Below are positions 1 to 64,000 of a stretch of 64,000 bases of DNA, piece by piece. The DNA is taken from positions 128,977,990 through 129,041,989 of the forward strand of contig CP136067.1 in assembly GCA_032622095.1 (NCBI GenBank). The letters are read 5' to 3'. Within the stretch, counting starts at the first letter, position 1. The number at the start of each line of letters is the position of its first letter. Origin of the DNA: Siphonodentalium dalli (taxonomy: Eukaryota > Mollusca > Scaphopoda > Gadilida > Siphonodentaliidae). A program made the translations under genes and the position numbers. The notes below the pieces were generated by a model that was not told the origin of the DNA, did no database searches, and saw only the letters and a program-made list of their open reading frames with translations.

Positions 1-370
1 ATTATATTTCACACTTGTGAATAAGAAAGACTGAATATCTAATCTTGTTGTATACTGTGTAATGTCACAATATCAGCCTTTTCAGCTAAGATTCAAGGAG
101 CATATGATGTCATGAAAAAGTACCCATCATCTGAAAAATCACCAATAACCATATACATGAACCACCACCACCCCCCCCCCACTGCTCCAAGACTCCATAT
201 CCCCACCAATTTATATGATTAAAGACAACCTGTATTGGAATATGCATAGAAGAATGGTGTATCTACCATAAAATGTTCCTTCTAACTGAACAGGTTTGCT
301 AAAAAATGATTTTCAGTAACAATATTTGTCAAGTTGACAGATGAAAATGGTGCTATTTGCTGGTCTTGAA

Positions 371-1016
371 GGTGACACTCCACAGTTTCTGCAGGGATTG
401 GTGCAAAAATAAGGGGGCATCAATTCAATGAAAAATAACAGAAATGTGATCCCACAACACATATACAATGTATATATACCTGGGTTGAGCACATACTAGG
501 CTTAAAGATTTTGGTACAGAATTGTAATTTTAATGGGGGTAGCAAGAGTTATGCCCCTTGATTGTGTGCCTGAAAAATGAAATTTTGATGCAAAAATGAC
601 CAAAATAAGCGATTTTCAGGCTCGTGGGACACAAAAACCAGAAGATCTATGGTATAGCCGCCTATGTTGTCTGGAAGAACACTGTTTCGTCACAAAAATA
701 TCAAAAAATTTCAAACTTCTCACCACTGTAAGTTTAAATTTTTTTTTTTTCATGCAGATGACAAATTTTAGGTGCTAAAATGTCACGCTGGTGTCTGGAG
801 CCACTGTTTCGCAGAAATCGCTACTACTTCATACTGGTGGGGTCAAGGTCACCTGAAACAATATTTTTCAAAACTCAAAGACATCCTCTAAAAATCCACA
901 AATTCATAACTAACCTTCTCTCAATAAACATACCACACCCATGGTGACAGAAAACACTGGTACTCTATTCTAAGAAATTTACCCCTACTGATAATTCGAA
1001 ACTGTGGAGTGTCACC
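371..1016. mobile_element. TIR element A, copy 1
   Basis: The copy is 646 bp. The left end is GGTGACACTCCACAGTTTC and the right end is its exact reverse complement. The left flank is TGAA and the right flank TTAA. This copy has a run of T at 738-750 where the others have an A-run followed by ATATTTTT. No transposase is encoded, so the element is non-autonomous. Confidence 0.85.
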
Positions 1017-1848
1017 TTAAGGGAAATGCAATTTTATTAATCTTTAATATGGACCACACCTCCATATTCTCTGCATTATACCGCTTAAAATGATATATTA
1101 CACCCCATGCGTTATTGCAATCACAGGCAGCAAGATTGGGTGGGGATTTACATGCACCCCCATGATTTCACCCCTTTTGGGTCTTTCAGAACCCAATGAC
1201 GTTATGCTTGACGTAGTGAAAAAATGGATATATTCAACCATCATCTATAGCTTGAAAAAGGTCTGAAATGCTAAAATGTTGTATAAATATATTATGAGAT
1301 GCATATTTTCCTCAGATATCAAAATAAAACATAATATTTCATACAACAACTATCTTTAATACTCTCCCAAAACTATGGGTTAAAAAATTCCAAGTCTTAT
1401 TTAGCATTAAGGGAAAGCTTTACAAGGTTATGACATCACATGAACAATATGTTGTCAAGTGAAATATGACCAAGGAAACCTGTATTATTATATTTCACAC
1501 TTGTGAATAAGAAAGACTGAATATCTAATCTTGTTGTATACTGTGTAATGTCACAATATCAGCCTTTTCAGCTAAGATTCAAGGAGCATATGATGTCATG
1601 AAAAAGTACCCATCATCTGAAAAATCACCAATAACCATATACATGAACCACCACCACCCCCCCACTGCTCCAAGACTCCATATCCCCACCAATTTATATG
1701 ATTAAAGACAACCTGTATTGGAATATGCATAGAAGAATGGTGTATCTACCATAAAATGTTCATTCTAACTGAACAGGTTTGCTAAAAAATGATTTTCAGT
1801 AACAATATTTGTCAAGTTGACAGATGAAAATGGTGCTATTTGCTGGTC

Positions 1849-1857
1849 TTGAAGGGA
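1849..1857. other. Element-free spacer junction (empty site 1)
   Basis: The sequence reads cttgaaggg, whereas filled junctions read cttgaa-[element]-ttaaggg. The junction therefore lacks the 646-bp element plus 4 bp. This fits either an ancestral empty site, with TGAA duplicated and one copy mutated to TTAA, or a precise loss. Confidence 0.85.
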
Positions 1858-2691
1858 AATGCAATTTTATTAATCTTTAATAGGGACCACACCTCCATAT
1901 TCTCTGCATTATACCGCTTAAAATGATATATTACACCCCATGCGTTATTGCAATCACAGGCAGCAAGATTGGGTGGGGATTTACATGCACCCCCATGATT
2001 TCACCCCTTTTGGGTCTTTCAGAACCCAATGACGTTATGCTTGACGTAGTGAAAAAATGGATATATTCAACCATCATCTATAGCTTGAAAAAGGTCTGAA
2101 ATGCTAAAATGTTGTATAAATATATTATGAGATGCATATTTTCCTCAGATATCAAAATAAAACATAATATTTCATACAACAACTATCTTTAATACTCTCC
2201 CAAAACTATGGGTTAAAAAATTCCAAGTCTTATTTAGCATTAAGGGAAAGCTTTACAAGGTTATGACATCACATGAACAATATGTTGTCAAGTGAAATAT
2301 GACCAAGGAAACCTGTATTATTATATTTCACACTTGTGAATAAGAAAGACTGAATATCTAATCTTGTTGTATACTGTGTAATGTCACAATATCAGCCTTT
2401 TCAGCTAAGATTCAAGGAGCATATGATGTCATGAAAAAGTACCCATCATCTGAAAAATCACCAATAACCATATACATGAACCACCACCACCCCCCCCCCC
2501 CACTGCTCCAAGACTCCATATCCCCACCAATTTATATGATTAAAGACAACCTGTATTGGAATATGCATAGAAGAATGGTGTATCTACCATAAAATGTTCC
2601 TTCTAACTGAACAGGTTTGCTAAAAAATGATTTTCAGTAACAATATTTGTCAAGTTGACAGATGAAAATGGTGCTATTTGCTGGTCTTGAA

Positions 2692-3337
2692 GGTGACACT
2701 CCACAGTTTCTGCAGGGATTGGTGCAAAAATAAGGGGGCATCAATTCAATGAAAAATAACAGAAATGTGATCCCACAACACATATACAATGTATATATAC
2801 CTGGGTTGAGCACATACTAGGCTTAAAGATTTTGGTACAGAATTGTAATTTTAATGGGGGTAGCAAGAGTTATGCCCCTTGATTGTGTGCCTGAAAAATG
2901 AAATTTTGATGCAAAAATGACCAAAATAAGCGATTTTCAGGCTCGTGGGACACAAAAACCAGAAGATCTATGGTATAGCCGCCTATGTTGTCTGGAAGAA
3001 CACTGTTTCGTCACAAAAATATCAAAAAATTTCAAACTTCTCACCACTGTAAGTTTAAAAAAAATATTTTTCATGCAGATGACAAATTTTAGGTGCTAAA
3101 ATGTCACGCTGGTGTCTGGAGCCACTGTTTCGCAGAAATCGCTACTACTTCATACTGGTGGGGTCAAGGTCACCTGAAACAATATTTTTCAAAACTCAAA
3201 GACATCCTCTAAAAATCCACAAATTCATAACTAACCTTCTCTCAATAAACATACCACAACCATGGTGACAGAAAACACTGGTACTCTATTCTAAGAAATT
3301 TACCCCTACTGATAATTCGAAACTGTGGAGTGTCACC
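2692..3337. mobile_element. TIR element A, copy 2
   Basis: The copy is 646 bp with intact 19-bp inverted ends and the same TGAA/TTAA flanks as copy 1. It has one private change near its right end (ccacaacc where the others read ccacaccc). Confidence 0.85.
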
Positions 3338-4176
3338 TTAAGGGAAATGCAATTTTATTAATCTTTAATAGGGACCACACCTCCATATTCTCTGCATTAT
3401 ACCGCTTAAAATGATATATTACACCCCATGCGTTATTGCAATCACAGGCAGCAAGATTGGGTGGGGATTTACATGCACCCCCATGATTTCACCCCTTTTG
3501 GGTCTTTCAGAACCCAATGACGTTATGCTTGACGTAGTGAAAAAATGGATATATTCAACCATCATCTATAGCTTGAAAAAGGTCTGAAATGCTAAAATGT
3601 TGTATAAATATATTATGAGATGCATATTTTCCTCAGATATCAAAATAAAACATAATATTTCATACAACAACTATCTTTAATACTCTCCCAAAACTATGGG
3701 TTAAAAAATTCCAAGTCTTATTTAGCATTAAGGGAAAGCTTTACAAGGTTATGACATCACATGAACAATATGTTGTCAAGTGAAATATGACCAAGGAAAC
3801 CTGTATTATTATATTTCACACTTGTGAATAAGAAAGACTGAATATCTAATCTTGTTGTATACTGTGTAATGTCACAATATCAGCCTTTTCAGCTAAGATT
3901 CAAGGAGCATATGATGTCATGAAAAAGTACCCATCATCTGAAAAATCACCAATAACCATATACATGAACCACCACCACCCCCCCCCACTGCTCCAAGACT
4001 CCATATCCCCACCAATTTATATGATTAAAGACAACCTGTATTGGAATATGCATAGAAGAATGGTGTATCTACCATAAAATGTTCCTTCTAACTGAACAGG
4101 TTTGCTAAAAAATGATTTTCAGTAACAATATTTGTCAAGTTGACAGATGAAAATGGTGCTATTTGCTGGTCTTGAA

Positions 4177-4822
4177 GGTGACACTCCACAGTTTCTGCAG
4201 GGATTGGTGCAAAAATAAGGGGGCATCAATTCAATGAAAAATAACAGAAATGTGATCCCACAACACATATACAATGTATATATACCTGGGTTGAGCACAT
4301 ACTAGGCTTAAAGATTTTGGTACAGAATTGTAATTTTAATGGGGGTAGCAAGAGTTATGCCCCTTGATTGTGTGCCTGAAAAATGAAATTTTGATGCAAA
4401 AATGACCAAAATAAGCGATTTTCAGGCTCGTGGGACACAAAAACCAGAAGATCTATGGTATAGCCGCCTATGTTGTCTGGAAGAACACTGTTTCGTCACA
4501 AAAATATCAAAAAATTTCAAACTTCTCACCACTGTAAGTTTAAAAAAAATATTTTTCATGCAGATGACAAATTTTAGGTGCTAAAATGTCACGCTGGTGT
4601 CTGGAGCCACTGTTTCGCAGAAATCGCTACTACTTCATACTGGTGGGGTCAAGGTCACCTGAAACAATATTTTTCAAAACTCAAAGACATCCTCTAAAAA
4701 TCCACAAATTCATAACTAACCTTCTCTCAATAAACATACCACACCCATGGTGACAGAAAACACTGGTACTCTATTCTAAGAAATTTACCCCTACTGATAA
4801 TTCGAAACTGTGGAGTGTCACC
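4177..4822. mobile_element. TIR element A, copy 3
   Basis: The copy is 646 bp with intact inverted ends. It sits 1485 bp after copy 2. Confidence 0.85.
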
Positions 4823-5661
4823 TTAAGGGAAATGCAATTTTATTAATCTTTAATAGGGACCACACCTCCATATTCTCTGCACTATACCGCTTAAAATGAT
4901 ATATTACACCCCATGCGTTATTGCAATCACAGGCAGCAAGATTGGGTGGGGATTTACATGCACCCCCATGATTTCACCCCTTTTGGGTCTTTCAGAACCC
5001 AATGACGTTATGCTTGACGTAGTGAAAAAATGGATATATTCAACCATCATCTATAGCTTGAAAAAGGTCTGAAATGCTAAAATGTTGTATAAATATATTA
5101 TGAGATGCATATTTTCCTCAGATATCAAAATAAAACATAATATTTCATACAACAACTATCTTTAATACTCTCCCAAAACTATGGGTTAAAAAATTCCAAG
5201 TCTTATTTAGCATTAAGGGAAAGCTTTACAAGGTTATGACATCACATGAACAATATGTTGTCAAGTGAAATATGACCAAGGAAACCTGTATTATTATATT
5301 TCACACTTGTGAATAAGAAAGACTGAATATCTAATCTTGTTGTATACTGTGTAATGTCACAATATCAGCCTTTTCAGCTAAGATTCAAGGAGCATATGAT
5401 GTCATGAAAAAGTACCCATCATCTGAAAAATCACCAATAACCATATACATGAACCACCACCACCCCCCCCCACTGCTCCAAGACTCCATATCCCCACCAA
5501 TTTATATGATTAAAGACAACCTGTATTGGAATATGCATAGAAGAATGGTGTATCTACCATAAAATGTTCCTTCTAACTGAACAGGTTTGCTAAAAAATGA
5601 TTTTCAGTAACAATATTTGTCAAGTTGACAGATGAAAATGGTGCTATTTGCTGGTCTTGAA

Positions 5662-6307
5662 GGTGACACTCCACAGTTTCTGCAGGGATTGGTGCAAAAA
5701 TAAGGGGGCATCAATTCAATGAAAAATAACAGAAATGTGATCCCACAACACATATACAATGTATATATACCTGGGTTGAGCACATACTAGGCTTAAAGAT
5801 TTTGGTACAGAATTGTAATTTTAATGGGGGTAGCAAGAGTTATGCCCCTTGATTGTGTGCCTGAAAAATGAAATTTTGATGCAAAAATGACCAAAATAAG
5901 CGATTTTCAGGCTCGTGGGACACAAAAACCAGAAGATCTATGGTATAGCCGCCTATGTTGTCTGGAAGAACACTGTTTCGTCACAAAAATATCAAAAAAT
6001 TTCAAACTTCTCACCACTGTAAGTTTAAAAAAAATATTTTTCATGCAGATGACAAATTTTAGGTGCTAAAATGTCACGCTGGTGTCTGGAGCCACTGTTT
6101 CGCAGAAATCGCTACTACTTCATACTGGTGGGGTCAAGGTCACCTGAAACAATATTTTTCAAAACTCAAAGACATCCTCTAAAAATCCACAAATTCATAA
6201 CTAACCTTCTCTCAATAAACATACCACACCCATGGTGACAGAAAACACTGGTACTCTATTCTAAGAAATTTACCCCTACTGATAATTCGAAACTGTGGAG
6301 TGTCACC
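5662..6307. mobile_element. TIR element A, copy 4
   Basis: The copy is 646 bp with intact inverted ends. It sits 1485 bp after copy 3. Confidence 0.85.
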
Positions 6308-7145
6308 TTAAGGGAAATGCAATTTTATTAATCTTTAATAGGGACCACACCTCCATATTCTCTGCATTATACCGCTTAAAATGATATATTACACCCCATG
6401 CGTTATTGCAATCACAGGCAGCAAGATTGGGTGGGGATTTACATGCACCCCCATGATTTCACCCCTTTTGGGTCTTTCAGAACCCAATGACGTTATGCTT
6501 GACGTAGTGAAAAAATGGATATATTCAACCATCATCTATAGCTTGAAAAAGGTCTGAAATGCTAAAATGTTGTATAAATATATTATGAGATGCATATTTT
6601 CCTCAGATATCAAAATAAAACATAATATTTCATACAACAACTATCTTTAATACTCTCCCAAAACTATGGGTTAAAAAATTCCAAGTCTTATTTAGCATTA
6701 AGGGAAAGCTTTACAAGGTTATGACATCACATGAACAATATGTTGTCAAGTGAAATATGACCAAGGAAACCTGTATTATTATATTTCACACTTGTGAATA
6801 TGAAAGACTGAATATCTAATCTTGTTGTATACTGTGTAATGTCACAATATCAGCCTTTTCAGCTAAGATTCAAGGAGCATATGATGTCATGAAAAAGTAC
6901 CCATCATCTGAAAAATCACCAATAACCATATACATGAACCACCACCACCCCCCCCACTGCTCCAAGACTCCATATCCCCACCAATTTATATGATTAAAGA
7001 CAACCTGTATTGGAATATGCATAGAAGAATGGTGTATCTACCATAAAATGTTCCTTCTAACTGAACAGGTTTGCTAAAAAATGATTTTCAGTAACAATAT
7101 TTGTCAAGTTGACAGATGAAAATGGTGCTATTTGCTGGTCTTGAA

Positions 7146-7791
7146 GGTGACACTCCACAGTTTCTGCAGGGATTGGTGCAAAAATAAGGGGGCATCAATT
7201 CAATGAAAAATAACAGAAATGTGATCCCACAACACATATACAATGTATATATACCTGGGTTGAGCACATACTAGGCTTAAAGATTTTGGTACAGAATTGT
7301 CATTTTAATGGGGGTAGCAAGAGTTATGCCCCTTGATTGTGTGCCTGAAAAATGAAATTTTGATGCAAAAATGACCAAAATAAGCGATTTTCAGGCTCGT
7401 GGGACACAAAAACCAGAAAATCTATGGTATAGCCGCCTATGTTGTCTGGAAGAACACTGTTTCGTCACAAAAATATCAAAAAATTTCAAATTTCTCACTA
7501 CTGTAAGTTTAAAAAAAATATTTTTCATGCAGATGACAAATTTTAGGTGCTAAAATGTCACGCTGGTGTCTGGAGCCACTGTTTCGCAGAAATCGCTACT
7601 ACTTCATACTGGTGGGGTCAAGGTCACCTGAAACAATATTTTTCAAAACTCAAAGACATCCTCTAAAAATCCACAAATTCATAACTAACCTTCTCTCAAT
7701 AAACATACCACACCCATGGTGACAGAAAACACTGGTACTCTATTCTAAGAAATTTACCCCTACTGATAATTCGAAACTGTGGAGTGTCACC
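7146..7791. mobile_element. TIR element A, copy 5
   Basis: The copy is 646 bp with intact inverted ends. It carries several private substitutions, for example near 7301, 7419 and 7491-7499, making it the most diverged copy in the array. Confidence 0.85.
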
Positions 7792-8637
7792 TTAAGGGAA
7801 ATGCAATTTTATTAATCTTTAATAGGGACCACACCTCCATATTCTCTGCATTATACCGCTTAAAATGATATATTACACCCCATGCGTTATTGCAATCACA
7901 GGCAGCAAGATTGGGTGGGGATTTACATGCACCCCCATGATTTCACCCCTTTTGGGTCTTTCAGAACCCAATGACGTTATGCTTGACGTAGTGAAAAAAT
8001 GGATATATTCAACCATCATCTATAGCTTGAAAAAGGTCTGAAATGCTAAAATGTTGTATAAATATATTATGAGATGCATATTTTCCTCAGATATCAAAAT
8101 AAAACATAATATTTCATACAACAACTATCTTTAATACTCTCCCAAAACTATGGGTTAAAAAATTCCAAGTCTTATTTAGCATTAAGGGAAAGCTTTACAA
8201 GGTTATGACATCACATGAACAATATGTTGTCAAGTGAAATATGACCAAGGAAACCTGTATTATTATATTTCACACTTGTGAATAAGAAAGACTGAATATC
8301 TAATCTTGTTGTATACTGTGTAATGTCACAATATCAGCCTTTTCAGCTAAGATTCAAGGAGCATATGATGTCATGAAAAAGTACCCATCATCTGAAAAAT
8401 CACCAATAACCATATACATGAACCACCACCACCCCCCCCCCCCCCCCACTGCTCCAAGACTCCATATCCCCACCAATTTATATGATTAAAGACAACCTGT
8501 ATTGGAATATGCATAGAAGAATGGTGTATCTACCATAAAATGTTCCTTCTAACTGAACAGGTTTGCTAAAAAATGATTTTCAGTAACAATATTTGTCAAG
8601 TTGACAGATGAAAATGGTGCTATTTGCTGGTCTTGAA

Positions 8638-9283
8638 GGTGACACTCCACAGTTTCTGCAGGGATTGGTGCAAAAATAAGGGGGCATCAATTCAATGAAA
8701 AATAACAGAAATGTGATCCCACAACACATATACAATGTATATATACCTGGGTTGAGCACATACTAGGCTTAAAGATTTTGGTACAGAATTGTAATTTTAA
8801 TGGCGGTAGCAAGAGTTATGCCCCTTGATTGTGTGCCTGAAAAATGAAATTTTGATGCAAAAATGACCAAAATAAGCGATTTTCAGGCTCGTGGGACACA
8901 AAAACCAGAAGATCTATGGTATAGCCGCCTATGTTGTCTGGAAGAACACTGTTTCGTCACAAAAATATCAAAAAATTTCAAACTTCTCACCACTGTAAGT
9001 TAAAAAAAAATATTTTTCATGCAGATGACAAATTTTAGGTGCTAAAATGTCACGCTGGTGTCTGGAGCCACTGTTTCGCAGAAATCGCTACTACTTCATA
9101 CTGGTGGGGTCAAGGTCACCTGAAACAATATTTTTCAAAACTCAAAGACATCCTCTAAAAATCCACAAATTCATAACTAACCTTCTCTCAATAAACATAC
9201 CACACCCATGGTGACAGAAAACACTGGTACTCTATTCTAAGAAATTTACCCCTACTGATAATTCGAAACTGTGGAGTGTCACC
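8638..9283. mobile_element. TIR element A, copy 6
   Basis: The copy is 646 bp with intact inverted ends. The run after 'gtaag' differs from the consensus (ttaaaaaaaaa for tttaaaaaaaa), as it also does in copy 7. The spacer before it carries the longest C-run of the array, about 16. Confidence 0.85.
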
Positions 9284-10122
9284 TTAAGGGAAATGCAATT
9301 TTATTAATCTTTAATAGGGACCACACCTCCATATTCTCTGCATTAAACCGCTTAAAATGATATATTACACCCCATGCGTTATTGCAATCACAGGCAGCAA
9401 GATTGGGTGGGGATTTACATGCACCCCCATGATTTCACCCCTTTTGGGTCTTTCAGAACCCAATGACGTTATGCTTGACGTAGTGAAAAAATGGATATAT
9501 TCAACCATCATCTATAGCTTGAAAAAGGTCTGAAATGCTAAAATGTTGTATAAATATATTATGAGATGCATATTTTCCTCAGATATCAAAATAAAACATA
9601 ATATTTCATACAACAACTATCTTTAATACTCTCCCAAAACTATGGGTTAAAAAATTCCAAGTCTTATTTAGCATTAAGGGAAAGCTTTACAAGGTTATGA
9701 CATCACATGAACAATATGTTGTCAAGTGAAATATGACCAAGGAAACCTGTATTATTATATTTCACACTTGTGAATAAGAAAGACTGAATATCTAATCTTG
9801 TTGTATACTGTGTAATGTCACAATATCAGCCTTTTCAGCTAAGATTCAAGGAGCATATGATGTCATGAAAAAGTACCCATCATCTGAAAAATCACCAATA
9901 ACCATATACATGAACCACCACCACCCCCCCCCACTGCTCCAAGACTCCATATCCCCACCAATTTATATGATTAAAGACAACCTGTATTGGAATATGCATA
10001 GAAGAATGGTGTATCTACCATAAAATGTTCCTTCTAACTGAACAGGTTTGCTAAAAAATGATTTTCAGTAACAATATTTGTCAAGTTGACAGATGAAAAT
10101 GGTGCTATTTGCTGGTCTTGAA

Positions 10123-10768
10123 GGTGACACTCCACAGTTTCTGCAGGGATTGGTGCAAAAATAAGGGGGCATCAATTCAATGAAAAATCACAGAAATGTG
10201 ATCCCACAACACATATACAATGTATATATACCTGGTTTGAGCACATACTAGGCTTAAAGATTTTGGTACAGAATTGTAATTTTAATGGGGGTAGCAAGAC
10301 TTATGCCCCTTGATTGTGTGCCTGAAAAATGAAATTTTGATGCAAAAATGACCAAAATAAGCGATTTTCAGGCTCGTGGGACACAAAAACCAGAAGATCT
10401 ATGGTATAGCCGCCTATGTTGTCTGGAAGAACACTGTTTCGTCACAAAAATATCAAAAAATTTCAAACTTCTCACCACTGTAAGTTAAAAAAAAATATTT
10501 TTCATGCAGATGACAAATTTTAGGTGCTAAAATGTCACGCTGGTGTCTGGAGCCACTGTTTCGCAGAAATCGCTACTACTTCATACTGGTGGGGTCAAGG
10601 TCACCTGAAACAATATTTTTCAAAACTCAAAGACATCCTCTAAAAATCCACAAATTCATAACTAACCTTCTCTCAATAAACATACCACACCCATGGTGAC
10701 AGAAAACACTGGTACTCTATTCTAAGAAATTTACCCCTACTGATAATTCGAAACTGTGGAGTGTCACC
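10123..10768. mobile_element. TIR element A, copy 7
   Basis: The copy is 646 bp with intact inverted ends. It shares the A-run variant with copy 6 and the 'agactta' variant with copy 8. These shared variants suggest neighbouring units were duplicated together. Confidence 0.85.
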
Positions 10769-11606
10769 TTAAGGGAAATGCAATTTTATTAATCTTTAAT
10801 AGGGACCACACCTCCATATTCTCTGCATTATACCGCTTAAAATGATATATTACACCCCATGCGTTATTGCAATCACAGGCAGCAAGATTGGGTGGGGATT
10901 TACATGCACCCCCATGATTTCACCCCTTTTGGGTCTTTCAGAACCCAATGACGTTATGCTTGACGTAGTGAAAAAATGGATATATTCAACCATCATCTAT
11001 AGCTTGAAAAAGGTCTGAAATGCTAAAATGTTGTATAAATATATTATGAGATGCATATTTTCCTCAGATATCAAAATAAAACATAATATTTCATACAACA
11101 ACTATCTTTAATACTCTCCCAAAACTATGGGTTAAAAAATTCCAAGTCTTATTTAGCATTAAGGGAAAGCTTTACAAGGTTATGACATCACATGAACAAT
11201 ATGTTGTCAAGTGAAATATGACCAAGGAAACCTGTATTATTATATTTCACACTTGTGAATAAGAAAGACTGAATATCTAATCTTGTTGTATACTGTGTAA
11301 TGTCACAATATCAGCCTTTTCATCTAAGATTCAAGGAGCATATGATGTCATGAAAAAGTACCCATCATCTGAAAAATCACCAATAACCATATACATGAAC
11401 CACCACCACCCCCCCCACTGCTCCAAGACTCCATATCCCCACCAATTTATATGATTAAAGACAACCTGTATTGGAATATGCATAGAAGAATGGTGTATCT
11501 ACCATAAAATGTTCCTTCTAACTGAACAGGTTTGCTAAAAAATGATTTTCAGTAACAATATTTGTCAAGTTGACAGATGAAAATGGTGCTATTTGCTGGT
11601 CTTGAA

Positions 11607-12252
11607 GGTGACACTCCACAGTTTCTGCAGGGATTGGTGCAAAAATAAGGGGGCATCAATTCAATGAAAAATAACAGAAATGTGATCCCACAACACATAT
11701 ACAATGTATATATACCTGGGTTGAGCACATACTAGGCTTAAAGATTTTGGTACAGAATTGTAATTTTAATGGGGGTAGCAAGACTTATGCCCCTTGATTG
11801 TGTGCCTGAAAAATGAAATTTTGATGCAAAAATGACCAAAATAAGCGATTTTCAGGCTCGTGGGACACAAAAACCAGAAGATCTATGGTATAGCCGCCTA
11901 TGTTGTCTGGAAGAACACTGTTTCGTCACAAAAATATCAAAAAATTTCAAACTTCTCACCACTGTAAGTTTAAAAAAAATATTTTTCATGCAGATGACAA
12001 ATTTTAGGTGCTAAAATGTCACGCTGGTGTCTGGAGCCACTGTTTCGCAGAAATCGCTACTACTTCATACTGGTGGGGTCAAGGTCACCTGAAACAATAT
12101 TTTTCAAAACTCAAAGACATCCTCTAAAAATCCACAAATTCATAACTAACCTTCTCTCAATAAACATACCACACCCATGGTGACAGAAAACACTGGTACT
12201 CTATTCTAAGAAATTTACCCCTACTGATAATTCGAAACTGTGGAGTGTCACC
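11607..12252. mobile_element. TIR element A, copy 8
   Basis: The copy is 646 bp with intact inverted ends. It shares a variant near 11783 with copy 7. Confidence 0.85.
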
Positions 12253-13083
12253 TTAAGGGAAATGCAATTTTATTAATCTTTAATAGGGACCACACCTCCA
12301 TATTCTCTGCATTATACCGCTTAAAATGATATATTACACCCCATGCGTTATTGCAATCACAGGCAGCAAGATTGGGTGGGGATTTACATGCACCCCCATG
12401 ATTTCACCCCTTTTGGGTCTTTCAGAACCCAATGACGTTATGCTTGACGTAGTGAAAAAATGGATATATTCAACCATCATCTATAGCTTGAAAAAGGTCT
12501 GAAATGCTAAAATGTTGTATAAATATATTATGAGATGCATATTTTCCTCAGATATCAAAATAAAACATAATATTTCACACAACAACTATCTTTAATACTC
12601 TCCCAAAACTATGGGTTAAAAAATTCCAAGTCTTATTTAGCATTAAGGGAAAGCTTTACAAGGTTATGACATCACATGAACAATATGTTGTCAAGTGAAA
12701 TATGACCAAGGAAACCTGTATTATTATATTTCACACTTGTGAATAAGAAAGACTGAATATCTAATCTTGTTGTATACTGTGTAATGTCACAATATCAGCC
12801 TTTTCAGCTAAGATTCAAGGAGCATATGATGTCATGAAAAAGTACCCATCATCTGAAAAATCACCAATAACCATATACATGAACCACCACCACCCCCCCA
12901 CTGCTCCAAGACTCCATATCCCCACCAATTTATATGATTAAAGACAACCTGTATTGGAATATGCATAGAAGAATGGTGTATCTACCATAAAATGTTCCTT
13001 CTAACTGAACAGGTTTGCTAAAAAATGATTTTCAGTAACAATATTTGTCAAGTTGACAGATGAAAATGGTGCTATTTGCTGGT

Positions 13084-13092
13084 CTTGAAGGG
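13084..13092. other. Element-free spacer junction (empty site 2)
   Basis: This junction has the same cttgaaggg structure as the one near 1852. The element and 4 flanking bases are absent between two otherwise intact spacers. Confidence 0.85.
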
Positions 13093-13925
13093 AAATGCAA
13101 TTTTATTAATCTTTAATAGGGACCACACCTCCATATTCTCTGCATTATACCGCTTAAAATGATATATTACACCCCATGCGTTATTGCAATCACAGGCAGC
13201 AAGATTGGGTGGGGATTTACATGCACCCCCATGATTTCACCCCTTTTGGGTCTTTCAGAACCCAATGACGTTATGCTTGACGTAGTGAAAAAATGGATAT
13301 ATTCAACCATCATCTATAGCTTGAAAAAGGTCTGAAATGCTAAAATGTTGTATAAATATATTATGAGATGCATATTTTCCTCAGATATCAAAATAAAACA
13401 TAATATTTCATACAACAACTATCTTTAATACTCTCCCAAAACTATGGGTTAAAAAATTCCAAGTCTTATTTAGCATTAAGGGAAAGCTTTACAAGGTTAT
13501 GACATCACATGAACAATATGTTGTCAAGTGAAATATGACCAAGGAAACCTGTATTATTATATTTCACACTTGTGAATAAGAAAGACTGAATATCTAATCT
13601 TGTTGTATACTGTGTAATGTCACAATATCAGCCTTTTCAGCTAAGATTCAAGGATCATATGATGTCATGAAAAAGTACCCATCATCTGAAAAATCACCAA
13701 TAACCATATACATGAACCACCACCACCCCCCCCCCACTGCTCCAAGACTCCATATCCCCACCAATTTATATGATTAAAGACAACCTGTATTGGAATATGC
13801 ATAGAAGAATGGTGTATCTACCATAAAATGTTCCTTCTAACTGAACAGGTTTGCTAAAAAATGATTTTCAGTAACAATATTTGTCAAGTTGACAGATGAA
13901 AATGGTGCTATTTGCTGGTCTTGAA

Positions 13926-14569
13926 GGTGACACTCCACAGTTTCTGCAGGGATTGGTGCAAAAATAAGGGGGCATCAATTCAATGAAAAATAACAGAAAT
14001 GTGATCCCACAACACATATACAATGTATATATACCTGGGTTGAGCACATACTAGGCTTAAAGATTTTGGTACAGAATTGTAATTTTAATGGGGGTAGCAA
14101 GAGTTATGCCCCTTGATTGTGTGCCTGAAAAATGAAATTTTGATGCAAAAATGACCAAAATAAGCGATTTTCAGGCTCGTGGGACACAAAAACCAGAAGA
14201 TCTATGGTATAGCCGCCTATGTTGTCTGGAAGAACACTGTTTCGTCACAAAAATATCAAAAAATTTCAAACTTCTCACCACTGTAAGTTTAAAAAAAATA
14301 TTTTTCATGCAGATGACAAATTTTAGGTGCTAAAATGTCACGCTGGTGTCTGGAGCCACTGTTTCGCAGAAATCGCTACTACTTCATACTGGTGGGGTCA
14401 AGGTCACCTGAAACAATATTTTTCAAAACTCAAAGACATCCTCTAAAAATCCACAAATTCATAACTAACCTTCTCTCAATAAACATACCACACCCATGGA
14501 CAGAAAACACTGGTACTCTATTCTAAGAAATTTACCCCTACTGATAATTCGAAACTGTGGAGTGTCACC
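13926..14569. mobile_element. TIR element A, copy 9 (terminal copy of the array)
   Basis: The copy is 644 bp, with a 2-bp deletion near 14499 (ccatggacag for ccatggtgacag). The right inverted end is complete. The next base begins a 37-bp minisatellite instead of the usual spacer, so the array edge coincides exactly with the element end. Confidence 0.85.
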
Positions 14570-14991
14570 ACAGTGTTCAGTCCCCTCGCTACGCTATGTC
14601 TGCAAAACAGAGTTCAGTCCCCTCGCTACGCTATGTCTGCAAAACAGAGTTCAGTCCCCTCGCTACGCTATGTCTGCAAAACAGAGTTCAGTCCCCTCGC
14701 TACGCTATGTCTGCAAAACATAGTTCAGTCCCCTCTCTACGCTATGTCTGCAGAACAGTGTTCAGTCCCCTCGCTACGCTATGTCTGCAGAACAGTGTTC
14801 AGTCCCCTCGCTACGATATGTCTGCAAAACAGAGTTCAGTCCCCTCGCTACGATATGTCTGCAAAACAGAGTTCAGTCCCCTCGCTACGCTATGTCTGCA
14901 AAACAGAGTTCAGTCCCCTCGCTACACTATGTCTGCAAAACAGAGTTCAGTCCCCTCGCTACGCTATGTCTGCAAAACAGAGTTCAGTCGC
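14570..14991. repeat. 37-bp minisatellite, about 11 copies
   Basis: The unit contains cagtcccctcgctacgctat followed by gtctgcaaaacagagtt. Variants carry cagtgtt in place of gagtt, or gatatg for gctatg. All three forward frames stay open for long stretches because 37 is not a multiple of 3 and the unit has few stops. The apparent proteins are artefacts. The first partial unit abuts the right end of element A copy 9. Confidence 0.95.
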
Positions 14992-15743
14992 CTTTGAATG
15001 ACATATTCAGTGGTTGATCTGATGCATGCATCAGCTTTTTCGTGTTGTATATAGTTAATGAACACGCTATTAAAGTGATGTGAAACACTCCGGTAGGGTG
15101 ATCGAATAGAAATTGAGCATAATCTTGCTCAAAGTAGTTATTTTTTACGAATATTAATCTAAAATGACAACACACACCGTTATTCTTATTTATTAATTAA
15201 CTGCAATGACTCTCGACGGCGAAATCATTTCTGTTTGTCGCCGATGATTGCGTCCCGAATCGAGGTATAACTATTTACAATTGCGCGTAGTTCAGACGAT
15301 GTTTTCAAACAGTTTTCTATGGAGTGGTATGGTCGATTTCTTTGAAATTTTCGGCGATGTTAGTAGAATGCTACATTCTCCAGGTTGGCATAGCGCCTGA
15401 GTACACACTTATCAATTCCATGCACCCTAAGAAGTGCATAATATGTCTTTGAATTGTATATGGATACTGATTATAATAAAGTGGCGAGTCACCAGTCTAA
15501 CTGTAATGCTACCCGTATACAAAATATTTCACATTTCTATATATATCAGCTAGATGCATACGGTTATTTTTAGCTGCATTCACGATTTATATAAGGTCCT
15601 TTTCAATATTCACAGCCCACAGTCGTAGACGCACACATGCCGGGCTTTCCTTCTGTCGCCTCTTATTTTTAGAGTGAAACACTTTGTATTGATTTCTATT
15701 TAATATAGAAATGAGGTCCGGGCTGCATGTGCTACTGTCTTTT
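14992..15743. other. Unique and degenerate-repeat sequence between the arrays
   Basis: No gene is visible. Positions 15060-15460 are a degenerate copy, in opposite orientation, of the sequence at 29745-30110. The rest shows no clear structure. Confidence 0.6.
15060..15460 (+). repeat. Degenerate interspersed repeat (mate at 29745-30110)
   Basis: Shared blocks include gtgatgtgaaacactcc, cgtagttcagacgatgtttt, atgttagtagaatgctacatt and gttggcatagcgcctga. All are found reverse-complemented at 29745-30110. A short further fragment (aagtccacaatatgtctttaa) is at about 36138. No clear ends were found. Confidence 0.75.
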
Positions 15744-16195
15744 GGTTACACTGGTGTAAATGTTTTCCATAGGCCTCAGTGCTAACGTTTTAGCGTATAG
15801 TGTTGGCAATATAAATGTTGGGTCCAAAGTTTTCTTTAAATCTGAAAAATTGACATTTTGGGAAACTTTTTACACAAAAAAATCATGTCTGTCTAGCAGG
15901 GAATTCGCCTTTAAATCTTATGTTTTCGTAACTAGTGTCAGAACCGCATAAAAAAATACAGTCATATTTTAGACCACACCAAAAAATTCAAACTTCACTA
16001 CAAAGGGTTAATTCCTGTGCCAATGGTTATTTTACCTATGGGAAATCATAGGGAAGAGGTGTGATGATTTTTTTTATGTGAAAAGCACACAAGGCTATTG
16101 ACCAATCAGGGCCCAGTGTCTATTTTATTCTCTCCTATATATTCCTCCCGCATCCGCTAGATGTCACTCGGAACCTTATTTACACCAGTGTAACC
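15744..16195. mobile_element. TIR element B, array 1 copy 1
   Basis: The copy is 452 bp. Its ends are GGTTACACTGGTGTAAAT and the exact reverse complement. The TIR is itself a dyad (TTACAC-TG-GTGTAA). No transposase is encoded. The left outer flank is TTTT. Confidence 0.88.
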
Positions 16196-17097
16196 TAAAG
16201 CGATAGCCCGCTTTTTCGCGGAATAATTGTAACTCCCTACATTTCTTCAGAATTGCCCATCCATGGAAAAAATGTGTTCAAAAACAATATCACGTCTGTG
16301 GTTCTTTATTTATCACACACAATTTAACCCCACCCCCTTTAACAAATTATTCATCAAAAAAGCACAATTTTCCACCACCAGTCATGTTCAGGCCCCATTT
16401 TCACTCAGTTTTAGGGGTCTGGTGTTGCAAACTTGGATCAGCTATGGAAGACTGTTCAATATTCTTTCCATGAGAGAACTTCTGGTGATGTGAGGTCATT
16501 GAGTCCAGATCTGATCAGCTGAGCATCAAGCGCATGACTTTATCAGCACATTGAAGAATAAAATATGACATTTTCAGGTCTGCAAGGGTGATCCAAGATA
16601 ACTGGATGTGGGTGTATATTGAATTAGTTGAATAAAGATATGCTCTCTTTGAATTGCTGAAGCATTTTCTTAAATGTGTCCAAGTTTTAGTGCTATTAAC
16701 CTTCAAATGACCATACCCACCAGTGGAAATGACACACTTTTATGATATATATCTGTATATCACTGGCTATAAAATCCAAAATACTTGTTAAATTAGGTTC
16801 TTATAACAATTGATATATGTGTCGTTGACATGCCTATGTTATGGGTCATTTGCATTATCATGTGACTATTACCACCTTGAAATTTTTTGAAAATACCTTG
16901 AAAAATTGGCATTTTTTATGAAAAATCTTACTATTTTTTTGGCTGATGTAAGTGAAAGAAGGCATCAGCAGCAAGAATAGCCACATCGAGCATGAGATAT
17001 TCATTGGACTGAAAGACCAGGCTCTGTAAAATGCATTAAAATGCTTTAAAGTGACTCCCAGGAATCAAAAATGATAAAAAGCTATTTTTTCCCTTTA
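16196..17097. repeat. 902-bp spacer of array 1, unit 1
   Basis: The spacer begins TAAAG and ends CTTTA. It contains no inverted ends of its own beyond those bases and no recognisable gene. Short open frames recur in every unit with few changes because the units are young, not because of visible coding constraint. Confidence 0.8.
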
Positions 17098-17548
17098 GGT
17101 TACACTGGTGTAAATGTTTTCCATAGGCCTCAGTGCTAACGTTTTAGCGTATAGTGTTGGCAATATAAATGTTGGGTCCAAAGTTTTCTTTAAATCTGAA
17201 AAATTGACATTTTGGGAAACTTTTTACACAAAAAAATCATGTCTGTCTAGCAGGGAATTCGCCTTTAAATCTTATTTTTTCGTAACTAGTGTCAGAACCG
17301 CATAAAAAAATACAGTCATATTTTAGACCACACCAAAAAATTCAAACTTCACTACAAAGGGTTAATTCCTGTGCCAATGGTTATTTTACCTATGGGAAAT
17401 CATAGGGAAGAGGTGTGATGATTTTTTTATGTGAAAAGCACACAAGGCTATTGACCAATCAGGGCCCAGTGTCTATTTTATTCTCTCCTATATATTCCTC
17501 CCGCATCCGCTAGATGTCACTCGGAACCTTATTTACACCAGTGTAACC
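17098..17548. mobile_element. TIR element B, array 1 copy 2
   Basis: The copy is 451 bp with perfect 18-bp inverted ends. The flanks are TTTA and TAAA. It shares the cttattttttcg variant with copy 3, whereas copy 1 reads cttatgttttcg. Confidence 0.88.
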
Positions 17549-18450
17549 TAAAGCGATAGCCCGCTTTTTCGCGGAATAATTGTAACTCCCTACATTTCTT
17601 CAGAATTGCCCATCCATGGAAAAAATGTGTTCAAAAACAATATCACGTCTGTGGTTCTTTATTTATCACACACAATTTAACCCCACCCCCTTTAACAAAT
17701 TATTCATCAAAAAAGCACAATTTTCCACCACCAGTCATGTTCAGGCCCCATTTTCACTCAGTTTTAGGGGTCTGGTGTTGCAAACTTGGATCAGCTATGG
17801 AAGACTGTTCAATATTCTTTCCATGAGAGAACTTCTGGTGATGTGAGGTCATTGAGTCCAGATCTGATCAGCTGAGCATCAAGCGCATGACTTTATCAGC
17901 ACATTGAAGAATAAAATATGACATTTTCAGGTCTGCAAGGGTGATCCAAGATAACTGGATGTGGGTGTATATTGAATTAGTTGAATAAAGATATGCTCTC
18001 TTTGAATTGCTGAAGCATTTTCTTAAATGTGTCCAAGTTTTAGTGCTATTAACCTTCAAATGACCATACCCACCAGTGGAAATGACACACTTTTATGATA
18101 TATATCTGTATATCACTGGCTATAAAATCCAAAATACTTGTTAAATTAGGTTCTTATAACAATTGATATATGTGTCGTTGACATGCCCATGTTATGGGTC
18201 ATTTGCATTATCATGTGCCTATTACCACCTTGAATTTTTTTGAAAATACCTTGAAAAATTGGCATTTTTTATGAAAAATCTTACTATTTTTTTGGCTGAT
18301 GTAAGTGAAAGAAGGCATCAGCAGCAAGAATAGCCACATCGAGCATGAGATATTCATTGGACTGAAAGACCAGGCTCTGTAAAATGCATTAAAATGCTTT
18401 AAAGTGACTCCCAGGAATCAAAAATGATAAAAAGCTATTTTTTCCCTTTA
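17549..18450. repeat. 902-bp spacer of array 1, unit 2
   Basis: The spacer is nearly identical to the previous one. Private changes lie near 18187 and 18218-18236. Confidence 0.8.
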
Positions 18451-18901
18451 GGTTACACTGGTGTAAATGTTTTCCATAGGCCTCAGTGCTAACGTTTTAG
18501 CGTATAGTGTTGGCAATATAAATGTTGGGTCCAAAGTTTTCTTTAAATCTGAAAAATTGACATTTTGGGAAACTTTTTACACAAAAAAATCATGTCTGTC
18601 TAGCAGGGAATTCGCCTTTAAATCTTATTTTTTCGTAACTAGTGTCAGAACCGCATAAAAAAATACAGTCATATTTTAGACCACACCAAAAAATTCAAAC
18701 TTCACTACAAAGGGTTAATTCCTGTGCCAATGGTTATTTTACCTATGGGAAATCATAGGGAAGAGGTGTGATGATTTTTTTATGTGAAAAGCACACAAGG
18801 CTATTGACCAATCAGGGCCCAGTGTCTATTTTATTCTCTCCTATATATTCCTCCCGCATCCGCTAGATGTCACTCGGAACCTTATTTACACCAGTGTAAC
18901 C
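18451..18901. mobile_element. TIR element B, array 1 copy 3 (right edge)
   Basis: The copy is 451 bp with intact inverted ends. Its right flank is TTTT, matching the bases left of copy 1. Confidence 0.88.
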
Positions 18902-19179
18902 TTTTACTGGCGGTGAAATGAGTGATTTCATGTTCTGAACACATTATTGAAAACTCTTTGACCCTTCGTGGAGGGCATTGTATGGTGGATATTCTATACT
19001 TAAAACAAGACCGGGGCTTTCCTTCTGTCCGATCTAATTCTTACAGATAATAAATATATATGGACTTTATACTTACAAACAAGACCGATCAGGTTGCGCC
19101 ATGTACATTGTACGCAGATATTTTTTATTGGTACTGTTGTGGCATATAATATATGCATGATATATTGTGAATCTTTTAA

Positions 19180-19630
19180 AGATTCATTATCCGAATTAAC
19201 GCTCTCAAGTTACTATTTCCTTGGCTTCGGGGTAAAAAATATTTGATTCGAGTCGAGGAATCCACCCGTCAAAGCTCGGACTGATCAGATATCGATGTTT
19301 GAAATCAATTTTTTTTCACCGCCGATAATTTTAAGTGGCCCAGTAAAGAGTCGACGAGAAGGCGGTCTCGGGCCAAATTGCGGATGAAGATGGATAACCC
19401 TAAAATCAAGTGGCTTTTTTGTGTCAGATATATATTTGACAACCGGCAAAATTTCGTTGAACAAAATGTTGATAATCAACAGGTTTGGGATAATTTTATA
19501 GTGTAGTTGACTGTGGTTAACATTATTTTTGGGCAATTACTCGATTATGATAACTGAAGCGGCATTTCAAAATTTGTTGTTGTTGTTGGAATCGGATGAT
19601 ATGGGGACTATCGAATCGGATTGAGTACAT
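19180..19630 (+). mobile_element. TTAA-flanked MITE, family C, degraded copy
   Basis: TTAA lies at 19176-19179 and 19631-19634. The right end (cggattgagtacat) and internal blocks (atttgattcgagtcgaggaa, cttggcttcgggg) match the better copy at 28845-29322. The left end is decayed. Minus-strand open frames here are not convincing genes. Confidence 0.7.
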
Positions 19631-19634
19631 TTAA

Positions 19635-20497
19635 TATCGATTGAAAAAATAAAATACTGGCCTATGTGATTGAATTGATCGACATAAAATAGAGAGTGCC
19701 CAATTACCTTAGTTTCCATCTTATAAAATACCACATTCCACTCAACATACTCACACAGTCTGCATGAACTAGCTAATACGAATGTCAACAAAATTATTAA
19801 TCTTAACGTGTATCCAAAACCTATATAGAATTACAAACCACACCCCACTGGAGACCCCCCCCCCCCCATCCTTGAGCCCGACAACAGGCCTTAGTTGAAA
19901 TATGACATCGATAATACTCATCAACATCTTTCGACTCAGAAAACGGATTGATGCCTATAACGTCAAGAAATATTAAAATCTTGGACCTAAATTGAACCTT
20001 TAAGAATTCTACTCTCAATTCTTTTATCATTCAGTTTAAACAAAATTCCCCCAAAATTATTCGAGTTAGGGATATGAACGCCATCGAAACAACACCAATA
20101 CAAAAAGTGTAATATTTGGACCAAGAGGTGCCCTTTAACTTTAGTATATAATGGGCTGGGTCCGGACTCAATCCGACGTTGCGTTTTGACGTTATATCCG
20201 CACGGGCAAAACATTTTCTCGGGAACTACTGGGCGGATCGCATTGCCATTTGGTGTGCATGGTCATGTATTTCGGCCCTCCGGGTAACATGGGCTAGGTC
20301 TCGACTCCGGCCGATATCTTTTTTAGTTTGTACCATTATTGATAAAAATTCAAAGCCAAGCCATTACAGACCCAAAATGACGCACCGCTAACAATTTATT
20401 TTGTTGCACGCAATCAATGGACTGTTGTCAACATTGCCAAATAAGCTAAAAGGCCGGACTAAAAAAGCCGATGTACTCTGTAAATGTGATTGCCATA
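19635..20497. other. No gene recognised
   Basis: The region holds a C-run at 19855-19868 and otherwise unremarkable sequence. Short open frames on both strands lack splice context or recognisable motifs. Confidence 0.5.
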
Positions 20498-20957
20498 TGT
20501 GACCCGCCATATCAAATCCAGTCGTAAGTCGGGATTTGTTTTACCTTGTGCCAATGCATTCTCTTATATATGCGAGTCGACCATATAGGTCGCCTCGCAT
20601 ATATAAGAGAATGCATTGGCCTAACAATTTTTTACAATTTTAATAATTTTTACTTGTATTCTTTAACAATTTTATAATTTCACCCATACAGAGCCCCAGA
20701 CAAACATGAGCAGACGACACTCTTCTATATGCTTCTATATATGTGTGGGGCTCCCTGCAGGGTAATGGATGTTTTTTATTTTATGTCCTAAAAATTGTAA
20801 GAAACATTTATTTAAAAAAAATGATAAAAAATTGTTAGGCCAATGCATTCTCTTATATATGCGAGGCGACCTATGGTCGACTCGCATATATAAGAGAATG
20901 CATTGGCACAGGGTAAAAATTCCCGACTTACGACTGGATTTGATATGGCGGGTTACA
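20498..20957. mobile_element. TA-flanked hairpin MITE, family D, copy 1
   Basis: The element is 460 bp and flanked by TA. Its ends are TGTGACCCGCCATATCAAAT and a near-perfect reverse complement. Just inside each end is a ~70-bp self-complementary block (gccaatgcattctcttatat ... mirrored), so each end folds into its own hairpin with the ggtcg/cgacc dyad at the tip. The TA duplication suggests the Tc1/mariner group, but no transposase is present to confirm it. Confidence 0.85.
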
Positions 20958-20959
20958 TA

Positions 20960-21482
20960 TTTAACATATAAAACAAACGTTTGTGTAGCGCAAGTCGGTA
21001 ACAGCCTGAACAATGTTACACCACTTGGTTGTTAGGAATTAGTTTGTCATGCGTAATGTGATTTCACGCCATTATACTCTGCAATATGACACTGTCACAT
21101 CATGTCCATTTCTGTTTTTTTTTCACGACTCTACTCTGAAAATTAGACTGTAATGTCACATCATCTCATGTCTGTTGCACAATATTAGACTGTAATGTCA
21201 CATCATCGCATGTCTGTCGTTCCCAGAAATATAAACATTGATGGTGCGATCGACTTCCTGGAATCGAGCTATATTAAATATAAAACGTACGACATCGCGT
21301 AATAAACTATTAACACTGCTCGTGCTAGCATATTATATATGTTAATTTATAAACTTCTAAAGCACACGACTGTATCGCTGGGGTTGTATATGGGAAATTT
21401 GTCACAATTTGCATTTGGCAGCATCTGGAACCTGACGGAATCTCACGTCATGACAGAAGACAACAGTATTGCATGGTTCAGC
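20960..21482. repeat. Intervening sequence with short tandem copies
   Basis: At 21082-21220 a segment of about 55 bp (agactgtaatgtcacatcat ... gtctgt) occurs two and a half times with divergence. No gene was recognised. Confidence 0.6.
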
Positions 21483-22016
21483 CAGGGGGAAAAATTTCAG
21501 GCACGTATGGCATTTTTTCCCTTTCGATCATTTTTTGTACCCACCCACCCCCACCGCCAAATTTTTTTCCGTTTTCGGCAGTTTTTTCCGACCATTTTTT
21601 GACACCCACCCCCCCTTTTAACACTAAAACAGAGATTTGCGGGGGGAAATTCACTGTAAAAAGCTGTATATGAATTTCTGTGCATACTATTTATCATGGA
21701 TGTTAACATGGACATGTAAATAGGAATGAGTCATTTTGAGGTCATTTGGCCAAAAAAACATGGCTGCCAGCGGCCATCTTGGATTTCAAAATTTGCAACA
21801 AAATACAACACGATAACTGCCTGCAGTCAGTTTACAGTTAGAATTACATTATTTCTCTCATTCAAAGTGGGTTTGAAGCCCAACTCATTGCCAAAACACT
21901 AAAAAACAAGCAGGAATTTTTTTTTTTAGTTGCGTAAAAAATTGCTTGTTGGTGGCTTTGACCACCCACCCACCCCGGCATACGTGCCGGAATTTTTTTT
22001 TTCACCCCCCCCCCTG
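21483..22016. mobile_element. CAGG-ended MITE, family E, copy 1
   Basis: The element is 534 bp and starts CAGGGGG. The other end is CCCCCCTG, with subterminal inverted blocks around ggcacgtatg and catacgtgcc. The 7-bp flank GTTCAGC occurs on both sides (21476-21482, 22017-22023). CAGG-type ends recall hAT elements, but a 7-bp duplication is short for hAT, so I leave the superfamily open. Open frames inside come from low-complexity C- and T-rich sequence. Confidence 0.88.
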
Positions 22017-22023
22017 GTTCAGC

Positions 22024-22552
22024 ACCAACATTTGAGTTTTTTTCCAGGATTGACGGAGGAGTAATATAACGCACTGAAATTTACACTTATTTTGAGTAGT
22101 ACTTTACTGTTAAAAAGATATTATAGCATGATCATGTCCATCTTAAAAACGTACCAATGTGTTATCTTTAACTCTCCACAACAGTATACATGTTGAAGTC
22201 AGATACTTTTTGTAAACTATGTAATTGTTTCACAAAAACTATATAGTCTAATTGCTTAGCTTCAATCGTTCGATGAGAATTGAAATGCGCGTCACCATTC
22301 AATGTCACAATGTCACTAACGTTTATTTACGAAGATAGCCAGTTGTTTGCATTTTGCAATTTTAGGGTCAACATGTTTCGAAATCTATTACGGTGGCAGG
22401 GTGATATAATTGCTCACCTGTTGCCATTGGAAGACCGATATATCGGTCTCGAGGTCGTAACATGGGAAATTAACAGCAAGAGGGTTAATGGCTGTGCAAT
22501 TCGTGCCACCCAATGTGATATATTTTTGTCATAATCGCTTTGTATGAACATA
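22024..22552. other. No gene recognised
   Basis: This is a unique-looking stretch between two transposons. It contains a short dyad, gaccgatatatcggtc, near 22433. Open frames are short and unsupported. Confidence 0.5.
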
Positions 22553-23016
22553 TGTGACCCGCCATATAAAATCCAGTCGTAAGTCGGTATTTTTTTTACC
22601 CTGTGCCAATGCATTCTCTTATATATGCGAGTCGACCATAGGTCGCCTCGCATATATATAAGAGAATGCATTGGCCTAACAATTATTTATCATTTTTTTT
22701 AAAATAAATGTTTCTTACAATTTTTAGGACATAAAATAAAAAACATCCATTACCCTGCAAGGAGCCCCACACATGTATAGAAGCATATAGAAGAGTGTCG
22801 TCTGCTCATGTTTGTCTGGGGCTCTGTATGGGTGAAATTATAAAATTGTTAAAGAATACAAGAAAAAATTATTAAAATTGTAAAAAATTGTTAGGCCAAT
22901 GCATTCTCTTATATATGCGAGACGAGCTATGGTCGACTCGCATATATAAGAGAATGCATTGGCACAGGGTAAAAAAAATTCCCGACTTACGACTTGATTT
23001 GATATGGCGGGTCACA
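22553..23016. mobile_element. TA-flanked hairpin MITE, family D, copy 2
   Basis: The element is 464 bp and flanked by TA. It has the same ends and two subterminal hairpins as the copy at 20498-20957, with its interior in the opposite orientation. Open frames over it simply traverse the hairpins. Confidence 0.85.
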
Positions 23017-23199
23017 TATGAGGGGTTGTTTGTTTCATTACATCGCTCGGGCACATTTATCACGACTAAGACATTAAGTCCATTCAGTAGATGTGCTGGA
23101 CTGATGAACAACAACATTCAACAACGATAATCTGTGGCCAGGACAACTCTGCAAACCATCATCACATTTATTGATTTTATATTCTGGTATATTCAGGTA

Positions 23200-23555
23200 T
23201 ATTCTTATAAGATATCGATTTTTGAAGTTTGTTATTTCTCGAGATGTGTAATAATATGTGGCCCAGAAATACGTGGTCAAACGGAGAGTCTCGGACAAAA
23301 TTGCGGATGAAGATGGATAACTCCAAAATCAAGTGGTAAACGGTCAAATTTCGTGATACGTTAGTGATAATACGGCCATATTTTGTTGAACAAAATGTTG
23401 ATAAATAACAAGTTTTGTGAAATTTGATACCATAGTGGTTAGCATTATTTTATTGCAACAAATCGATTCTGATAACTAAAGTGTATTTTGAAGAAATGTT
23501 GTTGTTGTATATTGATGGTATGGGAACGGTCTGATCGGATTGACTGAATCAGGAT
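23200..23555 (+). mobile_element. Family C MITE fragment
   Basis: Blocks shared with 19180-19630 include attgcggatgaagatggata, gttgaacaaaatgttgata and a right-hand gatcggattga. Neither a clean end nor TTAA flanks remain. Confidence 0.6.
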
Positions 23556-24696
23556 ATAATGATAAAATTAATTTTTGACCAGCTGTTTGGACATTTGCTG
23601 TGATATTTTCAGTCTTGTTGAACTTTGAATTTTCTACTGGTGATTTCTAAACTTATCTAGACAGGAACGGTATAATATACCAGAACTGTCCTGGAAAAGC
23701 TTGGTAAAGGGGGGTACCCATAGTGTTGCAAAAAAAAAAAATTCAGTCATGTTTCTGCAAATTGTTTCCTGGCCCCTGGTTATCACGGATATTAAAACTT
23801 TGTTAACAGGTATCTCTATCCTTGGCATGGCTGGTTCTCCGAATATGAATGTGTTTTTTCGTTAACCGAATGAAAAATATTTCTTGGAAAGATAATTGTA
23901 AATAACTAGATCTATGCCGAACACAGATCCGCTTACTTGACAGGTGACATCACCCCATGCATCCGGATATGCTCGTAGCGGAAGACATGCTCGTAGCGGA
24001 ATAACCACATGGCACGCGATTTGCACACCGTTCACGGTTAGACACATGTTGCACCAAAACCAACACATACCAGTGGTTGACGGTGGTGGTACTATTTGTG
24101 GCTATAATTTACCCAACTGTACATCAAACTTCTTTAAACATGGACGCAGTTTAATCCTATTTTACCGGGAAGTTAGGCCAAAAATTGTGGCAAAATTTGA
24201 ATTTCTTACATAAAATTACGATTTCCGTGGTAACAGCTCAGACAATATAGTCTTTGCATACATTGCTATTTCCGCGGATATTCCCTTAATATAATAGACA
24301 ACATTTTCAGTCATGTTTCTACATTTTCCATAGTAAAAAATTACCAATATGCAGGTCATAGCAAGAACATATGGTATGTCTATAGCAGTGGTTTTACGTT
24401 TGCTATAGACATGCCCCAAAATCAAGTGAGTGCCTACATGGAAACTAATTTTTCGGGCACAAATATGATTGACATCGCAAACATGTCCAGTTTATTTTGA
24501 AGCTAAGATATCATACTTTGAGAGACTGTATGTTATACAATGTGTCAATGCAAAGATTCATTAAACTTTGATAAAACTTATACCGAGTAAGTATTTCAGG
24601 TCTTAATTTTCGTATAAAACCCGATTATCGAAACGTAATATGCAAATTGCGGAAACCATAACCGCTCATTTCTGTAGACCGATTATCGCTGTTAAC
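23556..24696. other. No gene recognised; one strong hairpin
   Basis: At 24373-24415 the sequence ggtatgtctatagca faces tgctatagacatgcc across a 13-base loop, a 15-bp stem with one mismatch. A short direct repeat (gctcgtagcggaa) lies near 23970-24000. Open frames here are short and unsupported. Confidence 0.5.
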
Positions 24697-24830
24697 GGGG
24701 GCAGTACAAAATTTGCAGGAAGGTATGCCTTTTTTTTTGCATCTGGCATTTTCGGGGACCCACCACCCCCAAACCTGCAAACAAAATATGTTTTTAGTAC
24801 CAATTTTTTGACACCCCCCCCCAAATTCAC
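24697..24830. mobile_element. Degraded family E-like fragment
   Basis: C-rich blocks (gacccaccacccccaaacc, gacaccccccccc) and a tttgcaggaaggtatgcc segment resemble the ends of family E. No target duplication was found. Confidence 0.35.
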
Positions 24831-24959
24831 TAAAATTTGTCTAAAATCGCATAAAGCTCTACTGATATCACTCATGTGATTGATCTCAGTTAGTTCAAAT
24901 AACAGTTTAACCTGTTTCAGAAGCTGTTTTAATTGAAAAAAAAAATGTTTTATAAATTG

Positions 24960-26060
24960 CTGATCATCTGTAAACCTAGGTCATTGTGCAGAATACACAA
25001 AAATTCATAATTTCTAACTATTTCCTGATAAGTCTGTCAACCAGCCCACTATCTAACATATTCGATACCACTTATATTAGTCTAGTGGAGCAACTTACTT
25101 CTATTATACTAAACTAGCTGAAACAGGCTCCCTTTGTGAGCCTATATTCAGCATCGGAGATACATGTGGCCCCCTTTGTGGGACTTCGCAAACATTTTGA
25201 TCTGAGACAGAGCCTTCATTAAGCGGCGGCCCCTTTGTGCGCTTCAAGCACATTTGGTCATTGAAACATTTTGATATATACATATTGTTTTAATATATTT
25301 AAAAAATAAATTGAATTCCTTGCTCAATTTAACAAAACCAATTGTTTTTTGTTTTTTTTAATTAAGATTATAAAAAAACTAACACCATTAGAACATCCGC
25401 CAGGGTACCCATAGTCACCACACCGAACTTGGTTGAACTCGGTCCAGGGGTCTGAGAGATAAACCCGGACAGATCTTACTCGTTTATATATATATAGACG
25501 ACAAGCAGTCACACCACTATACCAGACTTGGATACGTTCGATCATCTGATGACATGCAAATAATTCACTGATTGGCTTGATGCACTGATGACAGATATTT
25601 TCTACCCATTGATAGTCACATTAATGTTCGAGACAGTTGCTCGCTCTTTTTACATGCATCTAGGCATTATGACAAGTTTACTTATATATATGCAATCTTA
25701 GGTCAATGTACAGATACACACAATTCCATTATTTCTAACCATTTCCCGATTAGTCTGTCAACCAGCCCATTATCTAGCATTATGCCTTAACACTTTTGTT
25801 AGTCTGCTGGATCAACCTCTGTTATAATAAATGAATAACAGTCACTATGCCAGACTTGGATATTTTAGATGTTGTGAGAGTAACAGATCATATGAGTTGA
25901 TAGACATGTAAATATTTTACTGATTGGCTTGATGCACCGATGAACAGTGTGATGACAGTTATATTCTAGCCAGTGATAGTCACATAAATGTTTGAGACAG
26001 TTGCTCGCTCTTTTTCTTGATCTTGGCTTTAGTTACATCAAGACAAGTTTATTTATTTCA
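24960..26060 (+). repeat. Diverged tandem duplication
   Basis: The block gtctgtcaaccagcccactat at about 25030 recurs at about 25755. A second block of about 220 bp starting cagtcacaccactataccag (about 25506) recurs at about 25841 with many substitutions. Landmarks are ctgattggcttgatgca and gagacagttgctcgctcttt. The copies look old. Confidence 0.75.
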
Positions 26061-26084
26061 ATTTTCATTTCTCGAATCTACTTT

Positions 26085-26365
26085 CCGAAGGGTGTCGGGA
26101 AGGATTTTTTTTCAACCCACCGCCCCATATGCAACATGCCATACAGCTCAATGTCATCTCTACTAAGGCTCATATGAGGTCCCAGTAACATAAATATGGT
26201 GTTTTTGCAGTTATAAATTCTTATAATATGTTTTAAACTGTTACAAATGTCATATAAGGGCACAAAAGGTCTTTAGTAAAAAAATTGCATGAGGGTGTAA
26301 AAACGCGTCCCCCCTCGGGCCACCCACCACCCCGGCATACCTTCCTGCAAATTGTTTACTACCGG
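26085..26365. mobile_element. Possible degraded C-rich MITE
   Basis: One side reads cgggaaggattttttttcaa and the other ggcataccttcctgcaaatt, followed by accggggggt. The layout resembles a family E relative. A similar right-end fragment is at about 31012-31062. No clear target duplication was found. Confidence 0.35.
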
Positions 26366-26780
26366 GGGGTCACAGTGATAAAAATATGCTGACGCAAATA
26401 TTACATTTGTATGTATCCCGACTTTATTTCCATTTTTAATCATACAAGTGTTCTTTGTATACCTTTGTATAATATGTATTGCAGGCAGGAAGCCTAACTC
26501 TTTTTGTTAACTGTTAATTGTTTGTTGGAAAGTGGCGTCAATAAGACAGCAATAACTTGTTCCCTAATCCAATAAGCTATTTTTGCTGATAAAATATGTT
26601 TAAACTACGCACTTAATTCTGACAGGACATCTTCCAGTTGGTGCGCACCCAGATGTCGGTGCTATATTAATGAATCGTGGGATTGGGATGGTGCTTCGAA
26701 TGGTTGATCATGACCTCAAGTTGTTGTGGCTATTTTGCACGCCAGAAGTAAATATACGAACACGAATTATGTCTGTCACA
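26366..26780. other. No gene recognised
   Basis: The sequence is AT-rich and without clear repeats. Forward open frames that begin here owe their length to the adjoining minisatellite. Confidence 0.5.
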
Positions 26781-27036
26781 AAGAAGCACACACACGAACA
26801 AGAACTCTATCTATCAGAAAGAAACTCATACACGAACAAGAACTCTATCTATCAGAAAGAAACACATACACGAACAAGAACTCTATCTATCAGAAAGAAA
26901 CTCATACACGAACAAGAACTCTATCTATCAGAAAGAAACACATACACGAACAAGAACTCTATCTATCAGAAAGAAACACATACACGAACAAGAACTCTAT
27001 CTATCAGAAAGAAACACATACACGAACAAGAACTAT
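26781..27036. repeat. 38-bp minisatellite, about 7 copies
   Basis: The unit includes acacatacacgaacaagaac followed by tctatctatcagaaagaa. An alternating variant has actcatacac. Open frames across it are a by-product of a period that is not a multiple of three. No signal peptide or flanking exon structure supports coding. Confidence 0.93.
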
Positions 27037-27119
27037 ATCTGGAATCGGGGAGCTCAATGTGCTCCAGAGCCGGGGAGCGAGTGAACCGTGGAATGCTAAA
27101 GGTGAAGGTAACTGAATAA

Positions 27120-27500
27120 TTGTCTCCCGAAAAATAATTTCGGGGGACTATAGAAATCAGCACCGTCCATCCGTCTGTCCGATCCGGTCCTAAGCGCACT
27201 AACTCAAACTATTATTAACCGATTTCAAATTGTTTTTGTTTATGAGTTGATTGCCACAATATCTTGGACGAGTTCTAAAACCAGTTTCGTCCGATTTTTC
27301 TTACCGGTTATGATCCTTAGTTAGACGATTTCTCGACATTTTTTGTCGTAAGCGCAATAACTCGAACAAATATTAACCGATTTCAATAATGTTTTGTTTA
27401 TTAATCAATTTTATTCCTAAAACTACCAATCTCGGAGTTAGCCACATTCGAGTTAGCCGTCTTGAATGTAGTCATCGTTTCGGGGGACACTGTGGTCGGC
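27120..27500. repeat. Likely interspersed repeat fragment
   Basis: The segment starts near tgtctcccgaaaaataattt and ends near gtttcgggggacactg. It contains two diverged internal copies of 'taagcgcaataactcgaac ... attaaccgatttcaa' (about 27193 and 27350). The ccgtccatccgtctgtccg stretch is typical of dispersed invertebrate repeats. No coding potential is seen. Confidence 0.5.
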
Positions 27501-27639
27501 GACCTTTTATTTAAACTGGTGAATTAATTAAGGAATGGATTTTTGTGACTGCGAAATTTAATTATCTAGCTACTGTAGTTCTGTGTTTTTCCAAGTAAAA
27601 TTGGCTGCGGGATAGCCCTGTCGTACACTTGGGGATTTA

Positions 27640-29540
27640 TTTAAAAAAGTAAACACATGACCCATGCGGACCACAGTGAAAGCACACAATACAGAGCGTA
27701 TTTGATTCTGAATTAAGCTCAGTTGACAAATATCGGTTATTCCGTTTTATTGCGCTGGCCACAGTGGAAATGCACTATAAAGAGCGTTCATCTGATAAGT
27801 CCATTTAGGTCCAAATAGAGCGTAAAAATAATAAAATAAATCATAATGTCAAAATGAGCTTATTGTCCAATATCTATTATATATTTTGAAAGATCTGTAT
27901 GTGTATCTGTCTGTGTGTGTGTGTGTAATCGATGAACTCAAAAACGACCGACCCGATTTCGATGAAACTTGGTACGTGGGGGTATTTTCGGCCGGGGGTT
28001 AACATAGGCCTATTAATTTTCAGATCCGAGCTCAACTTTTCACGTGCCGAGGTCAAATCTGTTTTTACGCCGTTTTGCGCTAATATATTTCAGTTCGGTG
28101 CTCACAAATCGATTCGATATAGCGCGAATAATAAATTGCCAGTCATATAATTTGCACGGTTAGAATCTGTGGCGCTTCATCTTTCCAATGATGTATCACA
28201 CGCCTGTGTACGTTTAAAGTTTCTACCTTAATTATCGGGAAGAACGCAGGACCATGCTTCGCTCATCGAAAAACACTGCGTAAATATATTACGCCATCAA
28301 CAGATCGTGACGTGATCGCGTTAACTCTTAACCGGCCGATGTCGCGTTAACTCATCACCGGCCGAGGTATCCGCAAATGACATTGGGCTATATATCTCGA
28401 AAACGGGTGGAGCTATCGACGTGAAATTTGGTATGTGAATGTATCTTCCCCCGGATACGAATTTTATCGGGTCGCCGATCCCGTGCGACGCCAGCTTCGC
28501 GCATGCGCATACCAGATCTAGGAAACGGGTGGCGCTATCGACTTGAAATTTGGTTTTTGAATAGCCCGGACGAAGTCGGGTCACCTTCTAGTATTATATA
28601 TATGGCCTAAATATTCACGCATATATATTCATATTGGACTTACTTGATTCTGATATAAGTGAGTAGAGACTTATACATGTGTCTTTGGGGTGGTGGGTTA
28701 TATTGTGCCAAATAGACGTGAGTGGACTTATACCCGTTATTCCGTTTATGACACGGGCAACAGTGATAACACGTTGTAAAAGCGTATTTGATTCTGCTTA
28801 ATTTTCAGCATATTCTCGTGAAAATAGGTTCATATTGGACTTAAAGGTACTCAATCCGATAAAACTCCTCTCAATTACTATTTCAATGGCTTCGGGGGTC
28901 AAAAATATTTGATTCGAGTCGAGGAAGTCACCCATCAAAGCTCAGATTTGTTAGATATCGATTTTAGAAATCTATTATTTTTCATTATCGGGAATACTTT
29001 CTGGCACAGAACACAGTCAAAATTGCGTTATTATTACCACTTGATTTTAGAGTTATCCACCTTGTCTGTTTGAATAGTGTTTTGGTGTACACATCTCGAG
29101 CAGGTTACGAAATTGACGGCAATTATTAGTACTCATCTCGAGGAAATAAAAAATTTCAAAAATCAATATCTAATAACTTTGAGCTTTGTTTGATGGGTTC
29201 CTCGACTCGAATCAAATATTTCTTACCCCCAAAGCCAAAGAAATAGTAATATAGGACCCTCTGATCGGATTATTGTTGTTGGAATCTGTTGAGATGGGGA
29301 CCCTCTGATCGGATTGAGTACCTTTAAATATTCACATAGATTCATATTACTTGAGTTACTTGATTCGGACAGGTTATTCCGTTTATGGTGCTGGCCACAG
29401 TGAAAACACATTATAAAGAGCGTATATCTGGTAAGTCGATTTAGGTTCACAGAGCGTAAAATAATAATATTACCGCGATTTAATTGTGTTTTTGAAATAA
29501 GTTCAATATGAGCTTATTTTCAAGAGAACAGACAGGTAAT
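27640..29540. repeat. Three diverged copies of a dispersed segment
   Basis: The landmark ggttattccgttttattgcg with ctggccacagtg and ataaagagcgt recurs near 27738, 28735 and 29372. The second and third copies are separated by a TTAA-flanked MITE. The intervening 27880-28600 part contains two copies of a 'gggtggcgctatcgacttga' phrase (about 28405 and 28527). Confidence 0.6.
28845..29322 (+). mobile_element. TTAA-flanked MITE, family C, best copy
   Basis: The element is 478 bp. TTAA lies at 28841-28844 and 29323-29326. The ends are AGGTACTCAATCCGAT and its reverse complement. Further inside, the cgagtcgaggaa blocks are also inverted. The TTAA duplication is the habit of the piggyBac and Kolobok groups, and I cannot choose between them from the ends alone. 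A 29-bp segment (gaccctctgatcggatt) is duplicated near the right end. Confidence 0.88.
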
Positions 29541-29744
29541 ATGGAAGTTAAAAAATTAAAACAATGTATATAAAAACGCTACGTCTGAACTTTTAGAATA
29601 GTACATTACAGAATTAAATGATAATAAAAAGTTCTTATTCTAGATGCAAAATGATGAATCAGTAACATAATCTGCAATGGTTCGCATATTTTTCGACATA
29701 GATCTCGTGTGGACGCTTTAAATGGGTACTGTACACCACTTAAA

Positions 29745-30110
29745 GACATATTGTGGACTTATTCGGGTGCGTGAAACTGATAAGTTAATATTCAGGCGCG
29801 ATGCCAACTGGTGGAATGTAGCATTCTACTAACATCACCGAAAATCTCAAGCAAATCGACCGTAACACTCCATAGAAAACATCGTCTGAACTACGCTCAA
29901 TTGTAAATAGTTACCTCTCGATTCGGGACGCAACTACCGGCGATAAACTAACGAAAACGATTTCACCATCGAGAGTCGCTACATTTAATTAATACATAAG
30001 AATGATGACGTGTCACGCCAAATTGGATATAGTATTTGTATAATATAACTACTTTTAGAAAGATTATTCTCCATTTATATTTGATCGCCCTTGGAGTGTT
30101 TCACATCACT
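29745..30110 (-). repeat. Degenerate interspersed repeat (mate at 15060-15460)
   Basis: This is the reverse complement of the segment near 15060-15460 over about 360 bp with many substitutions and small gaps. Matching landmarks are aacatcgtctgaactacg, cgattcgggacgcaa and ggagtgtttcacatcacttt. Confidence 0.75.
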
Positions 30111-31139
30111 TTAAACAAAATTCCCGATAATAACAACGATCTAATATCGATAATATGTATAGAAATAAGCAATTTGAGTCGAAGATGTATTCTGTAAACG
30201 TTCAGGTTAATAGGTTATCTTAAATCAAAGTAAATAATTTTATATAAATTTAATTTATGGCTGAAGCCATAAACTAAACTACAAATTTCCGTGTATAATA
30301 TTCATATAGTATAACATTTATTTCATACATTTGCTTGAAAACTGTACAAAAAATTTGTATTTTCGCATTCGGGCTAATCTGCCATCGGTAACATTCCTTG
30401 GTACTCAACAGACTTTCAAATAATGGAAATCTGGTTACCTTATTCTTCGACTCAGAGACTATATAAACCAACAACAACATTTGAGTACAGTATCCCTTTA
30501 ATTAGTGATAACAGTACTTCTAATATTGTATTTAATTATTATAGACGGACATAATAAGCATATATGTAGTGGTATTGAATCAAATTAAGAGGAAAAGGAA
30601 CTTATTTATTTTAACTATTTGAAACTTCGCTTGTGAACAAGTCTGGGAAATTCCGTTTGTTGACTATACTACCTTATGTTAAGTTTTATAAGGAAAGACC
30701 AACTTTATGTTATTTTGTCATTTTAAAAACTGTTTTTGTTAATAAAACTGTTAGCCAGACAAAAATTACCAACCGGCTATTACAATAACATTTTGATATA
30801 TAAGTGTAGGAAACATAGATTGTTGTACATCTACCTTACAACCACAAATCAGAAACGCAACTCCTAAAATAGAGGGCTCTATATGTGATCCCAGCAGGTC
30901 CTAATAGCATAAACAGGTGTTTTTTCAGTTAGGAATGTATTACTTGTAGAGGTTATATTTGGTCTTTTAAACTCTTAGATAAAAACAATTGTGTTTATGG
31001 ACTTTTCGTATTTTCCACCCACGGGCATACCTTCCTGCAAAATTTTAACTATCCCTCCTGTCTCAAATAGATAAAATTAACCCCTTTGTCCAGCATGTAA
31101 CACTAAATAGCGTTTTTTGTTAACTTCTTCAGAATACCG
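30111..31139. other. No gene recognised
   Basis: The sequence is AT-rich. The only notable piece is a short C-rich transposon-end fragment near 31012-31062 (cccacgggcataccttcctg). Confidence 0.5.
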
Positions 31140-31143
31140 TTAA

Positions 31144-31637
31144 AGGTACGGTTGGCCTTGGCGGTGGGTATCCTGTGAAAATATTTCCACCCGTCTAAAA
31201 CCGCCACAAACAGAAAGAACAACAAAATGTAGACAGACTTTGTCCGTATACAAATAAGAAATATCGCATAAACAGTATGTTATTGTCATATTTGTGACCA
31301 TTGTTATGTAAACAAAAGCATAAAAAGTTACTTTTCTGGTGTTTGTTTATATTATGATGGTAAACATAAAGAGCGTTCTTTGTTGGTGAATTCCTGATAT
31401 GGAACGAATAAAGAGCGTTCATGCCATTTGTGTGTGATTAGCCAGCAGCATTGTGCTGTCTTCTGTAACACAATCAGGCTCTTGCTTAGGTAAAATATAG
31501 TAAATCTTTATGATAACATGCTGTTTACGCGATGGTCATGGTATATATGAACGAAACTGTATGTGTTTTAATGTTTTTCTGTTTACGGTGATTGGAACAA
31601 ATATGAATATTTTCGACAACTAAGGCCTCACGTGCCT
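31144..31637 (+). mobile_element. TTAA-flanked MITE, family F, copy 1
   Basis: The element is 494 bp. TTAA lies at 31140-31143 and 31638-31641. The ends are AGGTACGGTTGGCCTTGG and, inverted, AGGCACGTGAGGCCTTAG. A second copy in opposite orientation lies at 61386-61885. The AGGYAC start is shared with family C. Confidence 0.87.
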
Positions 31638-31641
31638 TTAA

Positions 31642-32401
31642 ATACAAAAAGCGCCCGCATTACTTTGCCGAGCATTGAAATTTTACTTCTCATGTCGTTA
31701 GCTTTGGCAAATATGCATTATTTTATATGCATGGTGTCGTTCATTTTCTGGCACTATATGGTTTTCTATTAGAAAATGCCTGCAAAAAATGCCATGAGAA
31801 CCAGTGTATGAGCGTACACCAAATCCTTACTACAGTTTAATAGAGACCTTTCGCAAAATCACGAATATGGTTTATATAAAAGGGATATGGACAATATCGT
31901 GCCAGATACAGCAGAAAATTCGATCTTTACGCACGGGGGTTCTTCTGTGAGACGAAATACACCCAACGCAGTTAAATTATATGTAGACGCGTCAAGGATG
32001 TGGCACCGGTCCTGGTTGGGGACGCTCTAACAATATCCGTGTGTTGTATAACACACGGATAATAACATGGGATCTGGAAGAGATACACTTTAATTTTTCC
32101 ATCAAATATATGTGTAACTGAATATAGTGGGCCAAATGCCCTCTCACAAATTAACCATCGTATGCATGTAAGTTGTGATGGTGTCCACCTTACTAGGACA
32201 ATATATCCTATCGGTAATCGTAATTAATAGTGATCTTGCGATCTATTGTGTTATTGCACGTACGTGTGTATCGACATGTTGTACCACATAAATATGTCAA
32301 CCCTTTCTATACAAACCGTTTGGTGAACTTAATCTAAACATTTCCCGCAATAAATATGACTTCTTTTGTACTTTTATTTATCTGTTGTTTTCTGATATTA
32401 C
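31642..32401. other. No gene recognised; one perfect hairpin
   Basis: Near 32033-32060 tatccgtgtgtt pairs perfectly with aacacacggata across a 4-base loop. At about 31842 the sequence atagagacctttcgcaaaat recurs from 37838 and, inverted, near 39860. Confidence 0.5.
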
Positions 32402-33521
32402 CAGGGGGTGGGGGGTAGGAAATGTTTTTCAGGCACGTATGCTGATTTTTGACTTTCGACCCTTGTTGGGACCCACCCACCCCCGCGTCCAAATTTTTTT
32501 CGTTTTCGGATGGGGGGGGGGGGGGGGGGGGGTCGGGTTTTTTTTTCAGGCACGTATGGCATTTTTTCACTTTCGATCATTTTTTGTACCCACCCACCCC
32601 CACCGCCAAATTTTGTTTCCGTTTTCGGCAGTTTTTTCCGACCATTTTTTGACACCCACCCCCTTTTTAACACTAAAACAGAGATTTTCGGGGGGAATTC
32701 ACTGTAAAGAGCTGTATATGAATTTCTGTGCATACTATTTATCATGATGTTAACATGGACATGTAAATAGGAATGAGTCATTTTGAGGTCATTCGGCCAA
32801 AAAAACATGGCTGCCAGCGGCCATCTTGGATTTCAAAATTTGCAACAAAATACAACACGATAACTGCCTGCAGTCAGTTTACCAGTTAGAATTACATTAT
32901 TTCTCATTCAAAGTGGTTTTCAAGCCCAACTCATTGCCAAAACACTAAAAAAAAACAAGCAGGAAATATTTTTTTAGTTGCGGAAAAAATTGCTTGTTGG
33001 TGGCTTTGACCACCCACCCACCCCGGCATACGTGCCGGAATTTTTTTTCACCCCCCCCCTGTTTTCGGCAGTTTTTTCCGACCATTTTCTGACACCCACC
33101 CCCTTTTAACACTAAAACAGAGATTTGCGGGGGGAATTTCACTGTAAACAGTTGTATATGAATTTCTGTGAATACTATTAGTCATGGATGTGAACATTGA
33201 CATGTAAATAGGAACAAGTCATTTTGGGGTTATTCGGTCAAAAAAAACATGGCTGCCAGCAGCCATCTTGGATTTCAAAATTCAATCCATTATCATGGGC
33301 TACAGGCTATACTGTTTGTCTGATCATCATGAAATTTGTCATTTATGGTAATATTGACATATAGATGTGTTTTAAGCCAAACTCATTGCAAAAACAGTCA
33401 AAAAGACTTGCAGGAAAAAATATTTTTGAGTTGCGGAAAAAAATGTTAGTTGGCCCTATCGACCACCCACCCACCCCGGCATACGTGCCCGGAAAAAACT
33501 TTTTTTCCACCCCCCCCCCTG
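32402..33521. mobile_element. CAGG-ended MITE, family E, copy 2 (outer host of a nested copy)
   Basis: The element starts CAGGGGG at 32402 and ends CCCCCTG at 33521. The 7-bp ATATTAC flanks both sides (32395-32401, 33522-33528). The interior is interrupted by another family E copy at 32510-33061. Confidence 0.85.
32510..33061. mobile_element. CAGG-ended MITE, family E, copy 3 (nested)
   Basis: The element is 552 bp and inserted inside the outer copy. The 7-bp TTTTCGG occurs on both sides (32503-32509, 33062-33068). It begins ATGGGGG where CAGGGGG is expected, so its first bases have changed. The interior has the gccagcggccatcttggat phrase common to the family. Overlapping proline- and glycine-rich frames are low-complexity artefacts. 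Confidence 0.85.
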
Positions 33522-33528
33522 ATATTAC

Positions 33529-34604
33529 CTGTATATACCTGCAATTCAATATGAATAAACTACTCCGATGTATACTTGTTTACTGACTGGGGAATCCATT
33601 TAGTATAAAAGGGTTAAATACGTTCGCATGGATGCTGCAATCAATTATCGCTCTATTGAATATGTTAAATTTGAATATTGAGTATATGTCACTATCATAA
33701 TCCAAATCATGATTTATTTGAACTGAACAGGAAGGAAGTATAGTGAAATAGAGTTATCTTCCTTGTATTGTTGCCTACGATTTTCTGAGAAATTATTGTT
33801 TAATACATAAAATGAAATGAAGTGTAGCGGTTACACTTCTTTCTGTTTGACCATATATGAGTCGCACAATCTTCCATATTGGTGTGCACTTCCTGATATG
33901 ACGTCAGAATGAAGATGGGTATAATGAAACCCTTGCTGATTTCAAGTGGCCATTGACTGCGTGCCGGTCAGTGATGAGTCAGACGAAATTTTCGGCCTCT
34001 ACGCCCTCGGCGACTGTCGCTGTATATGATCTCCCTGCTCGACTGAACCTTCTATATATGATTTCGGCTTCTACACCCTCGGCGACTGTCGCCATATATG
34101 ATTTCCCAGCTCGACTGAATTGAGAATCATGCATGGACCGAATTATCGTCACCAACCTCGATGAACTTTCTTACATGCATGCTCGTTCTTGGCACCTCAC
34201 ACCACCAATGGTGACAACTGATTATTATCTCAATAATCCCAACTGCTGAATATTTCCAAACTGATATCCGCTAAGGAACTTAATTTTTCAAATAATGGCC
34301 ATTTTAGTCCCAAATTTTGACCCAAAGTAGGACAATATGCATATGTTGGTCTAAAATAACCTATTGCCCACTAAATACTGTTTGGAAAACCAGACTATGA
34401 GAATAATTTAAACCAGTGTTTAGCAACAACTGTTGAATAATTTGACCAAGGTTCGAGAAGCTAGACACCACCTATCGCCACGTACCAGAGAGATAGCGCG
34501 GATTCGAACGTTTTCTTCATTTTTCATTGAATATACTCGAAATCAATTCAGATCGATTTAGTTGTAAGTTCGTGTGATACACGCTATATACGTACAACGT
34601 ATAT
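33529..34604. repeat. Mostly unremarkable; short tandem copy at 33988-34120
   Basis: Two copies of a segment of about 64 bp read ttcggcctctacgccctcgg / ttcggcttctacaccctcgg, each followed by cgactgtcgc and a ctcgactgaa. No gene was recognised. Confidence 0.6.
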
Positions 34605-34730
34605 GTCTCGGTTGATGTGTAGATCTCTTGGTTAGAGTCGTTAGACGCTTTGTCTGGACACCGAAGTTAAGCAACGTCGAGCGCGGATAGTCCTTGGATT
34701 GGTGACCGGCTGGGATTCCGGTGCTGCCAA
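34605..34730 (+). ncRNA. 5S rRNA-derived sequence (probable pseudogene or 5S-headed SINE)
   Basis: The 3' two-thirds resembles animal 5S rRNA: accgaagttaagcaacgtcg at 34659-34678, then a gcgcgg-tagt-cttggat stretch and ggtgaccggctgggattccg at 34701-34720, then gtgctg. These cover the box A and box C parts of the internal RNA polymerase III promoter. The 5' third matches poorly and the closing 3' helix is not formed, so a functional 5S gene is unlikely. A 5S-headed retroposon would show the same head. I did not identify a SINE core or tail downstream. Confidence 0.6.
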
Positions 34731-35013
34731 CTTTCGGCGCGACCCAGTAGGATATCAGTTTAGTTGAGAATTATGTGCAACGGTCAGTCGAGGAAATGAA
34801 AGAATGGACTGTCGAGGAAATGAACGTATTTATTGTTTCACTGTAGTGCGGAATGCCAAATAGGGGATCATTTTCAGAGACATAACTTGCTATGTTTGGA
34901 CTTCTTAAACTCGACATCTGCTAGGCGTTTCTCTAAGTCGCCAGGTCGTGCTAGCATCGCTTTCACGTTTTGTTTAATTCCACAAGTCCGACAGCTGGTA
35001 CTTATATCACAAT
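34731..35013. other. No gene recognised
   Basis: This is sequence after the 5S-like block. A short repeat (gaggaaatgaa) occurs twice near 34790 and 34813. It could be the body of a 5S-headed retroposon, but no tail is evident. Confidence 0.4.
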
Positions 35014-35767
35014 GGCCGGATTCTTCATCTCCAGATTAAACCTCCCGAGTTTAATCCTGGGTTAAACCTACATTGACGGACCAGCCAACCCGGGTTTAGG
35101 TAACCGTTTGTGGTCGTTCAGTGGCTGACAGAATCCAGTGACCAGGCGGAACATAGGAAGGCAACGTATGATTATATGTCCACCCTAATTAACGCGAACA
35201 CACACACACAAACACACACACACGCTTATAACAACCCTCGTGTATGCATGGATCGATTGTGACATGACAACACCAAGCAGCCCCTCGCATCTCATAGACC
35301 ATGCCGTCAACCGATATTATGTTCAGGTCCACCAATGTAAACAGCGGTCAAGAAAAGACGGATTCTTCATCTCAGGTCCAGCCCTCGAAAGTCTAAACCG
35401 GGTTTAGTTGACCGTCGAATTAATTGGTTTAGATGCCGATTTATGGTTATACAACGCACAAATTATCGCAAGTTACAGAACACTTTAGAGCTTCTCGCTT
35501 ATAAATATCCAATTAAAATGTGATCAGTATCGTAGTTATCGATTTTAACTCTTTATAGGACGCGGCGGTTCGCATTAGGCAAGTACGATTGTTCAGCTTT
35601 ACAATATACAGACTATACTGCTGAAACTCGGTCTGGTTGGAGCAGGCTTTAACCGAAGATGAACACATGTGGTATCGGGTTTAAACCACGGATTGAGCTG
35701 TCAAACGGCGAATTAAACCTATAGGTTTACACAAACCAGGTTTAAACAAGAGATTAAGAATCCGGCC
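35014..35767. mobile_element. GGCC-ended MITE, family G
   Basis: The element is 754 bp. The left end is GGCCGGATTCTTCATCTC and the right end, inverted, GGCCGGATTCTTAATCTC. AAT occurs on both sides. A 3-bp duplication and GGC ends fit PIF/Harbinger. The interior is rich in 'gggtttaaacc'-like dyads. A second copy of the left end (cggattcttcatctc) lies inside at about 35360, suggesting a nested or duplicated element. Confidence 0.7.
35203..35225. repeat. AC microsatellite
   Basis: An interrupted (AC)n run, acacacacacacaaacacac and onward, lies inside the family G element. Confidence 0.9.
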
Positions 35768-35770
35768 AAT

Positions 35771-36617
35771 ACGTCATGGTTAATGGACGAGAGACTGAAC
35801 ATTCGGAAAATAGAAGGTTGAGCAAAAAAGGATACCTACTTTCATACCGATGAACATTTCCGACAAATATGATAAATGAGACACATACGAATGTACAAAA
35901 CCACGCATTGATACAGTTATCGGGGCGGTCTGTTCGTCCGTCCATCAGTTCGCTTTTGGTTGGAGGATGATAACTTTACATATAGTTCCAACTGAATGGA
36001 ATGAAATGTGTGTATACTAGTACAAAATATAGGTCAAGTTTGCTCGCCAATTTTGTCCAGAGTTATGGCCCTTTGTTGTAATTACCACATGCGTATTTTG
36101 CCACGCCTTATCAATGCTCTTCTTATTCAATGAAATAAGTCCACAATATGTCTTTAAATTTGACTTTTCTTAAAAATAGTATTTTATGCATTTCTTTTCA
36201 GAGTGTACCCTATCGCGAGACCATATAGCAACCACACCAAACAACCACACCAAACAGCCACCACACCAAACAGCCACAGCCACATTAAAGAGCAAACAGT
36301 TGAACCTATCTCTAAATACATTTATTAGCAGCTGAATGGCAGAGGAGATGGGCTCTGATCAGTTCTGCAACTTGGGCTCCGATCATCTGTGCCCACACAG
36401 CTAGCTGTGTGTATATAATAATATGTGTAAGTTATATATACGTTGTGGGTCACAATAAGTATGATCAACAACATGCTAGCTATTTGTGACATCTTAGGTG
36501 CGCGTAGCAATATGATGTAGTGTTCGCGCTGCCGCTTGCCAAAATGCAAAGCAAACATAATGCACATTTGGTAAAAATTATATTTCTCAGCAAACTTGTT
36601 GGCAAGTGCATGTAACA

Positions 36618-36618
<1 letters not shown>
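35771..36618. other. No gene recognised
   Basis: The region contains a ctgttcgtccgtccatcag stretch followed by ggatgataactttacatat, a phrase that recurs as ggatgataactttagtat at 57907. It also has three short copies of 'accacaccaaacagcca' near 36230-36275. Confidence 0.5.
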
Positions 36619-36657
<39 letters not shown>

Positions 36658-36715
36658 GGAGAGAGAGAGTAGAGAGAGGGAGAGGAGAAAGAGAGAGAGA
36701 GAGAGAGAGAGAGGT
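36619..36715. repeat. GA microsatellite
   Basis: An interrupted (GA)n run of about 95 bp. It produces a leucine/serine-rich minus-strand open frame that I do not regard as a gene. Confidence 0.95.
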
Positions 36716-37217
36716 GCGGGAGTCACTTAATTTTCGAATCACCAGATCACATTATATTCAACATAATTGATGTCATATACCATTTAAAAGAGGAAGCTCC
36801 AAAACATTGTAGCATTAACTGATCCGGTCGAATAAACTGGGGACATGTTGTTTTTGTCGAGGTACCAAGGTGTGTCCTGCATTTAATTTTGATCCGGACT
36901 GTACTATAAAGTCTATTACACTCAATGGAAGGGGAATAACTCTATCTCTTAGTTTGAATTTTGATGCATTCTGGGTTGACACGATGGGAGTCTTGGGATG
37001 AATCTCCATCACTTGGTGGACAGTCCTAGGCCACAGCTGCTTCGTATTATGGTGGAATATATATTTGTTTGGTTCCTTTTCCAAATGGTATATAATATGG
37101 TATAATGTTATCTGGGCATTCGAAAATTAAGTGGGCCTTTAACTTCGATGATCAAACAAAGCGTCTAACAACCAATACATCTACACCTCTCGTTCAGAGA
37201 AGTCATCGCCTTCTATA

Positions 37218-37718
37218 CAGGTCGGGCACATCCTGAATTCCACTTATTATAGTGGTATTCCATTATTATAGTGGTATACGACCATAACGTATTTATATTT
37301 CCTTTATTTGCTTCGGAAATAGAAGAGGGTGCATATAACAGTGCACAGCCAAATTTCACTCTTGACAATAGCGCAGCGAATGAACAGTCTTCCAACAAAA
37401 TCCGTTGTGCAATATTTTACGCCAGCGTTGTTATTCAATAATATTACTGACGATGCCTTTCTAAATGACAATAACATGATGATTCAATTGCTCCTTCCAA
37501 CTAATTGAATGCTAATTGAGTTGCTTATCGTGTGCCGTCATGATTAATCATTCTCCTGGACATAATATATGTATAATACCGAATTAGCGCGACACTGATT
37601 TTGAATAATTTGTGTGAAATATGATTTTGGATTATCCCTCTTTTATCAAATTCACAAAACGGTAATGGTCAGACTCATATACCGCCATAATAGTGGAATT
37701 CAGGATGTGCCTGACCTG
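37218..37718. mobile_element. CAGG-ended MITE, family H
   Basis: The element is 501 bp. The left end is CAGGTCGGGCACATCCTGAA and the right end, inverted, CAGGTCAGGCACATCCTGAA. The 7-bp TTCTATA lies on both sides (37211-37217, 37719-37725). Its interior differs from family E, but the CAGG start and 7-bp duplication are the same. Confidence 0.88.
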
Positions 37719-37725
37719 TTCTATA

Positions 37726-38469
37726 TCAGACACCTTTCGCGCATACTGAACGACGACATACAATTAATAAGAATAGGGCACTACGTCACTAGATGTTGTG
37801 TTCTTTCTATTCGTTGTCGTTTTTCCTTATTCAATAGAGACCTTTCGCAAAACTCACGTTTACGATTACGGATACGGATAGGGTACTACGTCACCAACAT
37901 TTGTGTACTTTCTAATCGTTGTCGTATTTTGCTATCCGCAATAACGGTTACGATTTCATGGTTTCTAATAAGCTCAAATAACACCTGAAATTTATTTTCT
38001 GCAATATATCACTTTACTCCGTTCGAGACTGTATATGTATATCATGTAAACCATCCAGTTGTATTGAGCTACGACCTCGATATGCTGTTTAGATTAGCAA
38101 TCACTCTACTCGTCGTCGTGAATCTCGAGCTTCCCGCGAAATAAGATCGCTATTCACAACGGATAGTCATCGCTGGCTGCGACACAAAACTTTGCAGTAA
38201 TATATAGAAGTGCACTATGAAACCAGTCGCCAAAAATACACGACTGACATGGATTTGGTGGTACTAAAATAATATTTGGCACACCCACCGACATCACCGT
38301 GTCGACTTTGTTTCGATTTGATAGGACCAAATCAGAAGTGATGCACATCAGCGAGCACAGCAACCGTATGTCGGATTTCCTAAACCCAAAGAGGTGATAG
38401 GCCTGGATAGGATAGGATAGGATATTTTATTTCCAATACACATACACAGAGACGTGGTGACAGGGGGAG
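37726..38469. repeat. Diverged tandem copies
   Basis: Two copies of about 104 bp: agggcactacgtcac (about 37775) recurs as agggtactacgtcac (about 37879), each with ttcgttgtcg further on. The forward open frame over them is a by-product. A gataggataggatatttta stretch is at about 38405. Confidence 0.6.
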
Positions 38470-39240
38470 GGGTTGGGGGGGGGGGGGGGGGGGTGGGGTG
38501 TCTCACCCCTCAACTTTGGTCAAATTTTTCAACAGTTGGAAATTTAACACCTGAGACAACATTAGTTGGAAATTTCACACCAACAATAGGTTGAAAATGT
38601 TCTTGTAGTTTGATTTTCAAACAATTTATTGTGGGGAATTTATTGTTTTTGGACCAATATTTGCATATTTTCCTTCTTTTGATAAAAATTTTGGACTGAA
38701 ATGGCCATCAGTTAGACATTTTCCAACCTTAGGGGTGTCAGGTTGGAAATTTCCAACACTTGGAAAGCTTGTGTCCTGGTCCCTCCCCGTGGCCAGTCAA
38801 AAACTTCTAGTTAATTTAAGAATATAATATTGTCCTACATTTGGTCAAAATTGGACTGGAATTGTCATCAGTTGGAAATGTCCAACTCTATGAATGCTTG
38901 AGGCTAGTCTAGATGCCAGGATTTTGCGATTTTATTGTTCACGTTTAAAAAAAAAATTCGCACTCCGGGCCGAACCATGGTCGGTCCGGTGTGTCCTGGT
39001 CCCTCCCCGTGGCCAATAAAAAACTGCTAATGAGTTTAAGAAAACAATATTTTACTACATTTGGTTAAAATCGTTGACTGAAAATTTCCAAACTAAGGGA
39101 GAGTATGAGGTTTGAAATTTTCAACACTAGGAAAGCTTGAGGTCAGTCTAGATGCTAGGATTTTCGATTTTCTTGTTTAGTTTTCAATATTTTCTCACAC
39201 CGGGCCGATCAACCATGGTCGGCCCGGTGGGGCCTGGTCT
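38470..39240. repeat. Diverged tandem repeat with hairpins, preceded by a G-run
   Basis: After a G-run at 38475-38494, the phrase tcctggtccctccccgtggc occurs at about 38771 and 38994 (223 bp apart). Units share 'agtctagatgc-aggattt', 'gttggaaatttcc' and a hairpin of the form ccgggccga...tcggcccgg (best at 39200-39228). Confidence 0.7.
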
Positions 39241-40485
39241 ATTGTCCGTAGTCGTGTGCACACCCCAACGGAAACCCTATAGCCAGGTCCCTGCACATAC
39301 ATATTACATAATAATGATGACAATTATGGATAATTCTGTCGTAAATTGTGGGGGATGGCATAATCTGACAAGACTGTCTTCCTGCCAAAATCGCATTGAA
39401 ATGAAATTGCGGACTGAAAGGGTCTTGAAGTGGTGGCGTCGTGGTTGATGTGAGGTCCAAATTTAGGAACCCCTCTTCCCCATCAGCATAACGTCTATCA
39501 GGTCTTCCATGATAACAACGAACTGAATTTCCACCACATATGACCTGGCATTTATACCTGTATTGCCATAATATATCACGAGAATCCCGGGTCGTACGTT
39601 GTTACTGGTCGAATTATTGACAATAGGAACAGGTCATGATTATCGCATTGTTGCAAATGAGACGAATAGTGAAGTATTAAGGGAATGTATACCAAACACA
39701 CGCTTTGAGTTGTAAAAGTGGTTCAAAATAATGATGGTACGTGTTCGTCAAAACTCTTACGCGTAGTCGTTTTGCGAAAGGACTTTTTGGCCATACGGAT
39801 AGACTTACGACTACGAATAGCTATCCGTATTCGTAATCGTAAACGTGAGGATGCGAAAGGTCTCTGTTGTTACTAATACATCATATAGTAACAAGTTCGT
39901 GAACGGTTCTCAGGTCCTCAATGTTGGAGATGATTCAGAGATTATGCCCTTAATTTGTGAGCGGCATATGGAATTGATCTTTTACAAATTAGACAATTAG
40001 TTATCAGCAAATTGTTCGTCGACATGAATCGCGAGAATCTTGCCAAACACAAAGCATTTAGCTTTTACTTGATACCAACATAATTGCTGCGAGTGCCAAG
40101 CACGACTGTCTCACAAACGGACTCGTAATATATAGTCAATTCAGGTCAATTCGTAATATATAGTTAATTCTGCGAAACGGTTTTTGGACCGTCCAAACAC
40201 AAAATTACGACGAGATTCACCGAATCTCAACCGAGTCCTCCCCCACAGCGGTCGCGTCACGATACATTCCTCTGAGGAACGGACGAGCCCCCCCCCCAGA
40301 ACCAGAGGGTGAGAGATGTGAGGGCTCACTGGCATTGGAAATTTTAGTACCAGAACGTGCGCAGCATACAGAGGAGGCATGTTTATTATCTGAGCAGATA
40401 CAATGTGTTATTCGTCAACGTTTCGTAAATACATATTGTTCCACGATATACAACAAGTGTGATGCAGCCTGTTGGACTTGAGTGG
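39241..40485. other. No gene recognised; foldback near 39770-39866
   Basis: Near 39770-39866 ttgcgaaagga, catacggatag and inverted partners ctatccgtat and gcgaaaggtct form a foldback whose outer sequence matches the inverse of 37838-37880. Open frames in the region have no supporting motifs. Confidence 0.5.
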
Positions 40486-40489
40486 TATA

Positions 40490-40940
40490 GGTTACACTGG
40501 TGTAAATGTTTTCCATAGGCCTCAGTGCTAACGTTTTAGCGTATAGTGTTGGCAATATAAATGTTGGGTCCAAAATTTTCTTTAAATCTGAAAAATTGAC
40601 ATTTTGGGAAACTTTTTACACAAAAAAATCATGTCTGTCTAGCAGGGAATTCGCCTTTAAATCTTATGTTTTCGTAACTAGTGTCAGAACCGCATAAAAA
40701 AATACAGTCATATTTTAGACCACACCAAAAAATTCAAACTTCACTACAAAGGGTTAATTCCTTTGCCAATGGTTATTTTACCTATGGGAAATCATAGGGA
40801 AGAGGTGTGATGATTTTTTTATGTGAAAAGCACACACGGCTATTGACCAATCAGGGCCCAGTGTCTATTTTATTCTCTCCTATATATTCCTCCCGCATCC
40901 GCTAGATGTCACTCGGAACCTTATTTACACCAGTGTAACC
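40490..40940. mobile_element. TIR element B, array 2 copy 1 (left edge)
   Basis: The copy is 451 bp with perfect 18-bp inverted ends. Its left flank is TATA. Confidence 0.88.
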
Positions 40941-41842
40941 TAAAGCGATAGCCCGCTTTTTCGCGGAATAATTGTAACTCCCTACATTTCTTCAGAATTG
41001 CCCATCAATGGAAAAAATGTGTTCAAAAACAATATCACTTCTGTGGTTCTTTATTTATCACACACAATTTAACCCCACCCCCTTTAACACATTATTCATC
41101 AAAAAAGCACAATTTTCCACCACCAGTCATGTTCAGGCCCCATTTTCACTCAGTTTTAGGGGTCTGGTGTTGCAAACTTGGATCAGCTATGGAAGACTGT
41201 ACAATATTCTTTCCATGAGAGAACTTCTGGTGATGTGAGGTCATTGAGTCCAGATCTGATCAGCTGAGCATCAAGCGCATGACTTTATCAGCACATTGAA
41301 GAATAAAATATGACATTTTCAGGTCTGCAAGGGTGATCCAAGATAACTGGATGTGGGTGTATATTGAATTAGTTGAATAAAGATATGCTCTCTTTGAATT
41401 GCTGAAGCATTTTCTTAAATGTGTCCAAGTTTTAGTGCTATTAACCTTCAAATGACCATACCCACCAGTGGAAATGACACACTTTTATGATATATATCTG
41501 TATATCACTGGCTATAAAATCCAAAATACTTGTTAGATTAGGTTCTTATAACAATTGATATATGTGTCGTTAACATGCTCATGTTATGGGTCATTTGCAT
41601 TATCATGTGACTATTACCACCTTGAAATTTTTTGAAAATACCTTGAAAAATTGGCATTTTTTATGAAAAATCTTACTATTTTTTTGGCTGATGTAAGTGA
41701 AAGAAGACATCAGCAGCAAGAATAGCCACACCAAGCATGAGATATTCATTGGACTGAAAGACCAGGCTCTGTAAAATGCATTAAAATGCTTTAAAGTGAC
41801 TCCCAGGAATCAAAAATGATAAAAAGCTATTTTTTCCCTTTA
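40941..41842. repeat. 902-bp spacer of array 2, unit 1
   Basis: The spacer begins TAAAG and ends CTTTA. It differs from array 1 spacers by about ten fixed changes, for example cacttctgtgg, ttaacacatta and ccaccaagcatg. Confidence 0.8.
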
Positions 41843-42293
41843 GGTTACACTGGTGTAAATGTTTTCCATAGGCCTCAGTGCTAACGTTTTAGCGTATAGT
41901 GTTGGCAATATAAATGTTGGGTCCAAAATTTTCTTTAAATCTGAAAAATTGACATTTTGGGAAACTTTTTACACAAAAAAATCATGTCTGTCTAGCAGGG
42001 AATTCGCCTTTAAATCTTATGTTTTCGTAACTAGTGTCAGAACCGCATAAAAAAATACAGTCATATTTTAGACCACACCAAAAAATTCAAACTTCACTAC
42101 AAAGGGTTAATTCCTTTGCCAATGGTTATTTTACCTATGGGAAATCATAGGGAAGAGGTGTGATGATTTTTTTATGTGAAAAGCACACACGGCTATTGAC
42201 CAATCAGGGCCCAGTGTCTATTTTATTCTCTCCTATATATTCCTCCCGCATCCGCTAGATGTCACTCGGAACCTTATTTACACCAGTGTAACC
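41843..42293. mobile_element. TIR element B, array 2 copy 2
   Basis: The copy is 451 bp with flanks TTTA and TAAA. Confidence 0.88.
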
Positions 42294-43195
42294 TAAAGCG
42301 ATAGCCCGCTTTTTCGCGGAATAATTGTAACTCCCTACATTTCTTCAGAATTGCCCATCAATGGAAAAAATGTGTTCAAAAACAATATCACTTCTGTGGT
42401 TCTTTATTTATCACACACAATTTAACCCCACCCCCTTTAACACATTATTCATCAAAAAAGCACAATTTTCCACCACCAGTCATGTTCAGGCCCCATTTTC
42501 ACTCAGTTTTAGGGGTCTGGTGTTGCAAACTTGGATCAGCTATGGAAGACTGTACAATATTCTTTCCATGAGAGAACTTCTGGTGATGTGAGGTCATTGA
42601 GTCCAGATCTGATCAGCTGAGCATCAAGCGCATGACTTTATCAGCACATTGAAGAATAAAATATGACATTTTCAGGTCTGCAAGGGTGATCCAAGATAAC
42701 TGGATGTGGGTGTATATTGAATTAGTTGAATAAAGATATGCTCTCTTTGAATTGCTGAAGCATTTTCTTAAATGTGTCCAAGTTTTAGTGCTATTAACCT
42801 TCAAATGACCATACCCACCAGTGGAAATGACACACTTTTATGATATATATCTGTATATCACTGGCTATAAAATCCAAAATACTTGTTAGATTAGGTTCTT
42901 ATAACAATTGATATATGTGTCGTTGACATGCTCATGTTATGGGTCATTTGCATTATCATGTGACTATTACCACCTTGAAATTTTTTGAAAATACCTTGAA
43001 AAATTGGCATTTTTTATGAAAAATCTTACTATTTTTTTGGCTGATGTAAGTGAAAGAAGACATCAGCAGCAAGAATAGCCACACCAAGCATGAGATATTC
43101 ATTGGACTGAAAGACCAGGCTCTGTAAAATGCATTAAAATGCTTTAAAGTGACTCCCAGGAATCAAAAATGATAAAAAGCTATTTTTTCCCTTTA
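42294..43195. repeat. 902-bp spacer of array 2, unit 2
   Basis: The spacer is nearly identical to unit 1 and carries the gtcgttgacatg variant. Confidence 0.8.
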
Positions 43196-43646
43196 GGTTA
43201 CACTGGTGTAAATGTTTTCCATAGGCCTCAGTGCTAACGTTTTAGCGTATAGTGTTGGCAATATAAATGTTGGGTCCAAAATTTTCTTTAAATCTGAAAA
43301 ATTGACATTTTGGGAAACTTTTTACACAAAAAAATCATGTCTGTCTAGCAGGGAATTCGCCTTTAAATCTTATGTTTTCGTAACTAGTGTCAGAACCGCA
43401 TAAAAAAATACAGTCATATTTTAGACCACACCAAAAAATTCAAACTTCACTACAAAGGGTTAATTCCTTTGCCAATGGTTATTTTACCTATGGGAAATCA
43501 TAGGGAAGAGGTGTGATGATTTTTTTATGTGAAAAGCACACACGGCTATTGACCAATCAGGGCCCAGTGTCTATTTTATTCTCTCCTATATATTCCTCCC
43601 GCATCCGCTAGATGTCACTCGGAACCTTATTTACACCAGTGTAACC
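43196..43646. mobile_element. TIR element B, array 2 copy 3
   Basis: The copy is 451 bp with flanks TTTA and TAAA. Confidence 0.88.
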
Positions 43647-44548
43647 TAAAGCGATAGCCCGCTTTTTCGCGGAATAATTGTAACTCCCTACATTTCTTCA
43701 GAATTGCCCATCAATGGAAAAAATGTGTTCAAAAACAATATCACTTCTGTGGTTCTTTATTTATCACACACAATTTAACCCCACCCCCTTTAACACATTA
43801 TTCATCAAAAAAGCACAATTTTCCACCACCAGTCATGTTCAGGCCCCATTTTCACTCAGTTTTAGGGGTCTGGTGTTGCAAACTTGGATCAGCTATGGAA
43901 GACTGTACAATATTCTTTCCATGAGAGAACTTCTGGTGATGTGAGGTCATTGAGTCCAGATCTGATCAGCTGAGCATCAAGCGCATGACTTTATCAGCAC
44001 ATTGAAGAATAAAATATGACATTTTCAGGTCTGCAAGGGTGATCCAAGATAACTGGATGTGGGTGTATATTGAATTAGTTGAATAAAGATATGCTCTCTT
44101 TGAATTGCTGAAGCATTTTCTTAAATGTGTCCAAGTTTTAGTGCTATTAACCTTCAAATGACCATACCCACCAGTGGAAATGACACACTTTTATGATATA
44201 TATCTGTATATCACTGGCTATAAAATCCAAAATACTTGTTAGATTAGGTTCTTATAACAATTGATATATGTGTCGTTGACATGCTCATGTTATGGGTCAT
44301 TTGCATTATCATGTGACTATTACCACCTTGAAATTTTTTGAAAATACCTTGAAAAATTGGCATTTTTTATGAAAAATCTTACTATTTTTTTGGCTGATGT
44401 AAGTGAAAGAAGACATCAGCAGCAAGAATAGCCACACCAAGCATGAGATATTCATTGGACTGAAAGACCAGGCTCTGTAAAATGCATTAAAATGCTTTAA
44501 AGTGACTCCCAGGAATCAAAAATGATAAAAAGCTATTTTTTCCCTTTA
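43647..44548. repeat. 902-bp spacer of array 2, unit 3
   Basis: This spacer matches unit 2 at the distinguishing site (gtcgttgacatg). Confidence 0.8.
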
Positions 44549-44999
44549 GGTTACACTGGTGTAAATGTTTTCCATAGGCCTCAGTGCTAACGTTTTAGCG
44601 TATAGTGTTGGCAATATAAATGTTGGGTCCAAAATTTTCTTTAAATCTGAAAAATTGACATTTTGGGAAACTTTTTACACAAAAAAATCATGTCTGTCTA
44701 GCAGGGAATTCGCCTTTAAATCTTATGTTTTCGTAACTAGTGTCAGAACCGCATAAAAAAATACAGTCATATTTTAGACCACACCAAAAAATTCAAACTT
44801 CACTACAAAGGGTTAATTCCTTTGCCAATGGTTATTTTACCTATGGGAAATCATAGGGAAGAGGTGTGATGATTTTTTTATGTGAAAAGCACACACGGCT
44901 ATTGACCAATCAGGGCCCAGTGTCTATTTTATTCTCTCCTATATATTCCTCCCGCATCCGCTAGATGTCACTCGGAACCTTATTTACACCAGTGTAACC
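44549..44999. mobile_element. TIR element B, array 2 copy 4
   Basis: The copy is 451 bp with flanks TTTA and TAAA. Confidence 0.88.
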
Positions 45000-45901
45000 T
45001 AAAGCGATAGCCCGCTTTTTCGCGGAATAATTGTAACTCCCTACATTTCTTCAGAATTGCCCATCAATGGAAAAAATGTGTTCAAAAACAATATCACTTC
45101 TGTGGTTCTTTATTTATCACACACAATTTAACCCCACCCCCTTTAACACATTATTCATCAAAAAAGCACAATTTTCCACCACCAGTCATGTTCAGGCCCA
45201 ATTTTCACTCAGTTTTAGGGGTCTGGTGTTGCAAACTTGGATCAGCTATGGAAGACTGTACAATATTCTTTCCATGAGAGAACTTCTGGTGATGTGAGGT
45301 CATTGAGTCCAGATCTGATCAGCTGAGCATCAAGCGCATGACTTTATCAGCACATTGAAGAATAAAATATGACATTTTCAGGTCTGCAAGGGTGATCCAA
45401 GATAACTGGATGTGGGTGTATATTGAATTAGTTGAATAAAGATATGCTCTCTTTGAATTGCTGAAGCATTTTCTTAAATGTGTCCAAGTTTTAGTGCTAT
45501 TAACCTTCAAATGACCATACCCACCAGTGGAAATGACACACTTTTATGATATATATCTGTATATCACTGGCTATAAAATCCAAAATACTTGTTAGATTAG
45601 GTTCTTATAACAATTGATATATGTGTCGTTAACATGCTCATGTTATGGGTCATTTGCATTATCATGTGACTATTACCACCTTGAAATTTTTTGAAAATAC
45701 CTTGAAAAATTGGCATTTTTTATGAAAAATCTTACTATTTTTTTGGCTGATGTAAGTGAAAGAAGACATCAGCAGCAAGAATAGCCACACCAAGCATGAG
45801 ATATTCATTGGACTGAAAGACCAGGCTCTGTAAAATGCATTAAAATGCTTTAAAGTGACTCCCAGGAATCAAAAATGATAAAAAGCTATTTTTTCCCTTT
45901 A
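45000..45901. repeat. 902-bp spacer of array 2, unit 4
   Basis: This spacer matches unit 1 at the gtcgttaacatg site and has one private change (ggcccaattttc). Confidence 0.8.
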
Positions 45902-46352
45902 GGTTACACTGGTGTAAATGTTTTCCATAGGCCTCAGTGCTAACGTTTTAGCGTATAGTGTTGGCAATATAAATGTTGGGTCCAAAATTTTCTTTAAATC
46001 TGAAAAATTGACATTTTGGGAAACTTTTTACACAAAAAAATCATGTCTGTCTAGCAGGGAATTCGCCTTTAAATCTTATGTTTTCGTAACTAGTGTCAGA
46101 ACCGCATAAAAAAATACAGTCATATTTTAGACCACACCAAAAAATTCAAACTTCACTACAAAGGGTTAATTCCTTTGCCAATGGTTATTTTACCTATGGG
46201 AAATCATAGGGAAGAGGTGTGATGATTTTTTTATGTGAAAAGCACACACGGCTATTGACCAATCAGGGCCCAGTGTCTATTTTATTCTCTCCTATATATT
46301 CCTCCCGCATCCGCTAGATGTCACTCGGAACCTTATTTACACCAGTGTAACC
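45902..46352. mobile_element. TIR element B, array 2 copy 5 (right edge)
   Basis: The copy is 451 bp. Its right flank is TATA, matching the left flank of copy 1. Confidence 0.88.
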
Positions 46353-46356
46353 TATA

Positions 46357-47186
46357 ACGATGCTATGCAGTCAATTATATTCATCAGTCGCCAGTGTAGC
46401 GGAGCTGCGTATCTTTAAAATACTGACGCATGGAATTTGACGAATCGGACGAGCTGTCAGTCTTATCAATCTTGGGAAAGGTCAACATACGCAGACGTGT
46501 GATTAAACTATATATTTATTATTGCATTGCAATTGTTGCGAGAGTGAGGTCTACATAGAATAATGGAATATACACTGCTATAGTAGAATGGCTATGGTGA
46601 CTGAACTATCAGAGCTGGACATAAACTGCTTTGGAAGAATGGCTAGGATGAGTGACTGAACTATTAGTGCCGGATAAGTTTGAGTAAAAGTCTATTTTTT
46701 TAAAAGCTCACTGTGTCAGCATAAACATAAAGACCTAATCATTTATGTTCATCTTAAAGTCATACTTAAATGCACCTAAGTACTTAATACATCTTGTGGA
46801 GAAACGTTTGGCAGTTTGTCGACCTATTTCTATCATAATAATTTCAGGACTCTGTAAACAATAAAATAAGTGATAACTGTGAAAACAATTTCTTTCGTTT
46901 AACATACAGTAGTTACCATTTATTTTCTGTTTACGGAGCCATCATAATAATAATTATTATTTCGAAGAAACAGACGTTCTAATAGCTGCCGAATGTCTCT
47001 GTCGTATTTTTACAGTGTTTATTTTAACAGTGCAGGCCTAGGTACATGTGCACTATATGTATAACATAGCTTGTATTTTCATACCAACTGACAGAGGGAA
47101 CACATGTATCTGTTTTCAGGGAGGGCATGAACTAGTTGTATTTGTCCAACATTGAGTCTAGTTAGTCCAAACTGGAGAAAGCCACA
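46357..47186. other. No gene recognised
   Basis: The sequence is AT-rich with a short diverged repeat (agaatggctatggtgactgaa / agaatggctaggatgagtga) near 46586-46660. Confidence 0.5.
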
Positions 47187-47668
47187 TGTGACCCGCCATA
47201 TCAAATACAGTCGTAAGTCGGGATTTTTTTACCCTGTGCCAATGCATTCTCTTATATATGCGAGTCGACCATAGGTCGCCTCGCATATATGGGCATTTTT
47301 CAAAACAAGTGGCCTATTTCTGTCCATCACCATTTATTGTTAGAAAAGTTTATTAATGATCACATTTTTTTATTTTGAGATATAATATGGGATGGGGTCG
47401 ACTTGTGGCAGACCCTATATCATCCGCTCCTTGATATCTCTACAATCCAGAGGCTCGTAATATGGCAAAAATGGCCAATTATGCCTGTCCCATTTTCCGA
47501 AATCTCCCCAAAAACAGACATTTTTGTATAAAATATGACCATTAAATACCACTTTATTAGACAATTTGCATCATATGTAACACGCCTGATCATAAAATCA
47601 CAAAATATGCACAATTTTTACCAAGTCAAGTAACATAATTTAGGTCACAAAACTGTCCCACGATTGGT

Positions 47669-48279
47669 GGTCCCTACTGTTACCAAGAGAGAAACACATA
47701 ATACAACAGTCCTGGCATTGGCGAATGAGGAAGTGCAAATTGGTTTCCAGTACTACTCATCAATACACATGGCTAAACAACTGTTATCCGCTGGTCGGTG
47801 CAATTAATTTGCCCGTAATTGACATTATCATTCATCAGACAGTACGTTGGGAGTGCGTCACTACTGTTACCGTACCGATAGATACAGGTCTGTGAGTTTA
47901 TTATTACACAAATGTTTCTCTTCTTAGTTTTGTCCAATGTGATCCCCGTGAGGCAACACATACATTTTGTTACATAACAATGGACGACCGGTGGGAATCC
48001 CCTTTATAAACCCGAAACGTCCCTACTGTTACCGTCCATACTGTTACCTTTTAAATTATAACAGTAGGGAACACTTTGGTAACAGCATGGACAAAATTTA
48101 AAAAAATGGCATGGGTAAATATAAGTATTAGTTTGCATGTCGTAATGATTTTGACATCACCATGCGCTGGTTCCTGGCTTATAACATCAATATTTTCACA
48201 GCTTTTACTCATCATTTCTGTTTCAGTCAGATAAAGATGGATGTAGTAACAGCAGAGACATTGCGGTAACAGCAGTGAC
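47669..48279. promoter_or_regulatory. Left subterminal cluster of the GTCCCTACTGTTACC motif
   Basis: Forward copies lie at 47670-47684, 47857-47871, 48019-48033 and 48034-48048. Reverse copies lie near 48060-48070, 48078-48092, 48246-48259 and 48265-48279. The invariant core is CTGTTAC. Forward copies come first, then reverse copies. Confidence 0.7.
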
Positions 48280-48969
48280 AATAGATTACACAGTTGTTAT
48301 TTTTGGCAGTGAATTGACATATATTTGTATTTCCTTGCAGAACGCCTTCCATTTATGTCTTCCACACACTCATTTTGATATAGAATGTTTTCTATTATAC
48401 TTGATTGAGATCCAGTACAAGAAAGTATACGTGCTCATTTGCAATGATCAAACTGTTTTCACATAAATTCACTTAGGACCAATTCTCATGCCCAAACACA
48501 AACCCGTGTAAACTGTCAGATATAAACACACACCTGATCAAATGGTCCTGCTAACATGCTATGATGCTGGTAGACCTGCTGATATGCTATGATTTAGAAA
48601 ACTCACGAAATTGAATTACTGCGGCCATGCACAAGGTCCATGTATGTGAAAAGTCATTTAATTGTGAGGTACTATATTCTAATTCAAAACAAAGTATCTC
48701 CATCATTCCGCAGCGATTCCATTATTCATCTACGACATACACGAACTATACAGAGTTTACTATAATCAGTATTTAACGAGACCGCTACTCGTGTGTATAC
48801 AAATAGCAATGAGCAAACGGTGTTAACTGGATATTAGCTATCAACATACTAGTAGTAAAAGGTGCACTACCATTGTACATGACCACCTGCCATGCTGCAG
48901 AAGTCAGAAGTTGTTCAATCTAAACCTGTCTAGTAACCAAATCAAAATCTATTTTAAAGCCATTTACAG

Positions 48970-50031
48970 CAGGTGGGGGGGGGGGGGGGGGGGGGGGTCT
49001 GCATTTTTTTCCGAAAACTAGGCGGGTGTGTGGGTGAATCTTTCAGCAGCCCGATTGACACATTTTTCCTGGCCCTGCAATTGTTATCCTCGAGTCAATT
49101 GTCTTCAAAATGATGGGACAAAAGGTTTTAAGAATGCTTCTATTACATGTATCTAAAAGGTATGTACTTAACTATTGGTAGGGGGGTTTGAGTTCACCAT
49201 CAGTTAATAATGAGGGATGACAACAAGTGGCAATAAAAATGTCAGCTTGCTAAATGTTTTCATCAAGGATCTAGCAATGCACATTGACACGGAAAGGCTC
49301 AGATTAAAAAAGTTATAATTAAAATGATTTATTCAATCTGATATAAATGAAAACAACACAAAAATAGATTCTTAAAAAAAATGTAAACTCTTCACTGAAC
49401 TCTTCAAATAAAAAATAGAATATTCTAAAAACCATAATAAAATAAAACAAAGGTGTTAGAACTAACTTTGACCGATTTCAACGATATTCGGTATATAGAT
49501 CTAGGGTCACCTCTAGATGGGAGTTGCCAAATTTGAATGACTTTTTTTTATGAAAAATATGACCGCTGGCAGCCATCTTGAATTTTGCTCTTTGTATGAC
49601 CAAATCCTTTAGCGCACTTTGCAGGTTACATTTCTCATCCAATCGTCACCAAACTTCATATGGATCTTCGAGGTGACCTCTAGATGGGAGCCTCCATGTT
49701 TTCCCCAAAATTTGTTTCAAACAAACATTGCCATCTTGGACTTTAAATGTCAATCCATCAGCATACCATACAGCCCACATTTATTGGAGACTTGTTTTTA
49801 AACATTACAGTCTTTTTGGTAAATAAAAGAAGGAATGCTTCTATAATCATTATATGGAACATTGATCAGATAAGATCATGAGAACTGAGTAAATAGTCAT
49901 TTGAAGCAGTTTGGAGGTGTGGATCCCTATCACAGAATGGGAAAAAAATTAGGGGATGGTGAGTACCAACAGGGCAGAAAAATAAAAAAGCGCCTGGCGT
50001 CCGGAATTTTTTTCCTGCCCCCCCCCCCCTG
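48970..50031. mobile_element. CAGG-ended element, family E relative, inside the 4-kb transposon
   Basis: The element is 1062 bp. It starts CAGGTGGGG plus a G-run and ends in a C-run and CCCTG. TTACAG occurs on both sides (7 bp with one mismatch, TTTACAG/ATTACAG). Subterminal inverted blocks (ctgcatttttttccg, ccggaatttttttcctg) agree. The interior carries two gccatcttg phrases typical of the family. Confidence 0.75.
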
Positions 50032-50379
50032 ATTACAGTGGAATTTCAAACAAAACGTATTTTGTTCACGATACGAATGATGTACGCATGTATGCGTCGG
50101 ACGAAGGTAATTTGATCAACATTTGCGCAGGGTGGCAATGAACATCGTGCGAAATGTATTATTGTATTATCATTTCGATACTATATTTAAACACAATGTT
50201 CATGTGTGTCTTGCTTATTGTCACTCTGTATTGTATCAATATGCCATTACCAGTATGTGATCTCTGTGTATAGTTAAAATTGTCACACAGTTCTGCAATA
50301 ATACATCATACGAAAAATAAATCCACGGTTATATTCTGACAACAAATATGAATTGCCAATATGCTATAGTTACGCTAAT

Positions 50380-51100
50380 GTCCTTCCTGTTACCGGAGAC
50401 CAATTGCGGCGTGTATGTCATAAATTTAATCAATTGCACCTATATTTGACGATCAGAACATTGCTTTTAGGTATCATATGCCGGGTCGCATACTATATTG
50501 TGTTGTTGGTCACATTTGGTATGTGTGTGTCCTTCCTGTTACCACCAGTCCTTCCTGTTACCAAATGATAGGCTAATATGCATCAGACTATCGTTTAATA
50601 CATTTTGTTTCCAGGTCTGGTATGCATTTGGTCCAGTTGGGTCCCGTTCACTTATGGAAAGTGACATTTTGTTTTATTGTTGGAAATAATGTTTCCACAA
50701 GTTTGTTCATAATAAAACTGTCCCTTATGTTACGTCAAGTGTCTCTCCTGTTACTGGCTTGTCCCTTCTGTTACCATCGAGTTTTTCTGTCGTATCGAGA
50801 TTAATTTGAATTGTATTCCCTCATTGTGGAGTATTTACCTTAATCTTCGGAAAAATATATGGCCATAATCAAACAGAAATTCACATCATTCCAGGTCGAG
50901 AAAACTCTATACCTGGATATCGGAAATTTATGCATAACACATATACATTATCATAACTCGTTATACTCATCATATTTTGGTGTTTATTTTTGCAAATTCT
51001 GATTACCACACAATGCACATGTTGCGCATATGTTATTTTCCACCTCTATATCAATCAAAATCATATTTACATTGAAAAACATAATGGCAACAGTAGGGAC
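50380..51100. promoter_or_regulatory. Right subterminal cluster of the GTCCCTACTGTTACC motif
   Basis: Forward copies lie at 50380-50394, 50529-50543, 50548-50562, 50720-50734, 50741-50755 and 50761-50775. A reverse copy lies at 51086-51100. Here the usual form is GTCCTTCCTGTTACC. The open frames over this stretch are short and overlapping, with no recognised domain. Confidence 0.7.
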
Positions 51101-51646
51101 ACTAGATGTGTGTGCATCGTCATTGGACCTTATTCGGACAGGATTTAGGGGTGATTAAGGTTGCATTTTACTATCCTCTGATCTACTGGATACACTCAAC
51201 CACGAAAAGCGGCTAAAATGTGTTCTCGCGTTGAAATAATTTTTTGATTCTTGAATACCCAAATCGGCCACATTTTTTGAAAAATGCCCATATAAGAGAA
51301 TGCATTGGCCTAACAATTTTTTTTCATTTTTTTTAAATAAATGTTTCTTACAATTTTTAGGACATAAAATAAAAAACATCCATTACCTTGCAGGGAGCCC
51401 CACACATATATAGAATCATATAGAACAGTGTCGTCTGCTCATGTTTGTCTGGGGCTCTGTATGGGTGAAATTATAAAATTGTTAAAGAATACAAGAACAA
51501 ATTTGTAAAATTGTAAAAAATTGTTACGCCAATGCATTCTCTTATATATGCGAGGCGACCTATGATCGACTCGCATATATAAGAGAATGCATTGGCACAG
51601 GGTCAAAAATCCCGACTTACGACTGGATTTGATATGGGGGGTCACA

Positions 51647-52643
51647 TATGTTAACATGTAGTATGCACACGATTAGCTAAATATTTGTTCCGGTTCTATT
51701 TCATACTGAGTTTATGCTTTATATAGTTAACACTTTAATATCTCAGTGGATTCTCACCCATTCTATTCTAAATAAATAAATATAACATATTGTTAATTTG
51801 GTGGGATACTCTAAATTACTTCAACCATTTGATAACTGGATACTCATTGATGAGTATTTACTTGTTTCTCACCAATTCAATTATCAAAGGGTTAAGGCTG
51901 CATACGTATGTAGAATGACATAGATGAGTTATATTCTAAACTGAACAGGTTTTGATATCAGTGATGCCAAAATTGTGCAGAGTCTGGATCAAGTTAAATA
52001 GCAGAACCAAACTCAAGTTAATTATACCCTACATTAATATTCAATGGAGACCATAGTGATTGCAATGGACATAATGTTACATGCGTTGCACAATTTCTAC
52101 TTTGATATGTTATTCATACAAATTTTGGTTATTGCAAAATCACCCATTTTCAAACCATATATAGTCTCAATATTTGAGTCATATGTAGATATTATTTGAT
52201 AGAAGAGTTATTTTTGCCAGTTCTGTTAACTTCAAGGTGTAGACTTCACCAATAAAACGCACAATGCAGTTGCATGACCACTGTAACGGACAAAACAAAC
52301 TTATCATGCTACAATTCAATAAACCTAATATAAAAGTTCAAAACCAATTTGGGTTCTGATAAAAAAATACTCATACCATCTGGTTTTGATCAGGTTTTGA
52401 TCAAAACCCAAATTGGGTTTGATCCTTTGTCCCATATATGTAGCCAATTTAGGTTTTGATCAAACCCAAATACCAAATATTATGTTGATCAAAACCAAAA
52501 CTAAACTATAATATATTTTGATAAAACTATCGCCAAACTACCACTCACCATGCGGGAATTTAGTCAGAAAAAATTAGAACAAATAGTTTAGGAATATTTT
52601 TGTTTATTTTAACATTGGCAATGGAATTTTGAAATTTGTATAT
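51647..52643. repeat. Mostly unremarkable; dyad-rich patch at 52336-52505
   Basis: The phrase ggttttgatcaaaacc and partial copies (tttgatcaaacccaaat, ttgatcaaaaccaaaac) are scattered over 170 bp in both orientations. No gene was recognised. Confidence 0.6.
52603..52608 (-). terminator. Candidate polyadenylation signal AATAAA
   Basis: On the minus strand AATAAA lies about 36 bp beyond the stop codon of the reading frame at 52644-53152. Confidence 0.45.
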
Positions 52644-53152
52644 TCATTGTTGGGAGTATGTGATAGACGAGGGCTGCTCTTTACAGCAGATTTCCTCAAA
52701 TAAAGCAGACACCTTCCAGCAAAGCATCCATTCTTTGCTTACGTTCTTCTTCATAATACTTTGGAATTTGTCGTTCGTCACCACACTCCGCACGCCATAA
52801 TTGTCGAAGTTATCTTTGACCACCAGCTCCGCCTGTATATACCTGGACATGAAGTCTTGAATGATATATATCGAAGTCACAACGCCCGAACTGAGAAACA
52901 ATTCCAGGTCGAACAAAATCCATGCACCACAAACGAATGTCATACCCATAAGAAAACTGGCTACTGGTCCATACAGTTTCAATAAAAGACTGGTCAGGTT
53001 TAGATAAACATCCGCGAGACGTATGACGTGTGTTGCAATACCGTTTCTATATAGATTGATGCATCTGATACGAATATTGGCGCAATTTAGTTGCGAAGAT
53101 GTGTAGAGAGATGGCATAGTTGGTCTGTCGTTATACTTGTATCCCAGACAAT
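52644..53152 (-). CDS. Unidentified protein-coding exon, 5' part interrupted by a MITE
   Basis: This is the longest frame in the window not caused by a repeat, about 169 codons outside the transposon, ending in TGA. The protein is not recognised. It has one strong hydrophobic stretch (around LYGPVASFLMGMTFVCGAWI) followed by a polar C-terminal half with several cysteines (WMLCWK, EEICCKEQ). No ATG lies at the start. The frame runs from within the inverted end of the MITE at 53157-53448. On the other side of the MITE, 53449-53500 is open in the frame that would join once the insert and one TTAA are set aside, and encodes a hydrophobic run (FVIWIVLFTCVVN) resembling a signal peptide. An AATAAA lies just downstream. 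It may be a disrupted gene or a multi-exon gene whose 5' exon is damaged. Confidence 0.45.
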
Positions 53153-53156
53153 TTAA

Positions 53157-53448
53157 CCCTTTACCCAACAAACCGGCCAAAACCGGTCAAATAAAGCTTC
53201 AACAGCCTAAAATATCTTCGGTCTTCTCTTAGTCGACCATAGGTCGCCTCGCATATATAAGAGAATGCATTGGCCTAAAAAAAAAAATTTTTTAACACTT
53301 TTTACCATTTTTTCTTACATTCTTTAACAATTTTATAATTTTTAATGTGTTAAGCCAATGCATTCTCTTATATATGCGAGGCGACCTATGGTCGACTCGC
53401 ATATATAAGAGAATGCATTGGCACAGGGCCCTTCTGTTGGATAAAGGG
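53157..53448. mobile_element. TTAA-flanked MITE with CCCTTT ends (piggyBac-like), family J
   Basis: The element is 292 bp. TTAA lies at 53153-53156 and 53449-53452. The ends are CCCTTTACCCAACA and, inverted, CCCTTTATCCAACA. TTAA plus CCCTTT fits piggyBac-type termini. Inside it carries the same gccaatgcattctc...gcgag hairpins as family D, although the outer ends are unrelated to that family. It sits inside the reading frame described at 52644-53152. Confidence 0.85.
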
Positions 53449-53717
53449 TTAAGTTGACCACACAAGTAAACAGCACGATCCAAATTACAAACCTCTTCAA
53501 TTATAGAATCCAGGTATTTTTGTACGAAACCTTTTTTACTTTTATACTACAATTATGACACTATCTTGTTTAATATTGAATTTTCTATATATATATTTCA
53601 TATTATTTTGATGTTTTATGGCGATAAACGCAATTACTTTGTTATTGTTTCAATAACAAAATTATATTCTTTGGTATATAAAGGTCTAGATTAGATCCAG
53701 TGAAACAAAACAAAACT

Positions 53718-54714
53718 TGTGCTGAGTTAGATTTATGTGTTGTAGTTGTAGGCCTGGGCTGAGTTACGTTTTATGTGTTGTAGTTGTAGGCCTGGGCTGA
53801 GTTAGATATATGTGTTGTAGTTGTAGGCCTGGGCTGAGTTATATTTATGTGTTGTAGTTGTAGGCCTGGGCTGAGTTAGATTTATGTGTTGTAGTTGTAG
53901 GCCTGGGCTGAGTTAGATTTATGTGTTGTAGTTGTAGGCCTGGGCTGAGTTAGATTTATGTGTTGTAGTTGTAGGCCTGGGCTGAGTTAGATTTATGTGT
54001 TGTATTTGTAGGCCTGGGCTGAGTTAGATTTATGTGTTGTAGTTGTAGGCCTGGGCTGAGTTAGATTTATGTGTTGTAGTTGTAGGCCTGGGCTGAGTTA
54101 GATTTATGTGTTGTAGTTGTAGGCCTGGGCTGAGTTAGATTTATGTGTTGTAGTTGTAGGCCTGGGCTGAGTTAGATTTATGTGTTGTAGTTGTTGGCCT
54201 GGGCTGAGTTAGATTTATGTGTTGTAGTTGTAGGCCTGGGCTGAGTTAGATATATGTGTTGTAGTTGTAGGCCTGGGCTGAGTTAGATTTATGTGTTGTA
54301 GTTGTAGGCCTGGGCTGAGTTAGATTTATGTGTTGTAGTTGTAGGCCTGGGCTGAGTTAGAGTTATGTGTTGTAGTTGTAGGCCTGGGCTGAGTTAGATT
54401 TATGTGTTGTAGTTGTAGGCCTGGACTGAGTTAGATTTATGTGTTGTAGTTGTAGGCCTGGGCTGAGTTAGATTTATGTGTTGTAGTTGTTGGCCTGGGC
54501 TGAGTTAGATTTATGTGTTGTAGTTGTAGGCCTGGGCTGAGTTAGATTTATGTGTTGTAGTTGTAGGCCTGGGCTGAGTTAGATTTATGTGTTGTAGTTG
54601 TAGGCCTGGGCTGAGTTAGATTTATGTGTTGTAGTTGTAGGCCTGGGCTGAGTTATATTTATGTGTTGTAGTTGTAGGCCTGTGCTGAGTTATATTTATG
54701 TGTTGTAGGCCTGG
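53718..54714. repeat. 37-bp minisatellite, about 27 copies
   Basis: The unit is ctgagttagatttatgtgtt followed by gtagttgtaggcctggg. Variants are sparse, for example ttataatt/ttagata and ttggcc for taggcc. It ends 291 bp beyond the EF-hand stop codon on the minus strand. Confidence 0.96.
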
Positions 54715-54892
54715 AACCCTGAATACATCTTTAGATTTCGCGAGCCACTGAACAGTTCCTGTTTGCAACGCTTTTCGTTACACAAAGAGCACAAAGAGCG
54801 GAGATTGAACTCACGCTGATTTCGTTGGCAATAGCAACATACGTCATATGTCACACCTACGGGCATCTGAACGTGACAATTTTCAGTCATAT

Positions 54893-54898
54893 TTTAAT
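54893..54898 (-). terminator. Candidate polyadenylation signal ATTAAA of the EF-hand gene
   Basis: On the minus strand ATTAAA lies about 107 bp beyond the stop codon. A canonical AATAAA also overlaps the stop codon itself (55004-55009), but it would leave almost no 3' UTR. Confidence 0.35.
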
Positions 54899-55004
54899 TA
54901 ACAGTTGATGAATGAATCTGGATATGTACATGTAAACCGATTTATCGTGAGAGCTGACTGGCCGAACACATGATCCTTGAGCACTTTACTGCGGTCCTGG
55001 AACT

Positions 55005-55245
55005 TTATTTCGGGGCTGGAGCTTTGTATAGAGTCAAACGATACATGAGGTTAGCGAAAATTGCAAGGTCGATTTGTCCGTTATCGTCCACTGTCGTTTT
55101 GAGGAAGAAGGCTATTTCTTTGTCCTCCAAGTTACGTCCAGTACCCGTTTGCATGGCCTGTAACCCCGCTCGGGCTTCGTCAAGGTCAAGCTTCCCACTC
55201 TTGTCTGCATCTAGTTCCTCGAACTTTGCGACAATCGCTTGAGCA
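55005..55245 (-). CDS. EF-hand calcium-binding protein, last exon
   Basis: This exon encodes the C-terminal half of a small EF-hand Ca2+-binding protein, about 80 residues to TAA. The intron side reads tgtatttcag|TGCTCAAGCG. The first base completes an Arg codon begun by the exon at 56248-56451 (CG|T). The first hand has a canonical 12-residue loop, DADKSGKLDLDE, with acidic residues at 1, 3 and 12 and Gly at 6. The second hand (around TVDDNGQIDLAI) keeps the central Gly and Ile but lacks Asp at position 1 and Glu at position 12, so it probably does not bind Ca2+ well. The tail ends YKAPAPK. The family is certain. The orthologue is not, and a cytosolic Ca2+ sensor or buffer is the general inference. 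Confidence 0.85.
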
Positions 55246-56247
55246 CTGAAATACAAAAAAATTCAAGAACATTAAATGTTTTTAATTTATATGAACGGCA
55301 CTTCGTTATATTATGCATCTCTATGCTAAATGGATTCTCCAATTCAGTTATAACAGTATACAATGAAATGGTCAATTCATCATCTAGAGGGGCCTTCAGA
55401 CAAAAACAAGCAGACGACAAATCATAAAAGTGCAGAATGATTCCTATCGATTGGAGGGAAATGTTCACATAAGAAGTTCAACGAAACATACATATCACAT
55501 TTGGCTATATATTATAATAATAACAATGATGATGAAAGCGTAATTAAATGTATAATGTAAATACATTAAAATGTGAGTAACAGGTGGTCGGAAATCTAGA
55601 TTGATAAATGTCATATCAACTTCTCTTTTCTTTTGTTTTCATTTTTTGTTTTAGTTTTTGTTTCTTTTTTGTTGATAAACACATGTGCACACACACAAAA
55701 ACAAAAAAACAAACAAACAAACAAACAAAGTCATTGAAATGTGAACGTGTATAAGTAACAATTATCCAATTGTCACATTAACTACATGTACAATTGTACA
55801 TGCACTGGGCTTCAAATATGACCTATGTGATGTAAATACACTGTCAATGATGCTTTAGTATAGAAAGGGTTAAAAACCGGTTGATTAATTTTTGAAAAAT
55901 ATTAAAGACGATCTGAATAACCAGGAGCCTGAAATGTTGGACTTTTCTGTGGTTTGTGTACTTCTGAATAATGCAGGGATGTGGCTTTTGATTACGAACT
56001 TTTCTGAACTATGGGCATTCCAAATGGGGGGGGGGGGTATAAACAATGAATCCTCTCATAAAAGGGCCACTTGGTGTTCTTGATACCAAATTAAATATTT
56101 TATTTGTTCACTCGTTCTTGTGATCATAGCACACATCCGGGCAATCGGTAACTTGGAGGTCCCATCTCCGGATACAGCCGGCTTCGGCTTATCTCGAAGT
56201 CGCCCATGATCTAATGACACATTGACGTGAATTTGAATTTTACTCAC
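55246..56247 (-). other. Intron of the EF-hand gene
   Basis: The intron is 1002 bp, GTGAGT at the 5' end (minus strand, 56247 downwards) and CAG at 55246-55248. It contains an (AAAC)n-like patch at 55704-55730, a G-run at 56025-56037 and no recognisable transposon. Open frames inside are not supported. Confidence 0.8.
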
Positions 56248-56451
56248 CGTTCTCCCACACATTGGTAGAACTGTTGGAACTCCCATAAACTCATTGTTCC
56301 GTTTTTATCTTTGTCGAATGAATCAAACATGTCCGTAGCGTGTTGTTTTTCTAACCCGAATTCGTTGTGGAGCATCTCAATCGCAGCGTCTCTCGTTAGC
56401 TTTCGTACATTACTGTTCATGTATTTGTCAAATTTCGCCTGCACCTCTTTA
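56248..56451 (-). CDS. EF-hand calcium-binding protein, internal exon
   Basis: The exon is 204 bp, between ctaatttcag| at 56452-56454 and |GTGAGT at 56242-56247. It starts with the third base of a codon and ends with the first two of an Arg codon completed by 55245, so the reading frame is continuous. It encodes KEVQAKFDKYMNSNVRKLTR and onward, a degenerate first EF-hand with no usable loop, followed by a canonical second loop DKDKNGTMSLWE. The pattern degenerate-canonical-canonical-degenerate over about 148 residues suggests a four-hand protein with two Ca2+ sites. At least one upstream exon, supplying the start codon and the first two bases of the split codon, is needed and was not found. 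Confidence 0.85.
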
Positions 56452-56574
56452 CTGAAATTAGAAAGTTGCCATTATGTGCATGAATGCTATGTTCCAAAGA
56501 AAACCCCCTGAATTCACCGTGGTGTATAACAGTTCAGCACATTTCGTAAAGTTGTCTTCCCAGCATTGGTGGGG

Positions 56575-57695
56575 TGAGACTAGATCATGCCATGAATCTC
56601 TACTCTGTCTAACGCCCGTAGAGATCATATTCCACCAGTACAAAACCTTGGAACTTTTTGAAGTTTTGACAGGGAACCTTATAAAGTCGGAACAATAACG
56701 CGGGGAATATATTTCTCAACTATTCAGGGGGGGGGGGGGGGGGGTCGGAAAAAAAATTCAGGCACGTATGGCATTTTTTCCCTTTCGATCATTTTTTGTA
56801 CCCACCCACCCCCACCGCCAAATTATTTTCCGTTTTCGGCAGTTTTTTCCGACCATTTTTTGACACCCACCCCCCTTTTAACACTAAAACAGAGATTTGC
56901 GGGGGGAAATTCACTGTAAACAGCTGTATATGAATTTCTGTGCATACTATTTATCATGGATGTTAACATGGACATGTAAATAGGAATGAGTAATTTTGAG
57001 GTCATTCGGCCAAAAAAACATGGCTGCCAGCGGCCATCTTGGATTTCAAAATTTGCAACAAAATACAACACGATAACTGCCTGCAGTCAGTTTACCAGTT
57101 AGAATTACATTATTTCTCTCATTCAAACCGATTCAAAGTGGTTTTGAAGCCCAACTCATTGCCAAAACACTAAAAACAAGCAGGAATATTTTTTTTTAGT
57201 TGCGGAAAAAATTGCTTGTTGGTGGCTTTGACCACCCACCCACCCCGGCATACGTGCCGGAAGAAATTTTTTCACCCCCCCCCCTGAACTATTATCTGTT
57301 CCTTAATAATGTACTTCACAATGGGTGAATGTCCCAACTCAAAATTGCATGTTTTTCTATGACCTTTGTGAGCCGATATCGCAATAAACATTGGATTATT
57401 TACCCACGAGAAATGCTATAATTGTCAGCAACGCAAAGCAAAATCTCTGACAACTTCTGACAACTTCTCTTAAATCGTGAATTTCGAGTTGGGACCTTCA
57501 CCTACAGTAAAGTACATTATTAAGGAACCAGATAACAACTAAGAAATATATTCCCCGTGTTATTTTTTCGACTTTATACGATTCCCTGTCAAAACTTCAA
57601 AAAGTTCCAAGGTTTTGTACTGGTGTGATATGATCTCTACGGGCGTTAGACAGAGTAGAGATTCATGGCATGATCTAGGGTGAGACCAGATACTC
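56575..57695. repeat. Long imperfect palindrome interrupted by a transposon
   Basis: The left arm (56575-56724, continued at 57294-57343) and the right arm (57481-57690) are reverse complements over about 200 bp. Landmarks are ctctactctgtctaacgccc / gggcgttagacagagtagag and tccttaataatgtactt / aagtacattattaagga. The family E element at 56725-57286 lies inside the left arm. The unpaired centre is about 137 bp. The whole lies upstream of the EF-hand exon, probably in an intron. Confidence 0.88.
56725..57286. mobile_element. CAGG-ended MITE, family E, copy 4
   Basis: The element is 562 bp. It starts CAGG plus a G-run and ends in a C-run and CCTG. The 7-bp AACTATT lies on both sides (56718-56724, 57287-57293). 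Subterminal caggcacgtatgg and catacgtgccgg blocks are inverted. Confidence 0.88.
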
Positions 57696-58000
57696 TCTTT
57701 TAATGAACATTAATGGATTTCCATGCAGACAAAGCATTATTATCACCTCAATTCAACCACAAAACTGAATTAAATATGACAAGACATTGAATTACGCCAC
57801 TTCGTCAGTTTAGTCGTCTGTCGGTGAACATGTTGGTTTCCGGATGTCTTCTTTTTCGTGATTTATAGCCCTTGTCGGACATTTTTGGGAAACAGATTTC
57901 GTTTTCCGGATGATAACTTTAGTATTCGCTTTTCGATCGACTCACAACTTGGTATGCGGTTTAGTCACAAAAAAACAGAGGTCGTGTTCGAATATGGGGT
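57696..58000. other. No gene recognised
   Basis: The region includes the ccggatgataactttagta phrase near 57914, similar to one near 35964, typical of a dispersed repeat. Confidence 0.45.
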
Positions 58001-58400
58001 CGGCCTGTACCAGTCAAATCAGTTTGTCCCATTGTTCCCAAATAATAAGTGCTTCAAAATTATTCTGTCTCGGTCTGTCCCAGATCTTTCTACTGGGACA
58101 GGAAAATATCAAAGAAAAATATTATTTTTAATATGAAAAGATTAGAAATTGGTTTGTCTCGGCCTGTACCAGTCAAATCAGTTTGTCCTATGGTTCCCAA
58201 ATAAGAAGTGCTTCAAAATTATCCTGTCTCGGTCTGTCCCAGACCTTTCTATTGGGACAGGAAACATAGATAAAGAATATTTTTGAAATTGGTTTGTCAT
58301 ATGTTTCTGGAATGGATTCTCAGCGCAGGATAATTATACTGTCTCGCGGCCTCGCCTGTCTCGGCTTGTCCCAGGACTTATCACTGGGACAAAAATGCCG
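58001..58400 (+). repeat. Diverged tandem repeat with a hairpin in each unit
   Basis: The unit is about 158 bp. Phrases ggcctgtaccagtcaaatca and aagtgcttcaaaattat occur at 58002/58040 and again at 58161/58207. A third partial copy is near 58350. Each unit ends in a hairpin of the form ctgtcccag...ctgggacag. Open frames across it are not supported. Confidence 0.75.
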
Positions 58401-58821
58401 GTGTATTTTCTGTTGGCCACGTTTCTTGCCATATCTACCCGTGATACAACAGAGGAATATGGTGTCGAGTACAATGTCTACTCAACTCACTGAGAGAAAG
58501 AGAGATAGATAACAATTTCACTGAAGTAGCATGGTGCTCTTTAAAAAATAAATGATTTTTTTAAGCAGCGCATTTTCTATTTAAGCTTTTAACTTATCTC
58601 CGGTAACAGAGAATCACGAATGCTCGAATCTCTGCACTGGTATAATCCACGCCAATTGGGTACACATATACACATGCATGAGTTGCAGCAGTACATAGTG
58701 TGACTGCATGCTCATTAGGTACACATCTATAAACATACGCATGGGTTGCAGCAGTTGGGTGTGAATACGATGCAACAAAGAGGTTAACCACATGAAAATA
58801 ATCTCGAGAGAAATTTAACTG

Positions 58822-59063
58822 CAGGTATATATACGATGATGGATGCCAATTCTCTGATACATCACATTGCGCACCTGTTCTTTAGATATAAATTTCAGAT
58901 TGATTCCCCACATCAAACGAGTTTTATCTGTCGGGGGGGGGGGGGGGGAGATACGATGGGTGTTCGGTATACGTAATTTGTTCTCAGTTGGCATTCTCGT
59001 TGAGTCATTATGCTTAATACCTTGGCCGTCACGACGAATTAGGGTTCATTAGGTTTCAACATA
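58822..59063 (+). repeat. Duplicated segment, copy 1 (mate 60815-61047)
   Basis: Shared phrases with the mate include cagattgattccccacatca, gatgggtgttcggtat, tcgttgagtcattat and aattagggttcattaggttt. A G-run of about 17 at 58934-58950 replaces a short ccagagggagg in the mate. Orientation is the same. Confidence 0.8.
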
Positions 59064-59461
59064 TAGTACATGCAGGATTTCAAGAAGAAAGTTTTGTCTT
59101 CCAACAGTGTCCGAATCATAAAACGGAACCAGACGAACGTTACCGAAGACGCCCAAATTAACAAAAACGGGCAACTTTAGCCTAAAGTAAGACTATTTCA
59201 CTTATATATATCTAACATAGTTTTCATAAAACTTAGTTTTCATTTAAATGTATATAAATTTGTTTACAATCGTGACGAGAATGAGCTAACCTCACATCTA
59301 ACCAAACTACAGATAATTTCACGCACTTTCAAAATCTTAGTATAGCATATATAATATATATAATAATATTTCAGTTGTGAGATGCACACAATAAAATGTA
59401 TGTTTTGTTTGTGCTTTTTGTATATTGTGTTGTCATATTTACTATTAATCTATGTTTATTA

Positions 59462-59770
59462 TTAAAAAAACCCGTAGTACATGCAGTCGCCGAACTCTTT
59501 GAAACATGTTGAATGGAGCTGTATGATTTCCACTCCATCAACATTGATCTTCGCTATGGCCTTTACGGTGGCAAACATTGTAAAATCCCATTGACTGCAT
59601 CCATCATGGACAATCATATCGCAGGGATGTCTATCCGACCGACGACCACATATACCATGGCTATTGAGCCGCACAGAGATACTATATAGAAGTATCTCTG
59701 GCCGCACATAACATAAACCACCAGTTTTATAAAATAGTATCTCCGGGCCAATATGACTGCAGGTGTACAT
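59462..59770 (-). CDS. Weak candidate exon, unidentified
   Basis: The frame is open for about 102 codons. Its C-terminal half (around DFTMFATVKAIAKINVDGVE, ending YYGFF then TAA) reads like protein. The N-terminal half contains two diverged copies of a PEIL(F/L)Y phrase arising from a local DNA duplication. Possible acceptors (gg-atag|acatcc) exist but no donor or partner exon was matched. No family was recognised. Confidence 0.2.
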   Translation of the reverse strand: MYTCSHIGPEILFYKTGGLCYVRPEILLYSISVRLNSHGICGRRSDRHPCDMIVHDGCSQWDFTMFATVKAIAKINVDGVEIIQLHSTCFKEFGDCMYYGFF

Positions 59771-60814
59771 AGGGGTTATATAGTTGCTTCAATCTTTCTG
59801 GGAGATTCAGCACATATATGCTACATGCAGCGTGGTAAATGTACCATGTTTATAAAATAGTTCGCATTTAAAAAAAATGATGGATGGAAATTTCGGAAAT
59901 GGATGGATGAAAAGATGAAAAATTCGGAAATTAGTTAGCAAAGGAAAAATGGTATAAACAAGCAATATATTCCTAAAATAATGACAACGAAGGTGTCATT
60001 TTGAGATGACAACACTATATATCACCAGGATAGACTGTGTTATAAACCGGGCGGTCTACATGTTTATATATCTGTGACCTTCGCTGGAATTCACGACATG
60101 ACATGGTCAAGTCCAGTTGAATCGACCGCAACTATCCTGTAAATTAAGCCCCATGTAATGGCAGTGTAAACCACCTCACGCAATGAAGGGGTATATCACC
60201 TCACACACTGACAGTGAAAACCTCCAAGTTTATAAACTAGTCCCCGACGAATATGATTGCAAATCAACAGAGAGGCTACAGGTTATAATACACCAAATAC
60301 AAATTAGTAGAGTGATTTCCCCTGGGACCCTAGGATCAGCATAAAAAAAATCCTGGCAGCTGAATGGTCAATGATACATGGATGAAAAGTGCACGAAAAA
60401 ATGCACAAAAGTGTTTCCCGACGAGAAACATCAAATATAGCCACATGGTGAACGGTTAGGGCTGTCCAGTTGGCGAATAATTTATGGGAGGGGTTGGTGT
60501 TTTTTCGATGTAATTTTTGTCTCCATTTTAAGGGTAGTGTGACGTTTGTCAAGCTACAGTGTGACGCAATACGTTGACAAGTACTTTTGGTAACATTTTC
60601 GTGTGTCTAAAAGGACGTTCTTTAATTTGTAATACTCGTGCAAGGTCAACCATTTCCTGCGAATACAGGCCAGCGGGATTTGTTAACACTGAGGCCTATG
60701 CATATCATTTGGTATATTGTAACCTACATACTTTCTTCAATCATCCTTGGAGATTGAGTATATACTATACTACAGAGTAGTACATATATATGTATTATGC
60801 CAATTGTTGGAAAC
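59771..60814. repeat. Degenerate short repeats, no gene recognised
   Basis: The phrase tttataaaatagt or tttataaactagt recurs at about 59728, 59848 and 60229, with similar following sequence at the first and last (ccaatatgactgca / cgaatatgattgca). Confidence 0.45.
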
Positions 60815-61047
60815 AAAACGTATATACGATAGTGGATGCCAAATCACTGGCACATCACATTGTGCACCTTTGCCTTAGATCAAAATTCCAGATTGATTCC
60901 CCACATCAAAGGAGTTATATACCCAGAGGGAGGAGATGCGATGGGTGTTCGGTATCTGTAATTTGTTCTTAGTTGGATTCCTCGTTGAGTCATTATATTT
61001 AATAACTTGGCCGGCACAACGAATTAGGGTTCATTAGGTTTCGACAT
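60815..61047 (+). repeat. Duplicated segment, copy 2 (mate 58822-59063)
   Basis: This is a direct copy of the segment about 2 kb upstream with scattered substitutions. It ends at the same gttcattaggttt phrase, and the flanking sequence is unrelated on both sides. Confidence 0.8.
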
Positions 61048-61385
61048 GGTAACAGCAGGTCATCAAACTCGAAAAAAATATATGCTCCATTGCCAAGTGA
61101 TATTGTCAATTCCTTATTCCGTGGTTGCTATCGATAACGAAGGCAGGTATGTATTTGCACCAAGAGGGACTTCGTTTGAGAGGGAATGGGGTGTCCAGGC
61201 TGATTTCCCATTGTACACCGAAACTAAACTATATTTACAAACTATATAATGAAATGTGGGAATTCCATGTTCACTGTTCACAATCGCGTTAAACTGTTCC
61301 GTCAACTGGTACCCACTAATTTCTAACTATAAGAAACATTTCGTCCCAGTAACACACTGTGTTGTCGGATATTGATTTTATTTAA

Positions 61386-61885
61386 AGGCACGTGAGGCCT
61401 TAGTTGTCGAAAATATTCATATTTGTTCTAATCACCGTAAACAGAAAAACATTAAAACGCATACAGTTTCGTTCATATATACAATGACCATCACGTAAAC
61501 AGCATGTTATCATAAAGACCTACATGTACTATATTTTACCTAAGCAAGAGCCTGATTGTGTTACATAAGACAGCACAATGCTACTGGCTAATCACACACA
61601 AATGGCATAAACGCTCTTTATTAGTTCCATATCAGGATTCACCAACAAAGAACGCTCTTTATGGTTTACCATCATAATATAAACAAACACCAGAAAAGTA
61701 ACTTTTTATGCTTTTGTTTACATAACAATGGTCAAACATTTGATAATAACATACTGTTTATTCCATATGTCTTATTTGTATACGGACAAAGTCTGTCTAC
61801 ATTTTGATGTTCTTTCTGTTTGTGGCGGTTTTTGACGGGTGGAAATATTTTCACAGGATACCCACCGCCAAGGCCAACCGTACCT
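61386..61885 (-). mobile_element. TTAA-flanked MITE, family F, copy 2
   Basis: The element is 500 bp. TTAA lies at 61382-61385 and 61886-61889. It is the reverse complement of 31144-31637 over its length, with shared landmarks aaagagcgttc (inverted gaacgctcttt) and acagcatgttatcat. Confidence 0.87.
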
Positions 61886-61889
61886 TTAA

Positions 61890-62370
61890 ATGGTGAGCTA
61901 ATGGGATTAAACTTAATTAAAACAGAAAAAACTTAATCTTGTAATTGGTTTGATTAAATTTTACTCTTTCAGGGAGGTGAATCACGTGGTTTCGATGTTG
62001 GTGAGTACGACGCATCCAAAATGGCAGAGGGGAGTGCAAACACGCACAAACATAATATATGAGGAATTGACACAAAACATAGCATTTTGATTGTTACGAG
62101 CATATGCTAGTTTATTTTTAAAACTAGTTGATATCTTATTTGTTAGGAAATACTCAGTTGTTTTCTATAACATTCTGACCGAAGTTGCCAGTCGGAGGTT
62201 CGTGCAAAACACCAGTCCATACATCTTGGAGAATACTTCGACTGGCAACTGCATGGTCAAAATGTTAGAGCAAACAACTGTGAGTTTGGACAAAAATGAG
62301 GTATCAGCTTGTTTGAAAAATAGTATAGCCTATGCTCGAAGCTGCCAAGATACTATGTAATATTATACAA
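61890..62370. other. No gene recognised; one long-loop hairpin
   Basis: Within 62186-62250, agttgccagtcg pairs perfectly with cgactggcaact across about 45 bases. The forward open frame here has no support beyond its length, and the inverted repeat lies inside it. Confidence 0.5.
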
Positions 62371-62569
62371 TTATTGCATTCCTCCGAGGTTAACATAAGG
62401 AATTATCAACCCTCGGAAGTTGATATTCACCAAGGCCGAATTCCTCCGAGGTTAACATAAGGAATTATCAACCCGAGGAAGTTGATATTCACCAAGGCCG
62501 AAGGCCGCGGTGAATATCAACTTCCGAGGGTTGATAATTCCTTATGTTAACCAAGGAGGAATGCAATAA
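62371..62569. repeat. Foldback element with a duplicated left arm
   Basis: The left arm of about 68 bp (ttgcattcctccgaggttaa ... gttgatattcacc) is present twice in tandem. The single right arm is its reverse complement, ending cctccttggttaac / atgcaataa. The arms meet around ccgaaggccgcgg. Confidence 0.9.
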
Positions 62570-62576
62570 CTGTTTT

Positions 62577-63134
62577 ATTATATGACGGGCGATTATATCA
62601 AATGCAAGGGAAATCTACTCAGATATGATAAATGATAAACACTTCTCTTTCATTTTAAACTTTTTTTCAACAAAATCATCGGTATATCATATGAAGACAA
62701 ATCAGGCTACCTAGTTTCAAGATTCCCCATTCGTAATGTACGCAACGTCATTTGCTGTCACATTTAGCGCGTAGGGAAAACCCAGATCTATTTATAGTAA
62801 GAGTCAGCGGAATGTTATATTAACCTGCTGAGCGTTATATTAACCTGTGGCGCTATAAAAGGTATAAAAGGAGCAGTGGACATTGGGAATTATTCATAAT
62901 TAGGCATGGCAATTTACTATGGGATTTGGAGTAGAAAGTAATGGTCATATAATAAAGACTTTTATCACATGATTAGCACTATTATCCGATATAATATTCG
63001 AGCGTAATAGACACGTGTAATATCGTCGCGTGCAATGGCGTCACGCTGCTCTTTGGGACAATGTTCGCTGGATGCAGTTAATTGTTGTTCTTTTCGATAA
63101 AATTTTAGCGATTATATGATCATGTGATAAAAAA
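62577..63134. other. No gene recognised
   Basis: The sequence is AT-rich. A short repeat (atgttatattaacctg / gcgttatattaacctg) lies near 62812-62840. Confidence 0.5.
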
Positions 63135-63275
63135 TATCTCAAACTCGTTCTATTTTATACGTAATTTATCAACCTCGTCCACTAAATTCTATTTGAGCCT
63201 CGGTAAACCTCGGCTCAAATCGAATTTAGTGAACTCGGTTGATAAATTCCGTATAAATAGTAACTCGTTTGAGAT
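63135..63275. repeat. Imperfect 140-bp palindrome
   Basis: The arms atctcaaactcg...ttgagcc and ggctcaa...cgagtttgagat (both imperfect) are separated by about 10 bases (tcggtaaacc). The arms are about 64 bp with several mismatches. Confidence 0.85.
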
Positions 63276-63426
63276 CCTCTATATCATAGTTTATTTCTTT
63301 TTCTTCATTTTCTGGACGCGTTTGCGATCTCCTCGGTCACTTTTAATGCGTGGTACTCATAGACTCGACACCAATGATTCCCCATCGTGTGCTTTGATGT
63401 GAATTAATGCAGTTGTATCAGGGTTC

Positions 63427-63621
63427 TTAGTTTGTGTATGGCACTATTAATTCCATGTAACGTTTCGCAAGTTCGTATAGGACATCGTTAGAGTAGCACA
63501 GTTCGGGATGGGGGTCTAGACACATCTCTAACTGGGGATAATTCAAATCCACCCATGTACAATGGCTCCTCAATTGCTGGTAACCACAAAAGCACCACTC
63601 AATATTTTCTACATTCGACAT
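63427..63621 (-). CDS. Weak candidate exon, unidentified
   Basis: The frame has 64 codons starting ATG and ending TAA, with protein-like composition (for example WVDLNYPQLEMCLDPHPELC). A G-run lies just upstream at 63636-63653. No splice partner, promoter or family was recognised. It could also be a relic of a transposon gene. Confidence 0.25.
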   Translation of the reverse strand: MSNVENIEWCFCGYQQLRSHCTWVDLNYPQLEMCLDPHPELCYSNDVLYELAKRYMELIVPYTN

Positions 63622-64000
63622 TTTTCCAACCGAGGAGGGGGGGGGGGGGGGTGGGTTCTAAACGCTAATCGAAAATAAGAATATTTAGAAGACCCTCTAG
63701 CTTTTCGACCCTGGTGCAATAACTTACACGATTATAACTTCATACCTGTACGGTTATTGGCATTTTCTTTTCCTTTTTTTTTCGACACAAAATCCAAGCC
63801 TGCAAATAGTGTGCCTGTCATTTGCAGAATGAGGTCGATAAAGGGTGAATTTAGTGATGCTATCCCTCTGGGGATCTCATTTATGTGTAGGCCTCATCTT
63901 CTGAGAAGTCACAAATTAACATTGTTTTAGTGACTTTTTCCCTGTATATCACCTAATTTTCAGAAGATAAATGCATAATCGATGTGACTAATGCATGGGT
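63622..64000. other. No gene recognised
   Basis: The region holds a G-run at 63636-63653 and unremarkable sequence to the end of the window. Confidence 0.5.

Follow-up and report, generated by a model that had tools for sequence, protein, structure and literature searches.

The question raised by this locus is how a tandem array can start and stop exactly at the ends of an element with TIRs. In the window, the 64,000 nucleotides of Siphonodentalium dalli contig CP136067.1 that were analysed, a search for the 18-bp TIR allowing up to three mismatches gave 16 matches, all of them exact (0.10 expected from shuffles), which correspond to eight elements, three in array A (15744–18901) and five in array B (40490–46352). 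Both arrays read E-(S-E)n on the plus strand, where E is an element with perfect 18-bp TIRs and GG...CC ends (an LTDR in the terms used below) and S is the spacer (INT). Array A contains LTDRs at 15744–16195, 17098–17548 and 18451–18901, separated by INTs at 16196–17097 and 17549–18450. The LTDRs of array B, likewise located by TIR search, lie at 40490–40940, 41843–42293, 43196–43646, 44549–44999 and 45902–46352, with INTs at 40941–41842, 42294–43195, 43647–44548 and 45000–45901. The first LTDR of array A, delimited by TIR search and sequence, is 452 bp long; all other copies in the two arrays are 451 bp, and all six INTs measure 902 bp. The five LTDRs of array B are identical, and the two 451-bp LTDRs of array A differ from them at four positions.

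As can be seen from the flanks, TTTT borders array A on both sides (15740–15743 and 18902–18905) and TATA borders array B (40486–40489 and 46353–46356, read from the flanks and from the empty target copies described below), with no strand assigned to either. At the inner LTDR ends the left flank is TTTA and the right flank TAAA, and a direct duplication is absent there. Each array thus has a single target duplication, 4 bp long, flanking its outermost TIRs, confirming the first-pass annotation, which had described an E-(S-E)n structure ending on 18-bp TIRs with a 4-bp repeat flanking the whole array and not each element. No ORF of at least 90 codons was found in the window INT, which therefore encodes neither a transposase nor a His-Me endonuclease; the window was also scanned against Rfam and for tRNAs, with nothing returned. 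The relation 1,353 = 3 × 451 raised the possibility that S represents two decayed copies of E; this was rejected because the best match between E and S is 36 bp.

The organisation of the arrays resembles that of KolobokP (Kojima & Bao 2022, Mobile DNA 13:24, PMC9587614). In the portions of that paper available to us, KolobokP is described as LTDRs with their own TIRs placed around an INT, occurring also as solo LTDRs and as (LTDR-INT)n-LTDR multimers. The LTDRs are near 450 or near 660 bp long, with TIRs of 11–18 bp and RR...YY ends; target duplications of 3–5 bp are found at solo LTDRs, monomers and multimers, and INT–INT joints without an LTDR lose 3 or 4 bases. The INT encodes a DDD/E transposase, which falls within the Kolobok superfamily tree, and, on the opposite strand, an I-PpoI-like His-Me endonuclease; non-autonomous families are included. 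Compared with these portions of the paper, two long direct repeats flank an INT in the window arrays, in the sampled loci and in a coding relative (L029, below), and the 451-bp LTDR and the 18-bp TIR with GG...CC ends fall within the published ranges. Judged from sequence, the arrays are new families of the KolobokP kind already described, and we assign a probability of about 0.88 to the reading that a non-autonomous KolobokP DNA transposon is present as (LTDR-INT)n-LTDR multimers in both arrays, n being 2 in A and 4 in B. The first-pass annotation had treated the structure as unexplained, which does not hold: both alternatives that it proposed, transposition of a composite followed by unequal exchange and uptake of circles by a solo element, are found in the Discussion of the same paper, whose authors term their models of multimer formation speculative.

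Two other systems described in the accessible text of PMC9587614 invite comparison. One is the bacterial composite transposon, together with the IS26 pseudo-composite, in which a segment is likewise moved by the directly oriented mobile elements at its two ends; in the present case these terminal repeats are non-coding, and the transposase predicted for L029 is encoded in the segment that they enclose. Solo LTRs and tandem TRIM elements share with the arrays the similarity of direct repeats within an insertion, the solo repeats and the repeat-sharing tandems. An LTR retrotransposon (TRIM) identity was nevertheless rejected, since the ends are GG...CC and not TG...CA, the 18-bp TIRs are perfect and the relative encodes a predicted transposase.

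L029 carries the same TIR as E. An INT of 4,028 bp is enclosed by two LTDRs that agree at all 451 positions, and the outer duplication of the element is TTAT (plus strand). In a Pfam scan, a 536-aa stop-to-stop ORF of the INT matched PF20700 at 1.7e-48, and a 156-aa ORF on the opposite strand matched PF05551 at 3.1e-13; aligned to I-PpoI, the latter conserves S97, H98, C100, C105, H110, E114 and N119. By its profile match the 536-aa product is a predicted Mutator/Kolobok-type transposase, and the 156-aa product is a predicted I-PpoI-like His-Me endonuclease, so that L029 would carry, in opposite directions, the two genes described for KolobokP in PMC9587614 (in the part available), neither of which is present in the window INT. 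The bases TAAAG recur at INT starts and may be a clue to where the predicted endonuclease cuts. A Pfam scan of three L029 ORFs found no reverse transcriptase, and NCBIfam, applied to these two predicted proteins, gave one match below the cut-off (E 0.07), which was taken as chance. No similarity between the L029 INT and S was detected by blastn at E 0.01, and the idea that S is a shortened L029 INT was rejected on this result. Since the window INT lacks a transposase and the L029 INT is unlike S, we infer the mobiliser of E–S from the common TIR: relatives like L029 would supply the transposase. The junction of an L029-type INT with the second LTDR form, E' (see below), is present in L029, L067 and L068; a search for E joined to such an INT end, made with one exact 33-base pattern and no positive control, gave 0 matches.

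To what extent entire arrays behave as units was assessed at their borders. Both ends were examined in 36 sampled arrays (d214 was left out; n = 37 with it included), and 29 of them have a perfect 4-bp duplication immediately adjoining the LTDRs; matching 4-bp outer flanks are expected by chance at 0.5% per array. For three-LTDR arrays the figure is nine of 12. The prediction that arrays end on a TIR with matching flanks therefore held for most arrays, with seven exceptions. Two, the ∼80-kb array (C1:445299–526469) and L041, have no perfect flank match; two have damaged left ends, L011 beginning on an INT remnant and L043 having a truncated first LTDR; and in three (c213, d15 and d30) the duplication is present only 1–6 bp away from the ends, an after-the-fact reading in which TA, A and TAAAGG, respectively, lie between the LTDR and the duplication. 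Among the solo LTDRs, eight can be read at both ends; in six of these (L013, L014, L016, L020, L022 and L034) the 4-bp flanks match perfectly, those of L017 and L047 do not match, and the partial solo LTDRs L019, L028, L033 and L040 were left out of this count. These duplications, too, agree with the available description of KolobokP (PMC9587614).

When the flanks of array B were joined with a single TATA, 40 scored genome matches were obtained: two are the flanks of the array itself, and the remaining 38 all span the junction. Query and target are of equal length in 22 of the 38 (for example, query 13–83 against 71 bases on C8 and 14–94 against 81 bases on C4) and differ in length in the remaining 16. 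Since uninterrupted target copies that cross the junction occur elsewhere, the entire array B is a single transposon-like insertion into a repeat. The same search with array A returned its own two flanks only, so that uninterrupted target copies were recovered for array B and not for array A. Its proposal of an element-spacer-element composite that moves by its outermost TIRs, with copy number changed by recombination, is supported by the 29 duplications and by the empty copies of array B.

The genome searched comprises 2.227 Gb in nine contigs. It holds 12,551 exact TIR matches (6,256 + 6,295) and 3,659 exact LTDR|S junctions (1,730 + 1,929), compared with a largest multimer count of 30 tabulated in the available part of PMC9587614; an exact search for abutted LTDR–LTDR junctions gave 0 matches. 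Also unlike KolobokP in the published portions available, the INT is 902 bp long and non-coding, and one INT (S) is combined with two divergent LTDRs, E and E', which align at just 70–72% over ∼350 of 451 bp. Among the matches listed, 50 E–S sites, which remained after the ∼80-kb array and the E' sites had been set aside (96 of the first 100 listed places, one C1 site with four places being left out), comprise 30 with one exact LTDR|S junction, 13 with two, three with three, two with four and two with five. The 21 E'–S arrays, again among the matches listed (98 of the first 100 places, without one C2 site with two places), include 12 with two exact junctions and only two with one (one versus two or more against E–S, Fisher P 7e-5), a comparison affected by the older appearance of E–S copies, whose one-junction class may be inflated by missed mutated junctions. 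Only exact junctions were counted, and arrays with mutated junctions are therefore undercounted. Of 13 arrays with two exact junctions whose sequence was inspected, 12 have two INTs and d214 continues leftward.

Loci, most of them on C1 and C2, were drawn from listings of exact TIRs or exact junctions, a choice that favours young copies, and one site list came from a pattern that mainly picked right LTDR ends. The LTDRs of the ∼80-kb array (seven), L035 (three) and L043 (two) were sampled in part, and the LTDR alignment was made without L021, L025 and L030. Across 13 sampled E'–S arrays the INT has 28 variable columns; the change affects both sampled units in 24 of them and a single unit in the other four. 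Changes common to both units define nine distinct sets of loci, six of them single loci, and 14 of the 24 columns form one linked set common to three loci. Of one INT haplotype marker there are 24 copies, distributed over 13 sites; nine of the sites carry precisely two marked units and none has more than three; at the marker sites c253, d30 and d214 the sampled INTs are identical (6/6). Five 401-bp INT stretches within one array are identical, and adjacent INTs of the ∼80-kb array differ by 0–2 bases in the sampled parts. LTDRs share locus-private changes in 11 of 19 loci: 26 changes are found in all sampled LTDRs of a locus, four in some and 62 in one only, the last being as expected for change after insertion and also for lineages that differ. 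Given the both-unit INT changes, the two-unit marker sites and the pairing of one INT with two LTDRs, chain length seems to be inherited or set at insertion, and the units seem to be homogenised. On our own reading, L042 is a tandem duplication that carries flanking DNA along. One S–S joint form has 302 exact genome matches, some spread across ∼100 kb at C1:237.98–238.08 Mb. Some arrays thus lack single LTDRs, leaving INT–INT joints, and the loss of an LTDR is most simply explained by excision. Such joints with few bases lost are like those of KolobokP, although the net loss at the counted S–S joint is 2 bp and not the 3 or 4 given in the accessible text of PMC9587614.

In the mechanism we propose for these KolobokP multimers, the transposase would pair any left TIR with any right TIR of like direction, allowing not only solo LTDRs but also monomers and multimers to move; copy number would be altered by recombination between direct repeats, possibly triggered by endonuclease cuts, and the similarity of units at one site may be maintained by inter-unit exchange or conversion or by an intermediate of one unit. 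That the arrays are ordinary satellite DNA containing an inverted repeat by chance is extremely improbable, even though S–S joints extend over a very long run on C1: most arrays stop at the end of a TIR and are bordered by 4-bp duplications, solo elements and single units are scattered as separate insertions, and empty target copies exist. The first-pass annotation, which had argued from the coincidence of ends with TIR landmarks, was correct on this point. Within the KolobokP reading, the arrays may have begun as E-S-E monomers that expanded in place by unequal LTDR exchange aided by endonuclease cuts (Fig. 5a and 5c of PMC9587614, in the part available), which we hold at somewhat less than even odds. 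The declining junction numbers of E–S arrays, the locus-private changes shared by units, the near-identity of adjacent INTs in the ∼80-kb array and the L042 duplication are consistent with such expansion, whereas the E'–S peak at two junctions and the marker peak at two units argue against it.

These two peaks point instead to three-LTDR units that move whole as inherited units, gene conversion keeping their two INTs alike, as do the lack of the marker in any large array, the identical INTs at three marker sites and the perfect outer duplications of most three-LTDR arrays; this is nevertheless rather doubtful, since conversion would be needed on the branches to nine locus sets and only four unit-specific changes are left. 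Alternatively, an LTDR-INT circle would give rise to a concatemer of identical units that inserts by its outer TIRs. The both-unit INT changes, the preponderance of two-unit marker sites, the five identical INT stretches and the extra bases at c213, d15 and d30, which resemble INT ends as if cut where an LTDR met an INT, favour formation before insertion. We consider it unlikely, as in-place duplication followed by gene conversion likewise yields shared private changes, more than half of the both-unit columns are one linked set, and the extra bases, few in number, were sought after the fact, the sixth base at d30 fitting the L029 INT (TAAAGG) rather than S (TAAAGC); moreover, no circle was seen, and the abutted LTDR–LTDR junction is absent from the exact matches. 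Less likely again is that KolobokP multimers are born as multimers, passing in each round through a one-unit circle and a short concatemer that inserts by its outer TIRs, with a length typical of the lineage and an INT that can change LTDR partners. If true, the cycle of this DNA transposon would be LTR-like or rolling-circle-like and would deposit satellites in finished form; should multimers be inserted ready-made, a single transposition step can seed a satellite. The analysis links a class of long tandem arrays to a single transposon mechanism; in this genome, where copies number in the thousands, the published models of how KolobokP multimers form can be distinguished by unit counts per site and shared variants.

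A third array (1–14569, plus strand), absent from the first-pass annotation, has the same architecture as A and B. Nine of its LTDRs lie inside the window, each 646 bp long except the last (644 bp), with a perfect 19-bp TIR GGTGACACTCCACAGTTTC and GG...CC ends, and those of its INTs that were measured are 838–846 bp long. At two INT–INT joints, 1853/1854 and 13089/13090, the LTDR is missing, few bases are lost, as at the joints of KolobokP, and TTAA is absent. The left end lies beyond the window and the right end falls exactly on a TIR at 14569. By architecture, this KolobokP-like array belongs to the ∼660-bp LTDR class, its TIR being one base over the range stated in the available part of PMC9587614.

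A search for the 18-bp TIR recovered 16 exact copies in the window, delimiting eight elements (E), three in array A (15744–18901) and five in array B (40490–46352); each is 451 bp long, apart from the first of array A (452 bp), and all six spacers (S) measured 902 bp. The first-pass annotation had described both as element-(spacer-element)n arrays cut at TIR ends, and had placed the 4-bp direct repeat around the whole array rather than around each element. Both descriptions were accurate: array A has TTTT on either side and array B has TATA, and the inner element ends carry TTTA on the left side and TAAA on the right. When the flanks of array B were joined with a single TATA, 38 other genomic places gave matches that span the junction, and in 22 of these query and target were equally long; this shows that array B is one insertion into a repeat. 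A genome search with the joined flanks of array A returned matches to its own flanks only.

As described by Kojima & Bao 2022 (PMC9587614), KolobokP is a composite DNA transposon in which two long terminal direct repeats (LTDRs) of near 450 or 660 bp enclose an internal region (INT), with TIRs of 11–18 bp and target duplications of 3–5 bp; solo LTDRs, (LTDR-INT)n-LTDR multimers and INT-INT joints are also described. The element of this genome has the same anatomy, LTDR-INT-LTDR with TIRs and 4-bp duplications, E being the LTDR and S the INT. A word search of the literature library used, for the name KolobokP, found only this paper. The kind is already described and the families are new. The window is C7:128977990–129041989 of an assembly of 2.227 Gb in nine contigs, which contains 12,551 exact TIR matches and 3,659 exact LTDR|S junctions, a copy number high enough to test models of chain formation.

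A third array of KolobokP architecture occupies window positions 1–14569, with its left end outside the window. Its LTDR of 646 bp (the last, 644 bp) belongs to the ~660-bp class, its TIR is 19 bp, its measured INTs are 838–846 bp, and it contains two INT-INT joints, each without TTAA; it has only chance-size matches in common with E or S. Its right end lies exactly on the TIR at 14569, adjoining a 37-bp minisatellite (14570–14993). Further minisatellites lie at 53721–54708 (37 bp, about 27 copies) and 26752–27040 (38 bp, about eight copies). At C1:43174696–43175260, on another contig, there are many direct repeats of the TIR plus one base (GGTTACACTGGTGTAAATA), most of them spaced at 24 bp; this is a minisatellite containing the TIR end.

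A coding relative, L029, was found at C1:25.75 Mb, where a 4,028-bp INT lies between two LTDRs that agree at all 451 bp. These LTDRs are of a second type (E'), and the outer target duplication is TTAT. E' and E have the 18-bp TIR in common and align at 70–72% over about 350 of 451 bp. One ORF of this INT matches PF20700 (Mutator-like transposase, 1.7e-48) and another, on the opposite strand, PF05551 (zinc-binding region of homing endonuclease, 3.1e-13). The latter aligns with I-PpoI (phmmer, 7e-4), and S97, H98, C100, C105, H110, E114 and N119 of I-PpoI are all kept; of these, S97, H98, H110, E114 and N119 are listed as conserved in PMC9587614. The L029 frame is open throughout; most endonuclease matches listed have a stop codon inside the aligned stretch, commonly one TGA plus an open frame of 134 aa. 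Endonuclease-bearing copies also occur in arrays, for example eight at C2:178.17–178.21 Mb with a period of 4,495 bp. At three loci (L062, L063 and L071), a third LTDR type with the TIR GGTTACAGTGAAGTAATT lies beside endonuclease ORFs 42–43% identical to that of L029.

Outer flanks were compared at sites on C1 and C2 fetched from exact-match listings. An array was counted if it contained an INT and both of its ends had been examined, and perfect 4-bp matches directly at the LTDR ends were scored. The expectation that outer flanks match held in 29/36 arrays, with random flanks expected to match in about 0.5% of cases: 19/23 in the first sets (arrays A and B included), 9/12 three-LTDR E'-S arrays, and one array of five exact junctions. 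It did not extend to an ~80-kb array (C1:445299–526469) or L041, which have no perfect flank match, and two left ends are damaged, L011 starting on an INT remnant and L043 on a truncated LTDR. In c213, d15 and d30 the duplication, read after the fact, lies 2, 1 and 6 bp off the LTDR, past TA, A and TAAAGG. Among solo LTDRs with two readable ends, 6/8 have matching flanks. At L042 (C1:38336677–38338990) the same flank precedes both LTDRs, and the initial 8 bases of an LTDR are attached to the second copy of that flank, so that a duplication in place apparently carried flanking DNA along.

Units within a locus are alike. Two INTs sampled from each of 13 E'-S arrays differ by 0–2 bases, against a between-locus mean of 7.8. 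Of 28 variable INT columns, 24 changed in both units and four in one; the both-unit changes form nine distinct locus sets, of which six consist of a single locus each, and a single three-locus set accounts for 14 of the 24 columns. Locus-private LTDR changes in the E family were present in all sampled LTDRs of a locus in 26 cases (11/19 loci), in some in four and in one in 62, the old loci L011 and L042 supplying 12 of those in all sampled LTDRs and 31 of those in one. At c158 the three LTDRs do not differ from one another, and five 401-bp INT stretches within another array are likewise identical. Given this sharing, separate left and right LTDR lineages were not seen in the sampled arrays. 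Such lineages would accumulate in a fixed composite that moved by cut and paste alone. The first-pass annotation had offered two origins, a composite that moved by its outer TIRs and then expanded, or a solo element that took up spacer-element circles. The former is better supported, with the addition that the units of one array were homogenised or rebuilt from one unit.

Array length bears on how the chains form. Among the matches listed, exact junctions per E-S array (n = 50) fall off from one (30 arrays) through two (13), three (3), four (2) and five (2), although the class of one may be inflated by older copies with mutated junctions. E'-S arrays (n = 21) peak at two (1:2, 2:12, 3:2, 4:1, 5:1, and one each at 11, 20 and 26; one versus two or more among the matches listed, Fisher P = 7e-5). 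An INT haplotype recognised by the loss of one base occurs genome-wide as 24 exact copies at 13 sites, with two at nine sites, one at three and three at one, counting marked units only. Either multimers transposed whole and were then homogenised, or length was set when they were made; doubling in place at most sites may instead explain the pattern, though less simply.

S is joined to both LTDR types (E'|S, 566 exact junctions), and one exact pattern joining E to the L029-type INT end had no match in the genome. TAAAG directly follows the LTDR in E-S, in E' and, as a kept INT start, in the third type beside endonuclease ORFs; LTDR then TAAAG was found at 9/10 loci fetched beside endonuclease matches, L064 having no recognisable LTDR. 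Since this start recurs while outer flanks vary, INT tips look constrained, and the tip would be a candidate endonuclease or transposase site. LTDR|INT junctions such as CCCTTTA|GGTTAC (window 41836–41850) form a semi-palindrome with a 4-base centre, resembling the I-PpoI site, and the LTDR edge may be an endonuclease target.

An S-S joint, with the LTDR gone and TTTATAAA reduced to TTTAAA, has 302 exact matches, many of which lie together in extended runs (for example C1:237.98–238.08 Mb and C1:275.64–275.91 Mb); L026 has a different form. The second of these runs, C2:12.07–12.49 Mb and C3:113.29–113.51 Mb, as seen at the matches, span hundreds of kilobases with many S matches or S-S joints and resemble a young satellite derived from the transposon.
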